Program-made: the position numbers and the translations under genes
In this document: positions 1-64,000 of the stretch, one piece after another
Position numbering within the stretch: position 1 is the stretch's first letter
Layout: each line of letters opens with the position of its first letter
Source of the DNA: Gaertneriomyces semiglobifer
Lineage: Eukaryota > Chytridiomycota > Chytridiomycetes > Spizellomycetales > Spizellomycetaceae
Direction: 5' to 3'
Length of the DNA: 64,000 nucleotides
Assembly (NCBI GenBank): GCA_025558075.1
Contig: JAHLKF010000035.1
Coordinates: 62,001 to 126,000 of the forward strand
The notes under the pieces: generated by a model
Told to the model about the DNA's origin: nothing
Database searches by the model: none
Seen by the model: only the letters and a program-made list of their open reading frames with translations

Positions 1-3000
1 ACAGGAACATGAGCTCCGTCATATATACCAACTCCTTCTCCGCGTCGTCCAGCATTCAATGTCTCAACAGCCGCCTGCATTTGATACCAATGAGGAATAT
101 ATACTGACAGCGCTGCAAACGCTGGGGCGCATTTTAGCCTGGGACTTTGCTGATTTCGGCGGCAAGACGTACACCACCACAAGATTCCCCAACTCTTGGA
201 AAGAGTTGGTATTGAACCCTGAAGTGGTTAATACCTTTGTACAAGTATGTCATGATCGGCTTTATTTGCACGCGATACACCAATCGCTGACTTCGCCATG
301 TGCAGTTATCAGAATTAGCAGAGTTATACCCTCAACTCAGTGGGCAGTGCGCCCAATGCTTAACCCAGTTGTGCTCTATTACGGGTGATGTATTTAAAGC
401 CGTCGATGCAAGCGGACAATTGTACATTGATGAGAATATCCGACGTGCTTGGGTGGAGTGCTTACTGATCGGATACCTAAAGATCGCCCGCAGGTATGAG
501 TTCCCACTATTGTAGTCACCTCTCACTGTGTTGCTAAGAAGCTTCGTAGATATACGCAACAGGTCTCAGAGGATGAGGACTTACTGGCCGATGATGACCT
601 CGCCACACTAATTGACATCCCTCATCGTCTGATTTCGAATCATCCCATCCCTACCATAATTTCGTGTCCGTCAGCGATTCAGGCCTTTAGCCTTACTTCA
701 AATTTGAGTTTAATGACGTACTCGTATATCATTAAGCAAGGAGAAGACGTCTTAGGCGAGGAAGTAGGCGAGCTAATGTTGGATATGTGGAGTAGGTTGG
801 TAGTGGGGTGGACTGAGTGGATAGACGAGAGAAAGGCATTAGAAACTACCGGTGTTCAAAAAGATGATGGGGTCAGCGCACAAAAGTTTCAAGAGTTCAT
901 GACATTCCTCAGCGCAGTTTGCGAGAAAGTATTCGAAGGGTTCGTTGAAATGAGGTTAACTGTGGCTAATGCTGAAGAGGAAGAGGAGGATCATGGTAGT
1001 CCGGAAGAGATGAAAGATGTGGTTTGTATTGCTTCAGGTTTTCACCAGAACATCTTCATGTCTCACACTCCGTTCCCAGTTTTTGTATGAGGATCAATTG
1101 ACTGAGGCTGCAATTCTCGCTCGCGTCTCCCCAGAGAAGGCGCTTTCAATGCTGGAGAAGCATGTGATTCACCGCTTAGCTTGGATTGAAAAGGCACTTG
1201 CAGGCGACGCCCATTTTCTCAGCCAAATCACCACCGCCTTTGAGCACCTTCATTGGTTGGCACTTATCTGTGGACATGTGCTGGCAGACAAAGCCGCGGG
1301 CGAGACTCCGGAAATGCCAGAAGGGTTCGGGCCCTTACTGCACGCACAACCCTGCCCCTTAATCACTCTTCCTTCCACCTTCCTGACGGTGATCGGAATG
1401 CTGAGTTGTTCTAGAGATGATCCAGTATACCATTACCTGTCTCCTCTTGTCAGCGAAAGTTTGTTGTGGTTCGCGGAAAGGTGGTCTTGCACGTACTTGT
1501 TCATGGAAGGCGGGAAAATCGGAAATGCATTCAACGGAGAAGCGGGGCGAAAAGTATTGGATTCCTTGATCGACAGCATGAGCAAGGTGTGTGGCATGTG
1601 GTGGGGTGAGACCGAGGTCATTATGCAGGTGTCATCCTTGTTGAGTAGTTGGGGGAAGATGCCGCACATTCGACAAGTGTTACTCGAAAGCGATAATTTT
1701 AAACAACTTGCGCGATTGATCATGGACAACCTGGGGCGACTACCGGTGGATGCCCATAGTCCACTTGTTGAGAACATTACCACGCTGTTCACACATGCAC
1801 CGCCAGCTTTGCGATCTGCTTATCTTGGGGAACTTGCTCAGAACATACACGGCCGCTATTTCGAATTGTTTCATAATCCGAACTTCGCCCAAACGTATCA
1901 GCACCCTGAGGTCCGAGAACAGGTTATATGCTCCTTGGAGATGTACAGCGGGTTAGCTTTGGCATGCAATGAGACAAACACCAAACAGATCTTCGCCGTT
2001 ATCAGCGAAGCCTTTGAGATGTTTGTTGGACTGATCAGAGCGTATAAGGGAGATTCAAATGTTGAGCAGAGCGTTTTGAGCTGCGTAGGCGGGTTGGTGC
2101 GGTGCGCGGTGAGTTGACACTAGTCCTTAAGGAAATAGTGCAGTATGTTGATTTCAGCATCTTGCATACAGAACTTCGACGAACTTTCGCCGGAGCAACG
2201 CCAGCATCTATATCACACGATTCTAGAGCTTCTGCGAGCATACGCAAATAACCAAGTCGGCCGCACGCGCGTTCTTCGCCAGGGAGACGAAGAGGAAGTG
2301 CTTGAAGACTTATGTGTTGTGGTTGAGATGCTATGGCAATTAGTTGCTGGCCGCTACGAGGGCCTTAGTTGGAGTGAAGTAGTAGCGATCAGAAATCGGG
2401 CTGTGGCAGCCGGCGAGGTTGATGTTGCTGAGTTGGTGTTTTACGGCGTGGGAGTTGTGGTACCTCTCATAAGCGATGATATGTTGCAGGTGCGTGTCTG
2501 TCCTCTCTGATGAACACACATTGATGACTGGCGCCGCAAACTGACTGATGGTGCTCTTTTCCGATAGTTCCCCGAGCTATGCAAAGACTACATCACTCTT
2601 GTTTCAAACCTCACCCGCTACTTTCCCGACAAATTTATTACCCTTCCACAGGATCTCGTCAGCCGAATCATCCGCTGCCTTGAGATCGGGGTGCAAAATG
2701 CCATGGCCGAAGTGGCGCGTGGAGCGTGGGAAGCCATCTTTGGCATTTCTATCTGGAGATGGGAAACTACACAAACACAGCCCGCCGGCATACCTACGCA
2801 AGGACTTCAAGTACTGGATTCATGTTTGGACCACCTCCTGCAAAAGGTTGTTCAAGCAATCTTCTTTTCCCCGTTCAACATGAGCGGCGAGGATGATGTC
2901 TCTGCCCAGGCATTGCTCGGGCTAATCCTCGGACGTGAATCGAGTTATGGCATGCTGGCACACCAAATTGGAAATGGCATGGGCCAACCGGCTGTGGTGC

Positions 3001-3173
3001 AAGCGCTTGGGTGTCTCGTCGGAGGTGCCCGGGCCGTCGTTGCGCGAGATGGCATTGAGAAAATGAGATATGCCAGGATGGAAGGCTTCTTGGGAAGAGA
3101 GGAAGAGGTAGCTGCATTTGTGAAAGATGTGGGAAGGGTTCGGGAAGGCATTCACAGATTGAGCAGGATTTAA
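1..3173 (+). CDS. Exportin-4-like karyopherin, 3' portion, multi-exon
   Basis: Nuclear transport receptor of the importin-beta/exportin family (established for the family). The frame is open from base 2, so the gene begins before the window. Approximate exons are 1-243, 306-490, 512-1017, 1086-2112, 2160-2490 and 2567-3173, separated by short GT-AG introns (for example donor GTATGT at 244). The helical, HEAT-like protein has a segment around 1,243-1,330 (HWLALICGHVLADK followed by GETPEMP) that matches my memory of exportin-4, and a C-terminal stretch starting FPELCKDY typical of that family. The stop is at 3171-3173. Exon borders are estimates. The family assignment (exportin-4 rather than another exportin) rests on motif recall only. 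Confidence 0.72.
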
Positions 3174-3952
3174 GAGTAGGTAGCCATGCTGCAACCACCG
3201 TTTTGGTTATATAGAAGCGTCGAGCCCGGCACTTCAGTCTGTGGCTTTAATGTTAGTATAAAAGATAGAAAACATTACATACACTCATGGCCTCCGTACA
3301 TGCAGATTGGAAAGCTGCCAGTTCCAATTTTCTTGACCAGAGAACGCGACGAACGCATTACAGGTGCCCGCCATTTATACATAAGCGGGGTTAGGGCTTC
3401 GACAGGACAGATAGCGGATCGGACCCTACCCCTGACCATTTTTGGTGACTGACACATGAAATTGATTAGTGGGGTTAGGGGTAACTTCCGATATCAACTA
3501 CGCGGACGCGGAGCGGAGTTTCGAAGAGAAAAACGAACACGGTCTCGGCGGCGCGATTTTAATTTGACGGGTTAAGGAGTAGTAGAATTATCAAGTACAG
3601 CCAGCCAGGCATCCAAGGCATGGGCAGCGCAACTCCAAGTCAGCAGCAGCCAGAAGAAGCGGCTTTCCCCGTCACACGTTTGGACTTTGTATCACAACAT
3701 AGGATTGGTGTTCTAAGAGTATATATATCGAGCGCTATGTCACGCCCGACCTCCTTTCTGCTTTTTCGCTCTACGGCATACATGGGGCTCGTGTCCACAT
3801 AGCCTCCGCTCTTCCTCACGCAGGAACAGGCGTTAAACGCATATCAGTACTGGAGCTGTTCCATGTCCTATTTAGCAGCAGCTTGTTGATACACCTCGCA
3901 CCTTTCTGAAAGGGATACCCAACCGCTCACTCACCTGGAAAACAACCTCAAC
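3174..3952. other. Intergenic, no gene seen; two GGGGTTAGGG motifs
   Basis: No coding frame is convincing here. GGGGTTAGGG occurs at 3387-3396 and 3471-3480, the second extended to GGGGTTAGGGGTAAC. A related motif occurs near 13,673 (on the other strand) and at 54,396. These could be interstitial telomere-like tracts or ends of a dispersed repeat. Confidence 0.4.
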
Positions 3953-4789
3953 ATGAGCTCTATCCTAACGACGGCGACCACCATCGCCATAGCCATAACA
4001 GTACATTTTTTGTACCGGCTGGTGGAGCATCCTCGTCTACCGAAGATGCAGCGGATGATCCTGATTCTGTTCTGTCTATCGCATATCATTCAGCGCTTCA
4101 CAATGACGTTCTATTACGACACGGAAGTCCCGAGAAGCTGTTTCTTGCTCGCGCTCATAGGCAACACCTTCGGCTTGTCGATATTCCGCTTCTGCCTCAT
4201 ATTCATGCTGGGAACCCTTTGTATGAAGCTTATGCAGAGAACCACGTCGTCTAAGGTCATCGTAGCGACTTCAACAATCGCCTTTATTGCGTCCACTGCG
4301 GCTCTCCTGTACAACACCATTTCCGCAAAAATCACCGACCCAAGCTCATGCACCCAGGAGCTGTCGAAAGTGTTGACCATCACGTCCAACTTCTCCTTCC
4401 TCGGATCCTTCCTCGTGGTCGCAATACCCGTCATCCTCTTCCTTCAGCGACATGTGAACGGCACGGTTGTCACGGTTAACACCACTGTTACCGTTAAAGC
4501 TATCTATGTCCGTCAACGAAATTTTATGATTTTTTTCTCAATCTGCCATGTGGCCTTAAGCGTCACGTCCTACTACATCGAATCGTTCACGTGGCTGCTA
4601 CTCACGTTCATTGCTGCGGACTGTGTATGGATAAACGGCACCATTCTGTGGCTCATGCCTACCGACGATGAGCGGTCAAAGTCTTCCAGTAACTCGGTGG
4701 CCGGCCGGCTCGACCTTGATTATGGACCAACCAGCTCAATGAAAGGGGTGAGAGATCAAAGACAAACGCAGGGATACATCTGGGCGTAG
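3953..4789 (+). CDS. Predicted seven-transmembrane protein, function unknown
   Basis: A single 278-codon ORF. I count about seven hydrophobic helices: near residues 5-22, 32-50, 60-85, 99-120, 137-160, 187-208 and 210-232. They are joined by short loops, and the C-tail is hydrophilic and Ser-rich. The pattern resembles fungal seven-helix membrane proteins or receptors, but no ligand-binding or G-protein-coupling motif is recognisable and I do not assign a family. It lies between the exportin gene and the anoctamin gene on the same strand, with its own roughly 780-bp upstream region. No introns are apparent. Confidence 0.7.
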   Translation: MSSILTTATTIAIAITVHFLYRLVEHPRLPKMQRMILILFCLSHIIQRFTMTFYYDTEVPRSCFLLALIGNTFGLSIFRFCLIFMLGTLCMKLMQRTTSSKVIVATSTIAFIASTAALLYNTISAKITDPSSCTQELSKVLTITSNFSFLGSFLVVAIPVILFLQRHVNGTVVTVNTTVTVKAIYVRQRNFMIFFSICHVALSVTSYYIESFTWLLLTFIAADCVWINGTILWLMPTDDERSKSSSNSVAGRLDLDYGPTSSMKGVRDQRQTQGYIWA

Positions 4790-5107
4790 TGGTCATTCTC
4801 TGCCGGGCGCACCTACATACTTCGTATAGAGCAGAGGATATGTACAAACACGACTAGAAACGACATAGTTGGTCATTAGCTCAGTTTAGAACATTGCATC
4901 CAAGAGTTGCTGCTAATAGCAATTACCTTGTTTATCTCGGAGGTTTGATGACTGGAAAAGTTAATTAATACGCGCCAGTGATGGCGTAAGCAACTCCGAT
5001 TCACGGTAAGGAACGTAACGATTGTTAGTTGTTATAAACAAAACAAATTCAGCGGACCACTTCAGCACGAGTTCGCAGAGAACTTATTGGGAGGATAAAT
5101 AAATGCA

Positions 5108-8100
5108 ATGGCCAGTGTAGACTCTGCACCGTCTGAGCGGATACCTAGCGGCCGTTCTTCCTTGATACCCGGAATGGAGAGTCGACGGTCACAGAGGCGC
5201 TCTACTGATAGTTCCAAAGATGCATCCAATGTTTTGCCAGTAACGCTTATCAAGATCGGAACCAGGGAAATTTTGCTACAATCAGCACAGGATGTAGAAA
5301 TGTTTGAGTTCATTCTCTCACGGAAAGCAGTTGGTGTTCCATACGAAACCGCTTTGGATCTTTTATGTAAGTGCAATAGCACGGGTCTGCAAGCCTAGAA
5401 TGAGCTCTTCTTAAGCAAAATATAATAGGTCCTATTGGAGGCGATGCACTGGTTAAAGTTGCCTACGCGGACGCGGAAACCGCTTGGGACACCGTGCTGA
5501 TGTTCCATATCAAAAAGGATCATCGCCACGCGCGATTACGGACCGCATTCGAGCACGCACTACTGCAAGAAGGACTGATTTTGGAACGGGAATCTTATGC
5601 TGGGGATCACAGCATAGTGTTTTTAAAAATGATGACACCGTTCGACCGTTTATGTGTCGAAGCGGAGAAAATAAAGCTTAAAAGGCCGATGAAAGTAAGG
5701 ACTGCCAAGTGTTCTGCCGGCATCTATTGACTGTAACCACTGACATCTGCAGCATGATGAAACGCCGTCCGCAAACACGCAAGCAAAGGCACTAGCTATT
5801 GCGGACTTTTTGGACACTGAAAGGGTGTGGGACAATGTTAAATCGACCGCCGTGAGAAGTACACGTTCAAAACGCCGGTCGTTGACGTTCAATAAACGAA
5901 ATCTTATGGCCATCCTGGGCAGTTCGTCCGAAACATACCCATCAAAAGAAGTGCAACTAACGCTCTTTGACAATGGCCACAGAAATTTACTGGTATGGTG
6001 AGGTGCTTTGACCCCGCCAAAGGTGTTCATGTCTGTGCTTACTCATTAAGATTTAGACGTACAATATTATTCGTCACGCCAGGATGAGAACCCTTGGTAA
6101 AAAGTATCTGCGAAAAGATTTCAACAAGCTTTTGGACGAGGGTGTCTATTCAGATATCTTTCCCTTGCACGACGGACCTGTCAAATTGCGCCCCGGACGT
6201 TCTCCAAACAAGCGCTCCCAGCTGTATGAACTGTGGTGCCGCAGTATATACAAAGTGCCTTTGGAAGATCTGCGTGATTATTTCGGAGAGAAAATAGCAC
6301 TGTATTTCGCGTTTGTTGGCCACCTTGGAGCATGGTTCGGACTGGCGGCTCTCATGGGAGCAGGAGTATTCATTTACGGCGTGATCAAAGCGGTACATGA
6401 AGGTCATTTCGAAATACCCGATGGCATCGCCGACGTGCCCTCATCTCTAGAGCTGAACTCTGCTATGTCGACCATCTTCGATAACGTACTGACTCTTCCG
6501 TGGGCCTTTGCTCTATCCGTATGGGCGATGGCGTATCTGGAGTTCTGGAAGCGAAGAAACAATACGTTGGCATACACTTGGGATGTATTGCAATTTGAGA
6601 CCGAGGAAGGTACAAGACCACAGTGGTACGGTACCGTTATTAGGCAGAGCGAGGTTACTGGTCAGAATGAACCTTACTTTCCACGGCCATGGCGGCAGGT
6701 GTTTTACACCATTACCGGCTGCATCATGGTTTTAACTGTAAGCTGAGCTTTGCTGTTTTTTAAGTGCCGATGAAACGCTGAGCTTATCATCTGTACAGCT
6801 GCTTGTTGTGATTGGCGCTATTGCCGGATTTATTTTTTTCGCATCATTCATGCGGTGGTATTTAAGAGACACCGACAAAGCGAGATACGCTAGTGTTATA
6901 TCCGCGTGCGTTTCCCTTGCTACCATCATGATTTTGAGACCGCTGTTGACACGCCTGTCGAGGTACGGGATGGTTGTCATCAGATGTGTCGTGGTGGGAA
7001 ACAATCTGATGTTCCCGCCACAGAGTGCTGACCGATTTCGAAAATCACAAAACTGAAACACAATACCAGGATGCCTTTACCACGAAGGCGTTGTTGTTCG
7101 AGTTTATCAACACGTTCGGCAGCTTGTTTTATATTGCCCTGTTGAAGGTCTGGGTAATGAAGAAACACATCACGATTTTCAACCGGTCAGATTGGGACGA
7201 CACCTGCATTTACGGCAACTGTATGGTCGAGCTTACAGTTCAAATGGCCGTTGTGTTTATGGGGTCCGGCTTCGTGGAGCATGTCACCAAATATTTCTGG
7301 CCGTAAGTTTGACTCGCCACCTTGTTGATTTCTCATCAGCCATTTACATTACGATCTTAGATTATTTGACAAGCGCTTTCGCAAAAAGGTCAAGTCAGCC
7401 AAACACCTTGCTGGCCTCACAGACGAGGTTGATGACGTTGAAGCAGGAAAGGGCAAAGTTCCCAAGTTGCCAAAATGGGAAGAAGATGCCAAGCTTGTGC
7501 CACTTCGGGCAGAAAGTGCATTCGAGTATGGGTACAATATGACGGTGCTGCAATTTGCTTTCATTGTCCTATTTGCTGTGGCGTTCCCACTCGCACCGCT
7601 GTTTGCAATTGTGCACAACGCCTTACGCATGCGTATAGGTAAGACAGCCGTCATGCGTTAGCTAACGTGCACCAGTTGACGCATATGATGTCGCAGACAT
7701 GCAGAACCTGCTGACAAAATACCGACGACCCTTCGCGCTTCAAGCGCAGGATATCGGCGTGCGGCAGACGTATATCACGGCAATATCTTGGATGGCAGTC
7801 ATCGTTAACGCCTGCACAATCGCCTTTTCGAGTAAATACTTCGACGAAAACTATCTTAATCTGTTCGGCGAATCGAAAGAAGCACAATGGGCAGTCCGCT
7901 TAGGCTTTATCGTTATCTTCGAGGTGGGTATTGTTGTCGACGCTGGGGCCACCAATTGCTGATCCGTGTCACTAGCACGCCGTTGTCGGTGTCAAAGCCC
8001 TCGTAGCTTATATGGTCCCGGACATACCGCGGGAAGTCAAAATTGGACTGCGTCGTGCGGAGTATTTGGCGAAACGAGAACTTGATGCAAGCGAAGAAGA

Positions 8101-8149
8101 AGAGCCCAACGAAGACGAACTTGGAAAAATGATTTGTATCATATTGTAG
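5108..8149 (+). CDS. Anoctamin (TMEM16)-family channel/scramblase, multi-exon
   Basis: Anoctamins are ten-helix membrane proteins that act as Ca2+-activated chloride channels or lipid scramblases (established). The start is ATG at 5108. Clear exon ends include 5366|5429, 5694|5753, an exon from about 6083 to 6739, one from about 6800 to 6962, and one from 7022 to about 7303, with further exons to the stop at 8147-8149. Diagnostic blocks are the N-terminal cytosolic region followed by DIFPLHDG and YFGEKIALYFAF, the segment LTDFENHKTETQYQ before the FEFINTFGSLFYIALLK helix, and a late TITAISW-like helix region. The acidic C-terminus is rich in Glu/Asp. Splice joins were checked only where donor and acceptor were obvious. 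A dimerisation or calcium-site inventory was not attempted. Confidence 0.85.
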
Positions 8150-8333
8150 AATTAACAGGCAGATCAGTGAGCAGATAGACAGTTCCAGATACTCGTTCGA
8201 TTCTTGTAGTTGCGGGTGTCTAGGAGGCGAGCAATATGTTCATTCCGGTGAATATATACATGAAAGAGTAAGGAATGCCGAGAAAGTCGGCTATTAAACA
8301 GTGTGGACGAAGAATTGAAGCTTTTTGAGGCCT
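8150..8333. other. Convergent intergenic spacer
   Basis: A 184-bp gap between the 3' ends of the anoctamin (+) and PacC (-) genes. It holds AT-rich sequence only; nothing else is seen. Confidence 0.5.
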
Positions 8334-10490
8334 TCAATGCCGACCATTAATAGGGTGGTCGTTTGCCATCAATGCTTCTAGTATATCGTCGGCGAGGAAA
8401 TCGGTAAACTCCACGTTGTGAGGATTTGCGGGTTGAGGACGAGCGTGTGTTCTATCCATCGAACGATCATGTGTTTGATCAAAGCTCTGAAAATTGTCCG
8501 ACAGGATGTGGTTATTGTTCAGGGTTGGATCGAATGGATGTCGCCCACCATCACCCGATATATCAGCATTAGAAGGATGCCCAGAATCCCACTGACCACC
8601 GTTGGAGACATCCTTTTGAAATTTCTCAAGCCATACGAATTGCGACGGACACGACGACGAAAAGTGGGGAATATCGCCTGTGTGTAGCGGATTCACCGGA
8701 ATCTGGTAGTCGCGGTGCATTCCAAATGAGACATCCCCAGTTTTGTAGTCGTCCGCATGGGACATCCCAGAACCGGTAATTTGTGATGGTGAATTGATGT
8801 AATCGACTGGTGCACCCCCATACGAATCCGTCGAATCCGCAAAGTGCGTTCCGGACTCTGCTCCATTCGTAAACTCCACGGTGGAATTGAACATGGTTGA
8901 GAGTTTGGAAATACTACTATTGCGGGATATCGCGTGACCGGACTCAAGTTGGGCGCCTACTGGGCGTATAGTGAAATGTGGTTCTGATGCTTCCGCAAGG
9001 CTACGCGCGATCTCACTTCCGGGTAACGCTATGCCGTCATAACCCAGGTTATCTTGTGCCTGATCAAGGTCGCCTGATGCTGACGGGCTACCTCCGTCAA
9101 ATCTATTGCTCGACGCGCGTATTGTAAGCTCGTTACAATGTATGTTTTGCAACTGCTGCCATGGAGCGCGTATTGTATTCTCGTTTTCTGCAATGTTATG
9201 GAGAACGTCATCCCATTCGTGCGTTGGAGTGAAAAGCAGCTTTTCAAGGCTGTCCGTTTCGGGACCTTGTATAGCGATTTGAGGTATGTCCGAGTTCCAT
9301 TTATAGGAACCGGCACCATTATATATGTTGCCATTGCCCACAGGGACTGGGGGAGGGAACAGAGCATCCACCAGCGCATGCGTAGACTCAACGCGATCTC
9401 TTTGTTCAGTAGGTGGCGAGAAAAAGCCAGGAAATGGGTCCGGCACGGGGCTCGGGACATCTCCGCTTGGTGAATCCTCCAAGGTTACTCGCTCCATCAA
9501 AAACCTGTTCAAGAGTTCCTCATCAACCGGGTTGTACTCGTTTACCGCATTCATGCGAGGTAATCCAGTACTACCCGTTGTAACCACCGAGATGTGGTCA
9601 TCCAGAGGCGACTCTGAAACTTCAGATCCGTCGTTATATGATGAGGCCGAATGAACAGAGCGATAGGATGCTCTTCGAAAGAGGTTGTAAGCACCACCGT
9701 GCTCGCTGCCTGGCGATAGCAATTCTTGCTTGCTTTGAGGTAAAGGCGGCGTGCCGCCCTCTCTTGACTCTATGGTAACGGACGTCGAGCTGGAGGCCCG
9801 TGACAGAGGAGGCTGACCTTGACTTGATATTGAGTTTCGTACTGATCGGCGGCTGGTACTACCAGATGATTTGATCGAGCCTGAGCGAGAGATATGCGTT
9901 GAAGGTCGCGAACGACAATTCCTCCCTAACTTTTGATGCTTTTTCAAGTCATGGGGCCATTTGAATTTGGTGGAACATCTCTATGTGGAGAGACGGGTTG
10001 GGTTAGAACTCAACCCTTGAGGCAACTGGAGGTCAGCAGTCAGCAGCCACTAACGCACCTCGCACACGTGGGGTTTAATCGCTACATGGGAACGAAGATG
10101 AGAAGTGATGTGGTCCCGCTTAGAGTAAGTTCGAGGTGTATCCAAACAATCTGGGAATCGGCATGTCAGGCAGAGATTGTTCGTTGTTTTTCTGCCTACG
10201 TGATCCTCGCATAAATGGTTGTATAGCTGCTCCGCTTCGAAAAACGCCTTATTGCAGAGGATGCCATCGTCCATAGTCCATTCGCATTTGTATATGTTGC
10301 TTTTAGGATATGGCGCCGAGCGAGCACTCGAGCGGTCAGAAATGTCGTCTGGAAACTGTCTCTCCGGTGCAAGCCCTGCATCTCCTGAACCCTCACCCCA
10401 CGTAGAAAGGTTGATCAAGGAGTTTTCAGTAGAATACGCCGGTTCATGGTGGTAGTACTCCATCGCTGCGAGCTGTACGGACTTTTGCAA
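8334..10490 (-). CDS. RIM101: PacC/Rim101-type C2H2 zinc-finger transcription factor
   Basis: PacC/Rim101 factors control the fungal ambient-pH response and are activated by proteolysis (established). Exon 1 is 10,490-10,059 and exon 2 is 9,980-8,334. The intron (10,058-9,981) starts GTGCGT and ends TAG, and the joined frame gives about 692 residues. Three C2H2 fingers sit at residues ~85-175. Finger 1 carries [12 protein letters not shown], finger 2 [15 protein letters not shown], and finger 3 spans the intron, ending DLKKHQK. The remaining ~500 residues are Ser/Pro/Gly-rich and probably disordered, as in other PacC proteins. The start is the first in-frame ATG; an upstream exon cannot be excluded. 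The finger block is nearly diagnostic for PacC over Zic/Gli-type proteins. Confidence 0.88.
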
Positions 10491-11146
10491 CCGCCAAATA
10501 TCAATTCCAAGAGCGGGAAGACTGGTTTCAGTGGCGGGCGCGCTCCAGCGTCAAAAGACAATGCGGGGACGCAAAGGCGCCACTTACAGCCGTGCAATTA
10601 CTGGGAACAAGCGAGCGTTGGCTGGTCAACGTTGCAAATGCTGAAATGGGGCGACGGAAACTTGCCGCTGCTTGCCCAGTTGAAGCTGGCGTGGAAATTT
10701 CTCCAGCCGCGTGTTGGCTTCACGGCGTGAGGCAGTTAACTATTCTTCGCATTCACTCACGGCCGTAGCCGACGGGAGAATACCCTCATCGGAGGCACAG
10801 AAGCATAATGGCTTCAGTCAAGAAATGGTTCCATTCACGACCTGTCAGTCCTGACTTGAAGAGTTCTTTCGCGCATGAAAGCGAATCTGGAGGCATTCCA
10901 AATTCCGGCATGGCGAATAGACATTACTTACCGATCCTACTTAGTAGAGAGATGCTGTATATTTTGCCTACCCTCTGACACTGAAGTACGCAGGACTATG
11001 ATGGATCCACAGAGAACCGACATCTCTTATTGTTGGATTTATATGCGCTGCACTCGGAATCTCAAACACAAAGCTCACACTATTGCCACGCAAAACGAAT
11101 CACTTTATATGATGTCTCTAGTTGAATCTGATCCTAGTTCCCTTGT
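10491..11146. other. Intergenic region upstream of PacC and downstream of CAP
   Basis: About 650 bp with no gene I can support. It should contain the PacC promoter and the CAP 3' end. The open frames on the + strand here are not supported by composition and overlap CAP antisense. Confidence 0.4.
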
Positions 11147-12654
11147 TCATCCTTTGTGTTCCACAGCCGCAGTTGACAGTCCTTTTCCCCAGTTGACTGT
11201 CGTCCTGAACTGTTCCGGGAGGGGCCGTTCAACCCAATCGCCTCCCTCTTCGGTCAACACGTTCATGGCAGAAGATTTGGAGGTAAGAATTTCAACGTCC
11301 TTGGCAGCGGCCTCCGAAAGGTACAGCTGGACACCATCACACTTGTCGATAGCGACTGTGGGAGCTTTGTCCGTGATTTGCAAGTTGGTAGACTGGGAGT
11401 TGATCAAGTCAACGGTTGAAACAACCGAGGGCACGAGGAGGCCAACGGATTTGCAGTTGTCTGGATTGGGATTCATGAGACAGTTTTCCAAGTTTAACAA
11501 GCAACAGGCAATTGCTTACCGATGGTGATGGCATTTACTTTGCCAGTAACTTGAACGGTGACGCCTTTGCATCCAAAAATGTAAATGACGTGCCTCAACT
11601 CTACTTTATCCAATACAATCGGTCCAGTAGTAGATTGGGCAGTGTGATTCTCAATGACCCACTTGTTCCCTTCTAAAGCGGTTTTAGGTGGCTTCGAAAC
11701 TGCCGTAGCCGGCTTCTTCACAGCAGTGGAGGCACTGACTGGCGTATTTCCTGCAGGAACAACACTACCTGCGCGCAAGTCGGGGTTCTTGTGAGTCATT
11801 TCGCTCTTATCAACCTTACGCAAGCCTGCAGTAAGGCCACCAGAGTTCAATTGACTAAAGAGAGCAGCGGTCGCCGGAGCACCTGGTTTGGACCCAGTGG
11901 GCTCAACACCCACGGGCGGTGGTGGAGGAGCGGCAGGTCCAGCTCCAGCACCTGTAGAGGCGGATGCACCCAGCTTCCCCAAGGCCTCCTGCGCGTCAAT
12001 GCCCTTCGCATTCCACACTAACCCGGTTGTTTGCATTTTCTTCACGTAATTTTGTAATTCCGTCAACAGTGTCACGTAGCCGTTCGCCCAATCCACGTGG
12101 GTCTTGTCCTTGTCCTTGTATTCCTTGATCACTCGGTTGGCCCAGAATTGAGCTGAATCCCGCATCTCGCCTACATAAGGAGCGGGAGTGGGCTCGATCA
12201 CAACCCATCCCAATGCGCCGATGCCCTCGCTGACCGTTGAGAGATGGTTCGAAAGTGGGGAGGCACGATTCTTCTCGCGCAAGTTAATTATCTGTTGTAT
12301 AGCAGACTGAGTTGACGATAAGAATTGAGGCAATTGCTGTTGCGTGGGCTTCTTAGATTGTCCAGCCACGGCAATCAATTGCTTTTGAGCTTCAAATGCC
12401 GCTTGAACGATCCTGGCCTGGTCCTGAACAAGGCCGCCAACTTTCGAGGAGAGCTCAACGAAGGAGTGGAGTGGGCCTTGTAGAATCTCACTAAAGGCGC
12501 TGACGGCGCCAGAATCATTCCCTGCGACACCCGGCGTGGGGGTCCCGGAGTGCGAGGGAGCATGGGTGCCACCCGTTCGAGCGGCAACTTCTTCGAGCCT
12601 CTGCGTAGCAGTCTCCAAGCGCTTGATAAGACCGGTAAGTGCAGCTTCAGACAT
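11147..12654 (-). CDS. SRV2: Cyclase-associated protein (CAP/Srv2), actin regulator
   Basis: CAP recycles actin monomers with cofilin and binds adenylyl cyclase (established). Exon 1 is 12,654-11,520 and exon 2 is 11,460-11,147. The intron (11,519-11,461) has donor GTAAGC and ends CAG; the joined frame is 482 residues. The N-terminal helix begins MSEAALTGLIKRLETATQRL, the usual cyclase-binding coiled coil. A helical folded domain (residues ~60-215) follows, then the proline stretch near 240, a WH2-like region, and the C-terminal beta-helical CARP domain that crosses the intron (GKVNAITI joined to DNCKSVG). Length and domain order match fungal CAPs. The ATG is at the canonical position. Confidence 0.93.
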
Positions 12655-13748
12655 GGTATGACCTGGTATCGGGAATTGAGGTTGGCTGTTGTTGCGGTAG
12701 TTGAAACGACGCAGTCGCGTTTAAAACCAACTATTGCTCTGAAAAGGCCGCACAAGGGTAGACTAAGATAGTTCTAGAAATCGCTACAATGCAACAAAGG
12801 TTATGTCCAATATGACCTTCGTGGCGCTCTGCCAAGTGCTGTGAATTTAAAATAGGAAGCTTCTGCGGACAGAACGCCCACAGCAGAAGCGCGTGTTGAC
12901 GTTCTCGATTAAAACGACTACATTTCAACGCTTCAAAGTTAACCGATCATTCTCATAACGAATAGATTCAGGTCGTCCATTTCTAACTCTATCAGCATGA
13001 AAACCCCTCACTCGTGTGGTTCTCTGGCTCCCGCCATGGCCTGCAGGAGAAAGGAGATGCGAGCATGTGCCCAACCATAGCTTATCCTTTGGATTTTCGG
13101 AAGGTAATAAGGTCTGCACGAATCGTAACTGATGTACGTCACAACGCCAGAACGAAACCAAAAGTTTAAACGTCCATCAATGCTAAGAATATTCACTCAT
13201 AAGTGTTGCATAGGAGAGTGCCAAGACAGTAGGACTGCGTATGAACGCAATGCTGTCGCATCTGATCTACGGAATAACAGCAGTCAGTACACACCTCGAT
13301 TGCCAAGTAACAATAGCATGTAGGAACTGAGCCGCTGATGACAGGAGGTACACCCATAAGTTGACACAGCGCAACCTCTGCATCTATTAGGATAGATCCT
13401 TTCCGAATACAACAAGAGGCAACCCCAATTATCATTTACACACTCGGGCTATACACCCTGTGGCCATATAGAGGTCATAGGTCATCTATAGTGCCTGATC
13501 TGATCCGAAATGATGATTTCTACAGTGTTTTCCTTCATCAAGGGCTGCATCTGATTCCCGTGTCAGTTAATTAAACGACTGTTTCCGTCGTTTGTGACTG
13601 GGCCACGTTGCTGCTCTGAGCAGAACGCGAGCATGACTGTGCCGGTCATGTGAATAGTTCATTTAAAGTTACACCCCCAACCCTGGGGGATGTCCCACGG
13701 GAGTGCTTAGGTAATGGAGTACGTCAGTACATGCGAAGTTTTGTCCCC
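12655..13748. other. Gene-free region upstream of CAP
   Basis: No supported gene in about 1.1 kb. It should hold the CAP promoter. Near 13,672-13,700 there is a C-rich tract (TTACACCCCCAACCCTGGGG) resembling the tract at 28,430-28,446. Otherwise nothing is seen. Confidence 0.4.
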
Positions 13749-13957
13749 GAGAGAAGGGGGTATGATAGTTTGTAACACCTTTTTCGGTATCGATAACGCA
13801 AAAGTGGGTGCGGAAGCGGAGTAGATTTCATAGATTTCGGATAAATTGCATAGATTTCGGGGAAAGCGTGTTTTGAAGGAAAAGAAAGGAAATCAATGAA
13901 TGTTATGAAAGTTTCATGAAAGAAATAGAGTTTGGATTGTGCGTGCGACCCAGGGGA
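13749..13957 (+). repeat. Left arm of imperfect ~200-bp inverted repeat
   Basis: This arm begins GAGAGAAGGGGGTATGATAG. Read on the opposite strand, it matches 22,424-22,632 with only a few mismatches over the first ~75 bp, including the ATCGATAAC core and GTGGGTGCGGAAG. Similarity is weaker but recurs later around TGAAAGAAATA and GACCCA. The two arms enclose 8.9 kb, or about 3.5 kb once the younger copia insertion is subtracted. They look like termini of a DNA element. No target-site duplication is evident. Confidence 0.75.
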
Positions 13958-14083
13958 TCGGAAGAGCGTGACTCATAGAACGCCACACAGCCACAGAGAG
14001 TTTCGGACACTCTCGTGTCGTATATGCAAACTCATAGAAGGTTTTGGAATATTTTGAGAGGTATTACCCAACGCAGTCATTTA

Positions 14084-14602
14084 TTAAATAGTCAGGTTGT
14101 ACTCTGACAAACATTCTTCGACAAAGCGCTGCCAGGCCATCTCCAGCAATACCTCACCATAGCAGGCACGAAGATTGTCATGACCACAGTCCATGATGAA
14201 GGCGACAGAACGGGACACGCATATCGCACAAAATAGCAAATAGACTTGAGGTTGATATTGTAAGTGTCCTGGAGGTGCACCAGGCTTAAAGTGAAGTTCC
14301 ACCTCGTAGAGCAATCTTGGCTTATCAGAACCTTAGAGAATCACATAGGTTTGATAGCGACGACGCCGAAGACACGAACCTCCTAACTTGGTGACATATG
14401 TTCGTTCATCGAGAACAGGACCTAACAAGCTTCCCATGGGACCAATGCTTCGAGCAAGATGGGTTCTAAAATTGGTGCGCAAACGTCGTCCAGTAAAAAG
14501 CTTCTCGAAGGTCCGAATACAATCATTCATATGGTCTTTGGCGCGGATCCCGAAAATGAGTTTTCGAAGCTCCACAGGAAGATCGTCAAAAGTCGCTGGC
14601 AT
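14084..14602 (-). pseudogene. F-box-like small gene, interrupted by an in-frame TAA
   Basis: The frame from ATG 14,602 opens with FDDLPVELRKLIFGI, which resembles an F-box helix start. It runs 89 codons to a TAA at 14,333-14,335 and then continues in the same frame to 14,084 (about 82 further codons with Cys-rich and basic content). It is either a 172-codon gene broken by one nonsense codon or two unrelated pieces. It lies divergent from the next gene (58-bp gap), so the two probably share a promoter region. The function is unknown; F-box similarity is weak. Confidence 0.45.
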
Positions 14603-14659
14603 GGCAGGTTGAGGAGATTGCTATTATGAGGTGCATATAAAAAGAGTAGAGTTTGTGAA

Positions 14660-15836
14660 ATGGAAAACCAACATGTAACAATGACTGTCGAAGAAAACGT
14701 ACAAGTACTACACGGTCGTCATGGACGGATATTCAAGATTGAAAATGTCACAAACGACGGCCGCTTTGAGATGCAAATGTTTACCGGCATCCATTGGAGT
14801 GAAGATACGTTGGACGACGTTAAAGTTCAAAAGGTTCTTACCCAACGATTACCACCAGAGCTGAGGGAACGTGTTCTGCAATACACTGTGTTGACAATGT
14901 TGAAAGGACATGCGATTGCAGAGGCTGCTAAACTGGTAGCCATCAGCCAACCGTTGTTAAGATGGTTCTTTCGACGTTTCGTCAGGGGTCTTCACACCGT
15001 GGATAAAGTCTCTACATTCACCATGATTCACCAAACGTTGCGAACATTCAACATCTTACACCTTGTCGCCGGAGCCGCTTTTGAAATTACTCGTGAAGAA
15101 CGAAATTTCGTCGACGACATCTTTGATACGACACTGCAGTACTGTGTTTATCAGTTTCGGAATAATGCTGATTACTCCCCCTGTAACATTCTTTGCAATT
15201 ACTATGATCAGGATCTTTCATTACACATCGCAGAACGCACTGTACAACATGTTACATCGACTCTGGAGGAAGGTAGCGGCATTGACTCGGAATCGATTCA
15301 TTCGCAAGATTTGACATGGTCGGAAGATGCACCATCAACGATGCAAGAAGAGGAAGACGACGAGGATGACGATGAGTTTATTTTGGACGAATCGGGCGAT
15401 GATCGTACATTGATGCACCACCCCTTTGTTCCTTTACGTATCCAAGCATTTGTGAGACACAGAAGCATGCGACAGATGATGATTCGAGTGCGGGAACGTC
15501 CTACAGGTTATGGTGCGGCAGGCCCCATGCGTTTTAAATCCTTGGGATGGGGCGCATGCTGTCTACTCGGTCGGAAACCGATACACATGGATCAACGAAC
15601 ATATTCCATTGTGTCCGTTGTACATCGAAGGGTTTCCAGATGAACTCGAACTTGCTAGAAGAATCGACAAAATTTCCAACGACGACTGTTCCACCAAACC
15701 GTTGGAAGTCATGTGTTGGAAGATTAAACCGCATAGGCGTCGCATTCAAGCACAAGATCGTCAAGGGAATATTTACATGTTGAAACACCATAATATCTGT
15801 TGTGTTGAACAACCTGTCGGATACGTCCAACAATAA
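14660..15836 (+). pseudogene. Hypothetical protein with F-box-like segment, probable frameshift
   Basis: The frame from ATG 14,660 runs to 15,643 (327 codons). It has an LPPELRERVLQY segment at residues ~67-78, again F-box-like, and a strongly acidic stretch (DDEDDDE) around residues 228-236. The downstream coding signal appears to move to another frame at about 15,540, where an overlapping ORF runs to 15,836 and ends with QAQDRQGNIYMLKHHNICC. That tail is similar to the tail of the next gene, which supports a frameshift near 15,540 rather than a true stop at 15,643. An intron is the alternative. The function is unknown. Confidence 0.45.
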
Positions 15837-15939
15837 GACCATGGTTTTAGATAACGATGTAAAAAATATAAAAGCTCTACACTGTTCGCCACTCCCTCGA
15901 AACATTTCTATAGTGTTATTTCAGTTCTCATTCTCACTC

Positions 15940-16323
15940 ATGGTCAAGCGTAAAACCGAAGCCGATGATGCTTGCGACGATGCCCTCAAGCATACCCTCA
16001 GAGTCACCGACCCTGTTGCATTGTTTGCTTATAGACACGCTGTTATCGTCAAAACACCTTTGAGTGGTCGCTTCATGAATGCTGATTCTTTTGCGTTTAC
16101 ACGCCTTCTCCACTCTCTCGATTCTGCTGTTGGACTGCACCTGTTTGCAGCACTTGATCCCCGCTTCAATCGATTGATCTTTTTCTGGGACCATTGTATC
16201 TACACCGCTCGCCCCTATCCTTACGGTAGTGTTTGGAAAGTGTTACCGACAACCTTCAAAGTTCAAGTTCAAGGTCCCAATGGAAACACATATGCGATTC
16301 AACACGACAGTACATGTGTATGA
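15940..16323 (+). CDS. Hypothetical protein, tail related to the upstream gene
   Basis: A 127-codon ORF. I start it at ATG 15,940 (MVKRKTEADD), because the upstream in-frame extension has no coding character. The C-terminus (VQVQGPNGNTYAIQHDSTC) parallels the tail of the preceding gene: aromatic, Gly-Asn, Tyr, His and Cys are at equivalent places. The two are therefore tandem relatives. No known domain. The copia element lies only 75 bp downstream. Confidence 0.5.
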   Translation: MVKRKTEADDACDDALKHTLRVTDPVALFAYRHAVIVKTPLSGRFMNADSFAFTRLLHSLDSAVGLHLFAALDPRFNRLIFFWDHCIYTARPYPYGSVWKVLPTTFKVQVQGPNGNTYAIQHDSTCV

Positions 16324-16402
16324 CTCACTTTCATAATTAGAACATGAATGTTTGTGTTTGACTACCCCTTAAATTTTTTGCGAAAGCTTTTATGCTGCAA
16401 AG

Positions 16403-16679
16403 TGTTGCAGAGGGATCCTGCTGGTGCTCTGATCCTTCTAATAAACTTATGTGTATTCAAGTCTAAGGTTCTAAGAGTACAGTTGAATGCCCGGCATAAG
16501 AGAACCACCCGACGGAAAAGGTCACGTGTCAGGTGTTAGGCACCCAGTCACATGGGTCACGTGCTCATGGGCACATGACGCACGTGTAAGTGCTGATATG
16601 GATAAGAACCCATGTCATAGCGCGCGCCCTGGTTAGGGTATCCCTATGACGTGTATGTCACCGGGACCCCCTTACAACA
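16403..16679 (-). repeat. 3' LTR of copia element
   Basis: A 277-bp LTR with termini TGTTG...CAACA. It is identical to the 5' LTR except for about one base (TGTGTATTC here, TGTGTGTTC there). Confidence 0.95.
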
Positions 16680-16689
16680 CTCCCCCCTC
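16680..16689 (-). other. Polypurine tract of copia element
   Basis: On the element strand it reads GAGGGGGGAG directly next to the 3' LTR, the expected place for plus-strand priming. Confidence 0.8.
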
Positions 16690-16739
16690 GGTGCATGCAC
16701 GACATTTCCTGCAAACTGCCCGACACCTTCAGCAACTGT

Positions 16740-19700
16740 TCAGTGCTTATTGTCAGTGTTCGACACCTTCAGCAGCTTGTCAGCAGTGTCAGGCATTGTC
16801 AGCAACCTGTCAGCAGTGTCAGACACCTTCAGCACCTTGTCAGACACTGTCATCAGCTTGTCAGCAGTGTCGGACGCTGTCAACAACTTGTCAGAAGCGT
16901 CGAACGTGCGGAAACCCATGCGGGGAAGCATGCTGTTCAGAGCAGGTGCTGCTAGGGCCTTGGTAAGTCCGTCAGCAAGCTGGTCGTTAGTGGACACATA
17001 GCGGAGAGCGATTTCCTGGGTCTGATGAACTTTTTCGCGGATGAAATGATGGCGGAGATCAATGTGCTTGGTGCGATTGTGATTAACTGGGTTGTTGACA
17101 AGTTTGATGGCTGCCTGGTTGTCCTCGTACACTGTTAGAGCGCCGTGCGTGTCGGGGCCATGTTCAGTGCCCGGGAGAATGGACTTGTGGGTGTTATTTC
17201 GTGGAAAGTGCTCAAGGAGCGCGATCATCAGTCGACGGAGCCATACTGCCTCTTTGGCGGCCTGAGCTAATGCAATGTATTCCGCTTCTGCTGTAGATTG
17301 TGCTGTGCAGGTCTGGAGCTTAGATGCCCACGAAATAGCGCCTCCGTTCAGCAAGAAGAGGTACGCCGACGTCGAACGTCGATTTTCAGCATTTGCCGCG
17401 AAATCAGCGTCGGAGTAACCATGTAGGGAGGATACTCCCCCGTCTCTAGGGCCATACAAGAGCTTGAGGTTGCGAGTGCCTTTTACATAGCGGAGGACAC
17501 GACGAGCAGCACTCAGATGCTGTTCAGTTGGTTTCGACAAGAAGCGGGACAGTTTGGAAATTGCGAATGCGAGATCGGGCCGTGTAGCGATGGTAAGATA
17601 CATCAAACTGCCGATTATTGACTGATAAATTTTTTGATCAGCCAGGACGTCGTCGTCGGTGGCAGCGACAAGCGATAAGCTGGGCGACAGTGGAACAGTG
17701 ACAGATGTGGCATCGGCAAGGCCATAGCGAAGGACCATGTCATCAATGTATTTGCCTTGGTTCAGTGTCAGGGTGTCAGCAGTGCGTGTGACTTCAATGC
17801 CAAGAATGTACGAAATCTCCCCCATGTCCTCCATCGCGAAACGCCGGGCAAGACCATCCTTAATGAACTGTATGCGGGCCGTCGTGGAGCAGATGGTGAG
17901 GTCATCAATGTACAGGGCGATGATGTCAGGTGTGCCGCCGGCAGCAGGGCGAATGTACAGCGTGGTGTCAAGAACCGTGGGTTGGAAACCAACGGACTTC
18001 AGATAAGTGTCAAGGGTTTGGTTCCATAAGCGCGGTGACTGCTTTAACCCATAGATCGAACGTAGGAGTTTAACGTACGACCCGTCAGGGAGTTGCATAT
18101 GAATGTCGGTGTCGATTACAGCGTTCAGGAATGCCGTGAGGACATCCATTTGGTGGACGACAAGGCCAAAGAACTGAGAGAGAGCCAATAGCAGGCGGAG
18201 TGTGCTGAACTTGACGACCGGGGCATAGGTTTCATTGAAATCGAGACCCGGGCGCTGGGTAAACCCACGGGCAACAAGGCGGGCCTTATACTTCTTGATG
18301 GACCCGTCCGGGTGATGTTTAATCTTGAAAACCCATTTAGAATCGATGGCATAAGCATCAGACGGCAAGGCATCGACGGGCATCCACGTCTGATTGTCAA
18401 GCAGGGATTGGAGTTCCTTATCGATGGCCTGCTGCCAGGCATGACGATCAGGTGAGCGCAGCGCCTGCTTATAAGTGACGGGTTCCCGGGCACGGGGGCC
18501 GTCGAGAGCGGATGCTACTAATGCCTCGACTGTAGGTGCAATTTCCGGGGATTGGTGCTTACGAGCGAAATATTCATCAACAACGGACAAGCCGTGTAAG
18601 ATGAACGCGTCGTTCCATTCAGGTTCAGAATACCCGACGTACTTAACAAAATATTGATGCTCCCCCGTCGGTGCGATCCGTTCATCAACAATGTACTCGA
18701 CTTCAAAAACTTCATCATCGGGAGCGTCGGGAGCGGGATCGACATAGTTGGTTTCATCGAACGTGACGTCGCGGGACCGATGAATGCGCTGTGTCAGGGG
18801 ATCGTAGAAACGGTAACCCGTGGAGTCAGTGTACCCGATCAGTTTCATGCGATGGGCCCGGGGTTCGAGCTTTTTATGGGGACGGCGTTCGACGGGGATA
18901 TGAACATAAGCGTCGGACCACAAGACCCGCAGGTTCGCCACGTCCGCGGGAGAACCGTGCCATTTTTCGTATGGAGTTGCATTGCCGATGGCGCGGGACG
19001 GCGTGCGCTGACGGAGGTAGTTGACAGCAACGACGATTTCCCCCCACAGGTGCTGAGGTATGTGACTCGACAGCATGACCGCCCGGGTTTGTGTCATTAA
19101 CGTCTGATTATAACGCTCGGCGATGCCGTTTTGTGCCGGAGAGTATGCGTGGGTGGGACGAACCCGGGTGCCATGCTGCCGAAGATCGCCGACAAGGGCA
19201 TGACTCAGGTATTCGCCGCCGTTGTCGCATCACAGTTCAAGGATTTTGCATCCATGGAGGTTTTCAGCATGTTGGCGGAAAGCGTGGAATTCGGCGGGGA
19301 CATCGTGTTTATGTTTGATGATGGCGACATGTGCGTATTGAGTAAGTTTGTCGATGAACGTGACAAGGTACGGGCAGTGATCGAGTGTGTCATGCTCGAC
19401 TGACTGCACGTCGCTGTGGATGCGACCAAGGACACGGGTTGCAGGTTGGGGGTTGTCATGATTGAATGGAGAGCGTCGGGACTTAGCGAAACGACACTCA
19501 ACGCAGGTCGCAAGGGTGCCGGGCGCGGAAATACCGTATGCGCGAAGTGCTAGTTGGAGATTAGCAGCGCTCGGATGACCGAAACGTAGGTGCCAGAGCT
19601 TAAGAGTAACAGAGGCAGCGGAACTAGGGGCAGGATCAGCGATAACATGTGAAGTAGGCGGTATATCTTGTGAATAAACAGTGTCAGCAGCCGCAATCGC

Positions 19701-21206
19701 AGGTGTCGGAGGTGTCGGCGGTGTCGACTCGGTCGAATTGGTCGATTCTGGTCGATTTGTCGGAAAGTGCTGTGCCACCGTGTCGGACGCGTGAAGTTGC
19801 TGTGCCGTCGGAGGCGCAGTGACGGTAACCAGGGGCGCAGTCACGGACGGGGGGTCATGGGGGGCGGCACGCGACGTACGATGCGCAATGCGCGCGGACT
19901 TGCGGACATGGGTGGTAAAGGCCTCATATTCAGCCGGAGAGGCAGTGGTATACCCAGCAATAAAATAAAGTTTATTGTGACGTATGACATCAGCTACACG
20001 AGCACCCGACTTGCGATGAGTAATCCACCCGGCACTAAGATCAGCCGAGAAGTCTAAGGCATAACGGGACTGGGCCAATGACGCGAAGGAGAGCAGGTTC
20101 CGCGGACATTCGGGAGCATAGAGCACGTCAGTAAGCTTAAGTAAACCATGACGTGTGTTGATGATTAAGGTTCCCTTGCCGTAAGCAGCGCACGTGCCAA
20201 TGCCAGAGATTTGTCGAGCCGAGGGAAAAGCTTGAAATTCCGTCAGAAGGAAGCGATCGCAAATGATGCTATATGTGGCGCCCGAATCGAGAGCGATGGA
20301 GTGCGGCGCGTCACGGTCAGTCGATAAGACAAGGAAGGCCTCGGGATCGGAGTCGGTGTCAGTGTCGGAGTCGGTGTCAGTGTCGGAGTCGGGCGGGCCG
20401 GAGTCCTCGTCGTCGTGTGCAAGTTCAGCGGCATGTGCGGCCGGGCGGGACTGAGCGCGTTTCTTGGCGTCAATGACAAGGGGACAGTCACGAACATAGT
20501 GGGTGCCTTGGGTGCAGATGTCACAGGGACGGGCCGCCGGCCTGGGACGGCGACGGGGGTGCGTGGCCACGGCGGCAGCGGCAAAGGCTTCAGGAGTCCG
20601 AGGTTTTGTGTATACTGACGCATCCAGGTCCAGTGCAGCAACTTGTAAGGCGTCGAGGGTCTGGGTGTCAGCGGCAACTCGATTTCGAATGCGATCACGG
20701 ACCGAGGGTTTGAGACCGCAGATGTAAGTGAGGCAAACATCGTCAGAGTCCATGTTCGGCAGGGTTAAGCGAATTTTCTCGAAAGCAGAGTTGTATTCGC
20801 CGACGGTACCGGTTTGAGAAAGGTTTCGCAGGGCAAGGCGTTGGGAGTCCAGATATGCAGTAGGAATGAAGCGTTGATGGAGCGCACGACGGAGGGGGTT
20901 CCACTGAGTAATAACGTCGGCTTTTGCAGCAGAGCGGTTCCAGTCTTCCAGCCATGTAAGGGCATGGTCGCGGAGATTGCAGACAGCGACTAAGAAAAGG
21001 TCCTCCTCAGTTAGATCGGGGCGTAAAGTGTGAATCATGTTGATGGAGCGGATGAAGGTCAACAGCCGGGGGGCGGCATCCTGGGGATTGCCGTCGAACG
21101 GGGTGATTTTCTTAAGCGTGTCGGTTAACAGTCGTTCAGCGAACAGTGACGGAGGGTTGTCGGGGGCCGAGAATTCCTCCTTGGCACTGCGGGTCGAGCG
21201 GGCCAT
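16740..21206 (-). pseudogene. Copia gag-pol polyprotein with one in-frame TGA
   Basis: One frame of about 1,489 codons from ATG 21,206 to 16,740, interrupted only by TGA at 19,230-19,232 (codon 659). Domains in order: gag; a CX2CX4HX4C zinc knuckle (~residue 225-240, CDICTQGTHYVRDC); aspartic protease (DSGAT, ~305); an HHCC integrase finger (~535-575); and the integrase core, with Asp near 595 and CDNGGEY at 661 straight after the stop. Then come a chromodomain-like segment (residues ~830-885, EYIVDERI to YVGYSEPEWNDAF), reverse transcriptase (YIDD, ~1100) and RNase H (SDADFA, ~1265). The C-terminal ~50 residues are short SDTADKLL-type repeats. The stop fits a CGA-to-TGA change at the Arg usually found before DNGGE. 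Both halves stay in the same frame. Confidence 0.92.
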
Positions 21207-21483
21207 CTAAAAAAAAGTGTTATACACAGGCAAGGTGCAATAAGGGTCAGTTGTCGTTGAACACAGGCAGGGTGTTCAATAAGCAGTTGTCGTTGATCGC
21301 AGGCAGGGGGATCAATAAGTGTCAGGCATCGTTAATCGCTGGCAGTGGGATTAACGGTGTCGGGAGCGTCGTATGTCGGGAAAACAGCGTGATCGCTCGG
21401 GCAAGTGAGGAATCGTCGGTAACGGGCCGTTCCACCCGGAGACTGAAGGGCAGAGGATAAGCAGGTAACAGCTATCGATGCTA

Positions 21484-21496
21484 GGGGCTCATAACC
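21484..21496 (-). other. Copia primer-binding site, complementary to initiator tRNA anticodon arm
   Basis: Directly inside the 5' LTR the element strand reads GGTTATGAGCCCC. Its complement GGGGCTCATAACC matches the anticodon stem-loop of eukaryotic initiator tRNA-Met, not the tRNA 3' end. This is the half-tRNA priming arrangement known from Drosophila copia. Confidence 0.8.
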
Positions 21497-21773
21497 TGTT
21501 GCAGAGGGATCCTGCTGGTGCTCTGATCCTTCTAATAAACTTATGTGTGTTCAAGTCTAAGGTTCTAAGAGTACAGTTGAATGCCCGGCATAAGAGAACC
21601 ACCCGACGGAAAAGGTCACGTGTCAGGTGTTAGGCACCCAGTCACATGGGTCACGTGCTCATGGGCACATGACGCACGTGTAAGTGCTGATATGGATAAG
21701 AACCCATGTCATAGCGCGCGCCCTGGTTAGGGTATCCCTATGACGTGTATGTCACCGGGACCCCCTTACAACA
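21497..21773 (-). repeat. 5' LTR of copia element
   Basis: A 277-bp LTR, partner of 16,403-16,679, with TGTTG/CAACA ends. It is flanked outside by CAAAG. Confidence 0.95.
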
Positions 21774-21818
21774 CAAAGGCTCTCCTATTTCCTGTTCTCT
21801 GCCTCGCATCTCTCAAAC

Positions 21819-22274
21819 ATGGCCAATCACAATACTATTCACGATGATTCTTCCTCTTCTCACCCTCCTCCTCCTCCTCCTCCACCACCTTACGTCGCCA
21901 CTCCAAAAGGTGCCAGGTCGCTGCTCCGTTGTTCCGCCTGTCTCAAAGCCATTTCCCCCGACGCTCCTCGGGCCTACACCAATTGTTGCCACTTTTACCA
22001 CCTCCGCTGTGTCGCTACGCTTCCTAGTATGGTATGCAGCGGTCCTTTTTGTTCGGCGATTCTAAGCCGCCCTGTCGAAACGGTCTGCTGTTGCCTTTGT
22101 AAAAGCGAGGTTGCCGGTCTCTTGAAACTTCCAGGATGTTCACATCTCTACTGCAGAGACTGTTTTATCCGTACCATCAATAAGGACTATATGTGCTGCG
22201 TCCGGTGTAAGCTAGACGGTGGAGTGAACATTCTCAGCACGCACATTCGTTTCGATGGTGCCTTTCCACAATAA
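21819..22274 (+). CDS. Small RING-like Cys/His-rich protein
   Basis: 151 codons from ATG 21,819. A proline run follows the N-terminus (residues ~18-26). After it come paired cysteines and histidines (CSAC, CCHFYHLRC, CCCLC, CSHLYCRDC, CCVRC) at residues ~46-130, a spacing like a RING or double zinc-finger domain. Such domains often act as E3 ubiquitin ligases, but no partner is known. The copia element inserted 40 bp upstream, so its promoter may now be separated or replaced by the LTR. It shares the inverted-repeat unit with two F-box-like genes, which is suggestive of ubiquitin-related cargo (inference). Confidence 0.6.
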   Translation: MANHNTIHDDSSSSHPPPPPPPPPYVATPKGARSLLRCSACLKAISPDAPRAYTNCCHFYHLRCVATLPSMVCSGPFCSAILSRPVETVCCCLCKSEVAGLLKLPGCSHLYCRDCFIRTINKDYMCCVRCKLDGGVNILSTHIRFDGAFPQ

Positions 22275-22299
22275 TGCCACATGGAAGAACAGATGGAGC

Positions 22300-22370
22300 T
22301 CCCAGACTGGGAATCGAACCCAGGCCTTCCCCTTGACAAGAAGAGATACTAACCACTATACGATCTGGGA
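22300..22370 (-). tRNA. tRNA-Asp (anticodon GTC)
   Basis: A 71-nt cloverleaf on the minus strand. Acceptor stem TCCCAGA/TCTGGGA; D arm GTAT-AGTGGTTA-GTAT; anticodon stem TCTTC/GGGGA with loop TTGTCAA (anticodon GTC); T arm CTGGG-TTCGATT-CCCAG. All expected invariant bases are present. It lies just inside the right arm of the 13.7-22.6 kb inverted repeat. No intron. Confidence 0.93.
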
Positions 22371-22423
22371 TATGTAGTGTTCAACTGAGTCCCCCGCTCA
22401 CTCTGTGTCACCTTCTCCCGGCC

Positions 22424-22632
22424 CCGTGGGTCCCGCGTCAATGCAAACTTTATTTCTTTCACGAATCTTTCATACATTTCCGATTCTTTCTGTTTGTTTC
22501 ATAATAAGACGTGCGTCATATGAAATATATTGCAATCCATTGAAATCTATTGAAATTTACTCCCCTTCCGCACCCACTTTTTCGTTATCGATACCGGAAA
22601 AGGTGTTACAAACTATCATACCCCCTTCTCTC
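22424..22632 (-). repeat. Right arm of imperfect ~200-bp inverted repeat
   Basis: The reverse complement begins GAGAGAAGGGGGTATGATAG and pairs with 13,749-13,957. Confidence 0.75.
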
Positions 22633-23064
22633 CCGCATGATTTTGCTGGACACACAAAATGTATGCTCATGGAGCTCATACGGAGATAAGCTGGATGTCC
22701 TGACGGAGGTCAATGCTAGGAGGTTAATTTTGCATCCGCCCGGAGCTCCCCAGGAGCGCCACTTTCTACATATCCTGCACACCTCCGTCCGGAGCTCCTG
22801 GGGACAACCGGGCCTACATATCCTATACATATACATGGGGAGCTCCTGGGGACATCTACATCTTCTATACAGTCTCTAACTTAGCGCGTGTTGCCTCTTT
22901 TTCTGCTTGCACGTTCAAGTTCCATATCACCTGCAGTAAGATCCACGGGGTCGACCGCTTCTCCTTTTCGGTGGTGTAGATGCCGTTGTAGACGTTATCG
23001 TCATCGCCCTTCGTTTCGGCGGTGTAGATGCCGTTGTAGTTGTTGTCGTCATCGCCTTTCTACA
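22633..23064. other. Non-coding region with repeated GGAGCTCC(T)GGGGACA motifs
   Basis: GGAGCTCCCCAGGAGCGCC, GGAGCTCCTGGGGACAA and GGAGCTCCTGGGGACAT occur at about 22,741-22,855, together with GGATGTCC and GGAGGTC motifs. Similar words (GGATGTCCGCAGGAGCTC, GGATGTCCCACGGAGATC) occur in the large inverted repeat near 54,215-54,270. These look like subterminal repeats of one transposon family, perhaps belonging to the transposase gene that follows. A repeated GGTGTAGATGCCGTTGTAG unit is also present at 22,970-23,040. Confidence 0.5.
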
Positions 23065-26000
23065 ATGCTATACCTTGACGCTTTCGAGATCCTCTCTACA
23101 GAGGCACGTTGCACATTATGCGGCATCACTCTTGAGAACAAAATCCACATCTTACGTCGGCATTTGACCTCCACACGACACATTCGTGAAACGCATCGTC
23201 ATCAGCGTCTGCTGCGAAATCAGAGCTCACAATCTGTCAGAAGAGGTACACCTACACCAAGTGATGCACCAACAGTACCGGCATCCGAAGGTTCAGACTT
23301 CCAATCTGCGAATTTCAATCCAGAGGCATTTTCGTTTGTCCACGCTCAGAATTCATATACAGAAGAGAAATATTATGGGCACGTAAGAGAATGGAGATAC
23401 ACAGAACGTGAATTGATCGAACGTACCTTCGACAGAATTGCGGATGAAGTAGAAGTAGCACAAGTCGTCGATGTGTTCGATGACGCTGGGAGCTCTACGG
23501 GAGGTTCGACACAAGATGTTAGCTCGGATACCGACTCGGAATTCGACTTTGACAGTACCGACAGTGATGCAGAGAATGATTTTCCTTGTGATCTCGGTGG
23601 GTCGGCTGACTACGCTCCGTTCTCGAGCAAAGGAGTTGCTCTTTGCGCTTTCTTATTGACGCTTCTTCGACATCCAATCTCAGAGGGACTTGCGAAACTA
23701 ATATAGTGGTGGGCCCGGCAGCTCAGAGCGACATTGCCATCATACAAAAGCATCAAGAATGAGATTGAAAAAATCAAATGTACTATCAGCATGCATATGC
23801 ACCAAAGAACCACCGCTTCAGGTGATGTGCTCTTCGTAAACGACATCAACGATATCATCAAACAAGAGCTCGCCAATTCCCGGGTGATGCAGCACCTGCG
23901 TCTCTTTCCAGAAGATACCGGCAATGCCGTCGCCGAACTGTATCAATCCACACGGTGGAAAACAGATCCACATTTTGCGGCCCCAATGATCTCCCAGGGA
24001 ATATTCAGCTACTATGTTGGCGAGTTAGCTTGGTGTCAATCGGGTGGCGGTGATGTTGACCTGCTACTTATCGAAGGTTTCTGTGTGCGGCAGGGATATC
24101 TCCATGTCAAGGGCAAATTCGTCTTCGAAGTTGACAATGGGTACTGGATCAGCAATGACGAAGGATTATTTCGAACGGAATGTCTTCTCGAACCTGGTCC
24201 AGATACGTCGGAGGTCCGTGGGAGGTACGAGATTGATTGTGAATCTTCCATTCGATGACGCATTCACTACAACAGAGAGTATGCATTAGCGATCAGCGAC
24301 AGAGCCAGGTTTCTGCGAGAAAAGGCCCAAGGCAAGCGTATCGTCATGGTTCCATTGATTCTCTTTTGCGATGATGTCTCCGGGAATGTCTCTAAGAAAT
24401 GGAATGCCCATTACAATTGGTATTTCCAGCTTGCCGGCCTTCCGTTTGAGTATACTCAACTCGATTATAATGTCCACTTTCTTGCGACGTCGAACACTCT
24501 TTCTCCTTTGCAAATCGGCCGCGAAGTGCTCCAAGACGTTGTATCTGGGTTGGAAAAGGGCATCAATGCATACGACGTGATGCAAAGGGAAGAGATACTT
24601 GCCGTAGGTGGTGTATTTCTCATCGAATGCGATAATCCAATGGCCAATGAGCTTGCAGCAGGTATTGACATTCAACGAGGTCTTCGGTTTTGTCGCTTTT
24701 GTGAAGTAAAAAGGGATGCAACGACAGTTGATGGTTTATACGGAATGACAACGACAGAAACCCACCAGAGAAGGCAATGGGGAGGTACGCAGGAGGTCCT
24801 GCGTCGCAGGTTGCTTGTCGCATTAGATCCTCATACAACGAAGGCAGCTCTTGACCACAATAAGAAGTCGACCGGCATTGATTGTAAGTACGGTGCATTC
24901 TTCATATCCAAAATGCGAGAATTCATCGATTGAAATCCTGGATGTACGCGCGAGGATGTGCAGGGTCATATGCAGGTGTCATTTCCGGCGATTTCTGTTG
25001 AAGATATGATCAGTCCAATGTTTCGACTTGGATATGGGTTCAGCGGACATCGACACATCCCTGTGGAAATCCTTCATACGTTGTCGCGCGGTTTGATCGA
25101 GTATCTCATGGTCGCAGCTATAAAAGAACTTTCAGATAAGGATCAGAAAGTGTTGACAGTGCGCATCGATGCATTGTCATCAGTGGGATTTCCAAGACCA
25201 TTGCGTGGCAATCAGCTCGTTCAGTACATTGGGTCATTGCAGGGAAAAGATCGCCGAGCATTTGTCCAAGTGGCTGTACCGGTGTTCCAAGGCCTGTTGT
25301 CGCAGAAATGGCTGAAAGCATGGCAATATTTAGCGACGGTGTCGGTACAGTTGTTCAGTCGCAGGATCTTCGACGTCGATACTTATCTCGATGTTCTTCA
25401 ACGGTCTCTACAAGCAATGATGGCAACCATTGCAGATATCAATGTGTCATGGCTCTCTGCCCATGCGAAGTACCACACCCTTGCACATGTCGTTGAAAAT
25501 ATCCGCGAGTTCGGCCCGGCAGTGTTGTACATGTCAGAGAAGTTTGAGTCATTCAACAAAGTAATGAGAAATCATACTGTGCATACCAACAGGCATGGGC
25601 CTTCTGTGGATGTTGCTAGGAGGTTCACTCGATATGCCGTCGTTCGACCCCGATTGTCGGGTGGAATGTTCAAATCAGAAGGCCGCTGGAGCTCCCCAGG
25701 AGATGGGCTACGTCAGACCTTCTATGATCGGATAGTACAGCGAGTTCTTGGCTATAAGGAAGAAGGTAAACCTGCATTAAAACTCAAACAACACATAGAT
25801 AGCATACCTGTCGATTTCCAGGCGACGCGCACAGCGCATAAGCTACCGCTACCGGGTCCTGATAAGATGTTGCGTCGTTGGAAACGTATCATTCTTGATG
25901 AGAAACGGGTATGCGATTCTGGTTCGTTTGTTCAGGTTCAGTATCAAGAAGGGGAGGAATCGACGATTGCGATTGCACGTATCTGTCAAATCATCCAGAT

Positions 26001-26670
26001 CGAACCCACAAAAAAGATCCATGTGTCTGTCGATCTGTCTGCCTTTGAAAAGAATGATGATATCGTGAGCCGTTGGTATGGGCACCCAATCCTCCAATCA
26101 ATCAACGTTTACCGATGGGTCAATGTCGAAGAAATTGTCGGGCCGGTGAATGTTCAACACTACTGTGCCGTGTCCGGATGTCGACAGGGAACCACCCAGG
26201 GCATTCTACAAGAAAGAGTGCATTTAACCAAGGAGGTACCAGCGGTAATCCATACTCACCAGGTTCGGGATAGATTCCTGGTGAACCTTTTCTGTCACAA
26301 CACACCCTGGCTTCGTGATATCCTGGAGTTTGAGGTTGAGGAGCTCAATGTCCGTGAGAAGATTGCCGTCGCAATAGGCCAACGGAATGAGGCAACTGTG
26401 CAGCGCACAGACCATCAGGTTGCTCTAGGGCAGAGGAGGTCAATAAGAGCAAATACGGCAGCAGGAACTCACCAATCGCAATCGCAAGAACAATCTCCAT
26501 CTCTCCAAATGAATGCTGACCGAGGTAACGTCAAAATCGGCAGTGAATCGGTGTTCTCCTTAAGACCATTGGTCAACGTCGGTACGGGACTTGCAGGAGT
26601 CGCAGGACTCGGTTTCGACATGGTAGGAGGAGGAGGAGGTGCTCCAGGTAGGCCCAGGTATTCAGGTTGA
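23065..26670 (+). pseudogene. Transposase-like gene (Plavaka/KDZ, CACTA-related type), three nonsense codons
   Basis: One continuous frame from ATG 23,065 to 26,670 (~1,200 codons), broken by TAG at 23,704-23,706, TGA at 24,256-24,258 and TGA at 24,931-24,933. Coding character continues across all three. A C2H2-like finger (CTLCGITLENK to HLTSTRHIRETH) lies at residues ~13-42. A central block with LILFCDDVSGN, KKWNAHYNWYFQLAGLP and LIECDNPMANEL, then CRFCEVKR, resembles the large transposase-like proteins of fungal Plavaka/KDZ elements as I recall them. The two TGA codons follow CGA and GAT and could derive from CGA. The Gly-rich C-terminus ends at 26,670. The family call is from motif memory; a degenerate DNA transposon gene is the safer statement. 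Confidence 0.6.
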
Positions 26671-27015
26671 CGAATAACGACACCACCAGCATCAGAAAAT
26701 GCAAAATCGATGAATGTGCAGTTCAAGAAGGTGTAAGAAAATGCAGAAGATGGAGGATGCGCAGTTCCAGGAGGTGTCGAGGGAATGCCTTGGGGGAAGT
26801 TTTGCAGGGGTCCTTGGCCCGTTGACGCGTACATTTAGCTATCAATAACTTAAATATTATGCGTTTATTGCAATCAATACAGGTTTGTAACCGCGTCAGA
26901 TTTTGTCCTCCCCCGGGTTTCAGGCACGGGACCTCCCGGGGAGGTCCAGGGAGCGATAAAACCTTTTTCTTCACCCCTTCGGCGCCGCAACTGCATAGTA
27001 ACCTCTTTATAGGAG

Positions 27016-27102
27016 CTGTCGAAAATGCGGCAACCTCTTGTTCAGCATCTGCGACATGGTATTTTTCCATTGCGAAACGACAGGCAGCCGCATTTTCGAC
27101 AG
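27016..27102. repeat. Short inverted repeat with 15-bp perfect arms
   Basis: CTGTCGAAAATGCGG (27,016-27,030) is the exact reverse complement of 27,088-27,102, with a 57-bp loop. It lies just upstream of the gene X start. It could be a small foldback element, or a hairpin in the 5' region of gene X. Confidence 0.7.
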
Positions 27103-27122
27103 TTCTTAACATGTGTCCAATC

Positions 27123-27657
27123 ATGGCGTCAAAATCTCCTGCTCGGGCCGCAAGGCGGGTGAACATTGACCTTTCTCTTTCGTCTGCTTACCCTCCATCA
27201 ATTCCTTTTTCAGAGCTGCAAGCATCGAACAAGGAGAATCATCCCGATACGAGGAACGTCAACAACAAACGTCCATCTTCTGAACCAGCTGCTACAATGC
27301 CTCCAAGACGTACACCTGCCCGCCAGCCTGCCACCAGCCTATCAACCTCTCTGACAAGGGTTCAAGCTATAGCTGTGATCGAGGCAAAAGGTCTTGAAGG
27401 TGACAACAAGGAAGAAGCGGTCACCTTTTCGCAAAAAGGGTTTGCGGAGCAGCTTTTGGGCCTCAAGTGTGATCTCTTAGAGCTCAAAAAGATGTCATCA
27501 CAGAGCTCCAAGATGGTGGTGCAGAACTTTGAATTGTCGGAGAGCGGAAAGGTGAAAGCTTCTTGTTCATTGTTGACGTCGCTGTAGCTGACAACCCTCC
27601 AGAAAAGCATCAGGGCTGCCGCAAGGAAGCTTGTTCACAATCCCAAGGCACGACGAT
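27123..27657 (+). pseudogene. Gene X, 5' part, disrupted by viral element insertion
   Basis: I start at ATG 27,123 (MASKSPARAARR); an ATG four codons upstream is possible. Exon 1 ends at 27,551 (donor GTGAAAG) and exon 2 starts at 27,603. The frame then reads KSIRAAARKLVHNPKARR and is cut at 27,657 by the sequence TGTCACAG. The frame resumes exactly after the other end of the viral element (YINEAEGLTALAFKKQWG, 53,210 onward), with ACGAT duplicated. This split reading frame is the best evidence for the insertion site. The protein has a Pro/Arg/Ser-rich disordered N-terminus and a helical middle. No domain is recognised. Confidence 0.8.
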
Positions 27658-27688
27658 TGTCACAGTGCAGACCGACATTGCATATGCA
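27658..27688 (+). repeat. Half of the viral terminal hairpin, stranded at the gene X junction
   Basis: 31 bases, TGTCACAG through TGCATATGCA, identical to the first 31 bases of the 52-bp palindrome at 29,630 and 53,154. The match stops just past the centre of the palindrome. The sequence then jumps into the outer end of the large inverted repeat, sharing only CA at the join. Confidence 0.9.
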
Positions 27689-28076
27689 CACAACGAACGG
27701 ATATGAGTTGGTCCAACCACTCCGTCTGGACAAGTGCCGCTCGATCCGAAGAGCCTTGCCAGGAGATTGCCGCTTTTGCAAGCACAAAAAGGGCGCTCCC
27801 CTCCCCGGAGCACACACAATCAGTAGTAGACAGGACGGATATGAGTTGGTCCAACCACTCCGTCTGGACAAGTGCCGCTCGATCCGAAGAGCCTTGCCAG
27901 GAGATTGCCGCTTTTGCAAGAGCATAAAGAAGCGCTCCCCTCCCTGCGCACACACAATCGGAAGTAGACAGGACGGATATGAATTGATCCAACCACTCCG
28001 TCTGGACAAGTACTGCTCGGTGCGAGGAATCTTGCCAGGAGATTGCCGCTTTTGCAAGAGCATAAAGAAGCGCTCC
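27687..28076 (-). repeat. Tandem ~138-bp repeat, three units (left copy)
   Basis: Mirror image of 54,760-55,148. Each unit contains the word GCTCTTGCAAAAGCGGCAAT. Open frames in both directions are a by-product of the repetition and are not annotated as genes. Confidence 0.85.
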
Positions 28077-28784
28077 CCCCGTTCAACTGAACGGCATACG
28101 GCTAGCTACCGAGAGTCGCGCAATACCCAGATTGCACGCCGTAAACTGAAACTCACCGACTTCGTATGGGCAGCGTCTTGATATCGGTCCTTCCACAAAG
28201 GGCGGCATTGTCACGCATGACCGACATAGTCGGTCCACTGCGCATCCGGCTTGCCCTCAGGAAAGCCACTTGAGCATTGCCCCCGTCGTGATCTGTGTGT
28301 TAGAGAAAAGGAATGCGACTGTCTGGGAGGTTGGCCCGACAGGTCGCCTTTTATAGGGTGTCGCACGCGTGGGAATCCCAGACAGCCCTAACACCCGCAT
28401 TGGCTGTGGCAAAGTCGCATTAGCTTAATTACACCCCTAACCCTACCGCACTCCCAGCGCACCTCCATTTTTCCCTCCCCCGGGACATGCCCGAGCGCAT
28501 GTAAAAGACATACCGTCAGACGTCCGACGGACATTTTCAGTTCGATCTCCGTCAGCACTCCAAGGCCTTGATCTCCGTGGGACATCCAGCTTTTTAGCAT
28601 CAGAGCTCCTGCGGACATCCTGTGGATGTGCGTGGGTGCCCGGATACCTTTTACCAGGACATTCGCAGGGGGTTCCCTGCAGATAGCTCATATTGGGTAT
28701 ACCGCTGAACGCTGCTTATAACCGATAATACTATTGCATTATTATACATCAGCAATGTTTATATGACTGTCTGTTTGATTTTGA

Positions 28785-29159
28785 TCACTGTTCCTCGTCA
28801 GGATCGCTGCTTTCCACTTCCTCCACTTCCTCCACTTCCTCCAAACCCTCCATCGGCTCCGCGGTACCTTCTTCTTCTATTTCTCCTTCCTCAGTACCCT
28901 CGGACGTGGTTTCGGTGATGTCTTGGGTCTCGGTCTCCATGATATCAGCGGGTGGGGGCACATTGTGCGAATAAACGAACTCCACAGACTCTATGTCAAT
29001 GACAAGATCGAGTTCATCCGGGTCCTCCCTGGGCTTCTCGAAACTCATAGGTGCACGGGTGAACTTGATCTTGTCGTTGTGGATAATCCGGTCAAAATAC
29101 CTATTGAACTCTATGTCAGTTAACCGGTTTGCATGCAGTTTCAAGATCGCTCCACCCAC
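28785..29159 (-). other. Acidic ORF downstream of gene X (left copy)
   Basis: Identical to 53,676-54,050; see that entry. It contains HANRLTDIEFNRYFDR and ends with a long Glu/Asp run. Confidence 0.4.
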
Positions 29160-29629
29160 TCAGCGAGCTCCTGGCCGGTTCTCATGTCATAAGAACCCCT
29201 GATGCTGTTATCCAAGGTCTTCCAGAAGCTCTGGCCGAACTTTTCTTGGCCGTAATCTCTCTCCATGGCGGCGACCACTGCCCTCTATGACGGTGGTCAA
29301 TGGTGTCAGTGTCATGGATATCTCTCGGGCAACACTTGACAATGGCACTTACCATCAATGCAGCCCGTTTAAGATGGGCATCTGTTACTGTTTTCGTGCA
29401 GAAGAGAAGCTCAGCAAAGGAAAGCAAATGAAGGTCATTCACCTTCTTGTCACCAGGAGTTCCAACAACCAAAACAGCCTTCATGTCGCTCTTCACACGG
29501 GTCAATGAGTTGGAGGCGACCTTGCGGACCTTGGCGACAATTGCGGCATTGCTCTCCATGGTGCGGGTAACACCCCACTGCTTCTTGAAGGCAAGAGCAG
29601 TCAATCCTTCAGCTTCATTGATGTATCGT
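29140..29629 (-). pseudogene. Gene X 3' part, inverted duplicate copy
   Basis: Exact mirror of 53,206-53,695, including the intron. It begins with the target-site bases (ATCGT on the + strand at 29,625-29,629), directly next to the viral left end. It cannot join the 5' half, because it lies in the opposite orientation. Confidence 0.85.
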
Positions 29630-29681
29630 TGTCACAGTGCAGACCGACATTGCATATGCAATGTCGGTCTGCACTGTGACA
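29630..29681. repeat. Perfect 52-bp terminal palindrome (left)
   Basis: 26 bp from TGTCACAG to TGCAT, followed by the exact reverse complement. It can fold into a loop-free hairpin. Identical to 53,154-53,205. Confidence 0.95.
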
Positions 29682-30033
29682 ATGGACATTGTTGAGTCAT
29701 ATGGACATTGCTGACTGACAATGGACATTGCTGGCTCAATCTGGACATTGCTGAAATCTGGACATTGTTGACCCATTCTGGACATTGTTGACACCGTAAC
29801 GCTTAATATCACCTAATAACAAGTGATGTCTACTTATAACACCAAGTGAAAACTGGGTTGAGTTAGAATATTTTTCTTATGTCAATCTTAACCCGCAAAA
29901 TCACCTACCATGTATTATCAAGCGCCCCCTTCCTGTTGACCTTCCAATCCCTCCATATTTCATCGAGTGCCGCGCCTATGAAACTTCCGCGTCCTGTCGC
30001 ACCTATCCATATCCTTATATATGCCTCGTCTTC

Positions 30034-30082
30034 ATCGATAAGTGTCTCAATCTGACATCACCCAAGTCAGACACTTATCGAT
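30034..30082. repeat. Hairpin with 14-bp stem in left terminal repeat
   Basis: ATCGATAAGTGTCT at 30,034-30,047 is complementary to 30,069-30,082, with a 21-nt loop. The mirror copy is at 52,753-52,801. ATCGATAA also occurs upstream of viral genes (34,292; 43,881; 43,901), so it may be a shared signal. Confidence 0.8.
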
Positions 30083-30274
30083 AAATCCTCAATGCTTCGC
30101 GAATATATCTTATGAACCTTATCGAATCAAACGCGCGCGTTCATTTCGTCGATAAACGGCCCTCGCCCATGGCGCTACGGGACTTGTATTTGTAGAGTTC
30201 ATTATATCTGTCTCCTTCCGTCAGCCGCTCCATATACTATTGCAACACCCCACATTTCATACTTTATCAAGTCG

Positions 30275-30429
30275 TGCACAGATGGCACAGATGCACAGAT
30301 GCACAGATGCCTTTCAGTCCGGAGAATACCATTTTCCAAAAAAAATTCATTCAACCCTCTGTGAACTTTTTTTTTTGAAATCCCGTCTCTTAAACCTAAA
30401 ATCATCTGTGCCATCTGTGCCATCTGTGC
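30275..30429. repeat. CACAGATG iteron block (left copy)
   Basis: Clusters of GCACAGATG on one side and CATCTGTGC on the other, around a core with an A-run and TTCACAGAGGGTTGAA. Same structure as 33,524-33,665 and 52,406-52,560. Confidence 0.85.
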
Positions 30430-30561
30430 TTCTACATTAATTTTACTACATACAATTTATATAATTACTACTACTTATCTACATATCCTCTACATAGCAC
30501 AGATGCCCGCACAGATGTGAATCATCTAAATTCATCTGTGCCTTTAAATCCTTATATATGA

Positions 30562-30774
30562 TTATTGCTTTTCTAACTTGTACACTCTTATTGGTTTGCG
30601 AGCACCAGGATATGTCTCCCCATTCAGATCTGCGAGACGCTTGACAGTGGCATGACACACACCGAGCATATCTTTCAACTGATTTAGCGACTTGGCACGG
30701 AACTCCTTTCGCAGGTCGGAGAACTCGTATACGGCAAGGTAGTTATGTGTTGGATGAGGCATTGACGGTTTCAA
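30562..30774 (-). CDS. Small HTH-like viral protein
   Basis: 70 codons. The segment LNQLKDMLGVCHATVKRLAD (residues ~30-49) looks like a helix-turn-helix, and the C-terminus is basic. It is divergent from the polymerase-helicase gene across a 155-bp AT-rich region with a TATA-like run (30,783-30,807). That position would suit a regulator of early transcription (inference). No family recognised. Confidence 0.5.
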   Translation of the reverse strand: MKPSMPHPTHNYLAVYEFSDLRKEFRAKSLNQLKDMLGVCHATVKRLADLNGETYPGARKPIRVYKLEKQ

Positions 30775-30782
30775 TGTATGTC

Positions 30783-30807
30783 AATATATATCTATATATA
30801 TATATAG
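30783..30807. promoter_or_regulatory. TATA-rich divergent promoter region
   Basis: A run of alternating TATATA between the divergent genes starting at 30,774 (-) and 30,930 (+). A second TATATATA lies at 30,904-30,911, about 20 bp before the helicase ATG. Promoter role is inferred from position only. Confidence 0.4.
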
Positions 30808-30929
30808 AGTGGGAATTTATATTGGTATTGTGGGGACGCACATTCGATGCTTTTGACGCAACCATCCGCGTAATGTAAAATTTCGATGCAAATGCGTTTC
30901 AACATATATATAAACCGATATTATTTTGT

Positions 30930-33353
30930 ATGTTCAAATATAGATACTCAAAACTTATCGAAATAATGACCTGCTCATTCTATGAAGATGAGTTCTTTCC
31001 GGTTGACAATGCGGATATGCCAACTATTCTTACAAAGATCGAGTTGTGCGACAAATCCAAACTCTGCCATCTCATCAAGAACAAGTATATGGATTCCAAA
31101 TGGAGAAAACTGTATAAAGCCTACTTAAAGAAATGTTGGGTCCAAGGGAATGAGTTCCGAGTAGAATATACATACTCGAAATATTCGTATGAAAATACTG
31201 GACGGCTGTTTTGTCGCAATGGGCTTGGACTTCAAGCCTTCCCTAGGGACGTCAGGGCGTACCTATGTGGAGAGTTTTACGATGATATTGACCAAGTAAA
31301 CAGTATGCCTGTTCTGTTGGCCCAAGTCTTTGAATCATACAATATCTCTGTACCCGAATTGGAGGAGTATGTTAATAATCGAAGTGCTTTCTTAGATAAA
31401 GAGCACCTTACTAAGAAAGATGTCCTTTCGCAACTGTTGACATCCTATAAACCACCCTCCAACTCTCTACTCAAAAAGATCCATGCCGACATTTATACCA
31501 AACTGGTCCCCATCCTACAAAAAGAAGGCTGGTCCGAGAAAGTCTGGACTCATTTGAATACAGTACGCCACAAAGTTATCAAAGGCAACCTTCCTGGGTG
31601 CTTTCTGAGCCTTGTGATGCAGACACATGAACATGAAACCCTTAACGAGATGTTCAACTTCTTTGAGTCCATGTACTTCTCTCCAGATGTGCCCGTGTTT
31701 GATGGAGGGCAGGTTCGAAAAGATCCCAGTCGAATTATTACTCAACATACACTTGATAAGTGTGAAGCGCAAGTACTAAATAATGCTGCGTTTTCTGTTA
31801 AACTTGCGATAAAACCCATGGAAGTATCGCCCGAATTCTATACAAAGTACCACATCAGTGAAGACGACCTGCTTGATGATGATGAACAAAATGTAGAGAA
31901 AGACTTGGATATGGACGAGTATGTCATGGATATTCCTGATGATGAGGAGTTCCATTTACAGAAACTACAAAGATTTTATAATGATGGGTACTGCCCAAAT
32001 CGAGCAGTGGCATATCTCAATAACTTTCTTGCCAAAATTACTCATGAGTCAACCGTATTTTATTGTTGGCGAGATTCACGTATGGAACCTTGGCTGCTTC
32101 GCGATAAGTCAACAACCAGAGGATCACTTAGCCATCGCTATCTCAAAAAGAAAGTTAAAACGGAGGACTCCAAGAAATGTAAATATGTTGATGTCCCAAT
32201 GTTTAACGTGTGGGATGAAAACCCCTTCATCCTCACTTTCAAACGCGTTGTTATGAATCCTACCTACACCGGCGACATCAATTTTAAAGAACTTAATCTT
32301 TTCCGTGGATTCAAAGCAAAGCGTCTGGCCAAGTACGATCCTCAGGTTATCGAACCTATTTTGCACCACATCAAGTACGTTATCAATTCTGATAATCAAG
32401 AGCATGCTGATTACACACTATCATGGTTGGCCCACATTGTCCAACATCCAGAAGAGAAGAATCGCACGGCACTTGTCCTCTACGGGAATCAAGGAACTGG
32501 AAAAAACATTCTCTTCGAGTTCTTTGGTGAAAAGATCATTGGCCGTGATCATTATCTGTACTTGAACAATCTAGAGGACCTTACAGGACAGTTCACTTCA
32601 TTGTCCGCTGCAAAAATCTTTGTTCTTGGTGATGAAATCTCATTCGCAGGGGGATATCGCACCAACAGCATCATCAAAAGCAAAGTCACACAATCATGGC
32701 AGAAACTTGAAAAGAAAGGTGTCGATCCTGTTATGATTGATGACTTTATGAACCTTTGTTTCTTATCGAACCATGATGATTGCATGCGTATCGAAGACAC
32801 TGATCGTAGATACTTTGTTAAAAGGACTTCAAGCAAACACCGGAATGATCACGAGTACTTCAATGCTCTTGCTGCACGATTGACACATGAGGCTGCGAAT
32901 CACTTCTATACCTATCTTATGGAGCGAGATCTATCTGCCTTCAATGTACGTGACATTCCTGAAACAGAGGAGAAACAAAGTATGAAAATATATGCAAAAG
33001 CGCCTTTAGAGTTGTTTGCAGATGATCTATTGAATGGACAGATCAAGATCAATTCAGTGGTTACTTTGTGTGCGGATTCAGAAGAGGAAGAAGAAGAAGA
33101 GGAAGGTGAGCATGGCCGTCAAAGTCTCTACTTTGAAAGAAACAAAACCTATGAAACCACGATCAATGTATTATTCAATCTTTATCGGGAGTACGTTGAT
33201 GCAGGATTTGCTGGACGCAAAGCAGGTGCTGACTTACCAAAAATTGCCTTCAGTAGAGCCATCAGAAAACATCTGAAAATCGAGAACAAGTCAGGTCACC
33301 GCCACAATGGAACCCCTATTCTGTTAACTGTGGCTTCCCCAACCGAGGTCTGA
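30930..33353 (+). CDS. TV-Pol-type DNA polymerase fused to SF3 helicase
   Basis: 807 residues; replication protein of the element. The N-terminal half carries the family A-related TV-Pol pattern: GRLFCRNGLGLQAFPR, then DDIDQVN (residues 118-124, motif A with acidic residues) and LEEYVNNRSAFLDK, with motif-C-like VFDGGQV at ~256-262. The C-terminal half is a superfamily 3 helicase: Walker A GNQGTGKN (~518-525), a Walker-B-like region ending VLGDE (~570) and a downstream segment LCFLSNHDDCMRIEDTDRRY that fits the sensor/Arg-finger area. An acidic loop (EEEEEEEGE) lies near 715. This fusion is known from Polinton-like viruses and certain virophages. It lies next to the left terminal repeat. No lesion seen. 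Confidence 0.88.
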   Translation: MFKYRYSKLIEIMTCSFYEDEFFPVDNADMPTILTKIELCDKSKLCHLIKNKYMDSKWRKLYKAYLKKCWVQGNEFRVEYTYSKYSYENTGRLFCRNGLGLQAFPRDVRAYLCGEFYDDIDQVNSMPVLLAQVFESYNISVPELEEYVNNRSAFLDKEHLTKKDVLSQLLTSYKPPSNSLLKKIHADIYTKLVPILQKEGWSEKVWTHLNTVRHKVIKGNLPGCFLSLVMQTHEHETLNEMFNFFESMYFSPDVPVFDGGQVRKDPSRIITQHTLDKCEAQVLNNAAFSVKLAIKPMEVSPEFYTKYHISEDDLLDDDEQNVEKDLDMDEYVMDIPDDEEFHLQKLQRFYNDGYCPNRAVAYLNNFLAKITHESTVFYCWRDSRMEPWLLRDKSTTRGSLSHRYLKKKVKTEDSKKCKYVDVPMFNVWDENPFILTFKRVVMNPTYTGDINFKELNLFRGFKAKRLAKYDPQVIEPILHHIKYVINSDNQEHADYTLSWLAHIVQHPEEKNRTALVLYGNQGTGKNILFEFFGEKIIGRDHYLYLNNLEDLTGQFTSLSAAKIFVLGDEISFAGGYRTNSIIKSKVTQSWQKLEKKGVDPVMIDDFMNLCFLSNHDDCMRIEDTDRRYFVKRTSSKHRNDHEYFNALAARLTHEAANHFYTYLMERDLSAFNVRDIPETEEKQSMKIYAKAPLELFADDLLNGQIKINSVVTLCADSEEEEEEEEGEHGRQSLYFERNKTYETTINVLFNLYREYVDAGFAGRKAGADLPKIAFSRAIRKHLKIENKSGHRHNGTPILLTVASPTEV

Positions 33354-33404
33354 ATATGGTGCTAAGTTACTCGAGATATGGAGCATATTGAACAATGAAA
33401 TATA

Positions 33405-33665
33405 GTCCCATCATCTGTGCCTAGTTAAGTAGATCATCTGTGCGGGGATCTGTGCATGGAGAGGGTATGTAGATAATTGTCAGTAATTGTAATAATTAAT
33501 GAAGAGAAATTAATGTAGAAGCACAGATGGCACAGATGGCACAGATGATTTTGGATTCTTGCAATCGCTTTTCAAAAAAAAAAGTTCACAGAGGGTTGAA
33601 TCAACTTTTTTCTGAAAACGGTTTTCTACGGACAGAAAGGCATCTGTGCATCTGTGCATCTGTGC
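33405..33665. repeat. Internal copy of the terminal CACAGATG block
   Basis: A diverged direct copy of right-repeat sequence around 52,311-52,560. It has three GCACAGATG-type repeats (33,524-33,547), an A-run, TTCACAGAGGGTTGAA, and an inverted CATCTGTGC cluster (33,640-33,665). It fills the gap between the helicase gene and the zinc-ribbon gene. Confidence 0.85.
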
Positions 33666-33749
33666 GCCGCTCCACGATATCAACAATTGAATCGTTCTTC
33701 GTCACTTTCCGAGTCAGGTAGCAGGACAAAGTCTTTGACTTCGCGGCGT

Positions 33750-33899
33750 TTAATTCCAGCATTCGAGGCAATACGGTCTAGATCTTAATTTTGGAATAAT
33801 CGCTCCGCAATCCTTGCATGTTGTGCAGCGATCTGGAATAATTAGATTGCCTTGTTTATCGCGTTGGAGTTGATAAACCGGGAATGTTTCTTTGGCCAT
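33750..33899 (-). CDS. Small zinc-ribbon protein
   Basis: 49 residues from ATG 33,899 (MAKETFPVYQ); a longer form from 33,959 would add a hydrophobic leader and seems less likely. Cysteine pairs CTTCKDC and CLEC make a plausible zinc ribbon, with CX2CX2C followed after about 14 residues by CX2C. Such small ribbons occur in viral transcription factors and nucleases; the role here is unknown. Confidence 0.5.
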   Translation of the reverse strand: MAKETFPVYQLQRDKQGNLIIPDRCTTCKDCGAIIPKLRSRPYCLECWN

Positions 33900-34005
33900 G
33901 TTGTATTTCTTTAAATAGGAAACGAGGGAATAAAGTAGGACTGCGGTTGGAATGAACATATAACTTTGCGGCCAATGTTTAAATAGGATTTTTGATATTT
34001 GGTAA

Positions 34006-34275
34006 ATGTTGCGATTCAGTGAAGAATATTATGATACACCTAGAGAATGTGTTCAAGTGTCGTGTTTAGAATTGTTCGAGTCGTTAAAGCCAGAATTTCA
34101 GGAACAGTTCGTGAAAGATCTTGAAGAGATGAATACTGATGATGTTGTTGACACCGGAACATTCAAAGTTCTGAAATGGTCGCTTCTATTCAGTAAACTG
34201 AGTTTGAAGTACAAAGATCATGTCAAAGTTGAAGAAGCACCAAAGAAAAGAAAGCGCAAAGCACCCAGCATCTAG
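34006..34275 (+). CDS. Small hypothetical viral protein with nuclear-localisation-like tail
   Basis: 89 residues. The acidic, helical body ends in PKKRKRKAP, which resembles a monopartite nuclear localisation signal. This suits an element replicating in or targeting the nucleus (inference). ATCGATAA lies 17 bp after the stop. No family recognised. Confidence 0.55.
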   Translation: MLRFSEEYYDTPRECVQVSCLELFESLKPEFQEQFVKDLEEMNTDDVVDTGTFKVLKWSLLFSKLSLKYKDHVKVEEAPKKRKRKAPSI

Positions 34276-34548
34276 GGCGCTTAAATAAAATGTTAATCGA
34301 TAAGGATTTCTATGACGTATGAATGTACGTCACAGAAAACCTGTGGAGCCTGCTTATTAGTCGGAAGTGCTCATGGCCTGTTGCTTGTTTGTTTTATGGG
34401 TCGGCTTAAACGTAGTAACAAAAACATGCCGGAGTCACAAATCTATTCAATGAAGGTGCCATCACACAAGACGTTGGCTGCTCCTTGGGAGAGGGCCCAA
34501 TCTCTCCCAATCATATGTTCTGAAAAAAAGATTTGTCCTAAACGCAAT

Positions 34549-35763
34549 CTATACATCAGCAACGACTCCACCAATGCTCAGCGTAACATTCTCGTAGTAG
34601 TTCACAAGTAAACGAACCGACTCGGGAAGAGGATCCTTGTGAATAGTGGCAATTTTAAGTGACGAATTTGTTCCTTCAAATGACAAACCAGCGCTTGAAG
34701 ACTTGGTGCGGTCCTGGAACGACCAGCCAAAGGAGAATTGCTTCTTGTCATAATCAGCAAATGAGATATCCATATCGCCGAGACTGTCAAAATCAGTCTG
34801 CGATAACAGACTGGCGAGCAATGTCTGATTGTCGGTTGGTGAATGCGTGAAGCCGGCTTTCCCGCTGGGAATTGCGGTCATACCAAGAACAAGACGCCAC
34901 TCCCTGAGATCCCAAGAGGAATAGTTCAAAGCAGCATCCTTTGTAGTATCAGCATTTGCGTCAACAAACATTGCATCAAATCCCTGCAAGGATCGCACTC
35001 CAGACATATTCAGATTAAAAATATTCTTTTCAGTGCCAGAAGCCGGCAGAAGAGCCTGGGTTGTTCTCGTATATTCATAGGAGATCCCTGCCGGGATTGG
35101 TCGCTCCGCGCCCGGCATGGCTCGAGTTGCATTAACGAACTGAGGGCTCGGAGTATGATAAGGCATCAAGAGCCTAATGTTCCTGACACGGATTTCGTCC
35201 ACATTCGCACTTGGGAATACGGAGGCTGGGTCTGCAAGGACGATGGTGAACTCCAGTGCCTGGTTCGGGAGTGCAAACACGTGAAAGAAACTTTTATTCT
35301 GAGGATTACAAAAACCAACCCATGGATGCATGTTCATGGAGACAGTTGCTCGAGTGTCGAATATATTATCGTTTGAATAACCGCTAAGTTGTCTCAACAA
35401 TTTCTTATGTCCGGCCGGCATGTTCTTATAAACAGAGTTAAGATACGCCGGGAAGGACTCAATTTTTTCGACTATCTCCCCTCCGGCTACAATAGTCAAA
35501 GACTGAATGATGCTTTCCAGACCGAGATAAGTATTCTTAACATCGGCACCAGGAGTAATAGCGGTTCCGTTATTATATGCGGAAACATCCATGGAAAGGA
35601 CCATTCTTGTAAGGTCAAATGATGTTGTGCAGGAATCACATACAATACGGATGGGAGTCGAACTGCGGTCCTTTGAAGAATATTCGGCTTGATCGGTAGG
35701 AGAGAAGAAATGTATACCTTTTCCCAAAGGGTCACCAAATTGCCGAGCAGGAATTTCAGACAT
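34549..35763 (-). CDS. Capsid protein A, double-jelly-roll type (paralogue of 37,993 gene)
   Basis: 404 residues, beta-strand-rich, no signal peptide. It shares a block pattern with the 415-residue protein at 37,993: FALPNQALEFTIVLADP here versus LLPNQAVELTLTLNTP there, then a V-R-I-L strand and TPSPQFV versus TPSAEFL. Later both have F(D/S)..KQF/KRF with a strand and a SLKIAT/NLKLIT segment. Length and architecture fit the double-jelly-roll major capsid protein of the Polinton-like lineage, which forms the trimeric capsomer. Which paralogue is the major one cannot be told. It is followed on the same strand by the packaging ATPase, with about 60 bp between them. Confidence 0.72.
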   Translation of the reverse strand: MSEIPARQFGDPLGKGIHFFSPTDQAEYSSKDRSSTPIRIVCDSCTTSFDLTRMVLSMDVSAYNNGTAITPGADVKNTYLGLESIIQSLTIVAGGEIVEKIESFPAYLNSVYKNMPAGHKKLLRQLSGYSNDNIFDTRATVSMNMHPWVGFCNPQNKSFFHVFALPNQALEFTIVLADPASVFPSANVDEIRVRNIRLLMPYHTPSPQFVNATRAMPGAERPIPAGISYEYTRTTQALLPASGTEKNIFNLNMSGVRSLQGFDAMFVDANADTTKDAALNYSSWDLREWRLVLGMTAIPSGKAGFTHSPTDNQTLLASLLSQTDFDSLGDMDISFADYDKKQFSFGWSFQDRTKSSSAGLSFEGTNSSLKIATIHKDPLPESVRLLVNYYENVTLSIGGVVADV

Positions 35764-35826
35764 GGAACGTTTCGTTTGATAATAGAAAACGAGGTAATTT
35801 ATTAGTGCTGCGTTTAAGGCCCATGC

Positions 35827-36561
35827 TTATTCTGTGCTCGGTTTTCCCTCGGTGAACACGTCCTCATTCTTTGGTGTCTTTAGATCAATGTAGAGGAATG
35901 AATAAGGTTCTTTCGTTGCTCGATCTGCCACATCGATAAACTCGCGTTCAGTAAGGTGACATCTCAGTTCAGGTGCGATCTTTTCATATTGTTTCATATT
36001 CAGTCGATAAAGAATGACGTGTGTGTTATTAACACGCTGCAATGGCGTCATTTGCAAAGTCTCATGAAAGGAGCACATTAATGAAATGCCGCTGTGTCTC
36101 GCTCGAGAGTAAAGAGTGTCAAGCATCTCTTTGATACCGCTGGATATTTCTTCATGTTTCTTGAGTTCCTTCTTCGGATCATTCCCGGTCTGTCGAGCGA
36201 GTATTCCGTAGTCGTCGATAACAATAAGAATGTGCTGCCGTGTCTTATCTCTTTTGTAGAGTTCTCTTTGTTTCTCAAACAAGGCGTTGAGGACATGGTT
36301 GGAGACTAAATGAGAAATGTATACATTGTTCTTTCGCTTAAGGCTGCTCCATATGGGATCTTCAATAGAGGGAGTAAATATACACACGGCTGAATATGCT
36401 GGAGCGAGTTTCTCGATAAGGTTTACTTGACATGTTGTTTTACCGGATCGTGAAGAGCCGACAATGGAGAGAACAAAGAACTTTCTGGGAAATCCGGGCG
36501 GTGTCTTATCGATGAGTTTGACCTCGTTTTCTTTGGGGATCTTTACCTTGTGAATGTACAT
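35827..36561 (-). CDS. A32/FtsK-HerA-type genome-packaging ATPase
   Basis: 244 residues. Walker A GSSRSGKT (35-42) and Walker B ILIVIDD (111-117) are in the expected strands, followed by an arginine-rich SRARHSG segment (~152-158) and SLMCSFH. In the Polinton/virophage/poxvirus lineage this ATPase pumps DNA into preformed capsids. It lies upstream of capsid protein A on the minus strand, divergent from the penton-like gene, making a compact virion-assembly module. No lesion. Confidence 0.9.
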   Translation of the reverse strand: MYIHKVKIPKENEVKLIDKTPPGFPRKFFVLSIVGSSRSGKTTCQVNLIEKLAPAYSAVCIFTPSIEDPIWSSLKRKNNVYISHLVSNHVLNALFEKQRELYKRDKTRQHILIVIDDYGILARQTGNDPKKELKKHEEISSGIKEMLDTLYSRARHSGISLMCSFHETLQMTPLQRVNNTHVILYRLNMKQYEKIAPELRCHLTEREFIDVADRATKEPYSFLYIDLKTPKNEDVFTEGKPSTE

Positions 36562-36614
36562 AGCGGATTAATTTCTTCTTAATAGTATAACAAGCAACAT
36601 ATTTTGTCGTCTAT

Positions 36615-37364
36615 ATGTATAGAGAATATATTCTGAATACGGCCATAGTCGGGGACTCGAGCAATGCTACATTCTATATCTCTCCTCCTCAGAGCATCTA
36701 TGCATTCCGTGTGATCTCGGTGAATTTCATTCAATCGTGGGACATGATGAATAGTACTAACAATACCATCCTCTTTGCAGAGATGGGCGATACCACTCCA
36801 CGAAAAGCCACAATCGCACCAGGACACTACAATGCCTTTAACATTGGTGGAGCAGTAGCAACTGCAATGTCGAATGCAGGTGGACAGACGTACACCTGCA
36901 CCTATGACGAGCGAACTCGACGGTTGAGGATTGAAACGACGGGAAGTAAAGAATTCAAACTGATTGAAGGTGCACGAGGTAGCACTGCATACTTGCAACT
37001 CGGAATGAGTAAATCGAGCGAAAGCGGTTACGCATTACCGGGCTTTACTCTGCCTGCTCCATTAAATCTATCTGCAAGTCAACCGATTCTTCTCACTAGC
37101 AGAACTCTGCAAACGTCAAATGGGATCACATACGTTGCAGGAATCAACAGTGATATGAACGTTCTTGCGTGTATCACACCGGACTCCTTTAATGATGTAG
37201 TGTCCTGGGTAAACCCGAGTGACAAAATGTTCCAGACGGGAGAAATCAGCATGAGTTCTATTGATATTCAACTATTTGACAGCCAAACGATGCAACAAAT
37301 CAAGACAACGGCTCCAATCGTTGTTGTTCTTGGTGTTTATGATGATCCTGCAGACCTCTTTTGA
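36615..37364 (+). CDS. Penton-like minor capsid protein
   Basis: 249 residues. The N-terminal half shows the pattern of virophage/Polinton minor capsid (penton) proteins: Y.ISPPQSIYAFRVISVNF opening strands, PGHYNAFNIGGAV, then YDERTRRLRIETTGS. The C-terminal half is a single jelly-roll-like run of strands. Pentons fill the five-fold vertices. It is divergent from the ATPase, with a 53-bp gap holding the start regions of both. Confidence 0.75.
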   Translation: MYREYILNTAIVGDSSNATFYISPPQSIYAFRVISVNFIQSWDMMNSTNNTILFAEMGDTTPRKATIAPGHYNAFNIGGAVATAMSNAGGQTYTCTYDERTRRLRIETTGSKEFKLIEGARGSTAYLQLGMSKSSESGYALPGFTLPAPLNLSASQPILLTSRTLQTSNGITYVAGINSDMNVLACITPDSFNDVVSWVNPSDKMFQTGEISMSSIDIQLFDSQTMQQIKTTAPIVVVLGVYDDPADLF

Positions 37365-37405
37365 AGTTTTTTTTTCTTGATAGTGTTCAAGAAATCAACG
37401 ATAAA

Positions 37406-37933
37406 ATGGATGAAGAACAGCAAAAATCGATCGCCGCAGCCCATCCCGAGGTTGAAGCAAGCCCTGCACAGGATGCAGTACACGAAAATGTACAGGATCA
37501 CGCGGAGGATGCTCCAAAGCCAAAGGTGAAGAGGCAGATGACTGAAAAGCAAAAGGCGGCACTCAACGCCGCTCGAGAGAAACGCACAGCGAGATTGAGA
37601 GAAATGTCCAAGCAGAAGGCTGAAGAGGATGAGAAAAAACGGCTTGAGGAGGCCAAGAGACTGCTTGAAGAGGAAAAGGCAAAGAAGAAGGCCGCGAGAT
37701 TAGCAAAGGCAGCAGCAAAAAACCCAGTTAAGGAAACTAAACTAAAGGAACCAACACCTAAGAAGAAGCCAGTAAAAGCAAAGGCGCCAGTTGAACCTGA
37801 AGAGGAACATTCACCTCCCAATATAAAGATTCAGCCAACAAATCCAATTGCGTCAAGATTATACGATCAACAGGCCGAGGTCGCATTCAATAATCCTTAT
37901 GATGTTATATTTGGGAATACATACAGAAGGTAA
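37406..37933 (+). CDS. Lys/Glu-rich coiled-coil virion or DNA-condensing protein
   Basis: 175 residues from ATG 37,406. A longer frame from a TTG is unlikely. Residues ~45-110 are an almost unbroken charged helix (alternating Lys/Arg and Glu with Ala), then a Lys/Pro-rich stretch. A conserved-looking tail ends with NPYDVIFGNTYRR. Its composition suggests a core or scaffold protein binding DNA or other virion proteins. It sits between the penton-like and capsid B genes on the same strand. Confidence 0.55.
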   Translation: MDEEQQKSIAAAHPEVEASPAQDAVHENVQDHAEDAPKPKVKRQMTEKQKAALNAAREKRTARLREMSKQKAEEDEKKRLEEAKRLLEEEKAKKKAARLAKAAAKNPVKETKLKEPTPKKKPVKAKAPVEPEEEHSPPNIKIQPTNPIASRLYDQQAEVAFNNPYDVIFGNTYRR

Positions 37934-37992
37934 AAGACATTCGGTGCTTTGAATATTTTTTTAGTTGACATCTTGTAAGAAAACCCTTCAAG

Positions 37993-39240
37993 ATGTCAAT
38001 TAACAATCAAACTTCCGGTTCCACATATCCTGTCGTCCCCCAAAATTGGATCTATGCATCTCGCCAATTTGAGATGAACAGTGATGCATTAAGTGAAAAC
38101 ATAATGATATATAGAGGAATCAAGGACAGCCACGACTCTCGTGCCTCAGGATCTCCAATCAAGGTGGTGATTGACTCTCCAAGTTCTTTTCTAAGGCCGC
38201 AAAGAACCTACATGTCGTGTAGGATCACCCACTATAATGCCGACGGTACTCCAAACACAAATATCACAGCATCAGAAATTGGATTAATGTCTCATTTCAA
38301 GACCGCCACACTGCGTGTCTCAGGGAAAATTGCTGAGGAGTACTCGGACTATCCGGAGCATGTTGGACAGCAATATACGTATGAAACGGCCGCGAGACGC
38401 AAGTATTTGCGATTGCTCGAAGGGGCTGGAAATGCCAACGCTATTAAGAATGATGATGGCTCTGCCGTTGTCAGACATCACCTTCGTTTTGGACTTTTGA
38501 ACAACATTAATGGGAACCCTTTGCCCCTTTGTTTGCTTCCGAACCAAGCCGTGGAACTGACGCTTACATTGAATACTCCACAGCAAGCAGTTACCAATGC
38601 GCCAGCGGGTGGCTATTTCATTGTCGATGATTTCCGAATAGTTGCCCAGTTAGTGACCCCCAGCGCAGAGTTCTTATCGAGTGCTTGGGCAGGTATTCGA
38701 AACGGCAAGTACCTCGAGTTGGACTACGTAGCCGGAGTGCAAACGGTAAACAACTGCTCCGGAGCATCGCAAAACAATTTCATTATTCCATTGAGCAATT
38801 CTCGAGTAGTAGGGCTGATGCATCGCTTCAGAAAGAATGATGCTTATACGGCTACAACAGGGGACAAGTCGTTGATTTACGACAAAGCCAATTTGGTTTC
38901 TTGGAGATACCAGTTGGGCCAATGGCGTCTTCCATTGACAGAAGATTTCAAGGTAGAGGATGCTCTTATCAACGGTGCTTTATCGATGTCGGATTCAGAA
39001 AACTACGAAGCGGAGGATGTTGACTTTGATAACTTTGACTCGAAGCGGTTCACCATCCGTCACAACTTCCAATCGATTGATGAAGGAATGTCGAGCGCTT
39101 TAAATCTGACAGGGTCAGATGGAAACCTCAAATTGATTACTACACATTCAAGCCCACCTCCACCTACAAGTACAGTTCTTCTTACCACCGTGTTTGTTCA
39201 CAGGACACTCTTGATTGGAAATACTATTGACACGGTCTGA
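37993..39240 (+). CDS. Capsid protein B, double-jelly-roll type
   Basis: 415 residues, no signal peptide, strand-rich; paralogue of the 34,549-35,763 gene (shared blocks listed there). Features include SSFLRPQRTYMSCRITHY near the first sheet, the LLPNQAVELTLTL strand (~175-188), WRYQLGQWRLPL (~310-321) matching WDLREWRLVLG in paralogue A, and a C-terminal strand pair after a PPPPT turn. It probably forms capsomers with or instead of paralogue A. Two capsid paralogues in one element is unusual. Confidence 0.72.
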   Translation: MSINNQTSGSTYPVVPQNWIYASRQFEMNSDALSENIMIYRGIKDSHDSRASGSPIKVVIDSPSSFLRPQRTYMSCRITHYNADGTPNTNITASEIGLMSHFKTATLRVSGKIAEEYSDYPEHVGQQYTYETAARRKYLRLLEGAGNANAIKNDDGSAVVRHHLRFGLLNNINGNPLPLCLLPNQAVELTLTLNTPQQAVTNAPAGGYFIVDDFRIVAQLVTPSAEFLSSAWAGIRNGKYLELDYVAGVQTVNNCSGASQNNFIIPLSNSRVVGLMHRFRKNDAYTATTGDKSLIYDKANLVSWRYQLGQWRLPLTEDFKVEDALINGALSMSDSENYEAEDVDFDNFDSKRFTIRHNFQSIDEGMSSALNLTGSDGNLKLITTHSSPPPPTSTVLLTTVFVHRTLLIGNTIDTV

Positions 39241-39337
39241 TTCGACAAACATGGAGCGAAGACCGATAAAGTGTGAAAGAAACTTGTATTTTGATGGATC
39301 ATAAAATCTATCAGAACACAATAATCAGATAAATGGA

Positions 39338-39499
39338 CTACTTTTTCATACGTTTAAGCACGTACGGAAGTAACTGGGGAGGGACTTTGGAGAGATCCTT
39401 CTTTCCTTTCTTAGGAGGAGGTCTAATTTTTTGTGAGATAGTGGCCCTCCAATTGGGGGATGGAGCAATTTTAGACGCTTTCATTCTTTTACCGGGCAT
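39338..39499 (-). CDS. 53-residue highly basic peptide
   Basis: A short ORF from ATG 39,499 (MPGKRMKASKIAPSP) ending VLKRMKK before TAG at 39,338. About a quarter of residues are Lys or Arg and there are almost no acidic residues. Small basic core peptides are common DNA-condensing components of adeno-like virions; that role is an inference. It lies between capsid B and the disordered minus-strand protein. Confidence 0.5.
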   Translation of the reverse strand: MPGKRMKASKIAPSPNWRATISQKIRPPPKKGKKDLSKVPPQLLPYVLKRMKK

Positions 39500-39541
39500 T
39501 CTATGATATACGGGTATTATCTACTTATAAGCAACACTATT

Positions 39542-41020
39542 TTATTTCTTTCTGATGTAACCTTTGTTGCTACGAGCATCTGGTGGCCGATAATCCACAT
39601 CCTTCCTCTTTCGTGTGCTTCGTCTCAAAGCAGGAGGATTTGCAACAACTGGTGTCGACACCAGCCCCGAGCCTGGGGCAGGCGGGACTAGGGGTGTGGA
39701 TGCAGTATGAAGCGGTGTTCCAAAAGCCGGCATTTGTGGAGCCGTACTTACCGGACCAGGGATCGAAGCCCTTGGAGTTGGAGTATCAGGAGAGATATTG
39801 ATCGGCGAATGCGAAAACGCACCTGGCATAGTAACTCGCGGATTCAGCATTCCTCTTCGGGCTGCAACTGATGTGGGAAGGATTCGCCTTGGAGAAATAC
39901 CGGGACTCGAACCGGGAGAAGATGATGCAGAGGAAGATGAAGATGAGGAAGCCGAAAAAGGTGAACCTCCGCCACCCCCTGGAGGCCTCCACCAACCCAT
40001 GTTGGGATCATGTGTGGGAATGAACGGTGCATTCAAAAGTTGCATTCGCGTTCGGGCTTCGTGGTCGTCTTCAACAACACGCTTACTCCATGGGCCTGTC
40101 GATGGGGCTCGAAGCAGATGGGTTCGGGTGTATAACTCTTCATCGCTGTTTTCCTTAGGAACCTTGGGCCAACTGATTTTCTTGCTATCTGGTTGCTTCG
40201 GAGGATCATATTTAGTTGGTGATGGATATTTGATATCGACGTCCATTGGCTCTAATTTGTACTCTGCGGGTTCCGCCTTCACGTCAATGTCCATAGGACT
40301 ACCACTCTTGGGACTTGTTCTAAAGTCTTTTGTGACTGAATCCGATGGGAACTGAATGGGAGAGGTTGCATGAGACTGGAACTCTATCTTGTTAGTACTT
40401 CCGATCCGACCCACTTCAGTAGATGTTTGTGTTCCAGAATTGGTGAGATTCACCGTGTGATTCTGTCCTAGAATGACATTCTTCTCCTTTGCATTGGCAA
40501 CCGCTGGAGACCTTGGGTCCGTTGCGACCTCGACTTTCTTTGTAGTGTCGCCGAGGGTTTGATTTTGTTGCGCTCGCATCCATCCTGGTTGGTGGTATGC
40601 AGAAGTTGTCCCATCATCATTAACTTGAACAGCAACACTTCTGGGCAGAGCAATATGTTGACCTCATCTGGGGAACAAATTACCTTCATCTAATGAGTCA
40701 AAGTATGCTTGTCTTGACTTCTCTTTCTCGACAGCAAGAAATGCAGCAACTGCATCTTTTTCGACTTTGCTTACATAGTCCGCTTCTCTGAAGCGAGCGT
40801 TACCATTTGGAGGGAACTTCAAGTCGGTGGTAACACTTAATACCTCGCCTTTAGGAACAAAGAAGTGATCACGGAATTCTCGATTGAAAGTATTCTCAGG
40901 ACCTGGCTTCCCATCGATAAACCCATATTGTCGTGCTTGGATGTTGGGAATAGGACGGTCCGGAAAGCCAGTCGGGTTCCATGTCGGCAGTCTTAGATTT
41001 TCATTGTAGACAGCACTCAT
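39542..41020 (-). pseudogene. Disordered virion-associated protein with one in-frame TGA
   Basis: A 493-codon frame from ATG 41,020 to 39,542, interrupted only by TGA at 40,664-40,666 (codon 119). The N-terminal 118 residues look folded (RLPTWNPTGFPDRP, DHFFVPKGEVLSV). After the stop the frame continues with GQHIALPRSVAVQV and a long Ser/Pro/Gly-rich tail that ends in a basic segment (RRSTRKRKDVDYRPP). Asp-rich PMDIDVK/PMDVDIK repeats lie in the middle. It is divergent from the 41,067 gene. The function is unknown; the place within the virion module suggests a structural role. CGA (Arg) to TGA is the simplest origin of the stop. Confidence 0.6.
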
Positions 41021-41066
41021 TTTTTTGTATAGTCTTCTTAATAAGACTCGTACAAGATAATTTCAG

Positions 41067-41369
41067 ATGGCCAATTTTTTCCAAAGAGTGAAGGGCAAAG
41101 CCAACACCTTTTTCAAGAATGCACCAGCCAATATAACAAAAGCAAGAAATTTCTTTTCAGGAGCAGTCAAAACCGCTGGAAAGGCGAATCGCTTCATTCA
41201 ACATGTAAACAAGGGTGTGCAAGAGAATGACGTTTTTGGAGCCAAAGTCAAAGACGTTGGAAAGCAAGTGTCAGACTTTTCTGACATCGGTTTGAAAAGG
41301 ATCCAGGATGTTCATGAGAAAGGAAGTAAATTTGCCGATCATGTTGCTCGATTTGATCCAAACGCATAA
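41067..41369 (+). CDS. Small basic amphipathic-helix viral protein
   Basis: 100 residues. Repeated helical segments with alternating Lys and Phe/Val (MANFFQRVKGKANTFFKNA, then FFSGAVKTAGKANRFI) give amphipathic, membrane-active-looking helices. This recalls small minor capsid proteins of adeno-like viruses by composition only. It is 37 bp upstream of the integrase ATG. Confidence 0.5.
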   Translation: MANFFQRVKGKANTFFKNAPANITKARNFFSGAVKTAGKANRFIQHVNKGVQENDVFGAKVKDVGKQVSDFSDIGLKRIQDVHEKGSKFADHVARFDPNA

Positions 41370-41406
41370 TATTCACGCTCCTTGAAGATATAGAGATCTC
41401 CCAGAT

Positions 41407-42648
41407 ATGGCAGACATATTTCAGTGAAGAAATTACTTCAAACCGATCTCTGAAGAGGATGAACGGAACTTGAAATCAATGTTCTATTCCGACATGGCTT
41501 TCATGGGACGAGATCGTCTATGGCATTTATTCAAGAGCCGATACCCTGATAGCAAGATATCGCAAAGGGCCGTGCTAGATTGGTTAAAAAAACAGGAAAT
41601 CCATCAAAAGATGACTAGGCCTATCGTATCAAAGGGAGGAATAAAACCGATTCTGAGTTCAAAACCAGGTTCACTGCAGATTGATACGATCAATATGAGT
41701 TCTGTTTCATATAACGGCTACAGTTATATCATTAATTGTATTGATATTCTGACTAAGCGACTATATTCTCGAGCGATTCGGGCGAACACTCAACAAAACA
41801 TTCGTAATTTTCTTCAATCGCTCGTAGATGATGGAGTGCAAATAAGATCGATCCAAAGTGACAACGGTGTCGAGTTCCAAGGGATAGTTCAGGAATTTGC
41901 AAGATCGAGGGATATCCCTTGGCGTTTCAGCAAGGCGGGTTCACCGCAAACAAACGCGCTGGTAGAACGCATGAACGCAACACAAAAGAAAATGATCTAT
42001 TCCTCGATAAAACTTGGAGACCGTAATTGGGTAGAGAGTCTGCCCAAGATTGTCAATAATATTAATTCGGCGGTAAGTTTTGGAAGTGGTAAGAAACTGT
42101 TAACTCCTGATCAAATTGAACGCAATGTAGAAGAAAGTTATCGAGCGCAGGTTACTCTGAGGACAAAAGGGCGAGGAGTAAAAGTGCTTCCACCATTCAA
42201 AATTGGGGATAAGGTGCGGCTGCTTATACAAGAGAACACAGACATTAGACGACCATCGAAAACAGGATATTTTGGCGATGAAATTCATACGATCGAGGGA
42301 GTTGTTCCGAACCCACACCCGAATTATATGGATGCGTACAAGTTGGAAGGTAAGTCTGGGTTATACGCGGCGTATCGTTTACGTCTCGTCCCCCCAGGTA
42401 CTGTCATCACACCAGCAAATGCTACGGTTGATGACGATGACAGCGATGAAGAACCTGGAAGCGAAGGGGATTACGAGGTCGAAACAATATTGGATAAGCG
42501 CACTCGACGTCGACGAAGAGGTCAATCTCAAGTAACAGAGTATCTTGTTCTATGGAGAGGATATGATCGTAGTGAAGCGACATGGGAGCCGGTGTCGAAC
42601 TTACAAAACGCTAGGGAAGCCATATATGCGTTTGAAAACACCCACTAG
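41407..42648 (+). pseudogene. Retroviral-type DDE integrase with C-terminal chromodomain; TGA at codon 7
   Basis: The frame starts at ATG 41,407, meets TGA at 41,425-41,427 (MADIFQ-stop-RNYFKP) and continues 407 codons to 42,648. Without read-through, translation might restart at ATG 41,479. The catalytic triad is Asp93 (LQIDTI), Asp152 (IQSDNGVEF) and Glu187 (LVERMN), which is the D,D35E spacing. An N-terminal zinc-finger-like HHCC motif is not visible. The C-terminus has an acidic linker (DDDDSDEEP) and a chromodomain (YEVETILDKR to YLVLWRGYDRSEATWEPVSN). Polinton-group integrases of this design insert the element and may target chromatin. Confidence 0.88.
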
Positions 42649-42695
42649 AACTACGATGTAAGCCAAAATCATCGATGTAACTACGATGTAAGTAT

Positions 42696-42713
42696 TTACA
42701 TCGGCCGATGTAA
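42696..42713. promoter_or_regulatory. Perfect 18-bp palindrome in the recombinase-like gene's upstream region
   Basis: TTACATCGGCCGATGTAA is its own reverse complement. Three more CGATGTAA words occur at 42,653-42,694. The cluster lies 70-130 bp before the 42,783 ATG. It is a candidate binding site for a dimeric protein, possibly the recombinase itself or a repressor. Confidence 0.55.
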
Positions 42714-42782
42714 TTTTATTTTCCTATATAAGAGGAAGGTACAAGTGTATAACAACGTCCATTGTTAGTATCAAAATAGACA

Positions 42783-43832
42783 ATGTCAGCCGAAGCAGGA
42801 AGGAAGCGGAAGTTCTGCGAGTATTCATTGGAGGAAATTGCTCAAATCAAGAAATTACAACCCAACCATAACATTGTTAAGACTTTAAAGAACCAACTGT
42901 TAGTGGAAGGTATCGACGAGATCATTGGTGATCCTCACCTTCTTATTGAGTTTTACCGTAAGCCTTTGAAACACCTGAATGAGAATTCCTTCGGCAATTA
43001 TGTGGGCTACATGGCCACATTCTTAAAGCAATGCAACGAGAAAGGTGAACTCGATCAGGAGATGGATAAAGTCATTGAAGTACTGCAAAAGGAAGCAAAG
43101 GAACTACGGGCTCCTGCTGCCGAAAAACGTACTAAAGGAGAACCTAGTGAGCGTGAATTGAAACGAGGCGTCACAGGTTTCCAATTCCCAACCATCCTTT
43201 CAGCAGTTGAACGGAATTATGAACATGTCGTCAAGGGCTTGTTCTTGAAATCAGAGATCCACAGGCTTCAAAAGCAAGAGTACATTGAACTCCTCCGCGG
43301 CGTCATTCTGTGTGCATGTACTATGATGCCAAACATCCGCTCCATGTGGACTCGAGTAAAAATGTCGCCATTCAACACTGACACGGAGGATGGCATTCTC
43401 TTCTCGAACAAACGTGCGATTCTGATGTTCAATAGTAACCGAAAACGACAACATGATCCTTATATTCAAGATATCAAGGATCCCAAATTATTCCAGATCC
43501 TAGTAAAATGGAAGAGGTTCCTAAATCGTCAATTTCCAAATGGGACCACGTACTTCTTTGTGGACTATGATGGCAATCAGATGACACCTAAAAAGTTCAC
43601 AGGATACATTCAAGAGTGTTGCAACAAGTTGGTACAAAAGAAACTTGGTATATCGGATTTGCGACGTATGCAGATTACCGATTTAATCAACAAGCATGGC
43701 AATAATCCGCCATCCATCAATGCAATTTACAAGGATTTCCACCATACTCGTGCGGAATTTGACAAGTATTATAAGACAAACAATGTTGACGTAGAACCGG
43801 TAGATGATTCCTTCTTTGATGTGGACGAGTAG
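42783..43832 (+). CDS. Tyrosine-recombinase-like protein
   Basis: 349 residues. The N-terminal ~120 residues are helical and basic. The C-terminal half shows a degenerate tyrosine-recombinase layout: Arg in MPNIRSMWTRVK (~184-195), LRRMQITDL (~299-307) in the place of the second Arg box, HHTRAEFDKYY (~322-332) with candidate His and nucleophilic Tyr. The order R, R, H, Y matches the family (Crypton/virus-type); the exact catalytic residues need alignment. Having both this and a DDE integrase is unusual. A domesticated, non-catalytic DNA-binding role is possible. Confidence 0.55.
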   Translation: MSAEAGRKRKFCEYSLEEIAQIKKLQPNHNIVKTLKNQLLVEGIDEIIGDPHLLIEFYRKPLKHLNENSFGNYVGYMATFLKQCNEKGELDQEMDKVIEVLQKEAKELRAPAAEKRTKGEPSERELKRGVTGFQFPTILSAVERNYEHVVKGLFLKSEIHRLQKQEYIELLRGVILCACTMMPNIRSMWTRVKMSPFNTDTEDGILFSNKRAILMFNSNRKRQHDPYIQDIKDPKLFQILVKWKRFLNRQFPNGTTYFFVDYDGNQMTPKKFTGYIQECCNKLVQKKLGISDLRRMQITDLINKHGNNPPSINAIYKDFHHTRAEFDKYYKTNNVDVEPVDDSFFDVDE

Positions 43833-44008
43833 CAGAGTTCGTGTTAGTCACAAAGGCGGTTAGAGTATCCCATAAATAGTTTATCGATAAAAATGTTTTA
43901 TCGATAAGGCTTGTCTTTTATTGTGTTTAATACAGGTTCAAACGCGAATGCGTTTGTTCTTCAAGTTTATATTATTTATTCTGGTCTCCGTAAGTAAATA
44001 AAAAGGAC

Positions 44009-44302
44009 ATGCCAAAGAGATACGTTTATCGAGCAGTGGCCAAGAATCTGAACGGAACGGAAACAGTTGTCGAGTCCAGATTGATACGTGAGTTCATGCG
44101 CATATTGGATATCAGTAACCATATGGAGTTGTACCGGATTCTTGAAGGGGACATTGAATATTCCTTTGTAAGCGATGTAACAATAAGTCGAAGGGCCATT
44201 GGTGAGGCCATTGATGAGCCTTCAGAAGACGATCTGCAAAGGAACCCGAACAATCCAGGTGATCTCCTTCATCATTTATCGATGAAACCGAAAGAAGAGT
44301 GA
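44009..44302 (+). CDS. Small hypothetical viral protein
   Basis: 97 residues. A basic N-terminus (MPKRYVYRAVAK) precedes a helical middle (ESRLIREFMRILDISNH). No family recognised. Two ATCGATAA words (43,881 and 43,901) lie upstream, suggesting a shared control signal with other viral genes. Confidence 0.5.
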   Translation: MPKRYVYRAVAKNLNGTETVVESRLIREFMRILDISNHMELYRILEGDIEYSFVSDVTISRRAIGEAIDEPSEDDLQRNPNNPGDLLHHLSMKPKEE

Positions 44303-44389
44303 CGATATTTATTGTTCGACGCGTGTTTGTGAATAGCGTCGCTCCACCTGTCGCCAGAAATCGTATATAAAGAACTCGTATATGCACGG

Positions 44390-44625
44390 ATGTACTACCG
44401 CTGCCAGCGGGTGCTTGCTGTTGGGAGTAGCAAGCGTCGCGAACTACCGGAGGCAGCACGTAGATGTACTACCGCTGGAAGCAAGAGGTGTTGCTGTCGG
44501 GAGCAGCACACGTCCCGAACTACCGGAGTCAGTACAGTAGATGTACTACCGCTGGAAGCAACAGGTGTTGCTGTCAGGAGTAGCACAAGAACATCCCAAC
44601 ACCGGCAGGGCAGCACTTCGACTCA
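44390..44625 (+). repeat. Tandem ~78-bp repeat, three imperfect units
   Basis: Each unit starts TACTACCGCTG and contains GTGTTGCTGT and GGAGTAGCAC-like words. It lies in the non-coding gap before the PCNA-motif protein. The same ACTACCAGCGGCAGCA vocabulary reappears as the 24-bp coding repeats at 44,925-45,050, so the two arrays are probably related. Confidence 0.75.
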
Positions 44626-44781
44626 TCGAAGGATAAGTACGGTATTGTGCGATGGGGGGCGAAAGGTCAAGGGGGGTGCTTTTATATGCGAGACGGTTAT
44701 GTCAAAGGACGTAGCCACAGGCTATTTTTAGAGTTCTTGCCTTGCTATTTAAAGAGCAAAAGACCTCCTTTTACAGGAAAG

Positions 44782-46149
44782 ATGAAAGAACTTGAAGGGC
44801 CTCCGCTGCTCCTTCATGAAAGGGAAAAGAATTCAAACTCCAGTACTTTAAAAGGCCAATGCTTTGCCGCCATCTCCACCTCTTGACTCTATCTGAAGTG
44901 CTGTGACATTAGCATCCCGAGCATCAACTACCAGTTGCAGCATTTGCTCAAACTACCAGCGGCAGCATTTGCTCAACTACCAGCGGCAGCATTTGCTCAA
45001 CTACCAGCGGCAGCATTTGCTCAACTACCAGCGGCAGCATTTGCTCACCTACCAATGGAAACGGCAGTTGCGCCCACTGAGAACAATGAAGGACTACCAG
45101 TGGCAGTACAAGGACCAAGTGTTGCACCCACGAATGAAGAAGGTGAAGAAGATGAAGAGAGTGATCTTGAAATCACTGAAGGAAATGATCCACCATCAGA
45201 GGACAGTGGTGATCCCGTCAATGTTACCCCATGGGACGCGGCGTGGGTTACTGAAGCATTAGAAAAATCTAAAAAGACACTTGTCGATCCATCGGATGTG
45301 GAGAATGCTCGTAATATGTTACTGGGGCTTGTGGATTACTATAACAAGGCCAACCTGCCAAGTTCCTGGGAACTTGTACAATGTTTCATACGCATTGCAA
45401 AAGCCAAGTTGACAGCGAGCCCTTCGATAGTCGAACAAGTGCAAGAATATTTGGAAGGGCCTATCCCAAACGTTGCGCCTGGTAAAATCAGTGATCGTCA
45501 CATTCAGAGAGCATTGAAGGCAAAAAATGAAAAGGATATTGTACGCGAACTGGAGAAGATCAAGGTGGACAATGATATAGATGCTATGCATCGAGCCATA
45601 TGTTATTACCATGCAGGCTTAGTTTGGGAAAAGTTGCCAAAGAGCCAAAAAGAAGCATTGAATTCGGCGGCGACAAACAAAATGAACAAATCAGCAAAGT
45701 CATTGAACAACATTCGACAACGAGCAGCAAGAATGTTCCGGTGTGTGAACAAAATCGGACATGGGATCCTTTTTCACAAAGCCCTCCGGAGTGATAATTT
45801 CATCAAGAGGATCACAAAGGAAATGTATCCTCAGATTCAGAAAATAATGGAAAACGACTCGTATTGCCAATGGCCCAGGGCCGATATGTACAAGGATTAT
45901 GTGCAGAAGATTCTGGAAGGTACTCCGCATGATCGAGATAACGGTACTCCAAGTGACAACTTGAATAGTTCATCCCACAAGAGGGCAATGGAGGATGGAC
46001 CAGCCATCAGAAAGCCCCAGAAAAAGGTTAAGGGCAAGGAGCCTGTGCAGGGGAAGGAGCCTGGGCAGGATAATGGGCCTGGGCAGAGGTCCGTAGCATC
46101 CTACTTTCAATCACAAGCAAGACGTTCAACGATGTCGGTCGAAGAATAA
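44782..46149 (+). pseudogene. Viral protein with QLPAAAFA repeats and C-terminal PCNA-binding motif; TGA at codon 35
   Basis: A continuous frame of 456 codons from ATG 44,782 with a single TGA at 44,884-44,886. Without read-through the first usable ATG is 45,055. After the stop come about four to five 8-residue repeats (QLPAAAFA) encoded by a 24-bp tandem repeat. Then an acidic segment, a helical domain of about 230 residues with no recognised family, and a Lys/Gly/Pro-rich linker. Near the C-terminus, residues 435-442 read QRSVASYF, a consensus PIP box for binding the sliding clamp PCNA. That suggests a replication- or repair-linked role in the nucleus (inference). Confidence 0.6.
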
Positions 46150-46161
46150 CTATAGAAATGG

Positions 46162-46848
46162 TCAGCCGCAATACTCTTCAACAATCTTGTAAATCTCGTT
46201 GAATTGGTAGCCTTGGTCTTTTGAAATGAAATCGTTCATTCCGCTTTCGAGTGCACGTTCCTTGTACTGTTTCTGGGTGTAACCTGAAACACCAATGATA
46301 GGAATAGGTCTTGAACCCTTTTCTATTTCGTATGCTCAAATCTCTCGTGCAACTGTCAGACCGTCTTTAATAGGGATTTCGATATCCAAGAAGATGATGG
46401 AGAACATTCTCGCTTTGAACATTTCGATGGCCTCTTGGCCGTTTGAGGCGACGAACACGTTGTGACCCTTTTTCTGCCACCATTTTTTGAAGATTTCCTG
46501 AAGAATCTTCGAGTCCTCCACTAGAAGAATGTTCAATATCTTACCTTCAAGTGTTTTCAACGGAGTGTTGCGTTGTTGGTCGGTCGGTGGATCGTCATAA
46601 GGCAGTTGCGTCTCAGAGTCGCCAGGCGACTCTTTCTTCAATCTGTCATATATATCAGTCAAGGTCTCAATGACGTTGAGAAGATCGTTCAGAATGTCTT
46701 TATCGATACGGGGTTGTTCTGGTTCTTTGGCACTATAAAGTACATATTGCTCTAGAGCGGCCAAGCGTTTTTCAAGTTCTAGACGTTTGCGCTCGGAGAC
46801 CTCGTAGCGATTCTTGTAAATGTTGTCCAAATTCCTTCTCGCCTCCAT
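46162..46848 (-). pseudogene. Two-component receiver-domain protein with one in-frame TGA
   Basis: A 229-codon frame from ATG 46,848 to the stop at 46,162; TGA at 46,336-46,338 (codon 171) lies inside the domain. The N-terminal coiled coil (~1-40) and a second helix (~50-73) precede a complete receiver domain. It has the acidic pair E111/D112 (LLVEDS), phospho-acceptor D155 (IIFLDIEIP), S188 (GVSGY) and K210 (ISKD). The D-S-K spacings of 33 and 22 match CheY-like receivers. Such domains accept phosphate from histidine kinases, which fungi possess. It was probably captured from a host hybrid kinase. The stop would remove the last two catalytic positions unless it is read through. Confidence 0.82.
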
Positions 46849-46914
46849 TGAAGCGTCCCAAATAAAAAAATATAACTTGCTTATGTAAAGAGGAGAGCCT
46901 TTACATAGACAATA

Positions 46915-49900
46915 ATGAGCGGATTGAATAGTAGGACTTCAAGCGGTTTGCGAACGCTGACAGATACGAACATCGTTAGCGGAATCGTTAGTGGCGAAGG
47001 ATTGAAGGCAGAAGGGAATAACGTTAATTTGGAGGGTTTCCACACTGCTCGAGTCGTTGAACTAGAGAATAAGAATGGTCCACTCGAGGTTAACGCGATA
47101 TCAAGCGAAGCACCCATTTCCAGCACTGCTGAAGACGGTCAAGTACACGTTTCCCTAGAGTTCTCTGAGGAGGATTTCCTTGTAAATGAGGAAGGCCAGT
47201 TGGCTTCCAAGAATCGTGTTGCGGCTGAGTTTCCGCTATGGGTTGATCGAACGGAACAAACTTCCGTTGTGGGTATTCATACTGCTCTGCCGCTAGGGAT
47301 CTCCGAGAACGGCTTGTCATTGTTCACCGATAATTCGCTTACTCTAGATGATGACGGGAAATTAAAAGTTATCGATAAGAACTTCATTGAACCCCTCCAA
47401 CATACAAATGGTGAGGTGCGTTTGAACATTGACTCTCCATTGGTTGTAAAGGATGGCAAACTAGGTGTTGATCAAAAAGAATTGTCGAAAGGAATCGGGG
47501 CCATTTCAGTATACTCTGCGATGGACGAGATCATCCCTGGAGTGGGCGACTGGATAGATATCCCGGACTTACCAGGAGACATGGAGGAGTATATCGGCAA
47601 CGGCACATTGGTGAAATTGTCTACATCGGACGACTTCCAACAAGCAGGATCTCGCTTAGCAATTCGAAGTAAAGGTATGCATGAGATTCCATATTATGGA
47701 GGATTGAGCGGTTTAAATTCTTCGAACCGTTTTACTTATAACGAAACCCTCAGCACATTAACGGCACCGACATTCCATGCTGAAGCGGTCGACTACAATG
47801 TAACCGAGCCGCTTCAATTACCAACTGCCGGCTATGTGCATCAACTTTATCAATCCCAAGCCGGTTCAGCGATAGATATCTCCGAAGTCGCGAATGGGAG
47901 GAAACTAATCAAGGTGACTCATGATACGACACTCAACATCAATGAGTCGAACCAACTCGAAGTGAATGTACCCACCATCGCGGACGGCACTTCGGTGAAG
48001 GCGGTTAATGGCAAGTTGACAGTCGATCCCTATACCGCAGGAGATGGAATATCTATTGCGGACAATGTGGTTTCTTCTACACTGACATATGGAGGCAGCC
48101 TTCGAAGAGAAGGCGACCAAGTCATTGGAAAAACGGTTATCAGCGGTTCCAGTAATGTTACTGTTACCCAAACGAATCCCTTCTCGTATGCAGTGTCAGT
48201 CACAAGCAACCAATCGCAACTCGATAACCTGGAGGACAAGGTGGATGATCTTAACGAAAAAACGGATCAGAACAAGACAGAAACGGATAACAAACTGAAT
48301 GACTTGGAGAATGAGGATATACGCCTCGATAACAAAATTGATACGGTTGAGAATCGATTGACAGAGCAAGAAACCAAGAGCGATCTTCTCTCGAACGATA
48401 TCACCACAAACAGAGGGAGCATCAATCAGTTGAACACGGCTAAACAGCAAATGCAGGGTGACCTTATCAACCTTGCAGCCGATTTGACAGGAACCACCGA
48501 GTTACTTGGAACAATCCAGACTGCTCAATCGGCGATACAGGTTGCTAATGCCGTGATGAAGGGAGATGTGACTTCGTTGCAAGGAATCGCTACGTCTCTG
48601 GCTGGTCAAGTCACTGGGCTCGACGCTGCGTTGACAGCCTATACGTCTCTCCCAGTTGTTTGTGGGGTCATCGGAATCGGGCTAATTGTTGGCCCGCCCG
48701 ATCCGATTACAGGCATAATTACAATTACTAATACCAGTGCTCCCTTGATGGCGGAAAAACCACCGCCCCCTGTGAACCCAGAAAACAAGGGAGGTGGTGG
48801 CGGGACTTTGAAGGACACATATAAAAACGAGGAAGGCGGGGGCGGTTTGAACGGGGGTGGTGGAACAGGGGGAGATGGAGAAGGATCCACAGGAGGGGGC
48901 AGCGGCGGTGGTTTGAACGGGGGAGGATCCGTTGGAGAATCCTCATCAGGATCGGCTAAACCTACAGAAACACCTATTTTACCACCTATCAATCCTGTAG
49001 ATCTTCAAAATACGGGTCGGATTGGAGGCACAGATGGTAATGACTTGCTTCCATGTCTGAATGGACTGCCTCCAATTTTCAAAGGACGTGATGATAAGGG
49101 AGAAAACACTTGGTTTGTTGATTCATGGGGGCGAAGATGGAGTGAGGAACTGCAGTTAGAAATTATTGAAGATGGAATAGAAAGATCTGTGATTGAATTG
49201 GATGAACATGGTGTTCCTATTACTGAAAAAGGACACATTGATATTATCTTGCGTGGTTCTGATGATGATCGTATTTCAACAGCGATATTGACTCATGACA
49301 GGCACCTTCAGAGCGGATACATTCAGCAGGGAGGGATCCTATTTGAGCATCCAACTACCGTGCCCAATATAGCCATGGTGTATCAGGCTTATGAGAAGTA
49401 CATTCTCCCCTATGTGGAATCGTGTAATTACATCAACGTTTCACAAGGACTTGTGAAAGATGGGAACACCATTTCTTTGAGTGAAGATCTCTCGACATTT
49501 GCAAAGACAAGCAGCATCAAAGCATTAGGATTTAAAGATACCTTGTCCTATTCGGAGTTAACGGGACGTCCCACACTTGGGACATTGGCAGCGAAGAATA
49601 GCATTGCCTGGACGGAAATCACATCTCGTCCTACTTTAGGAACCTTATCGACCAAGAATACACTGGATTGGAATGGAACAGATATTCTAAATAAACCGAC
49701 GGATTTGACCACCAAGACTTATGTTGATTCTTTATCGTATCTCACGATTGGAACTGGGTTGGTCAAAACGGGGAGCACAATTAGTCTGGGGTCGGATCTC
49801 GGTGCTTTTGAAGTCAAAACCAATCTCAAGGCTCTTGCTTACAAGGACTCTTTGAGTTGGACTGAGATTACTTCGAAACCAACACTGGGAACACTTGCTT

Positions 49901-52230
49901 CAAAATCGAGCGTGTCTTGGACAACTGAAGTGGCAAATAAGCCAACGCTTGGAACCTTATCGACAAAAAACAACATTGATTACAACTCGACAGATATAAT
50001 CAACAAACCGGACTTGTCAATCTATGAAACTAAAACATCGCTTAAAGGATTGGCTTACAAAGACAAGGTTGATTATGCGACCGATGTAATTAATGCTCCA
50101 GCCCCCGTTACATTTGGAAGCGGTTTGCTGTTCAGTGAAAATACGGTATCATTGAACCCAGCAGTCAGTGTAGATTCTTTGGCGACTGTAGGAGGAATTT
50201 CATTTGGGGGAAATATGTCCGGAACAGGAAATGTTTCCATAGGAGGTACCTTTACGGCAACGAAGAATGCCAACATTGCGTTCAACCATATATTGAACAA
50301 CCAATCGGCAGCATCAAATTCTTGTACATCATTGCACCTGCGTGCTGGTGGTACACAGGGTTTATACCTGCATATTAACAGCGTTGGTAGAGGAGTGTAT
50401 GGAGGAGCAAGCGCTGGAACCATTCAAAACTATGCAGGTGCATTAAGGTTGCTAACGAGAACGGAAACTGGTGGTATTGTGATTGATGATGTGGGTGATG
50501 TCGATATTTCCCAACGTCTCTCGGTTGGAATGGGCAACGACATTGTATCCTTTCCTCCTGTCAATTTGTGGGCTAACACAGGCGTGGTTTCCGCCCGACC
50601 ATATGGGAACGGTGTGTATACAACCAGTGCTAGTTCCAATAATGGATATTTACCTTACATGGCTTTTACGAATGTCAATACAACCAACTGGGCATGGATG
50701 TCGGCAAATTCAAAATACAGCACAACTGCACAATATAACTACATTGGATCTGCTGTTACATTGGTTGATGCGACAAATATAAGTGGAGAGTGGTTGCAGT
50801 TGGAAATGCCTCTTGATGTCAAACTGACATCATTTGACATTTCTATTCGACAATCACGTTTTATCAAAGACGTTGTGCTTGCTGGATCCAACGATGGAAC
50901 CACATTCGCAATGGTGATGTCTTCAACGGCAACATGGAGTGCCGATCCAGAACAAACCTTGTCATTTACAGTTTCATCAAACAAGTCATTCAAGATACTT
51001 CGCCTAATTGTACTCTCTGTGAACCACAATGGAGGGTTCTCAGACGTGTATAGATTGATGTTCTATGGTGTTCCTGTCTCTGTGAACATCAAGGGTATGC
51101 TATCTACGAAGCAGATTCTGACAGAGAACTTGATATGTTCGGGTGATCTTTCAATCGACAACGATGTCGCATTCAAAAATGATATTGTCGACTCTATCAA
51201 ATATCCTCAGATACAGTTGACCGGTGCAACTACCGCAGGATATATTGCGAATGCAAGTAGTTACTTGAATGGAACATCGGCAGGCTGGAAGGCTTTCACT
51301 AATTCCTTGGAGATTAATGACTCTTATTGGTCCGCATCAACATATTCCGGTGGTGAACAGAACATGTATCAAGGTACAGTTATTACTGTTGTAGATGGTT
51401 CTAATATCAAAGGCGAATGGGTTGAACTTGAGATGCCCGAAGCAATCGCTATCAATGCATTTTCATTTGCCGCCAGAACACCTGAAATGCCAATGTTTCC
51501 TAAGAATTACACCATATGTGGATCGGATGACCGCAGCAACTGGACAGAGATCTCCTCTGGAACAATGACATATACGATATATCAAAATTCCACTTCAGTA
51601 GACCGATATATACCGATCAAGAACTACACTATGAAGAAGTTTAAAGTCCTTAGGTTCATCATTCGGAACATTATTTCTTCTACATATGTCCATATTGGTA
51701 AACTGACATTCTATGGATCCAATACCACACGTAAAATCATAGATGCTCCATCTGCGAAAATTAACAATATGGCTTTGACCGCTCCAGCATATGGAATGTT
51801 CCAATTGCATTCGAGTCAAGCGTTTTCTGTAAACGGCACAGCGTATCAGTTAATAACTAAATGGACACCTTCCTTTGGTATGGAAAGCGATACGATTACT
51901 TGTTCAACAAATTCGCAAGATATTGTCATTAAGTTACCGGGAATATACAAGGTTGAATTCGATTTAGATGTGTTTCAGTCAGGTTCCGGATCGGTCAATA
52001 GTTATTTTGGTTTTATGAGCCCTGGTGCCACTGTGTATTACGAAGATGGTTATCATGTAAGAAAACACAGCATGGTTGCCGGCCAGAAAGTAACAGGATC
52101 TTCTATATGTCGTGTGGTAGAAGCAGACACCAAGATGATTCTTCGCTTCATATCCGCAAGTTCATCGGGCGGGATTACTGGCTCTCAAGCATCTCGGTTG
52201 ATCATATATCGTATTGCGCCATTGGCCTAA
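46915..52230 (+). CDS. Giant mosaic fibre/adhesin, 1771 residues
   Basis: Largest viral gene, uninterrupted, divergent from the receiver gene (66-bp gap). Regions: ~100-200, repeats such as NGLSLFTDNSLTLDDDGKLKV-type segments resembling the triple beta-spiral of adenovirus fibre shafts. ~436-487, a charged heptad coiled coil. ~615-682, a Gly-rich linker. ~875-1062, RPTLGTL/KPTLGTL repeats like those of phage tail fibres. ~1215-1388 and ~1432-1602, two related beta-sandwich domains like F5/8C (discoidin) carbohydrate-binding modules, each with GEW(L/V)xLEMP. ~1620-1771, a C1q/TNF-like trimeric head. It probably forms a trimeric attachment fibre. There is no signal peptide. Domain calls are by pattern, not search. 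Confidence 0.8.
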   Translation: MSGLNSRTSSGLRTLTDTNIVSGIVSGEGLKAEGNNVNLEGFHTARVVELENKNGPLEVNAISSEAPISSTAEDGQVHVSLEFSEEDFLVNEEGQLASKNRVAAEFPLWVDRTEQTSVVGIHTALPLGISENGLSLFTDNSLTLDDDGKLKVIDKNFIEPLQHTNGEVRLNIDSPLVVKDGKLGVDQKELSKGIGAISVYSAMDEIIPGVGDWIDIPDLPGDMEEYIGNGTLVKLSTSDDFQQAGSRLAIRSKGMHEIPYYGGLSGLNSSNRFTYNETLSTLTAPTFHAEAVDYNVTEPLQLPTAGYVHQLYQSQAGSAIDISEVANGRKLIKVTHDTTLNINESNQLEVNVPTIADGTSVKAVNGKLTVDPYTAGDGISIADNVVSSTLTYGGSLRREGDQVIGKTVISGSSNVTVTQTNPFSYAVSVTSNQSQLDNLEDKVDDLNEKTDQNKTETDNKLNDLENEDIRLDNKIDTVENRLTEQETKSDLLSNDITTNRGSINQLNTAKQQMQGDLINLAADLTGTTELLGTIQTAQSAIQVANAVMKGDVTSLQGIATSLAGQVTGLDAALTAYTSLPVVCGVIGIGLIVGPPDPITGIITITNTSAPLMAEKPPPPVNPENKGGGGGTLKDTYKNEEGGGGLNGGGGTGGDGEGSTGGGSGGGLNGGGSVGESSSGSAKPTETPILPPINPVDLQNTGRIGGTDGNDLLPCLNGLPPIFKGRDDKGENTWFVDSWGRRWSEELQLEIIEDGIERSVIELDEHGVPITEKGHIDIILRGSDDDRISTAILTHDRHLQSGYIQQGGILFEHPTTVPNIAMVYQAYEKYILPYVESCNYINVSQGLVKDGNTISLSEDLSTFAKTSSIKALGFKDTLSYSELTGRPTLGTLAAKNSIAWTEITSRPTLGTLSTKNTLDWNGTDILNKPTDLTTKTYVDSLSYLTIGTGLVKTGSTISLGSDLGAFEVKTNLKALAYKDSLSWTEITSKPTLGTLASKSSVSWTTEVANKPTLGTLSTKNNIDYNSTDIINKPDLSIYETKTSLKGLAYKDKVDYATDVINAPAPVTFGSGLLFSENTVSLNPAVSVDSLATVGGISFGGNMSGTGNVSIGGTFTATKNANIAFNHILNNQSAASNSCTSLHLRAGGTQGLYLHINSVGRGVYGGASAGTIQNYAGALRLLTRTETGGIVIDDVGDVDISQRLSVGMGNDIVSFPPVNLWANTGVVSARPYGNGVYTTSASSNNGYLPYMAFTNVNTTNWAWMSANSKYSTTAQYNYIGSAVTLVDATNISGEWLQLEMPLDVKLTSFDISIRQSRFIKDVVLAGSNDGTTFAMVMSSTATWSADPEQTLSFTVSSNKSFKILRLIVLSVNHNGGFSDVYRLMFYGVPVSVNIKGMLSTKQILTENLICSGDLSIDNDVAFKNDIVDSIKYPQIQLTGATTAGYIANASSYLNGTSAGWKAFTNSLEINDSYWSASTYSGGEQNMYQGTVITVVDGSNIKGEWVELEMPEAIAINAFSFAARTPEMPMFPKNYTICGSDDRSNWTEISSGTMTYTIYQNSTSVDRYIPIKNYTMKKFKVLRFIIRNIISSTYVHIGKLTFYGSNTTRKIIDAPSAKINNMALTAPAYGMFQLHSSQAFSVNGTAYQLITKWTPSFGMESDTITCSTNSQDIVIKLPGIYKVEFDLDVFQSGSGSVNSYFGFMSPGATVYYEDGYHVRKHSMVAGQKVTGSSICRVVEADTKMILRFISASSSGGITGSQASRLIIYRIAPLA

Positions 52231-52405
52231 GCCAGGATGCGTGACTCGATAAACGCGTGTGAAAGTGTGATTAGAATGTGTTATGTAGTGTCGGCACAGA
52301 TGAATTTAGATGATTCACATCTGTGCGGGCATCTGTGCTATGTAGAGGATATGTAGATAAGTAGTAGTAATTATATAAATTGTATGTAGTAAAATTAATG
52401 TAGAA

Positions 52406-52560
52406 GCACAGATGGCACAGATGGCACAGATGATTTTAGGTTTAAGAGACGGGATTTCAAAAAAAAAAGTTCACAGAGGGTTGAATGAATTTTTTTTGGA
52501 AAATGGTATTCTCCGGACTGAAAGGCATCTGTGCATCTGTGCATCTGTGCCATCTGTGCA
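52406..52560. repeat. CACAGATG iteron block (right copy)
   Basis: GCACAGATG x3 at 52,406-52,432, an A-run with TTCACAGAGGGTTGAA, then an inverted cluster of CATCTGTGC to 52,560. Mirror of 30,275-30,429. Confidence 0.85.
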
Positions 52561-52752
52561 CGACTTGATAAAGTATGAAATGTGGGGTGTTGCAATAGTA
52601 TATGGAGCGGCTGACGGAAGGAGACAGATATAATGAACTCTACAAATACAAGTCCCGTAGCGCCATGGGCGAGGGCCGTTTATCGACGAAATGAACGCGC
52701 GCGTTTGATTCGATAAGGTTCATAAGATATATTCGCGAAGCATTGAGGATTT

Positions 52753-52801
52753 ATCGATAAGTGTCTGACTTGGGTGATGTCAGATTGAGACACTTATCGA
52801 T
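52753..52801. repeat. Hairpin with 14-bp stem in right terminal repeat
   Basis: Mirror of 30,034-30,082. Confidence 0.8.
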
Positions 52802-53153
52802 GAAGACGAGGCATATATAAGGATATGGATAGGTGCGACAGGACGCGGAAGTTTCATAGGCGCGGCACTCGATGAAATATGGAGGGATTGGAAGGTCAAC
52901 AGGAAGGGGGCGCTTGATAATACATGGTAGGTGATTTTGCGGGTTAAGATTGACATAAGAAAAATATTCTAACTCAACCCAGTTTTCACTTGGTGTTATA
53001 AGTAGACATCACTTGTTATTAGGTGATATTAAGCGTTACGGTGTCAACAATGTCCAGAATGGGTCAACAATGTCCAGATTTCAGCAATGTCCAGATTGAG
53101 CCAGCAATGTCCATTGTCAGTCAGCAATGTCCATATGACTCAACAATGTCCAT

Positions 53154-53205
53154 TGTCACAGTGCAGACCGACATTGCATATGCAATGTCGGTCTGCACTG
53201 TGACA
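53154..53205. repeat. Perfect 52-bp terminal palindrome (right)
   Basis: Identical to 29,630-29,681. It forms the last 52 bp of the element before ACGAT. Confidence 0.95.
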
Positions 53206-53695
53206 ACGATACATCAATGAAGCTGAAGGATTGACTGCTCTTGCCTTCAAGAAGCAGTGGGGTGTTACCCGCACCATGGAGAGCAATGCCGCAATTGTCG
53301 CCAAGGTCCGCAAGGTCGCCTCCAACTCATTGACCCGTGTGAAGAGCGACATGAAGGCTGTTTTGGTTGTTGGAACTCCTGGTGACAAGAAGGTGAATGA
53401 CCTTCATTTGCTTTCCTTTGCTGAGCTTCTCTTCTGCACGAAAACAGTAACAGATGCCCATCTTAAACGGGCTGCATTGATGGTAAGTGCCATTGTCAAG
53501 TGTTGCCCGAGAGATATCCATGACACTGACACCATTGACCACCGTCATAGAGGGCAGTGGTCGCCGCCATGGAGAGAGATTACGGCCAAGAAAAGTTCGG
53601 CCAGAGCTTCTGGAAGACCTTGGATAACAGCATCAGGGGTTCTTATGACATGAGAACCGGCCAGGAGCTCGCTGAGTGGGTGGAGCGATCTTGAA
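53206..53695 (+). pseudogene. Gene X, 3' part
   Basis: Begins at the duplicated target site ACGAT. Exon 53,206-53,482 (YINEAEGLTALAFKKQWG onward) ends at donor GTAAGTG. The intron ends CATAG at 53,550, and the last exon runs to TGA 53,693-53,695 (segment MERDYGQEKFGQSFWKTLDN). Its frame is continuous with the 5' part at 27,123-27,657. It has no start of its own. No domain recognised. The acidic frame that overlaps the last codons may be its true continuation after a frameshift. Confidence 0.8.
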
Positions 53696-54050
53696 ACTGC
53701 ATGCAAACCGGTTAACTGACATAGAGTTCAATAGGTATTTTGACCGGATTATCCACAACGACAAGATCAAGTTCACCCGTGCACCTATGAGTTTCGAGAA
53801 GCCCAGGGAGGACCCGGATGAACTCGATCTTGTCATTGACATAGAGTCTGTGGAGTTCGTTTATTCGCACAATGTGCCCCCACCCGCTGATATCATGGAG
53901 ACCGAGACCCAAGACATCACCGAAACCACGTCCGAGGGTACTGAGGAAGGAGAAATAGAAGAAGAAGGTACCGCGGAGCCGATGGAGGGTTTGGAGGAAG
54001 TGGAGGAAGTGGAGGAAGTGGAAAGCAGCGATCCTGACGAGGAACAGTGA
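53676..54050 (+). other. Acidic ORF overlapping the end of gene X
   Basis: About 124 codons without a clear ATG. It contains HANRLTDIEFNRYFDR and a C-terminus of Glu/Asp repeats (EEVEEVEEVESSDPDEE). It overlaps the gene X stop in the +1 frame. It may be the real C-terminus of gene X displaced by a one-base indel, or a separate remnant. Confidence 0.4.
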
Positions 54051-54129
54051 TCAAAATCAAACAGACAGTCATATAAACATTGCTGATGTATAATAATGCA
54101 ATAGTATTATCGGTTATAAGCAGCGTTCA

Positions 54130-54450
54130 GCGGTATACCCAATATGAGCTATCTGCAGGGAACCCCCTGCGAATGTCCTGGTAAAAGGTATCCGGGCACC
54201 CACGCACATCCACAGGATGTCCGCAGGAGCTCTGATGCTAAAAAGCTGGATGTCCCACGGAGATCAAGGCCTTGGAGTGCTGACGGAGATCGAACTGAAA
54301 ATGTCCGTCGGACGTCTGACGGTATGTCTTTTACATGCGCTCGGGCATGTCCCGGGGGAGGGAAAAATGGAGGTGCGCTGGGAGTGCGGTAGGGTTAGGG
54401 GTGTAATTAAGCTAATGCGACTTTGCCACAGCCAATGCGGGTGTTAGGGC
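54130..54450. repeat. Subterminal-repeat-like tract with telomere-like motif
   Basis: GGATGTCC, AGGAGCTC, CGGAGATC and GACGGAGATC words between 54,205 and 54,300, then TAGGGTTAGGGGTGTAATTA at about 54,391-54,410. The same vocabulary is seen at 22,640-22,860 and 13,673-13,700. It is probably a fragment of a DNA-transposon end in the host flank. The mirror copy is at 28,385-28,705. Confidence 0.5.
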
Positions 54451-54759
54451 TGTCTGGGATTCCCACGCGTGCGACACCCTATAAAAGGCGACCTGTCGGG
54501 CCAACCTCCCAGACAGTCGCATTCCTTTTCTCTAACACACAGATCACGACGGGGGCAATGCTCAAGTGGCTTTCCTGAGGGCAAGCCGGATGCGCAGTGG
54601 ACCGACTATGTCGGTCATGCGTGACAATGCCGCCCTTTGTGGAAGGACCGATATCAAGACGCTGCCCATACGAAGTCGGTGAGTTTCAGTTTACGGCGTG
54701 CAATCTGGGTATTGCGCGACTCTCGGTAGCTAGCCGTATGCCGTTCAGTTGAACGGGGG

Positions 54760-55148
54760 GAGCGCTTCTTTATGCTCTTGCAAAAGCGGCAATCTCCTGG
54801 CAAGATTCCTCGCACCGAGCAGTACTTGTCCAGACGGAGTGGTTGGATCAATTCATATCCGTCCTGTCTACTTCCGATTGTGTGTGCGCAGGGAGGGGAG
54901 CGCTTCTTTATGCTCTTGCAAAAGCGGCAATCTCCTGGCAAGGCTCTTCGGATCGAGCGGCACTTGTCCAGACGGAGTGGTTGGACCAACTCATATCCGT
55001 CCTGTCTACTACTGATTGTGTGTGCTCCGGGGAGGGGAGCGCCCTTTTTGTGCTTGCAAAAGCGGCAATCTCCTGGCAAGGCTCTTCGGATCGAGCGGCA
55101 CTTGTCCAGACGGAGTGGTTGGACCAACTCATATCCGTTCGTTGTGTG
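54760..55148 (+). repeat. Tandem ~138-bp repeat, three units (right copy)
   Basis: Units start at about 54,760, 54,898 and 55,037 with GAGCGC, and contain GCTCTTGCAAAAGCGGCAAT-like and CCAGACGGAGTGGTTGGA words. The third unit stops exactly where the 2,856-bp inverted repeat ends. Confidence 0.85.
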
Positions 55149-55425
55149 TCCCTGCGGGCCCGCTGCGCAATACCTTACCTGTGCACTTACGGTTATCGGC
55201 GAATGCTTCGACTGGAACCTTGAGCTTTCTAATGCCTCTTTCCTATCGACTTCCTTTCTTCTGCGATTTCGAATTACAAGGCGTGTCGCACATTCAAGGC
55301 CGAGAAGAAGGCACGGGTACGTCATTCAAACATCTTTGCATGCAGAATTCTGCCACTAGTACTAACGCACCTGAAAATCGTGTTAATAGGCCAATCTGCT
55401 GCAGGAGGAGCTACAGCTTCATCGG

Positions 55426-56830
55426 GTGGCTGGGACCATTGTTGGCGATTTTACCAGCGCCCACCGAACCCGCACCGAAACTGTTTGCGGCCTCCTTCAA
55501 TCGCCCACGCGCAAGAGGCGCCGGACCTCTTCAGGCTCTCCTGGCCCGCTTCCCAGACTTCCGCCCCGCCGTCCTAACTTTTCCCGGGGGTCCAGTCCGG
55601 ACAGTGCAGCGACTGACGACCTCGGGGATATTGATAACCTTTCCGAATGGCGTGAACGAGTCGTGGATTCGTTGGCTGCCTTGAAAGGCCATCGCGTCCT
55701 GCTCAATGGGGTCAATGCAGCCAAGATACTGAGGAACTACCAGAAGGTGCTCGTGGACTCCGTCGGTGGCGAGGAATCCATCGAGTTAAAAAATTCCGAA
55801 ATGTACTTGGCTGCATCTGGTTGCTTGCTACTGACCCGACAGATGCCACGTGCCTACCAAGCTTGCGTGACGGATGAAGACTACGCAAAGCTTGTCGCTT
55901 ATTACTCGGAACGAAGGCTGCCGTCCGTCGACATCGACTCATTGTCCGACATTTTTCCAGATGTCCAGTCATTGACGGCAGCAGTTGAAGAGGTAAGCAC
56001 CGTTCCTTGTGTATTGATGTCCAATGAATGAAAGCTGATGGTGTCAACGGCTTGAATCAGAAACGGGCGGACACGTGGCTTCCGCGAGCGTTGGACCCAA
56101 AGGCATGTACGGCGGAGCATGTGGCAAGGCAGCGTTGCATTTCCTCTTTGGCGGTTCATCTTGGGACGAGAGCCCTATCGGACGAGCACTGCCAAAAAGG
56201 AACCTGGTAAGACCAGTTTGATTGATGCAGCTTCACTTCTCCGCCGTCATTGCCTGACTCTTCCATATTACTGACAGGGTTGCAAAGCACGTCTTACCCT
56301 TGATGGCGTTGATGCGTAGCGCCGACATCTGTTACGATGTTGACGCTACGACTGAGTACAACATCAAGCGGCCTGATGTGTTTCTCCAACTTGGGGACCA
56401 TCTCGAGCACGCTGGCCGAGCCATTTCATCCTGGGAAGTGAGGCCACATGGTGCATCTTCTGTCGAAAAGCAACAGGATCTTGCGCGGGTGATTGTCTCC
56501 TGTATTCAGTACCTGAAGGCCGAGCACAGCAAGTTTGTCGGAGAAGTGACGGCTCAGTACAAGCTGGCTGTCCACCTTCATGGTTGGGAGGGTACGGTTT
56601 AGGAGGTGTTTCTCCTGCCCAAGATCTTCGTTGCTGTGGAAGTAGGCACAGTGACATTACCGCGGTCACTTAAGTCCGGCCAAGAGATTCCCATCGCGAC
56701 TGCGATCCGTCAATGGGAACATCTTTTTGAGGGCGTACGGGTATTGAAGGATCTTATGCTTCATGACACTGTGCGTGCTCGAGGGGAGACTGGGAGATTG
56801 CTTCTACCAACTCCGGTCAAAAAAGACTAA
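55426..56830 (+). pseudogene. Degenerate multi-exon gene of unknown function
   Basis: Coding signal from about 55,426 (Arg/Ser/Pro-rich start, then a helical region SEWRERVVDSLAALKGH) to a donor at 55,993. A further exon-like block (55,054-56,212 region, best read in a frame giving FGGSSWDESPIG) and a last block from about 56,280 follow. The last block has an in-frame TAG at 56,600-56,602, after which the same frame continues (FLLPKIFVAVEVGTVTLPRS) to 56,830. The apparent exons do not join in one phase under any simple splice choice, so I think it is decayed. No family recognised. Confidence 0.45.
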
Positions 56831-57739
56831 GCCGAAACCACGTTCTCACAAAGGTGCCGCCAGAGCTGGATCATCAGACTCTACGTAAGTCTGGTTGGCT
56901 GTGTGCTGCGGTAGACTTCATGCCATGCTGGTTTGAGTGGCAGGGGAAGCGTCTGTTTTCAGATGTGGTAGGCCGTATGCCATCGAGCTGGGGACTATGC
57001 GCTCAGCAGTTGATGATCTTGTGGTGAGATTGAAGCAGCATGTGCCCGTTATATATAGTGATAGTAATTAGAATGAGTAACCAATGTATTTGTCTGTATA
57101 TAACATTAGATAATATATGTATTCCCACCTAATTGTAATTCTCGGTGGTCCATTCGTTGTGTCCAGCCATACTGCCTGCAAGGTGCTCGCGGTGGAGTAT
57201 GCATGAATTGGTGATATCCATCGCTATGAACGTAAAGTGCTGGTCGTAGCATCGAGGCTTGAGGCTAGTCAACTGGACTCCAACGAAGATATGCTTTTGG
57301 AGCACAAGGAGTGTCTACCTGAAGAAAGAGGCATATAGATTACGACGTATCATTTAGGACATCATTGTTGGCTTCCATTAGCGTTGGTTCCCCCTTTTAA
57401 GCTTATCTGCAGTTTCCTGCTCTGGTGGTTGCAAAGCTGTACTCGAGATTTGGCCTTTGCAGTGCGTCGGCGTTATGTAACGCGTAGTTCACCTTCAAGG
57501 TCCCACAATCGCACTCAGAGCTCAGCCGCAACTCTTCAATGGTGTCAGACAAGTAGATATCTCAAGCGGATCTAGAATTGGGGTTCCATCAGGCTTCCAA
57601 GCAGAGTGTTTCACGATGTACTTCCGCTAATTCTCCGGTTCAAGCTTCTGTTAGAGTCGACATTCTGTTACTTAAAAAAGCCGCGTGAGAGATCTTTCTC
57701 GCCAAGATAGCTCAAACTTTCCCGAAACGTTCGTCAAGT
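56831..57739. other. Gene-free region upstream of the phosphatase gene
   Basis: About 900 bp with AT-rich stretches (TATATAGTG, TATATAACATT near 57,050-57,110). No supported gene. It should include the promoter of the 57,740 gene. Confidence 0.4.
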
Positions 57740-60700
57740 ATGGAGCGGCAATCACTCATATTTGTCCGCTCCAGGCCTCGCACGATTGTCTTGCGGCCGG
57801 CAGTAAATGTATCCAACACTGCCCTCGTCTTCGAATGCCTTGAAGCTGGGACTACTGTTCGATCGACTGCGAGATTTCAACCGTCGAGTACTTTAAACTT
57901 TGCAACATTTCGACCGTTACATCTTCGACCCGTCTTTGGGTGCTTGGGTCTTGTGCAAGTACTCGATGATCTCTTCATCGGCATTGTCACAGAAGCTGCA
58001 AAAGTGGGTGACCTGGAGGGTTCGCCCATTTACAGGATACACAAAGTAGCCTTCTATTCCTTGCTTTCAGACAAGTATGACTACCAGTCACCGGACGCTA
58101 CGGATGGCCTACGCAGCTCCAATCCGGTTGGCACTTTACCTGAGGAAGGCCCCAGTCTGCATCCTTGTGCGTCCTTAGTAAAGTTGCTGTCGACTGGATC
58201 ATTCTACTTCAGTCCGGTGTTGGACTTGACGCGATCGACGCAAAAGCGAGCGGTGGACGCACAGCAAGGTGCATCGGAGATCAGTATATTGGAAAGCGCC
58301 GATGCTCATTTCGTTTGGAATAAGCATTTGCTCAGTGGTTTGCTCCAAATCAGAGAACAGGAACTCACGGCCGAGGAACGCGATGACCTGGATAAGGGAG
58401 GGCTGCTGATTACGGCGATGCAAGGATATGTGGGAATGATAGACTTTAGCATCAGCTCATTGCCCTGTCGGATGGCATTGATATCCAGACTGAGCTGTAA
58501 GCGAGCTGGAACGAGGTTGCTGTCTCGCGGTGTCAACGACGACGGCCATGTTTCCAACTTTGTGGAGACAGAGTTTATCATCTTTATTGGGCAGTCCAAG
58601 TTCTCGTTTGTGCAGATTCGTGGCAGTGTTCCGGTCTTCTGGGAGCAGACCGGGATACAGATGACCCACAAAGTGACAATCTCAAGAGGTGCTGAATCGT
58701 CAGCACCAGCAACGCGGATGCACTTTATGGATCTGCTTGACCGTTATGGACGAGTACATATCGTGAACTTACTTGGACAAGGATCAAGCGAGCAAATGCT
58801 GAGCGAACTGTACCGCACCAGCGTAATGTCAATGAGAGATCTTGCGGAGTCGGTTACTTACACAGAATTCGATTTTCATCAGAAAGTCAAGAACGGCGGT
58901 TATGAGAGACTTGTAGAGCTGGTGACGGAGATTAGGAAGATTCTAGACAGCTTTTCTTTCTTCCTTTATGATCAAGATACCAAATCGATAGTTCTGCAGC
59001 AACAAGGAGCTGTCAGAACGAATTGCCTGGACTGTCTGGATAGAACCAATGTGGTACAAACCCGCATTGCCAAGTATGTCATGGATGTTCAGCTGCGGCA
59101 GCTGGGCAAGCAGTTCGGCCTATATGAAGAGGAGAGCTTTGCTACCGCTTTCAACGGTCTGTGGGCGGATAACGGTGATTGGCTGAGTCGTATCTATGCC
59201 GGAACTGGCGCGATGAAGTCGTCCTATACTCGTAAAGGCAAAGCGACCGTTCTGGGCTTCCTCGATGACGCCGCAAAGTCAGTGAACCGATTCGTAATCA
59301 ACAATTTCCAGGACAAAACCAGGCAGGAAGCTATTGACTTGCTGCTAGGAAAGTTGGCCCTCCCAGGCAGCAACATTCTATTGAGGAACCCCATGCATGA
59401 CGCTGTTGTAAAAGAGATGAAAGCGCGTTTACATGAGTACTCTTCAGCACGGATGGTCACGCTGTTTCTTGGAACATGGAACGTCAATGGCCGGCAGAGT
59501 CGCGGCGAAAGCCTAAATTCGTGGCTCTTTTCTGATAAAGTGAAGTTTCCTGAGGTCTACGCTATAGGAGTGCAAGAGCTGATCGAACTCACACCTGGAG
59601 CGTACATTACGATCGACACCAACAAGCTGCGGTTGGAATGGGAGGCTACGTTAAAAGCTGCACTCAATAGTCAGTCTGACACCAGTTACGTCTTGCTTCG
59701 CTCACTGCACCTGGTAGCCCTAGGACTCTTTGTATTTGTGCGATCTGATTGTGTCGGGATGATTCGGCATGTGGAGAGCTCAACCAAAAAGACTGGTATG
59801 GGGGGTATGGCCGCCAATAAAGGTGGCATTGGCCTCAGCCTGTCAATCCACGACACAAGTGTTGCCTTTGTCACAGCGCACTTGGCTGCCGGCCAAGGTG
59901 CAGTGGACGAGCGCAATCGAGACTATTGGACTATTCACAATGGGCTGAGCTTCCGCGGGAGAAAACTTGCTGAGCACGACATGACCTTTTGGTTCGGTGA
60001 CTTCAATTATCGTATCAATCGATCTAACGAGGAAGTCAGAATGAGTATTAGAAAAGGAGATTTGGAAGCACTTTACATGAATGACCAGTTATATGATCAA
60101 CGTGCCCAGGGGCGAGCTTTTGATGAATTTTTGGAAGGTCCAATAACTTTTGACCCAACGTACAAGTATGACAACAACACAGTGACATACGACACCAGTG
60201 AAAAGTGCAGGATCCCAGCTTGGACCGACCGCATATTGTATAAAGGCCGAAGCATTGATTTGAAGGAGTACCAGCGGGCAGAACTTCTCATGTCCGACCA
60301 TCGCCCAGTGCGCGCCATTTTCGAGCTCCAAACTAGTATTGTCGACAAGGTTAAGGAGGAAGCAATACGTAAAGAGGTATATGCCGAAAAAATGGCCACG
60401 AAGGACATCCCACCGCCGTTACCGGTTAGGCCACAGGGACCGCCGAGAAATGTCCCTGCAGCACCGTCTACGGATTTACTCATCAACCTTGCGGAGGACG
60501 ACGACGAGCCTCAGCAGACCGAAATCCCTCCAAGTGCGGGACCCGTGAAAAGTATGTCACATGCATTCTACTTTCGCACATTGCGTGTTGCAGGCTAATG
60601 ACATTATAATCACTGCGTAGCACAAGTGACAGGCTCTGCCCCAGACCTCGCTGCTGTCTTTGGCTTTCGTGACTCGTTTCCACCCAAACAAGCAGAGTCT

Positions 60701-61469
60701 TTACCCGCACCGTCTTCTGAGAGATCGAAGTGGTGGGAACGCGATGTGGGTGATGCTTGGATACCACAGGCACCCGTGGAGGATGTGAGTCAGCCTCGCG
60801 AATGTTTCGTGATAACCAGTATTGACCTCTCTTTCTCAATGTTGATATAACCAGAATCCGTTTTATGACCTGTCAAATGCTCCACCTTCCGCTAAATCGT
60901 TAGATTCAATAGCAACGGCATTTGCTTCGCTTTCTACTGAATCACCCAAGAATCGTTCACAACCATCAGTGGAATCGCAACCATTGCCACAATGGCAATT
61001 GCAACCCCAAGTCCAGCGGCAAGCACAACCGCAAATTCAGCCTCATCCACAGGCGTCTTTGCAATCAGGGCCACCAAATACGCTGTCTCAACCGCAGTCA
61101 GTGTGGTCACCTCCAAACCAGCTGCCATTGCAATCCTTTGACTCGGCATCGGGATTCCATAGTCCCGCGGCCAACCGATCTCCTTTAGCCGCGCGATCTG
61201 CGACATTACATGCCGCCCAGCCGGCCTCCCATTCTGCCACACCATCGACGACTGGTTTACCATCCCGAGCGTTTACTCTCACTCCCACTACGTCTACTGC
61301 GGCGGCAAGCGTACATAACCCTTTCATTGATCCGCCAAGAGCCGCTACGCATAACCCATGGGCTGTTCCTCCCGCAACACCGGCTAACTTTGGCGCAGCG
61401 CAACAGCAAACTGCGCCGAAACAAGCCAAGCTGAACCAGGAAATGCTGAAACTTTTTGAGCAATCGTAG
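57740..61469 (+). CDS. Synaptojanin-type inositol polyphosphate 5-phosphatase (SAC + 5-phosphatase)
   Basis: Exons 57,740-60,551, 60,621-60,784 and 60,855-61,469; the joined frame is 1,196 residues. The N-terminal SAC1 phosphatase domain has its catalytic motif NCLDCLDRTN at ~428-437. The inositol 5-phosphatase domain has FLGTWNVNG (~576), GMGGMAANKGG (~685-696), FWFGDFNYRI (~750-760), PAWTDRILY (~826-834) and MSDHRPV (~851-857). The C-terminus is Pro/Gln-rich with two NPF tripeptides (NPFYDL at the start of exon 3, and HNPFID near the end), which bind EH-domain endocytic proteins. It converts PI(4,5)P2 and PI phosphates at membranes during endocytosis, like yeast Inp51-53 and animal synaptojanin. 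Confidence 0.95.
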
Positions 61470-61649
61470 AGCACCGTCATAATCGATTTTGGATGAAATG
61501 TATTCGTAATTCTATGCACAAAATTGTGCGATTCTGCAAATATCATAGTCAGAAATAAATGTGATTAACAAGGGTCGTGAAATTTGAAATTTGACATTTC
61601 CAGATGATGGGATTGCACCTTAGGCTTGCGTAGCATTATATTATTCAGG
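61470..61649. other. Convergent intergenic spacer
   Basis: 180 bp, AT-rich, between the 3' ends of the phosphatase and GAA1 genes. Nothing else seen. Confidence 0.5.
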
Positions 61650-64000
61650 CTACTGTTCCATTCCGATAATTACATGAGCGACCATATTCAATGGCCAATA
61701 CACCAGACATATGAACGGCAACAACCAGGCGCGGTATATCAGCCATCCATCCACCGCAGCACTTGCAAGTGACATGGCGGTATCCAAGCCACTCCATACA
61801 GCTACAGCTGCCAACAAGCCCAGCGGGGACGCTATCGATACTGCAGCCAATGATAAGAAAAACCTGATATAGCTCTTTGCCGGTCGGGCGAGGACAAACG
61901 CAGGTACGGTGGGTAATGCCAGCGCGACAGATAAACTGGGATTAAGTGTTGCAAGTGCAATCAGGGCGGCAGCGAGTTCCGCCGAGGCGAGGCACTTTAG
62001 CATCATCCATGCGGGCGCAGATTCCGAGGTTCCAGCGCCCGACCCTTGAAGGAGACGTTGGAGCATGGGAATGAGGAAACTATAAAGCACTGTGCTGGCA
62101 ATGAAAGCACCAATAGCGACATTGAATGACTGATATGGAATGGATCAGAATCGCGGAAGCATAAGTTGCGGACTCTACTACTGTTCTCCTGATACACGTA
62201 CCGTCAAATGTCCCAATGCCGTCAGAACACGCAACGTTGGTGCAAGATAAAACGTGAGGAAGCCTGTGGCATGACACATAATCAACGTCGCCAATGGAAG
62301 GAAAAGCGGTCTGTCGCGTCTTGGAAAGGACGGTATTTCTTTCGGTCTCATCACCAGGCCAGACTTTGGAAGTATTTTCGGTCTCGGTGGAGGATGTGTG
62401 GGCGTGTCACCAGACTCCCACCACAACTTTAGCGACTTGAAGAAACAAACAGTTACGAAAACGGTCTGCTACATAGAGCCGCGACAACGCATACCTGAAA
62501 TATGAGCGTGACAGACAAAAGGATGATTGGCGGTATATACACCGATATAGGAATATATGCGAAGGCGGAGGGCATCAAATAGAACCAATACGCATGATGA
62601 AGTCGTTCCAGTAAATTATTGAGACTTCGTAATGCAGATTCAATCGCCCTGAAAAGCCAATGAGAACCGATGAGACGACCGCACCTAAACAGGAAAAATA
62701 GGCTTAATAAGCTTACCGTCCTATTTGTGGGGCACCGACTTTATATGTTTCAGGTCCGTTCATCCCACGGATGGTCAAAGCTTCGATATGATACCTACCA
62801 ATACGCACCAGTAAGTTGTACAGTTCCATTCGAAAATTCGACTAACTGTTCCTTACCGTGAATACAATGCATGATTCGCCATTGGAAGGCCGGGTGCCTG
62901 AACGGTCATGTACCCCAAGATACTTTCCAAGTTGAAAAGGTATCGTGCCCAGTTATCGGCAAAATAGGTCGGCGTTATGGTGTCATGAAGACCAACGGGA
63001 ATCGACTCATATTTCGCCGTAGAAACCACAGTTGTCACTAAATCGGCATTCGGGAGTTGTCCATTAAGGCCCTCTGGTCAGAATCAATGATACCATCAGC
63101 ACGCGCTTCTGTGTTCGTCGATTGAAAACTGCTTGCTTTTTACCTACGAACACACCCAAACCAGTGTATTGCCCATCACCGCAAAACTCTAGGTTGATTG
63201 CTTCCTGGATAACACCGCTATGTCGGGCGAGAGGGTCATATTGTAAAACTACAGGCAGGTAAATTGATGAGCTGCGCCCGGATAAGATACCTACGCTATC
63301 CGCACTTACTGTCTTTAGGACCGGACTGCTGCCCATGATACGCTTCCAACCATGCGTGGGTCCCGATCGGGCTCGGATTGGTTATAAGGAAAACAAAATC
63401 CTTGGCCCAATGGGAGAATTCTATAACTGCTATTAGTCCTATTAGTCATCTTGAAGGTGCTTGGGTGGTTACACTCACTTGGAAGAAAGTTGGCAAGGCC
63501 AAGCACGTAGCTCACGCCATCCGCGTTTACTGTAGAGAAACACGCGCTGATGAGCCTTCACATTGAAGGACGCACTTCAAGATAGAGTTGCACCCACATT
63601 TCCCATCACCACACGTCCATGGCGCAGATATAACTATTGCTTCTGTCCCATCCGCTCGTGGCGCCCGAAAGATTCCATAAGCATTTGCCCCCTGCACCTT
63701 CTTTTCATGTGTGTAAACCACAAAGTCTTGTACAGAACCATCCAGCCCTAGTTCTTTAAACTGCTCAGATAAGAAATCCGCTTTCCTAAGCACCAAATCA
63801 TATTTGAGAAACGGTGTTGGTCCTCAACCGAAAGATACACGCAGTATTGATGACCGGTGAACACACGCTTACACTGTAGCATTCGCTCCAGACAACGAGG
63901 ACACTTTCTTCAATTGCTGTCGATATTCGTTGACGGCGTGCACGTCGAGTGCAGACCAGTATTTGTTGGCTTGTCCCGGTAATAGCGCATTTTCATCCGT
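61650..64000 (-). CDS. GAA1: GPI transamidase subunit Gaa1, 5' end outside window, multi-exon
   Basis: Gaa1 is an ER membrane subunit of the complex that attaches GPI anchors to proteins (established). The gene enters from the right edge: the first visible exon reads NALLPGQANKYW (ending ~63,873). Later exons carry GANAYGIFRAPRADGTEA, HSGVIQEAINLEF, GLNGQLPNADLVT (exon start ~63,075), IEALTIRGMNGP-like sequence (~62,760-62,810), LERLHHSYWFYLMPSAFAYIP (~62,600-62,520) and a hydrophobic C-terminal multi-helix region ending at 61,650. All are typical Gaa1 blocks in the expected order. At least seven introns split this stretch; exon borders are approximate. It is convergent with the phosphatase gene. 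Confidence 0.88.

Follow-up and report, generated by a model that had tools for sequence, protein, structure and literature searches.

Is the 23.6-kb stretch found in the genome of the chytrid Gaertneriomyces semiglobifer (Chytridiomycota, Spizellomycetales) an integrated virus, and if so, from what ancestry was it put together and what are its ends? The window, i.e. the whole stretch of DNA analysed here, comprises 64,000 nucleotides of one contig (C35; JAHLKF010000035.1, positions 62,001 to 126,000). A sequence-only reading had proposed a near-complete Polinton-like virus (PLV) integrated in a fungal genome. The host is indeed a fungus, the CAP gene in the window, on the same contig as the element, being confirmed as a host gene. 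The viral part of the proposal is upheld by both ends of the element, its target duplication, the capsid fold and the open core genes, all of which, together with a mosaic ancestry, we regard as established. Taken jointly, the element is very probably an endogenous PLV of a spizellomycetalean chytrid with mosaic ancestry.

The boundaries proposed from the letters alone proved exact, as judged from the ends, the 5-bp duplication and six empty sites, and the inverted repeats noticed earlier are identical throughout (Table 1). The outermost bases of the element are TGTCACAG...CTGTGACA, and its GC content is 0.435 as against 0.496 in window positions 1-27000. The left junction reads GATGTATCGT/TGTCAC (the stroke marks the junction) and the original right junction, which now lies inverted at 27657 and leftward, reads CTGTGACA/ATCGTCGTGCC. 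At 6/6 empty sites read (C7, C47, C11, C4, C43 and C21), GATGTATCGT CGTGCC runs uninterrupted. Comparison of the junctions with these six sites, which lie at paralogous places of the repeat flanking the element, gave a target duplication of 5 bp, ATCGT.

A perfect inverted repeat of 2,856 bp (27687-30542 and 52293-55148) encloses the element. It was considered as the viral terminal repeat and rejected, since its flank part occurs virus-free elsewhere and is continuous through the insertion point. The inner 1.2 kb or so of the outer 1,943 bp, adjoining the virus, is a repeat with virus-free copies on C7, C11, C43, C47, C4 and C21, and the outermost 743 bp has no close copy elsewhere in the genome. 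Both junctions and the scar listed in Table 1 indicate that the true right flank was displaced and that an inverted copy of the left flank now stands on the right. The repeat beyond the terminal inverted repeats (TIRs) is a later inverted duplication of flank and not virus. The simplest reading would be that a break occurred at the terminal palindrome and was mended by copying outward, starting in the opposite inverted repeat and running into the left flank; by such a template switch after insertion, 1.94 kb of left flank would have been copied, inverted, onto the right side. The repeat carrying the insertion may be an insertion hotspot.

Several other features of the surroundings were noted. 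Tandem repeats of 138 bp lie in the flank at 27661-28074 and 54757-55170, where the inverted duplication begins and ends. Window positions 16403-21774 hold a probable LTR retrotransposon with RVT_2 and a gag giving a Ty3-capsid-like match; its end repeats of about 277 bp were deduced from matches to other copies, and the PLV copy on C43 is inserted into a relative of it. At C21:208585-255938, two PLVs of different lineages, separated by 136 bp, occupy a single copy of the repeat into which the window's element is inserted.

Table 1. Features of the integrated element and its flanks (positions in the window)
Feature	Positions	Strand	Description
Rearrangement scar	27657..27688	+	half terminal palindrome joined to original right-hand target flank, inverted
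Left flank	27687..29629	+	non-viral; inner ~1.2 kb is a repeat known virus-free elsewhere
Whole integrated element	29630..53205	.	23,576 bp; ends 5'-TG...CA-3'
Left terminal inverted repeat	29630..30542	+	913 bp; identity to right copy 913/913
Left terminal palindrome	29630..29681	.	52 bp, perfect
Iteron-like repeats GGACATTG, six	29684..29787	+	mirrored at 53048-53151
Replication cassette	30278..33665	+	bracketed by CACAGATG repeats and ~210-bp imperfect inverted repeats; absent from sister copies
Replication protein, 807 aa	30930..33353	+	SF3 helicase (DUF5906); N-terminal half read as TV-Pol, putative
MCP-B, second major capsid gene	34549..35763	-	nested in another lineage's capsids
A32-like genome-packaging ATPase	35827..36561	-	profile match, Pox_A32
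Penton (minor capsid) protein	36615..37364	+	fold match
Lysine-rich protein	37406..37933	+	ORF, no assigned function; start codon provisional
MCP-A, double-jelly-roll major capsid protein	37993..39240	+	fold match
Proline/serine-rich protein	39542..40579	-	ORF
118-aa protein	40664..41020	-	kept in sister copy, dN/dS 0.14
100-aa protein	41067..41369	+	strongly kept in sister copy, dN/dS 0.02
RVE (retroviral-type) integrase with C-terminal chromodomain	41479..42648	+	profile; D69, D128, E163
Tyrosine-recombinase-like protein	42783..43832	+	motif reading: R186, K221, R294, H320/H321, Y329; Ser291 for His
364-aa protein	45055..46149	+	ORF
Response-regulator receiver domain	46336..46848	-	first 64 of 111 profile positions only
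Fibre-like protein, 1771 aa	46915..52230	+	coiled coil and F5/8 type C (discoidin) domains
Right terminal inverted repeat	52293..53205	-	913 bp
Right terminal palindrome	53154..53205	.	52 bp, perfect
Inverted duplicate of left flank	53206..55148	-	1,943 bp, identical; non-viral

The predicted structure of MCP-A gave fold matches to double-jelly-roll major capsid proteins, and a fold match also supported the penton, less strongly than the capsid. Neither protein had a profile match in Pfam, PHROGs or NCBIfam. The sequence-only reading had named two outcomes that together would speak against it, namely no profile hit for capsid and penton and no jelly rolls in their predicted structures; the former was found and the latter was not. 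Profiles supported the packaging ATPase, the SF3 helicase and the RVE-chromo integrase. Thus, of the TV-Pol/SF3 replication proposed earlier, the helicase is supported, and the TV-Pol assignment of the N-terminal half found no profile confirmation. Similarly, of the two recombinase types, the integrase was recovered by profile and the tyrosine recombinase by motifs only: the R, K, R, H and Y are kept in 7/7 sequences, with Ser for the first His, no match of note was obtained in Pfam, PHROG or NCBIfam, and the best PDB match was an integrase at a weak E value of 0.14. The giant fibre corresponds to a fibre-like protein of 1771 aa (Table 1). The element therefore combines features that serve as PLV criteria (double-jelly-roll major capsid protein, penton, FtsK/A32-type ATPase, and TIRs with a size inside 14-40 kb) with an RVE integrase and TIRs of the Polinton/Maverick type. 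No PolB was present in its scanned ORFs, and PF03175 had no match on C35.

Inside the virus there is also a fragment of a two-component receiver domain (Table 1). Tandem repeats of 24 bp and imperfect repeats of 45-51 bp occupy 44415-45070, upstream of the ORF for the 364-aa protein. On C6, a decayed PLV (L043:3131-3377) carries, beside its repeat end, a long array of 19-bp GGACATTG repeats, which is an expanded form of the iteron-like repeats of the window.

Named relatives of the capsid and penton were found in Gaertneriomyces sp. JEL0708, G. semiglobifer and Phlyctochytrium arcticum. In a capsid tree built of this family only, the capsid on C7 stood at zero distance to a named G. semiglobifer protein. 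Among the 11 matches, 0 were Spizellomyces proteins. Protein scans of IMG/VR revealed no relatives.

The element is one of many in this genome. The ATPase matched at 34 places and MCP-A at 39; when matches within 11 kb were merged, about 31 PLV loci were obtained, 27 with both genes and 4 with the ATPase only. At about 24 kb each, and with several loci truncated, they would amount to at most some 3-4% of the 20.9 Mb. By capsid identity to MCP-A the loci fall into lineages I (83-100%), II (60-61%), III (50-52%) and IV (21-32%), the last range taking in fragments as well as the element's own MCP-B.

Sister copies, with 98% identity in the ATPase, lie on C19, C30, C34, C39, C47, C2 and C59. MCP-B is interrupted by TAG in the copies on C19, C30, C34, C39 and C47, and the copies on C2 and C59 are broken. 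All seven reach contig ends, the last letters being the same in 6/7. An identical stretch of 14,790 bp with a common end base inside the PLV occurs in five contigs whose flanks differ by some 2% or more; shared ends despite differing flanks point to collapsed repeat ends in the assembly. Over 3.7 kb the flanks are alike (97.1-99.97% among six, 94-98% with C19), and on each of the seven contigs a gene for a long DNA polymerase B of the protein-primed type (pPolB) lies about 7 kb from the PLV. Such genes belong to a repeat family with 14 PF03175 matches, found on C47, C30, C19, C39, C34, C59, C2, C1, C10, C52, C45 and C38 and also at L037:1776-4772. Seven fresh insertions were rejected as the likeliest origin of the sister copies in view of the alike flanks, the nearby pPolB and the collapsed contig ends; copying together with the flank appears likelier than separate insertions. 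Because of the neighbouring pPolB gene, a PLV may be spreading as a passenger within the pPolB family, another mobile element. The term 'subtelomeric' was considered for these flanks and dropped, as the C19, C2 and C59 stretches contained no run of three TTAGGG and the flank carries pPolB.

Comparison with the other loci revealed that not all genes of the element share one history. MCP-B is 27% identical to MCP-A and 77% identical to lineage IV capsids, and in the tree it was nested among the five lineage IV capsids read, as sister to C24:12k (99/97). For the replication protein, identity to C6:690454-692865 amounts to 93%, all its other matches being pieces of 30-55% identity, and the C6 element concerned has a lineage IV capsid that is 69% identical to MCP-B. 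In the sister copies, the replication protein has no match; the C19 sister, the one read, carries a Prim-Pol-DUF5906 protein instead (E 3.6e-26). Homology to the C6 element starts at 30278, and homology to C19 ends at 30193 and resumes at 33695; accordingly, the left edge of the cassette was read against C6, and the right edge was deduced from the repeat. There are 29 CACAGATG motifs in the window against 3.1 expected, and these repeats can be read as a putative origin that moves with its initiator. The cassette edge occurs in both TIRs, which suggests that the TIRs were re-equalised after the swap. The dS between MCP-A and its C19 sister is 1.29, as compared to 0.12 to 0.30 in the seven other genes with values, so that MCP-A, too, appears to have a separate history. 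On these comparisons the element is a mosaic, whose second capsid and replication cassette are tied to another resident lineage. The element's own lineage would have gained its second capsid gene from a distant PLV lineage resident in this genome, with which it would also have exchanged the replication cassette, in either direction.

Selection was assessed against a sister sequence at the end of a contig, which recurs unchanged in several contigs and may be a collapsed consensus. Purifying selection was clear for MCP-A (dN/dS 0.08), the ATPase (0.06), the penton (0.06) and the 100-aa protein, and weak in the case of MCP-B, whose value was 0.42; for the integrase, which had one stop column, the value was 0.18. 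Because the C19 frames shift, we disregarded the tyrosine recombinase, at 0.46 with three stop columns, and the proline-rich protein, which had eight stop columns and yielded no value. These values bear on whether the element has become a large DNA transposon, viral in descent, that uses its integrase to move within the genome without ever forming particles. Intact integrase and TIRs would suit such a transposon, as would the relaxed look of MCP-B and its TAG or broken state in the sister copies, but the capsid genes of an intragenomic transposon should decay, whereas MCP-A, penton and ATPase stay at 0.06-0.08 between sister elements. Moreover, relatives occur in other chytrids and in records from other sources (lgn, ena, jgi), and we consider the transposon unlikely.

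Descent from large nucleocytoplasmic viruses (NCLDV), as a fragment or relative, is very unlikely. It is true that the ATPase matches Pox_A32 and that the best fold matches of the capsid model were NCLDV capsids (Z 28.1, with lower values for virophage capsids, 18.8 for Sputnik and 17.0 for mavirus), but PLV and NCLDV capsids have the same fold, so that this match does not discriminate and fold rank does not settle membership. The complete ends at 23.6 kb, the TIRs, the RVE integrase and the SF3 replication protein argue against NCLDV, as does the absence of NCLDV polymerase or transcription genes among the scanned ORFs. The sister copies at contig ends, with their common end letters and shared 14,790 bp, might also raise the suspicion of contamination or an assembly artefact. 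The element of the window, however, lies in the interior of C35, a contig that also carries host genes such as CAP; it has a target duplication, with empty sites at paralogous places, and is matched by proteins of G. semiglobifer and Gaertneriomyces sp. JEL0708, which makes an artefact extremely improbable. An endogenous PLV is thus the reading that we retain.

The palindromes at the two ends are the only ones with arms of at least 10 within positions 200-63800 of the window, and one chance base per side extends them to 54 bp. On C6, a neighbouring element of lineage IV starts with another perfect palindrome, different in sequence but with the same outer nine bases; where read, the palindromes measure 52 and 56 bp, the latter on C6. 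The pattern TGTCACAGT-N28-50-ACTGTGACA was found at 40 genome sites, spanning 46-66 bp with common outer bases and varying cores, and its reversed control at 0. Of these sites, 29 lie at most 18 kb from a PLV locus, in zones making up no more than 5.3% of the genome; the other 11 are outside the zones of counted loci, and one of them (C43) is a PLV copy missed by the locus count. A site is present near 25 of the 31 loci. Seven palindrome pairs of equal length, 23.0-26.8 kb apart, each have a PLV core gene inside; two of these pairs share a middle site on C31, and letters were read for the window's pair only. Five further pairs, 15-30 kb apart, are of unequal lengths, one having no PLV gene inside.

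Pairing of the outer nine bases is built into the search pattern, and pairing of the core is the real test. The core was perfect in 12 of the 15 sites read (out of 40), near-perfect in two and non-palindromic in one; the perfect cores represent three distinct sequences, one of them in 10 copies. C6:638591 was rejected as a palindrome, since it fits the pattern with 6/16 core pairs only. In IMG/VR, the pattern matched 15 contigs with 0 perfect cores (3 to 12 pairs of 14 to 25); at E 1e-3, all of these contigs lacked the nine query proteins. With neither a perfect core nor a query protein, they were discarded as relatives and taken as chance matches, and they provide a fair control for chance.

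No protein-primed polymerase was found among the scanned ORFs of the element or in any of the seven palindrome pairs. Opinion is evenly balanced on whether the terminal palindromes are hairpin telomeres standing in for protein-primed replication. They might instead be merely binding sites of the integrase or recombinase, or attachment sites of the tyrosine recombinase, which we hold to be possible though somewhat doubtful. That sites with different cores have the outer nine bases TGTCACAGT in common is expected of an integrase end, but a perfect mirror of 26-28 bp is unnecessary for an integrase site and the 15 IMG/VR matches have no perfect core. Furthermore, three distinct perfect palindromes keep their halves complementary despite differing cores, so pairing itself appears to be selected. 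With regard to hairpin telomeres, a resolvase role for the tyrosine-recombinase-like protein is a lead only, because a recombinase-like match lies inside just 1/7 equal-length pairs. It seems decidedly unlikely, though conceivable, that fungal PLVs would form a lineage with closed hairpin telomeres, in some members of which the tyrosine-recombinase-like protein would resolve and the RVE integrase would integrate.

The TG/CA ends and the 5-bp duplication indicate the RVE integrase for insertion; linear viral DNA with such ends would have been inserted by its own RVE-chromo integrase, creating the duplication. When active, the element would be replicated by its SF3 helicase protein from the CACAGATG repeats that travel with that gene, and the terminal palindromes, as hairpin telomeres, would solve the end-replication problem without a protein-primed polymerase. 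The A32-like ATPase would then package the DNA into a capsid made up of pentons and of hexamers of the double-jelly-roll type, and attachment would take place through the long fibre with its discoidin-type domains.

The novelty inferred in the sequence-only reading holds only in part, since a PLV in the chytrid Spizellomyces punctatus has been on record since 2021 (PMC7805220). Like the present element, it is integrated in a chytrid of the same order and has the core of MCP, mCP and ATPase; in contrast, the accessible part of that paper reports one element in S. punctatus as compared to about 31 loci in G. semiglobifer, and a chitinase in 52% of the S. punctatus group, as compared to none among the scanned ORFs here. 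The same source mentions, for the fungus G. intraradices, a Polinton in which no capsid was found. PLVs of oomycetes, cryptophytes and chrysophytes resemble those described here in being many per genome, in their TIRs and short target duplications, in TVpol-SF3 or primase-SF3 replicases and in gene replacement (PMC10120064, PMC12220804); the 2023 survey left out Fungi (PMC10120064). In the accessible text of the papers covered, subscription papers and preprints being mostly outside this scope, a fungal PLV occurs in PMC7805220 only and in none of PMC10120064, PMC11071308, PMC12220804, PMC12721341, PMC8547959, PMC13236599 and PMC3558466.

More than one major capsid gene per element, as here, is known from the Trimcap PLVs with three capsid genes (PMC7805220) and from hybrid elements with virophage and PLV capsids (PMC12220804). 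Unlike these, the second capsid here nests in a lineage still resident in the same genome. Some Cafeteria EMALE virophages likewise have RVE and tyrosine recombinase together and exchange modules between lineages, but they are elements of the virophage type (PMC8547959). The site of phage N15 is 56 bp, similar in size to the 52-bp palindrome of the window, and hairpin telomeres have been proposed for a phaeovirus case (PMC13236599). The telomere resolvases TelA and ResT have Tyr at the His position of tyrosine recombinases (PMC3558466); the usual catalytic His is thus replaced in both, by Tyr there and by Ser here. Unlike in N15 and Borrelia replicons, the palindrome here stands at both ends of an integrated copy, and both resolution and its enzyme are putative. 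In the main text, as far as accessible, of five papers, PMC10120064, PMC12220804 and PMC8547959 among them, there is no mention of palindromes or hairpins.

Thus, a chytrid PLV, multi-capsid PLVs, exchange of gene modules and integrated virophages with both integrase types are already known. New with respect to the papers covered are about 31 PLV loci in one fungal genome, a mosaic whose second capsid nests in another resident lineage and whose cassette is 93% identical to that lineage, and perfect 52-bp palindromes at both ends with a related motif at 40 sites. The element offers a rare look at DNA viruses of fungi. With some thirty PLV loci, purifying selection on capsids, empty sites and a recent-looking insertion, the system can be tested in a soil chytrid that grows in culture. 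The terminal palindromes would provide a checkable answer to end replication in PLVs without a protein-primed polymerase, and the mosaic shows that capsid and replication modules move between lineages sharing one genome.
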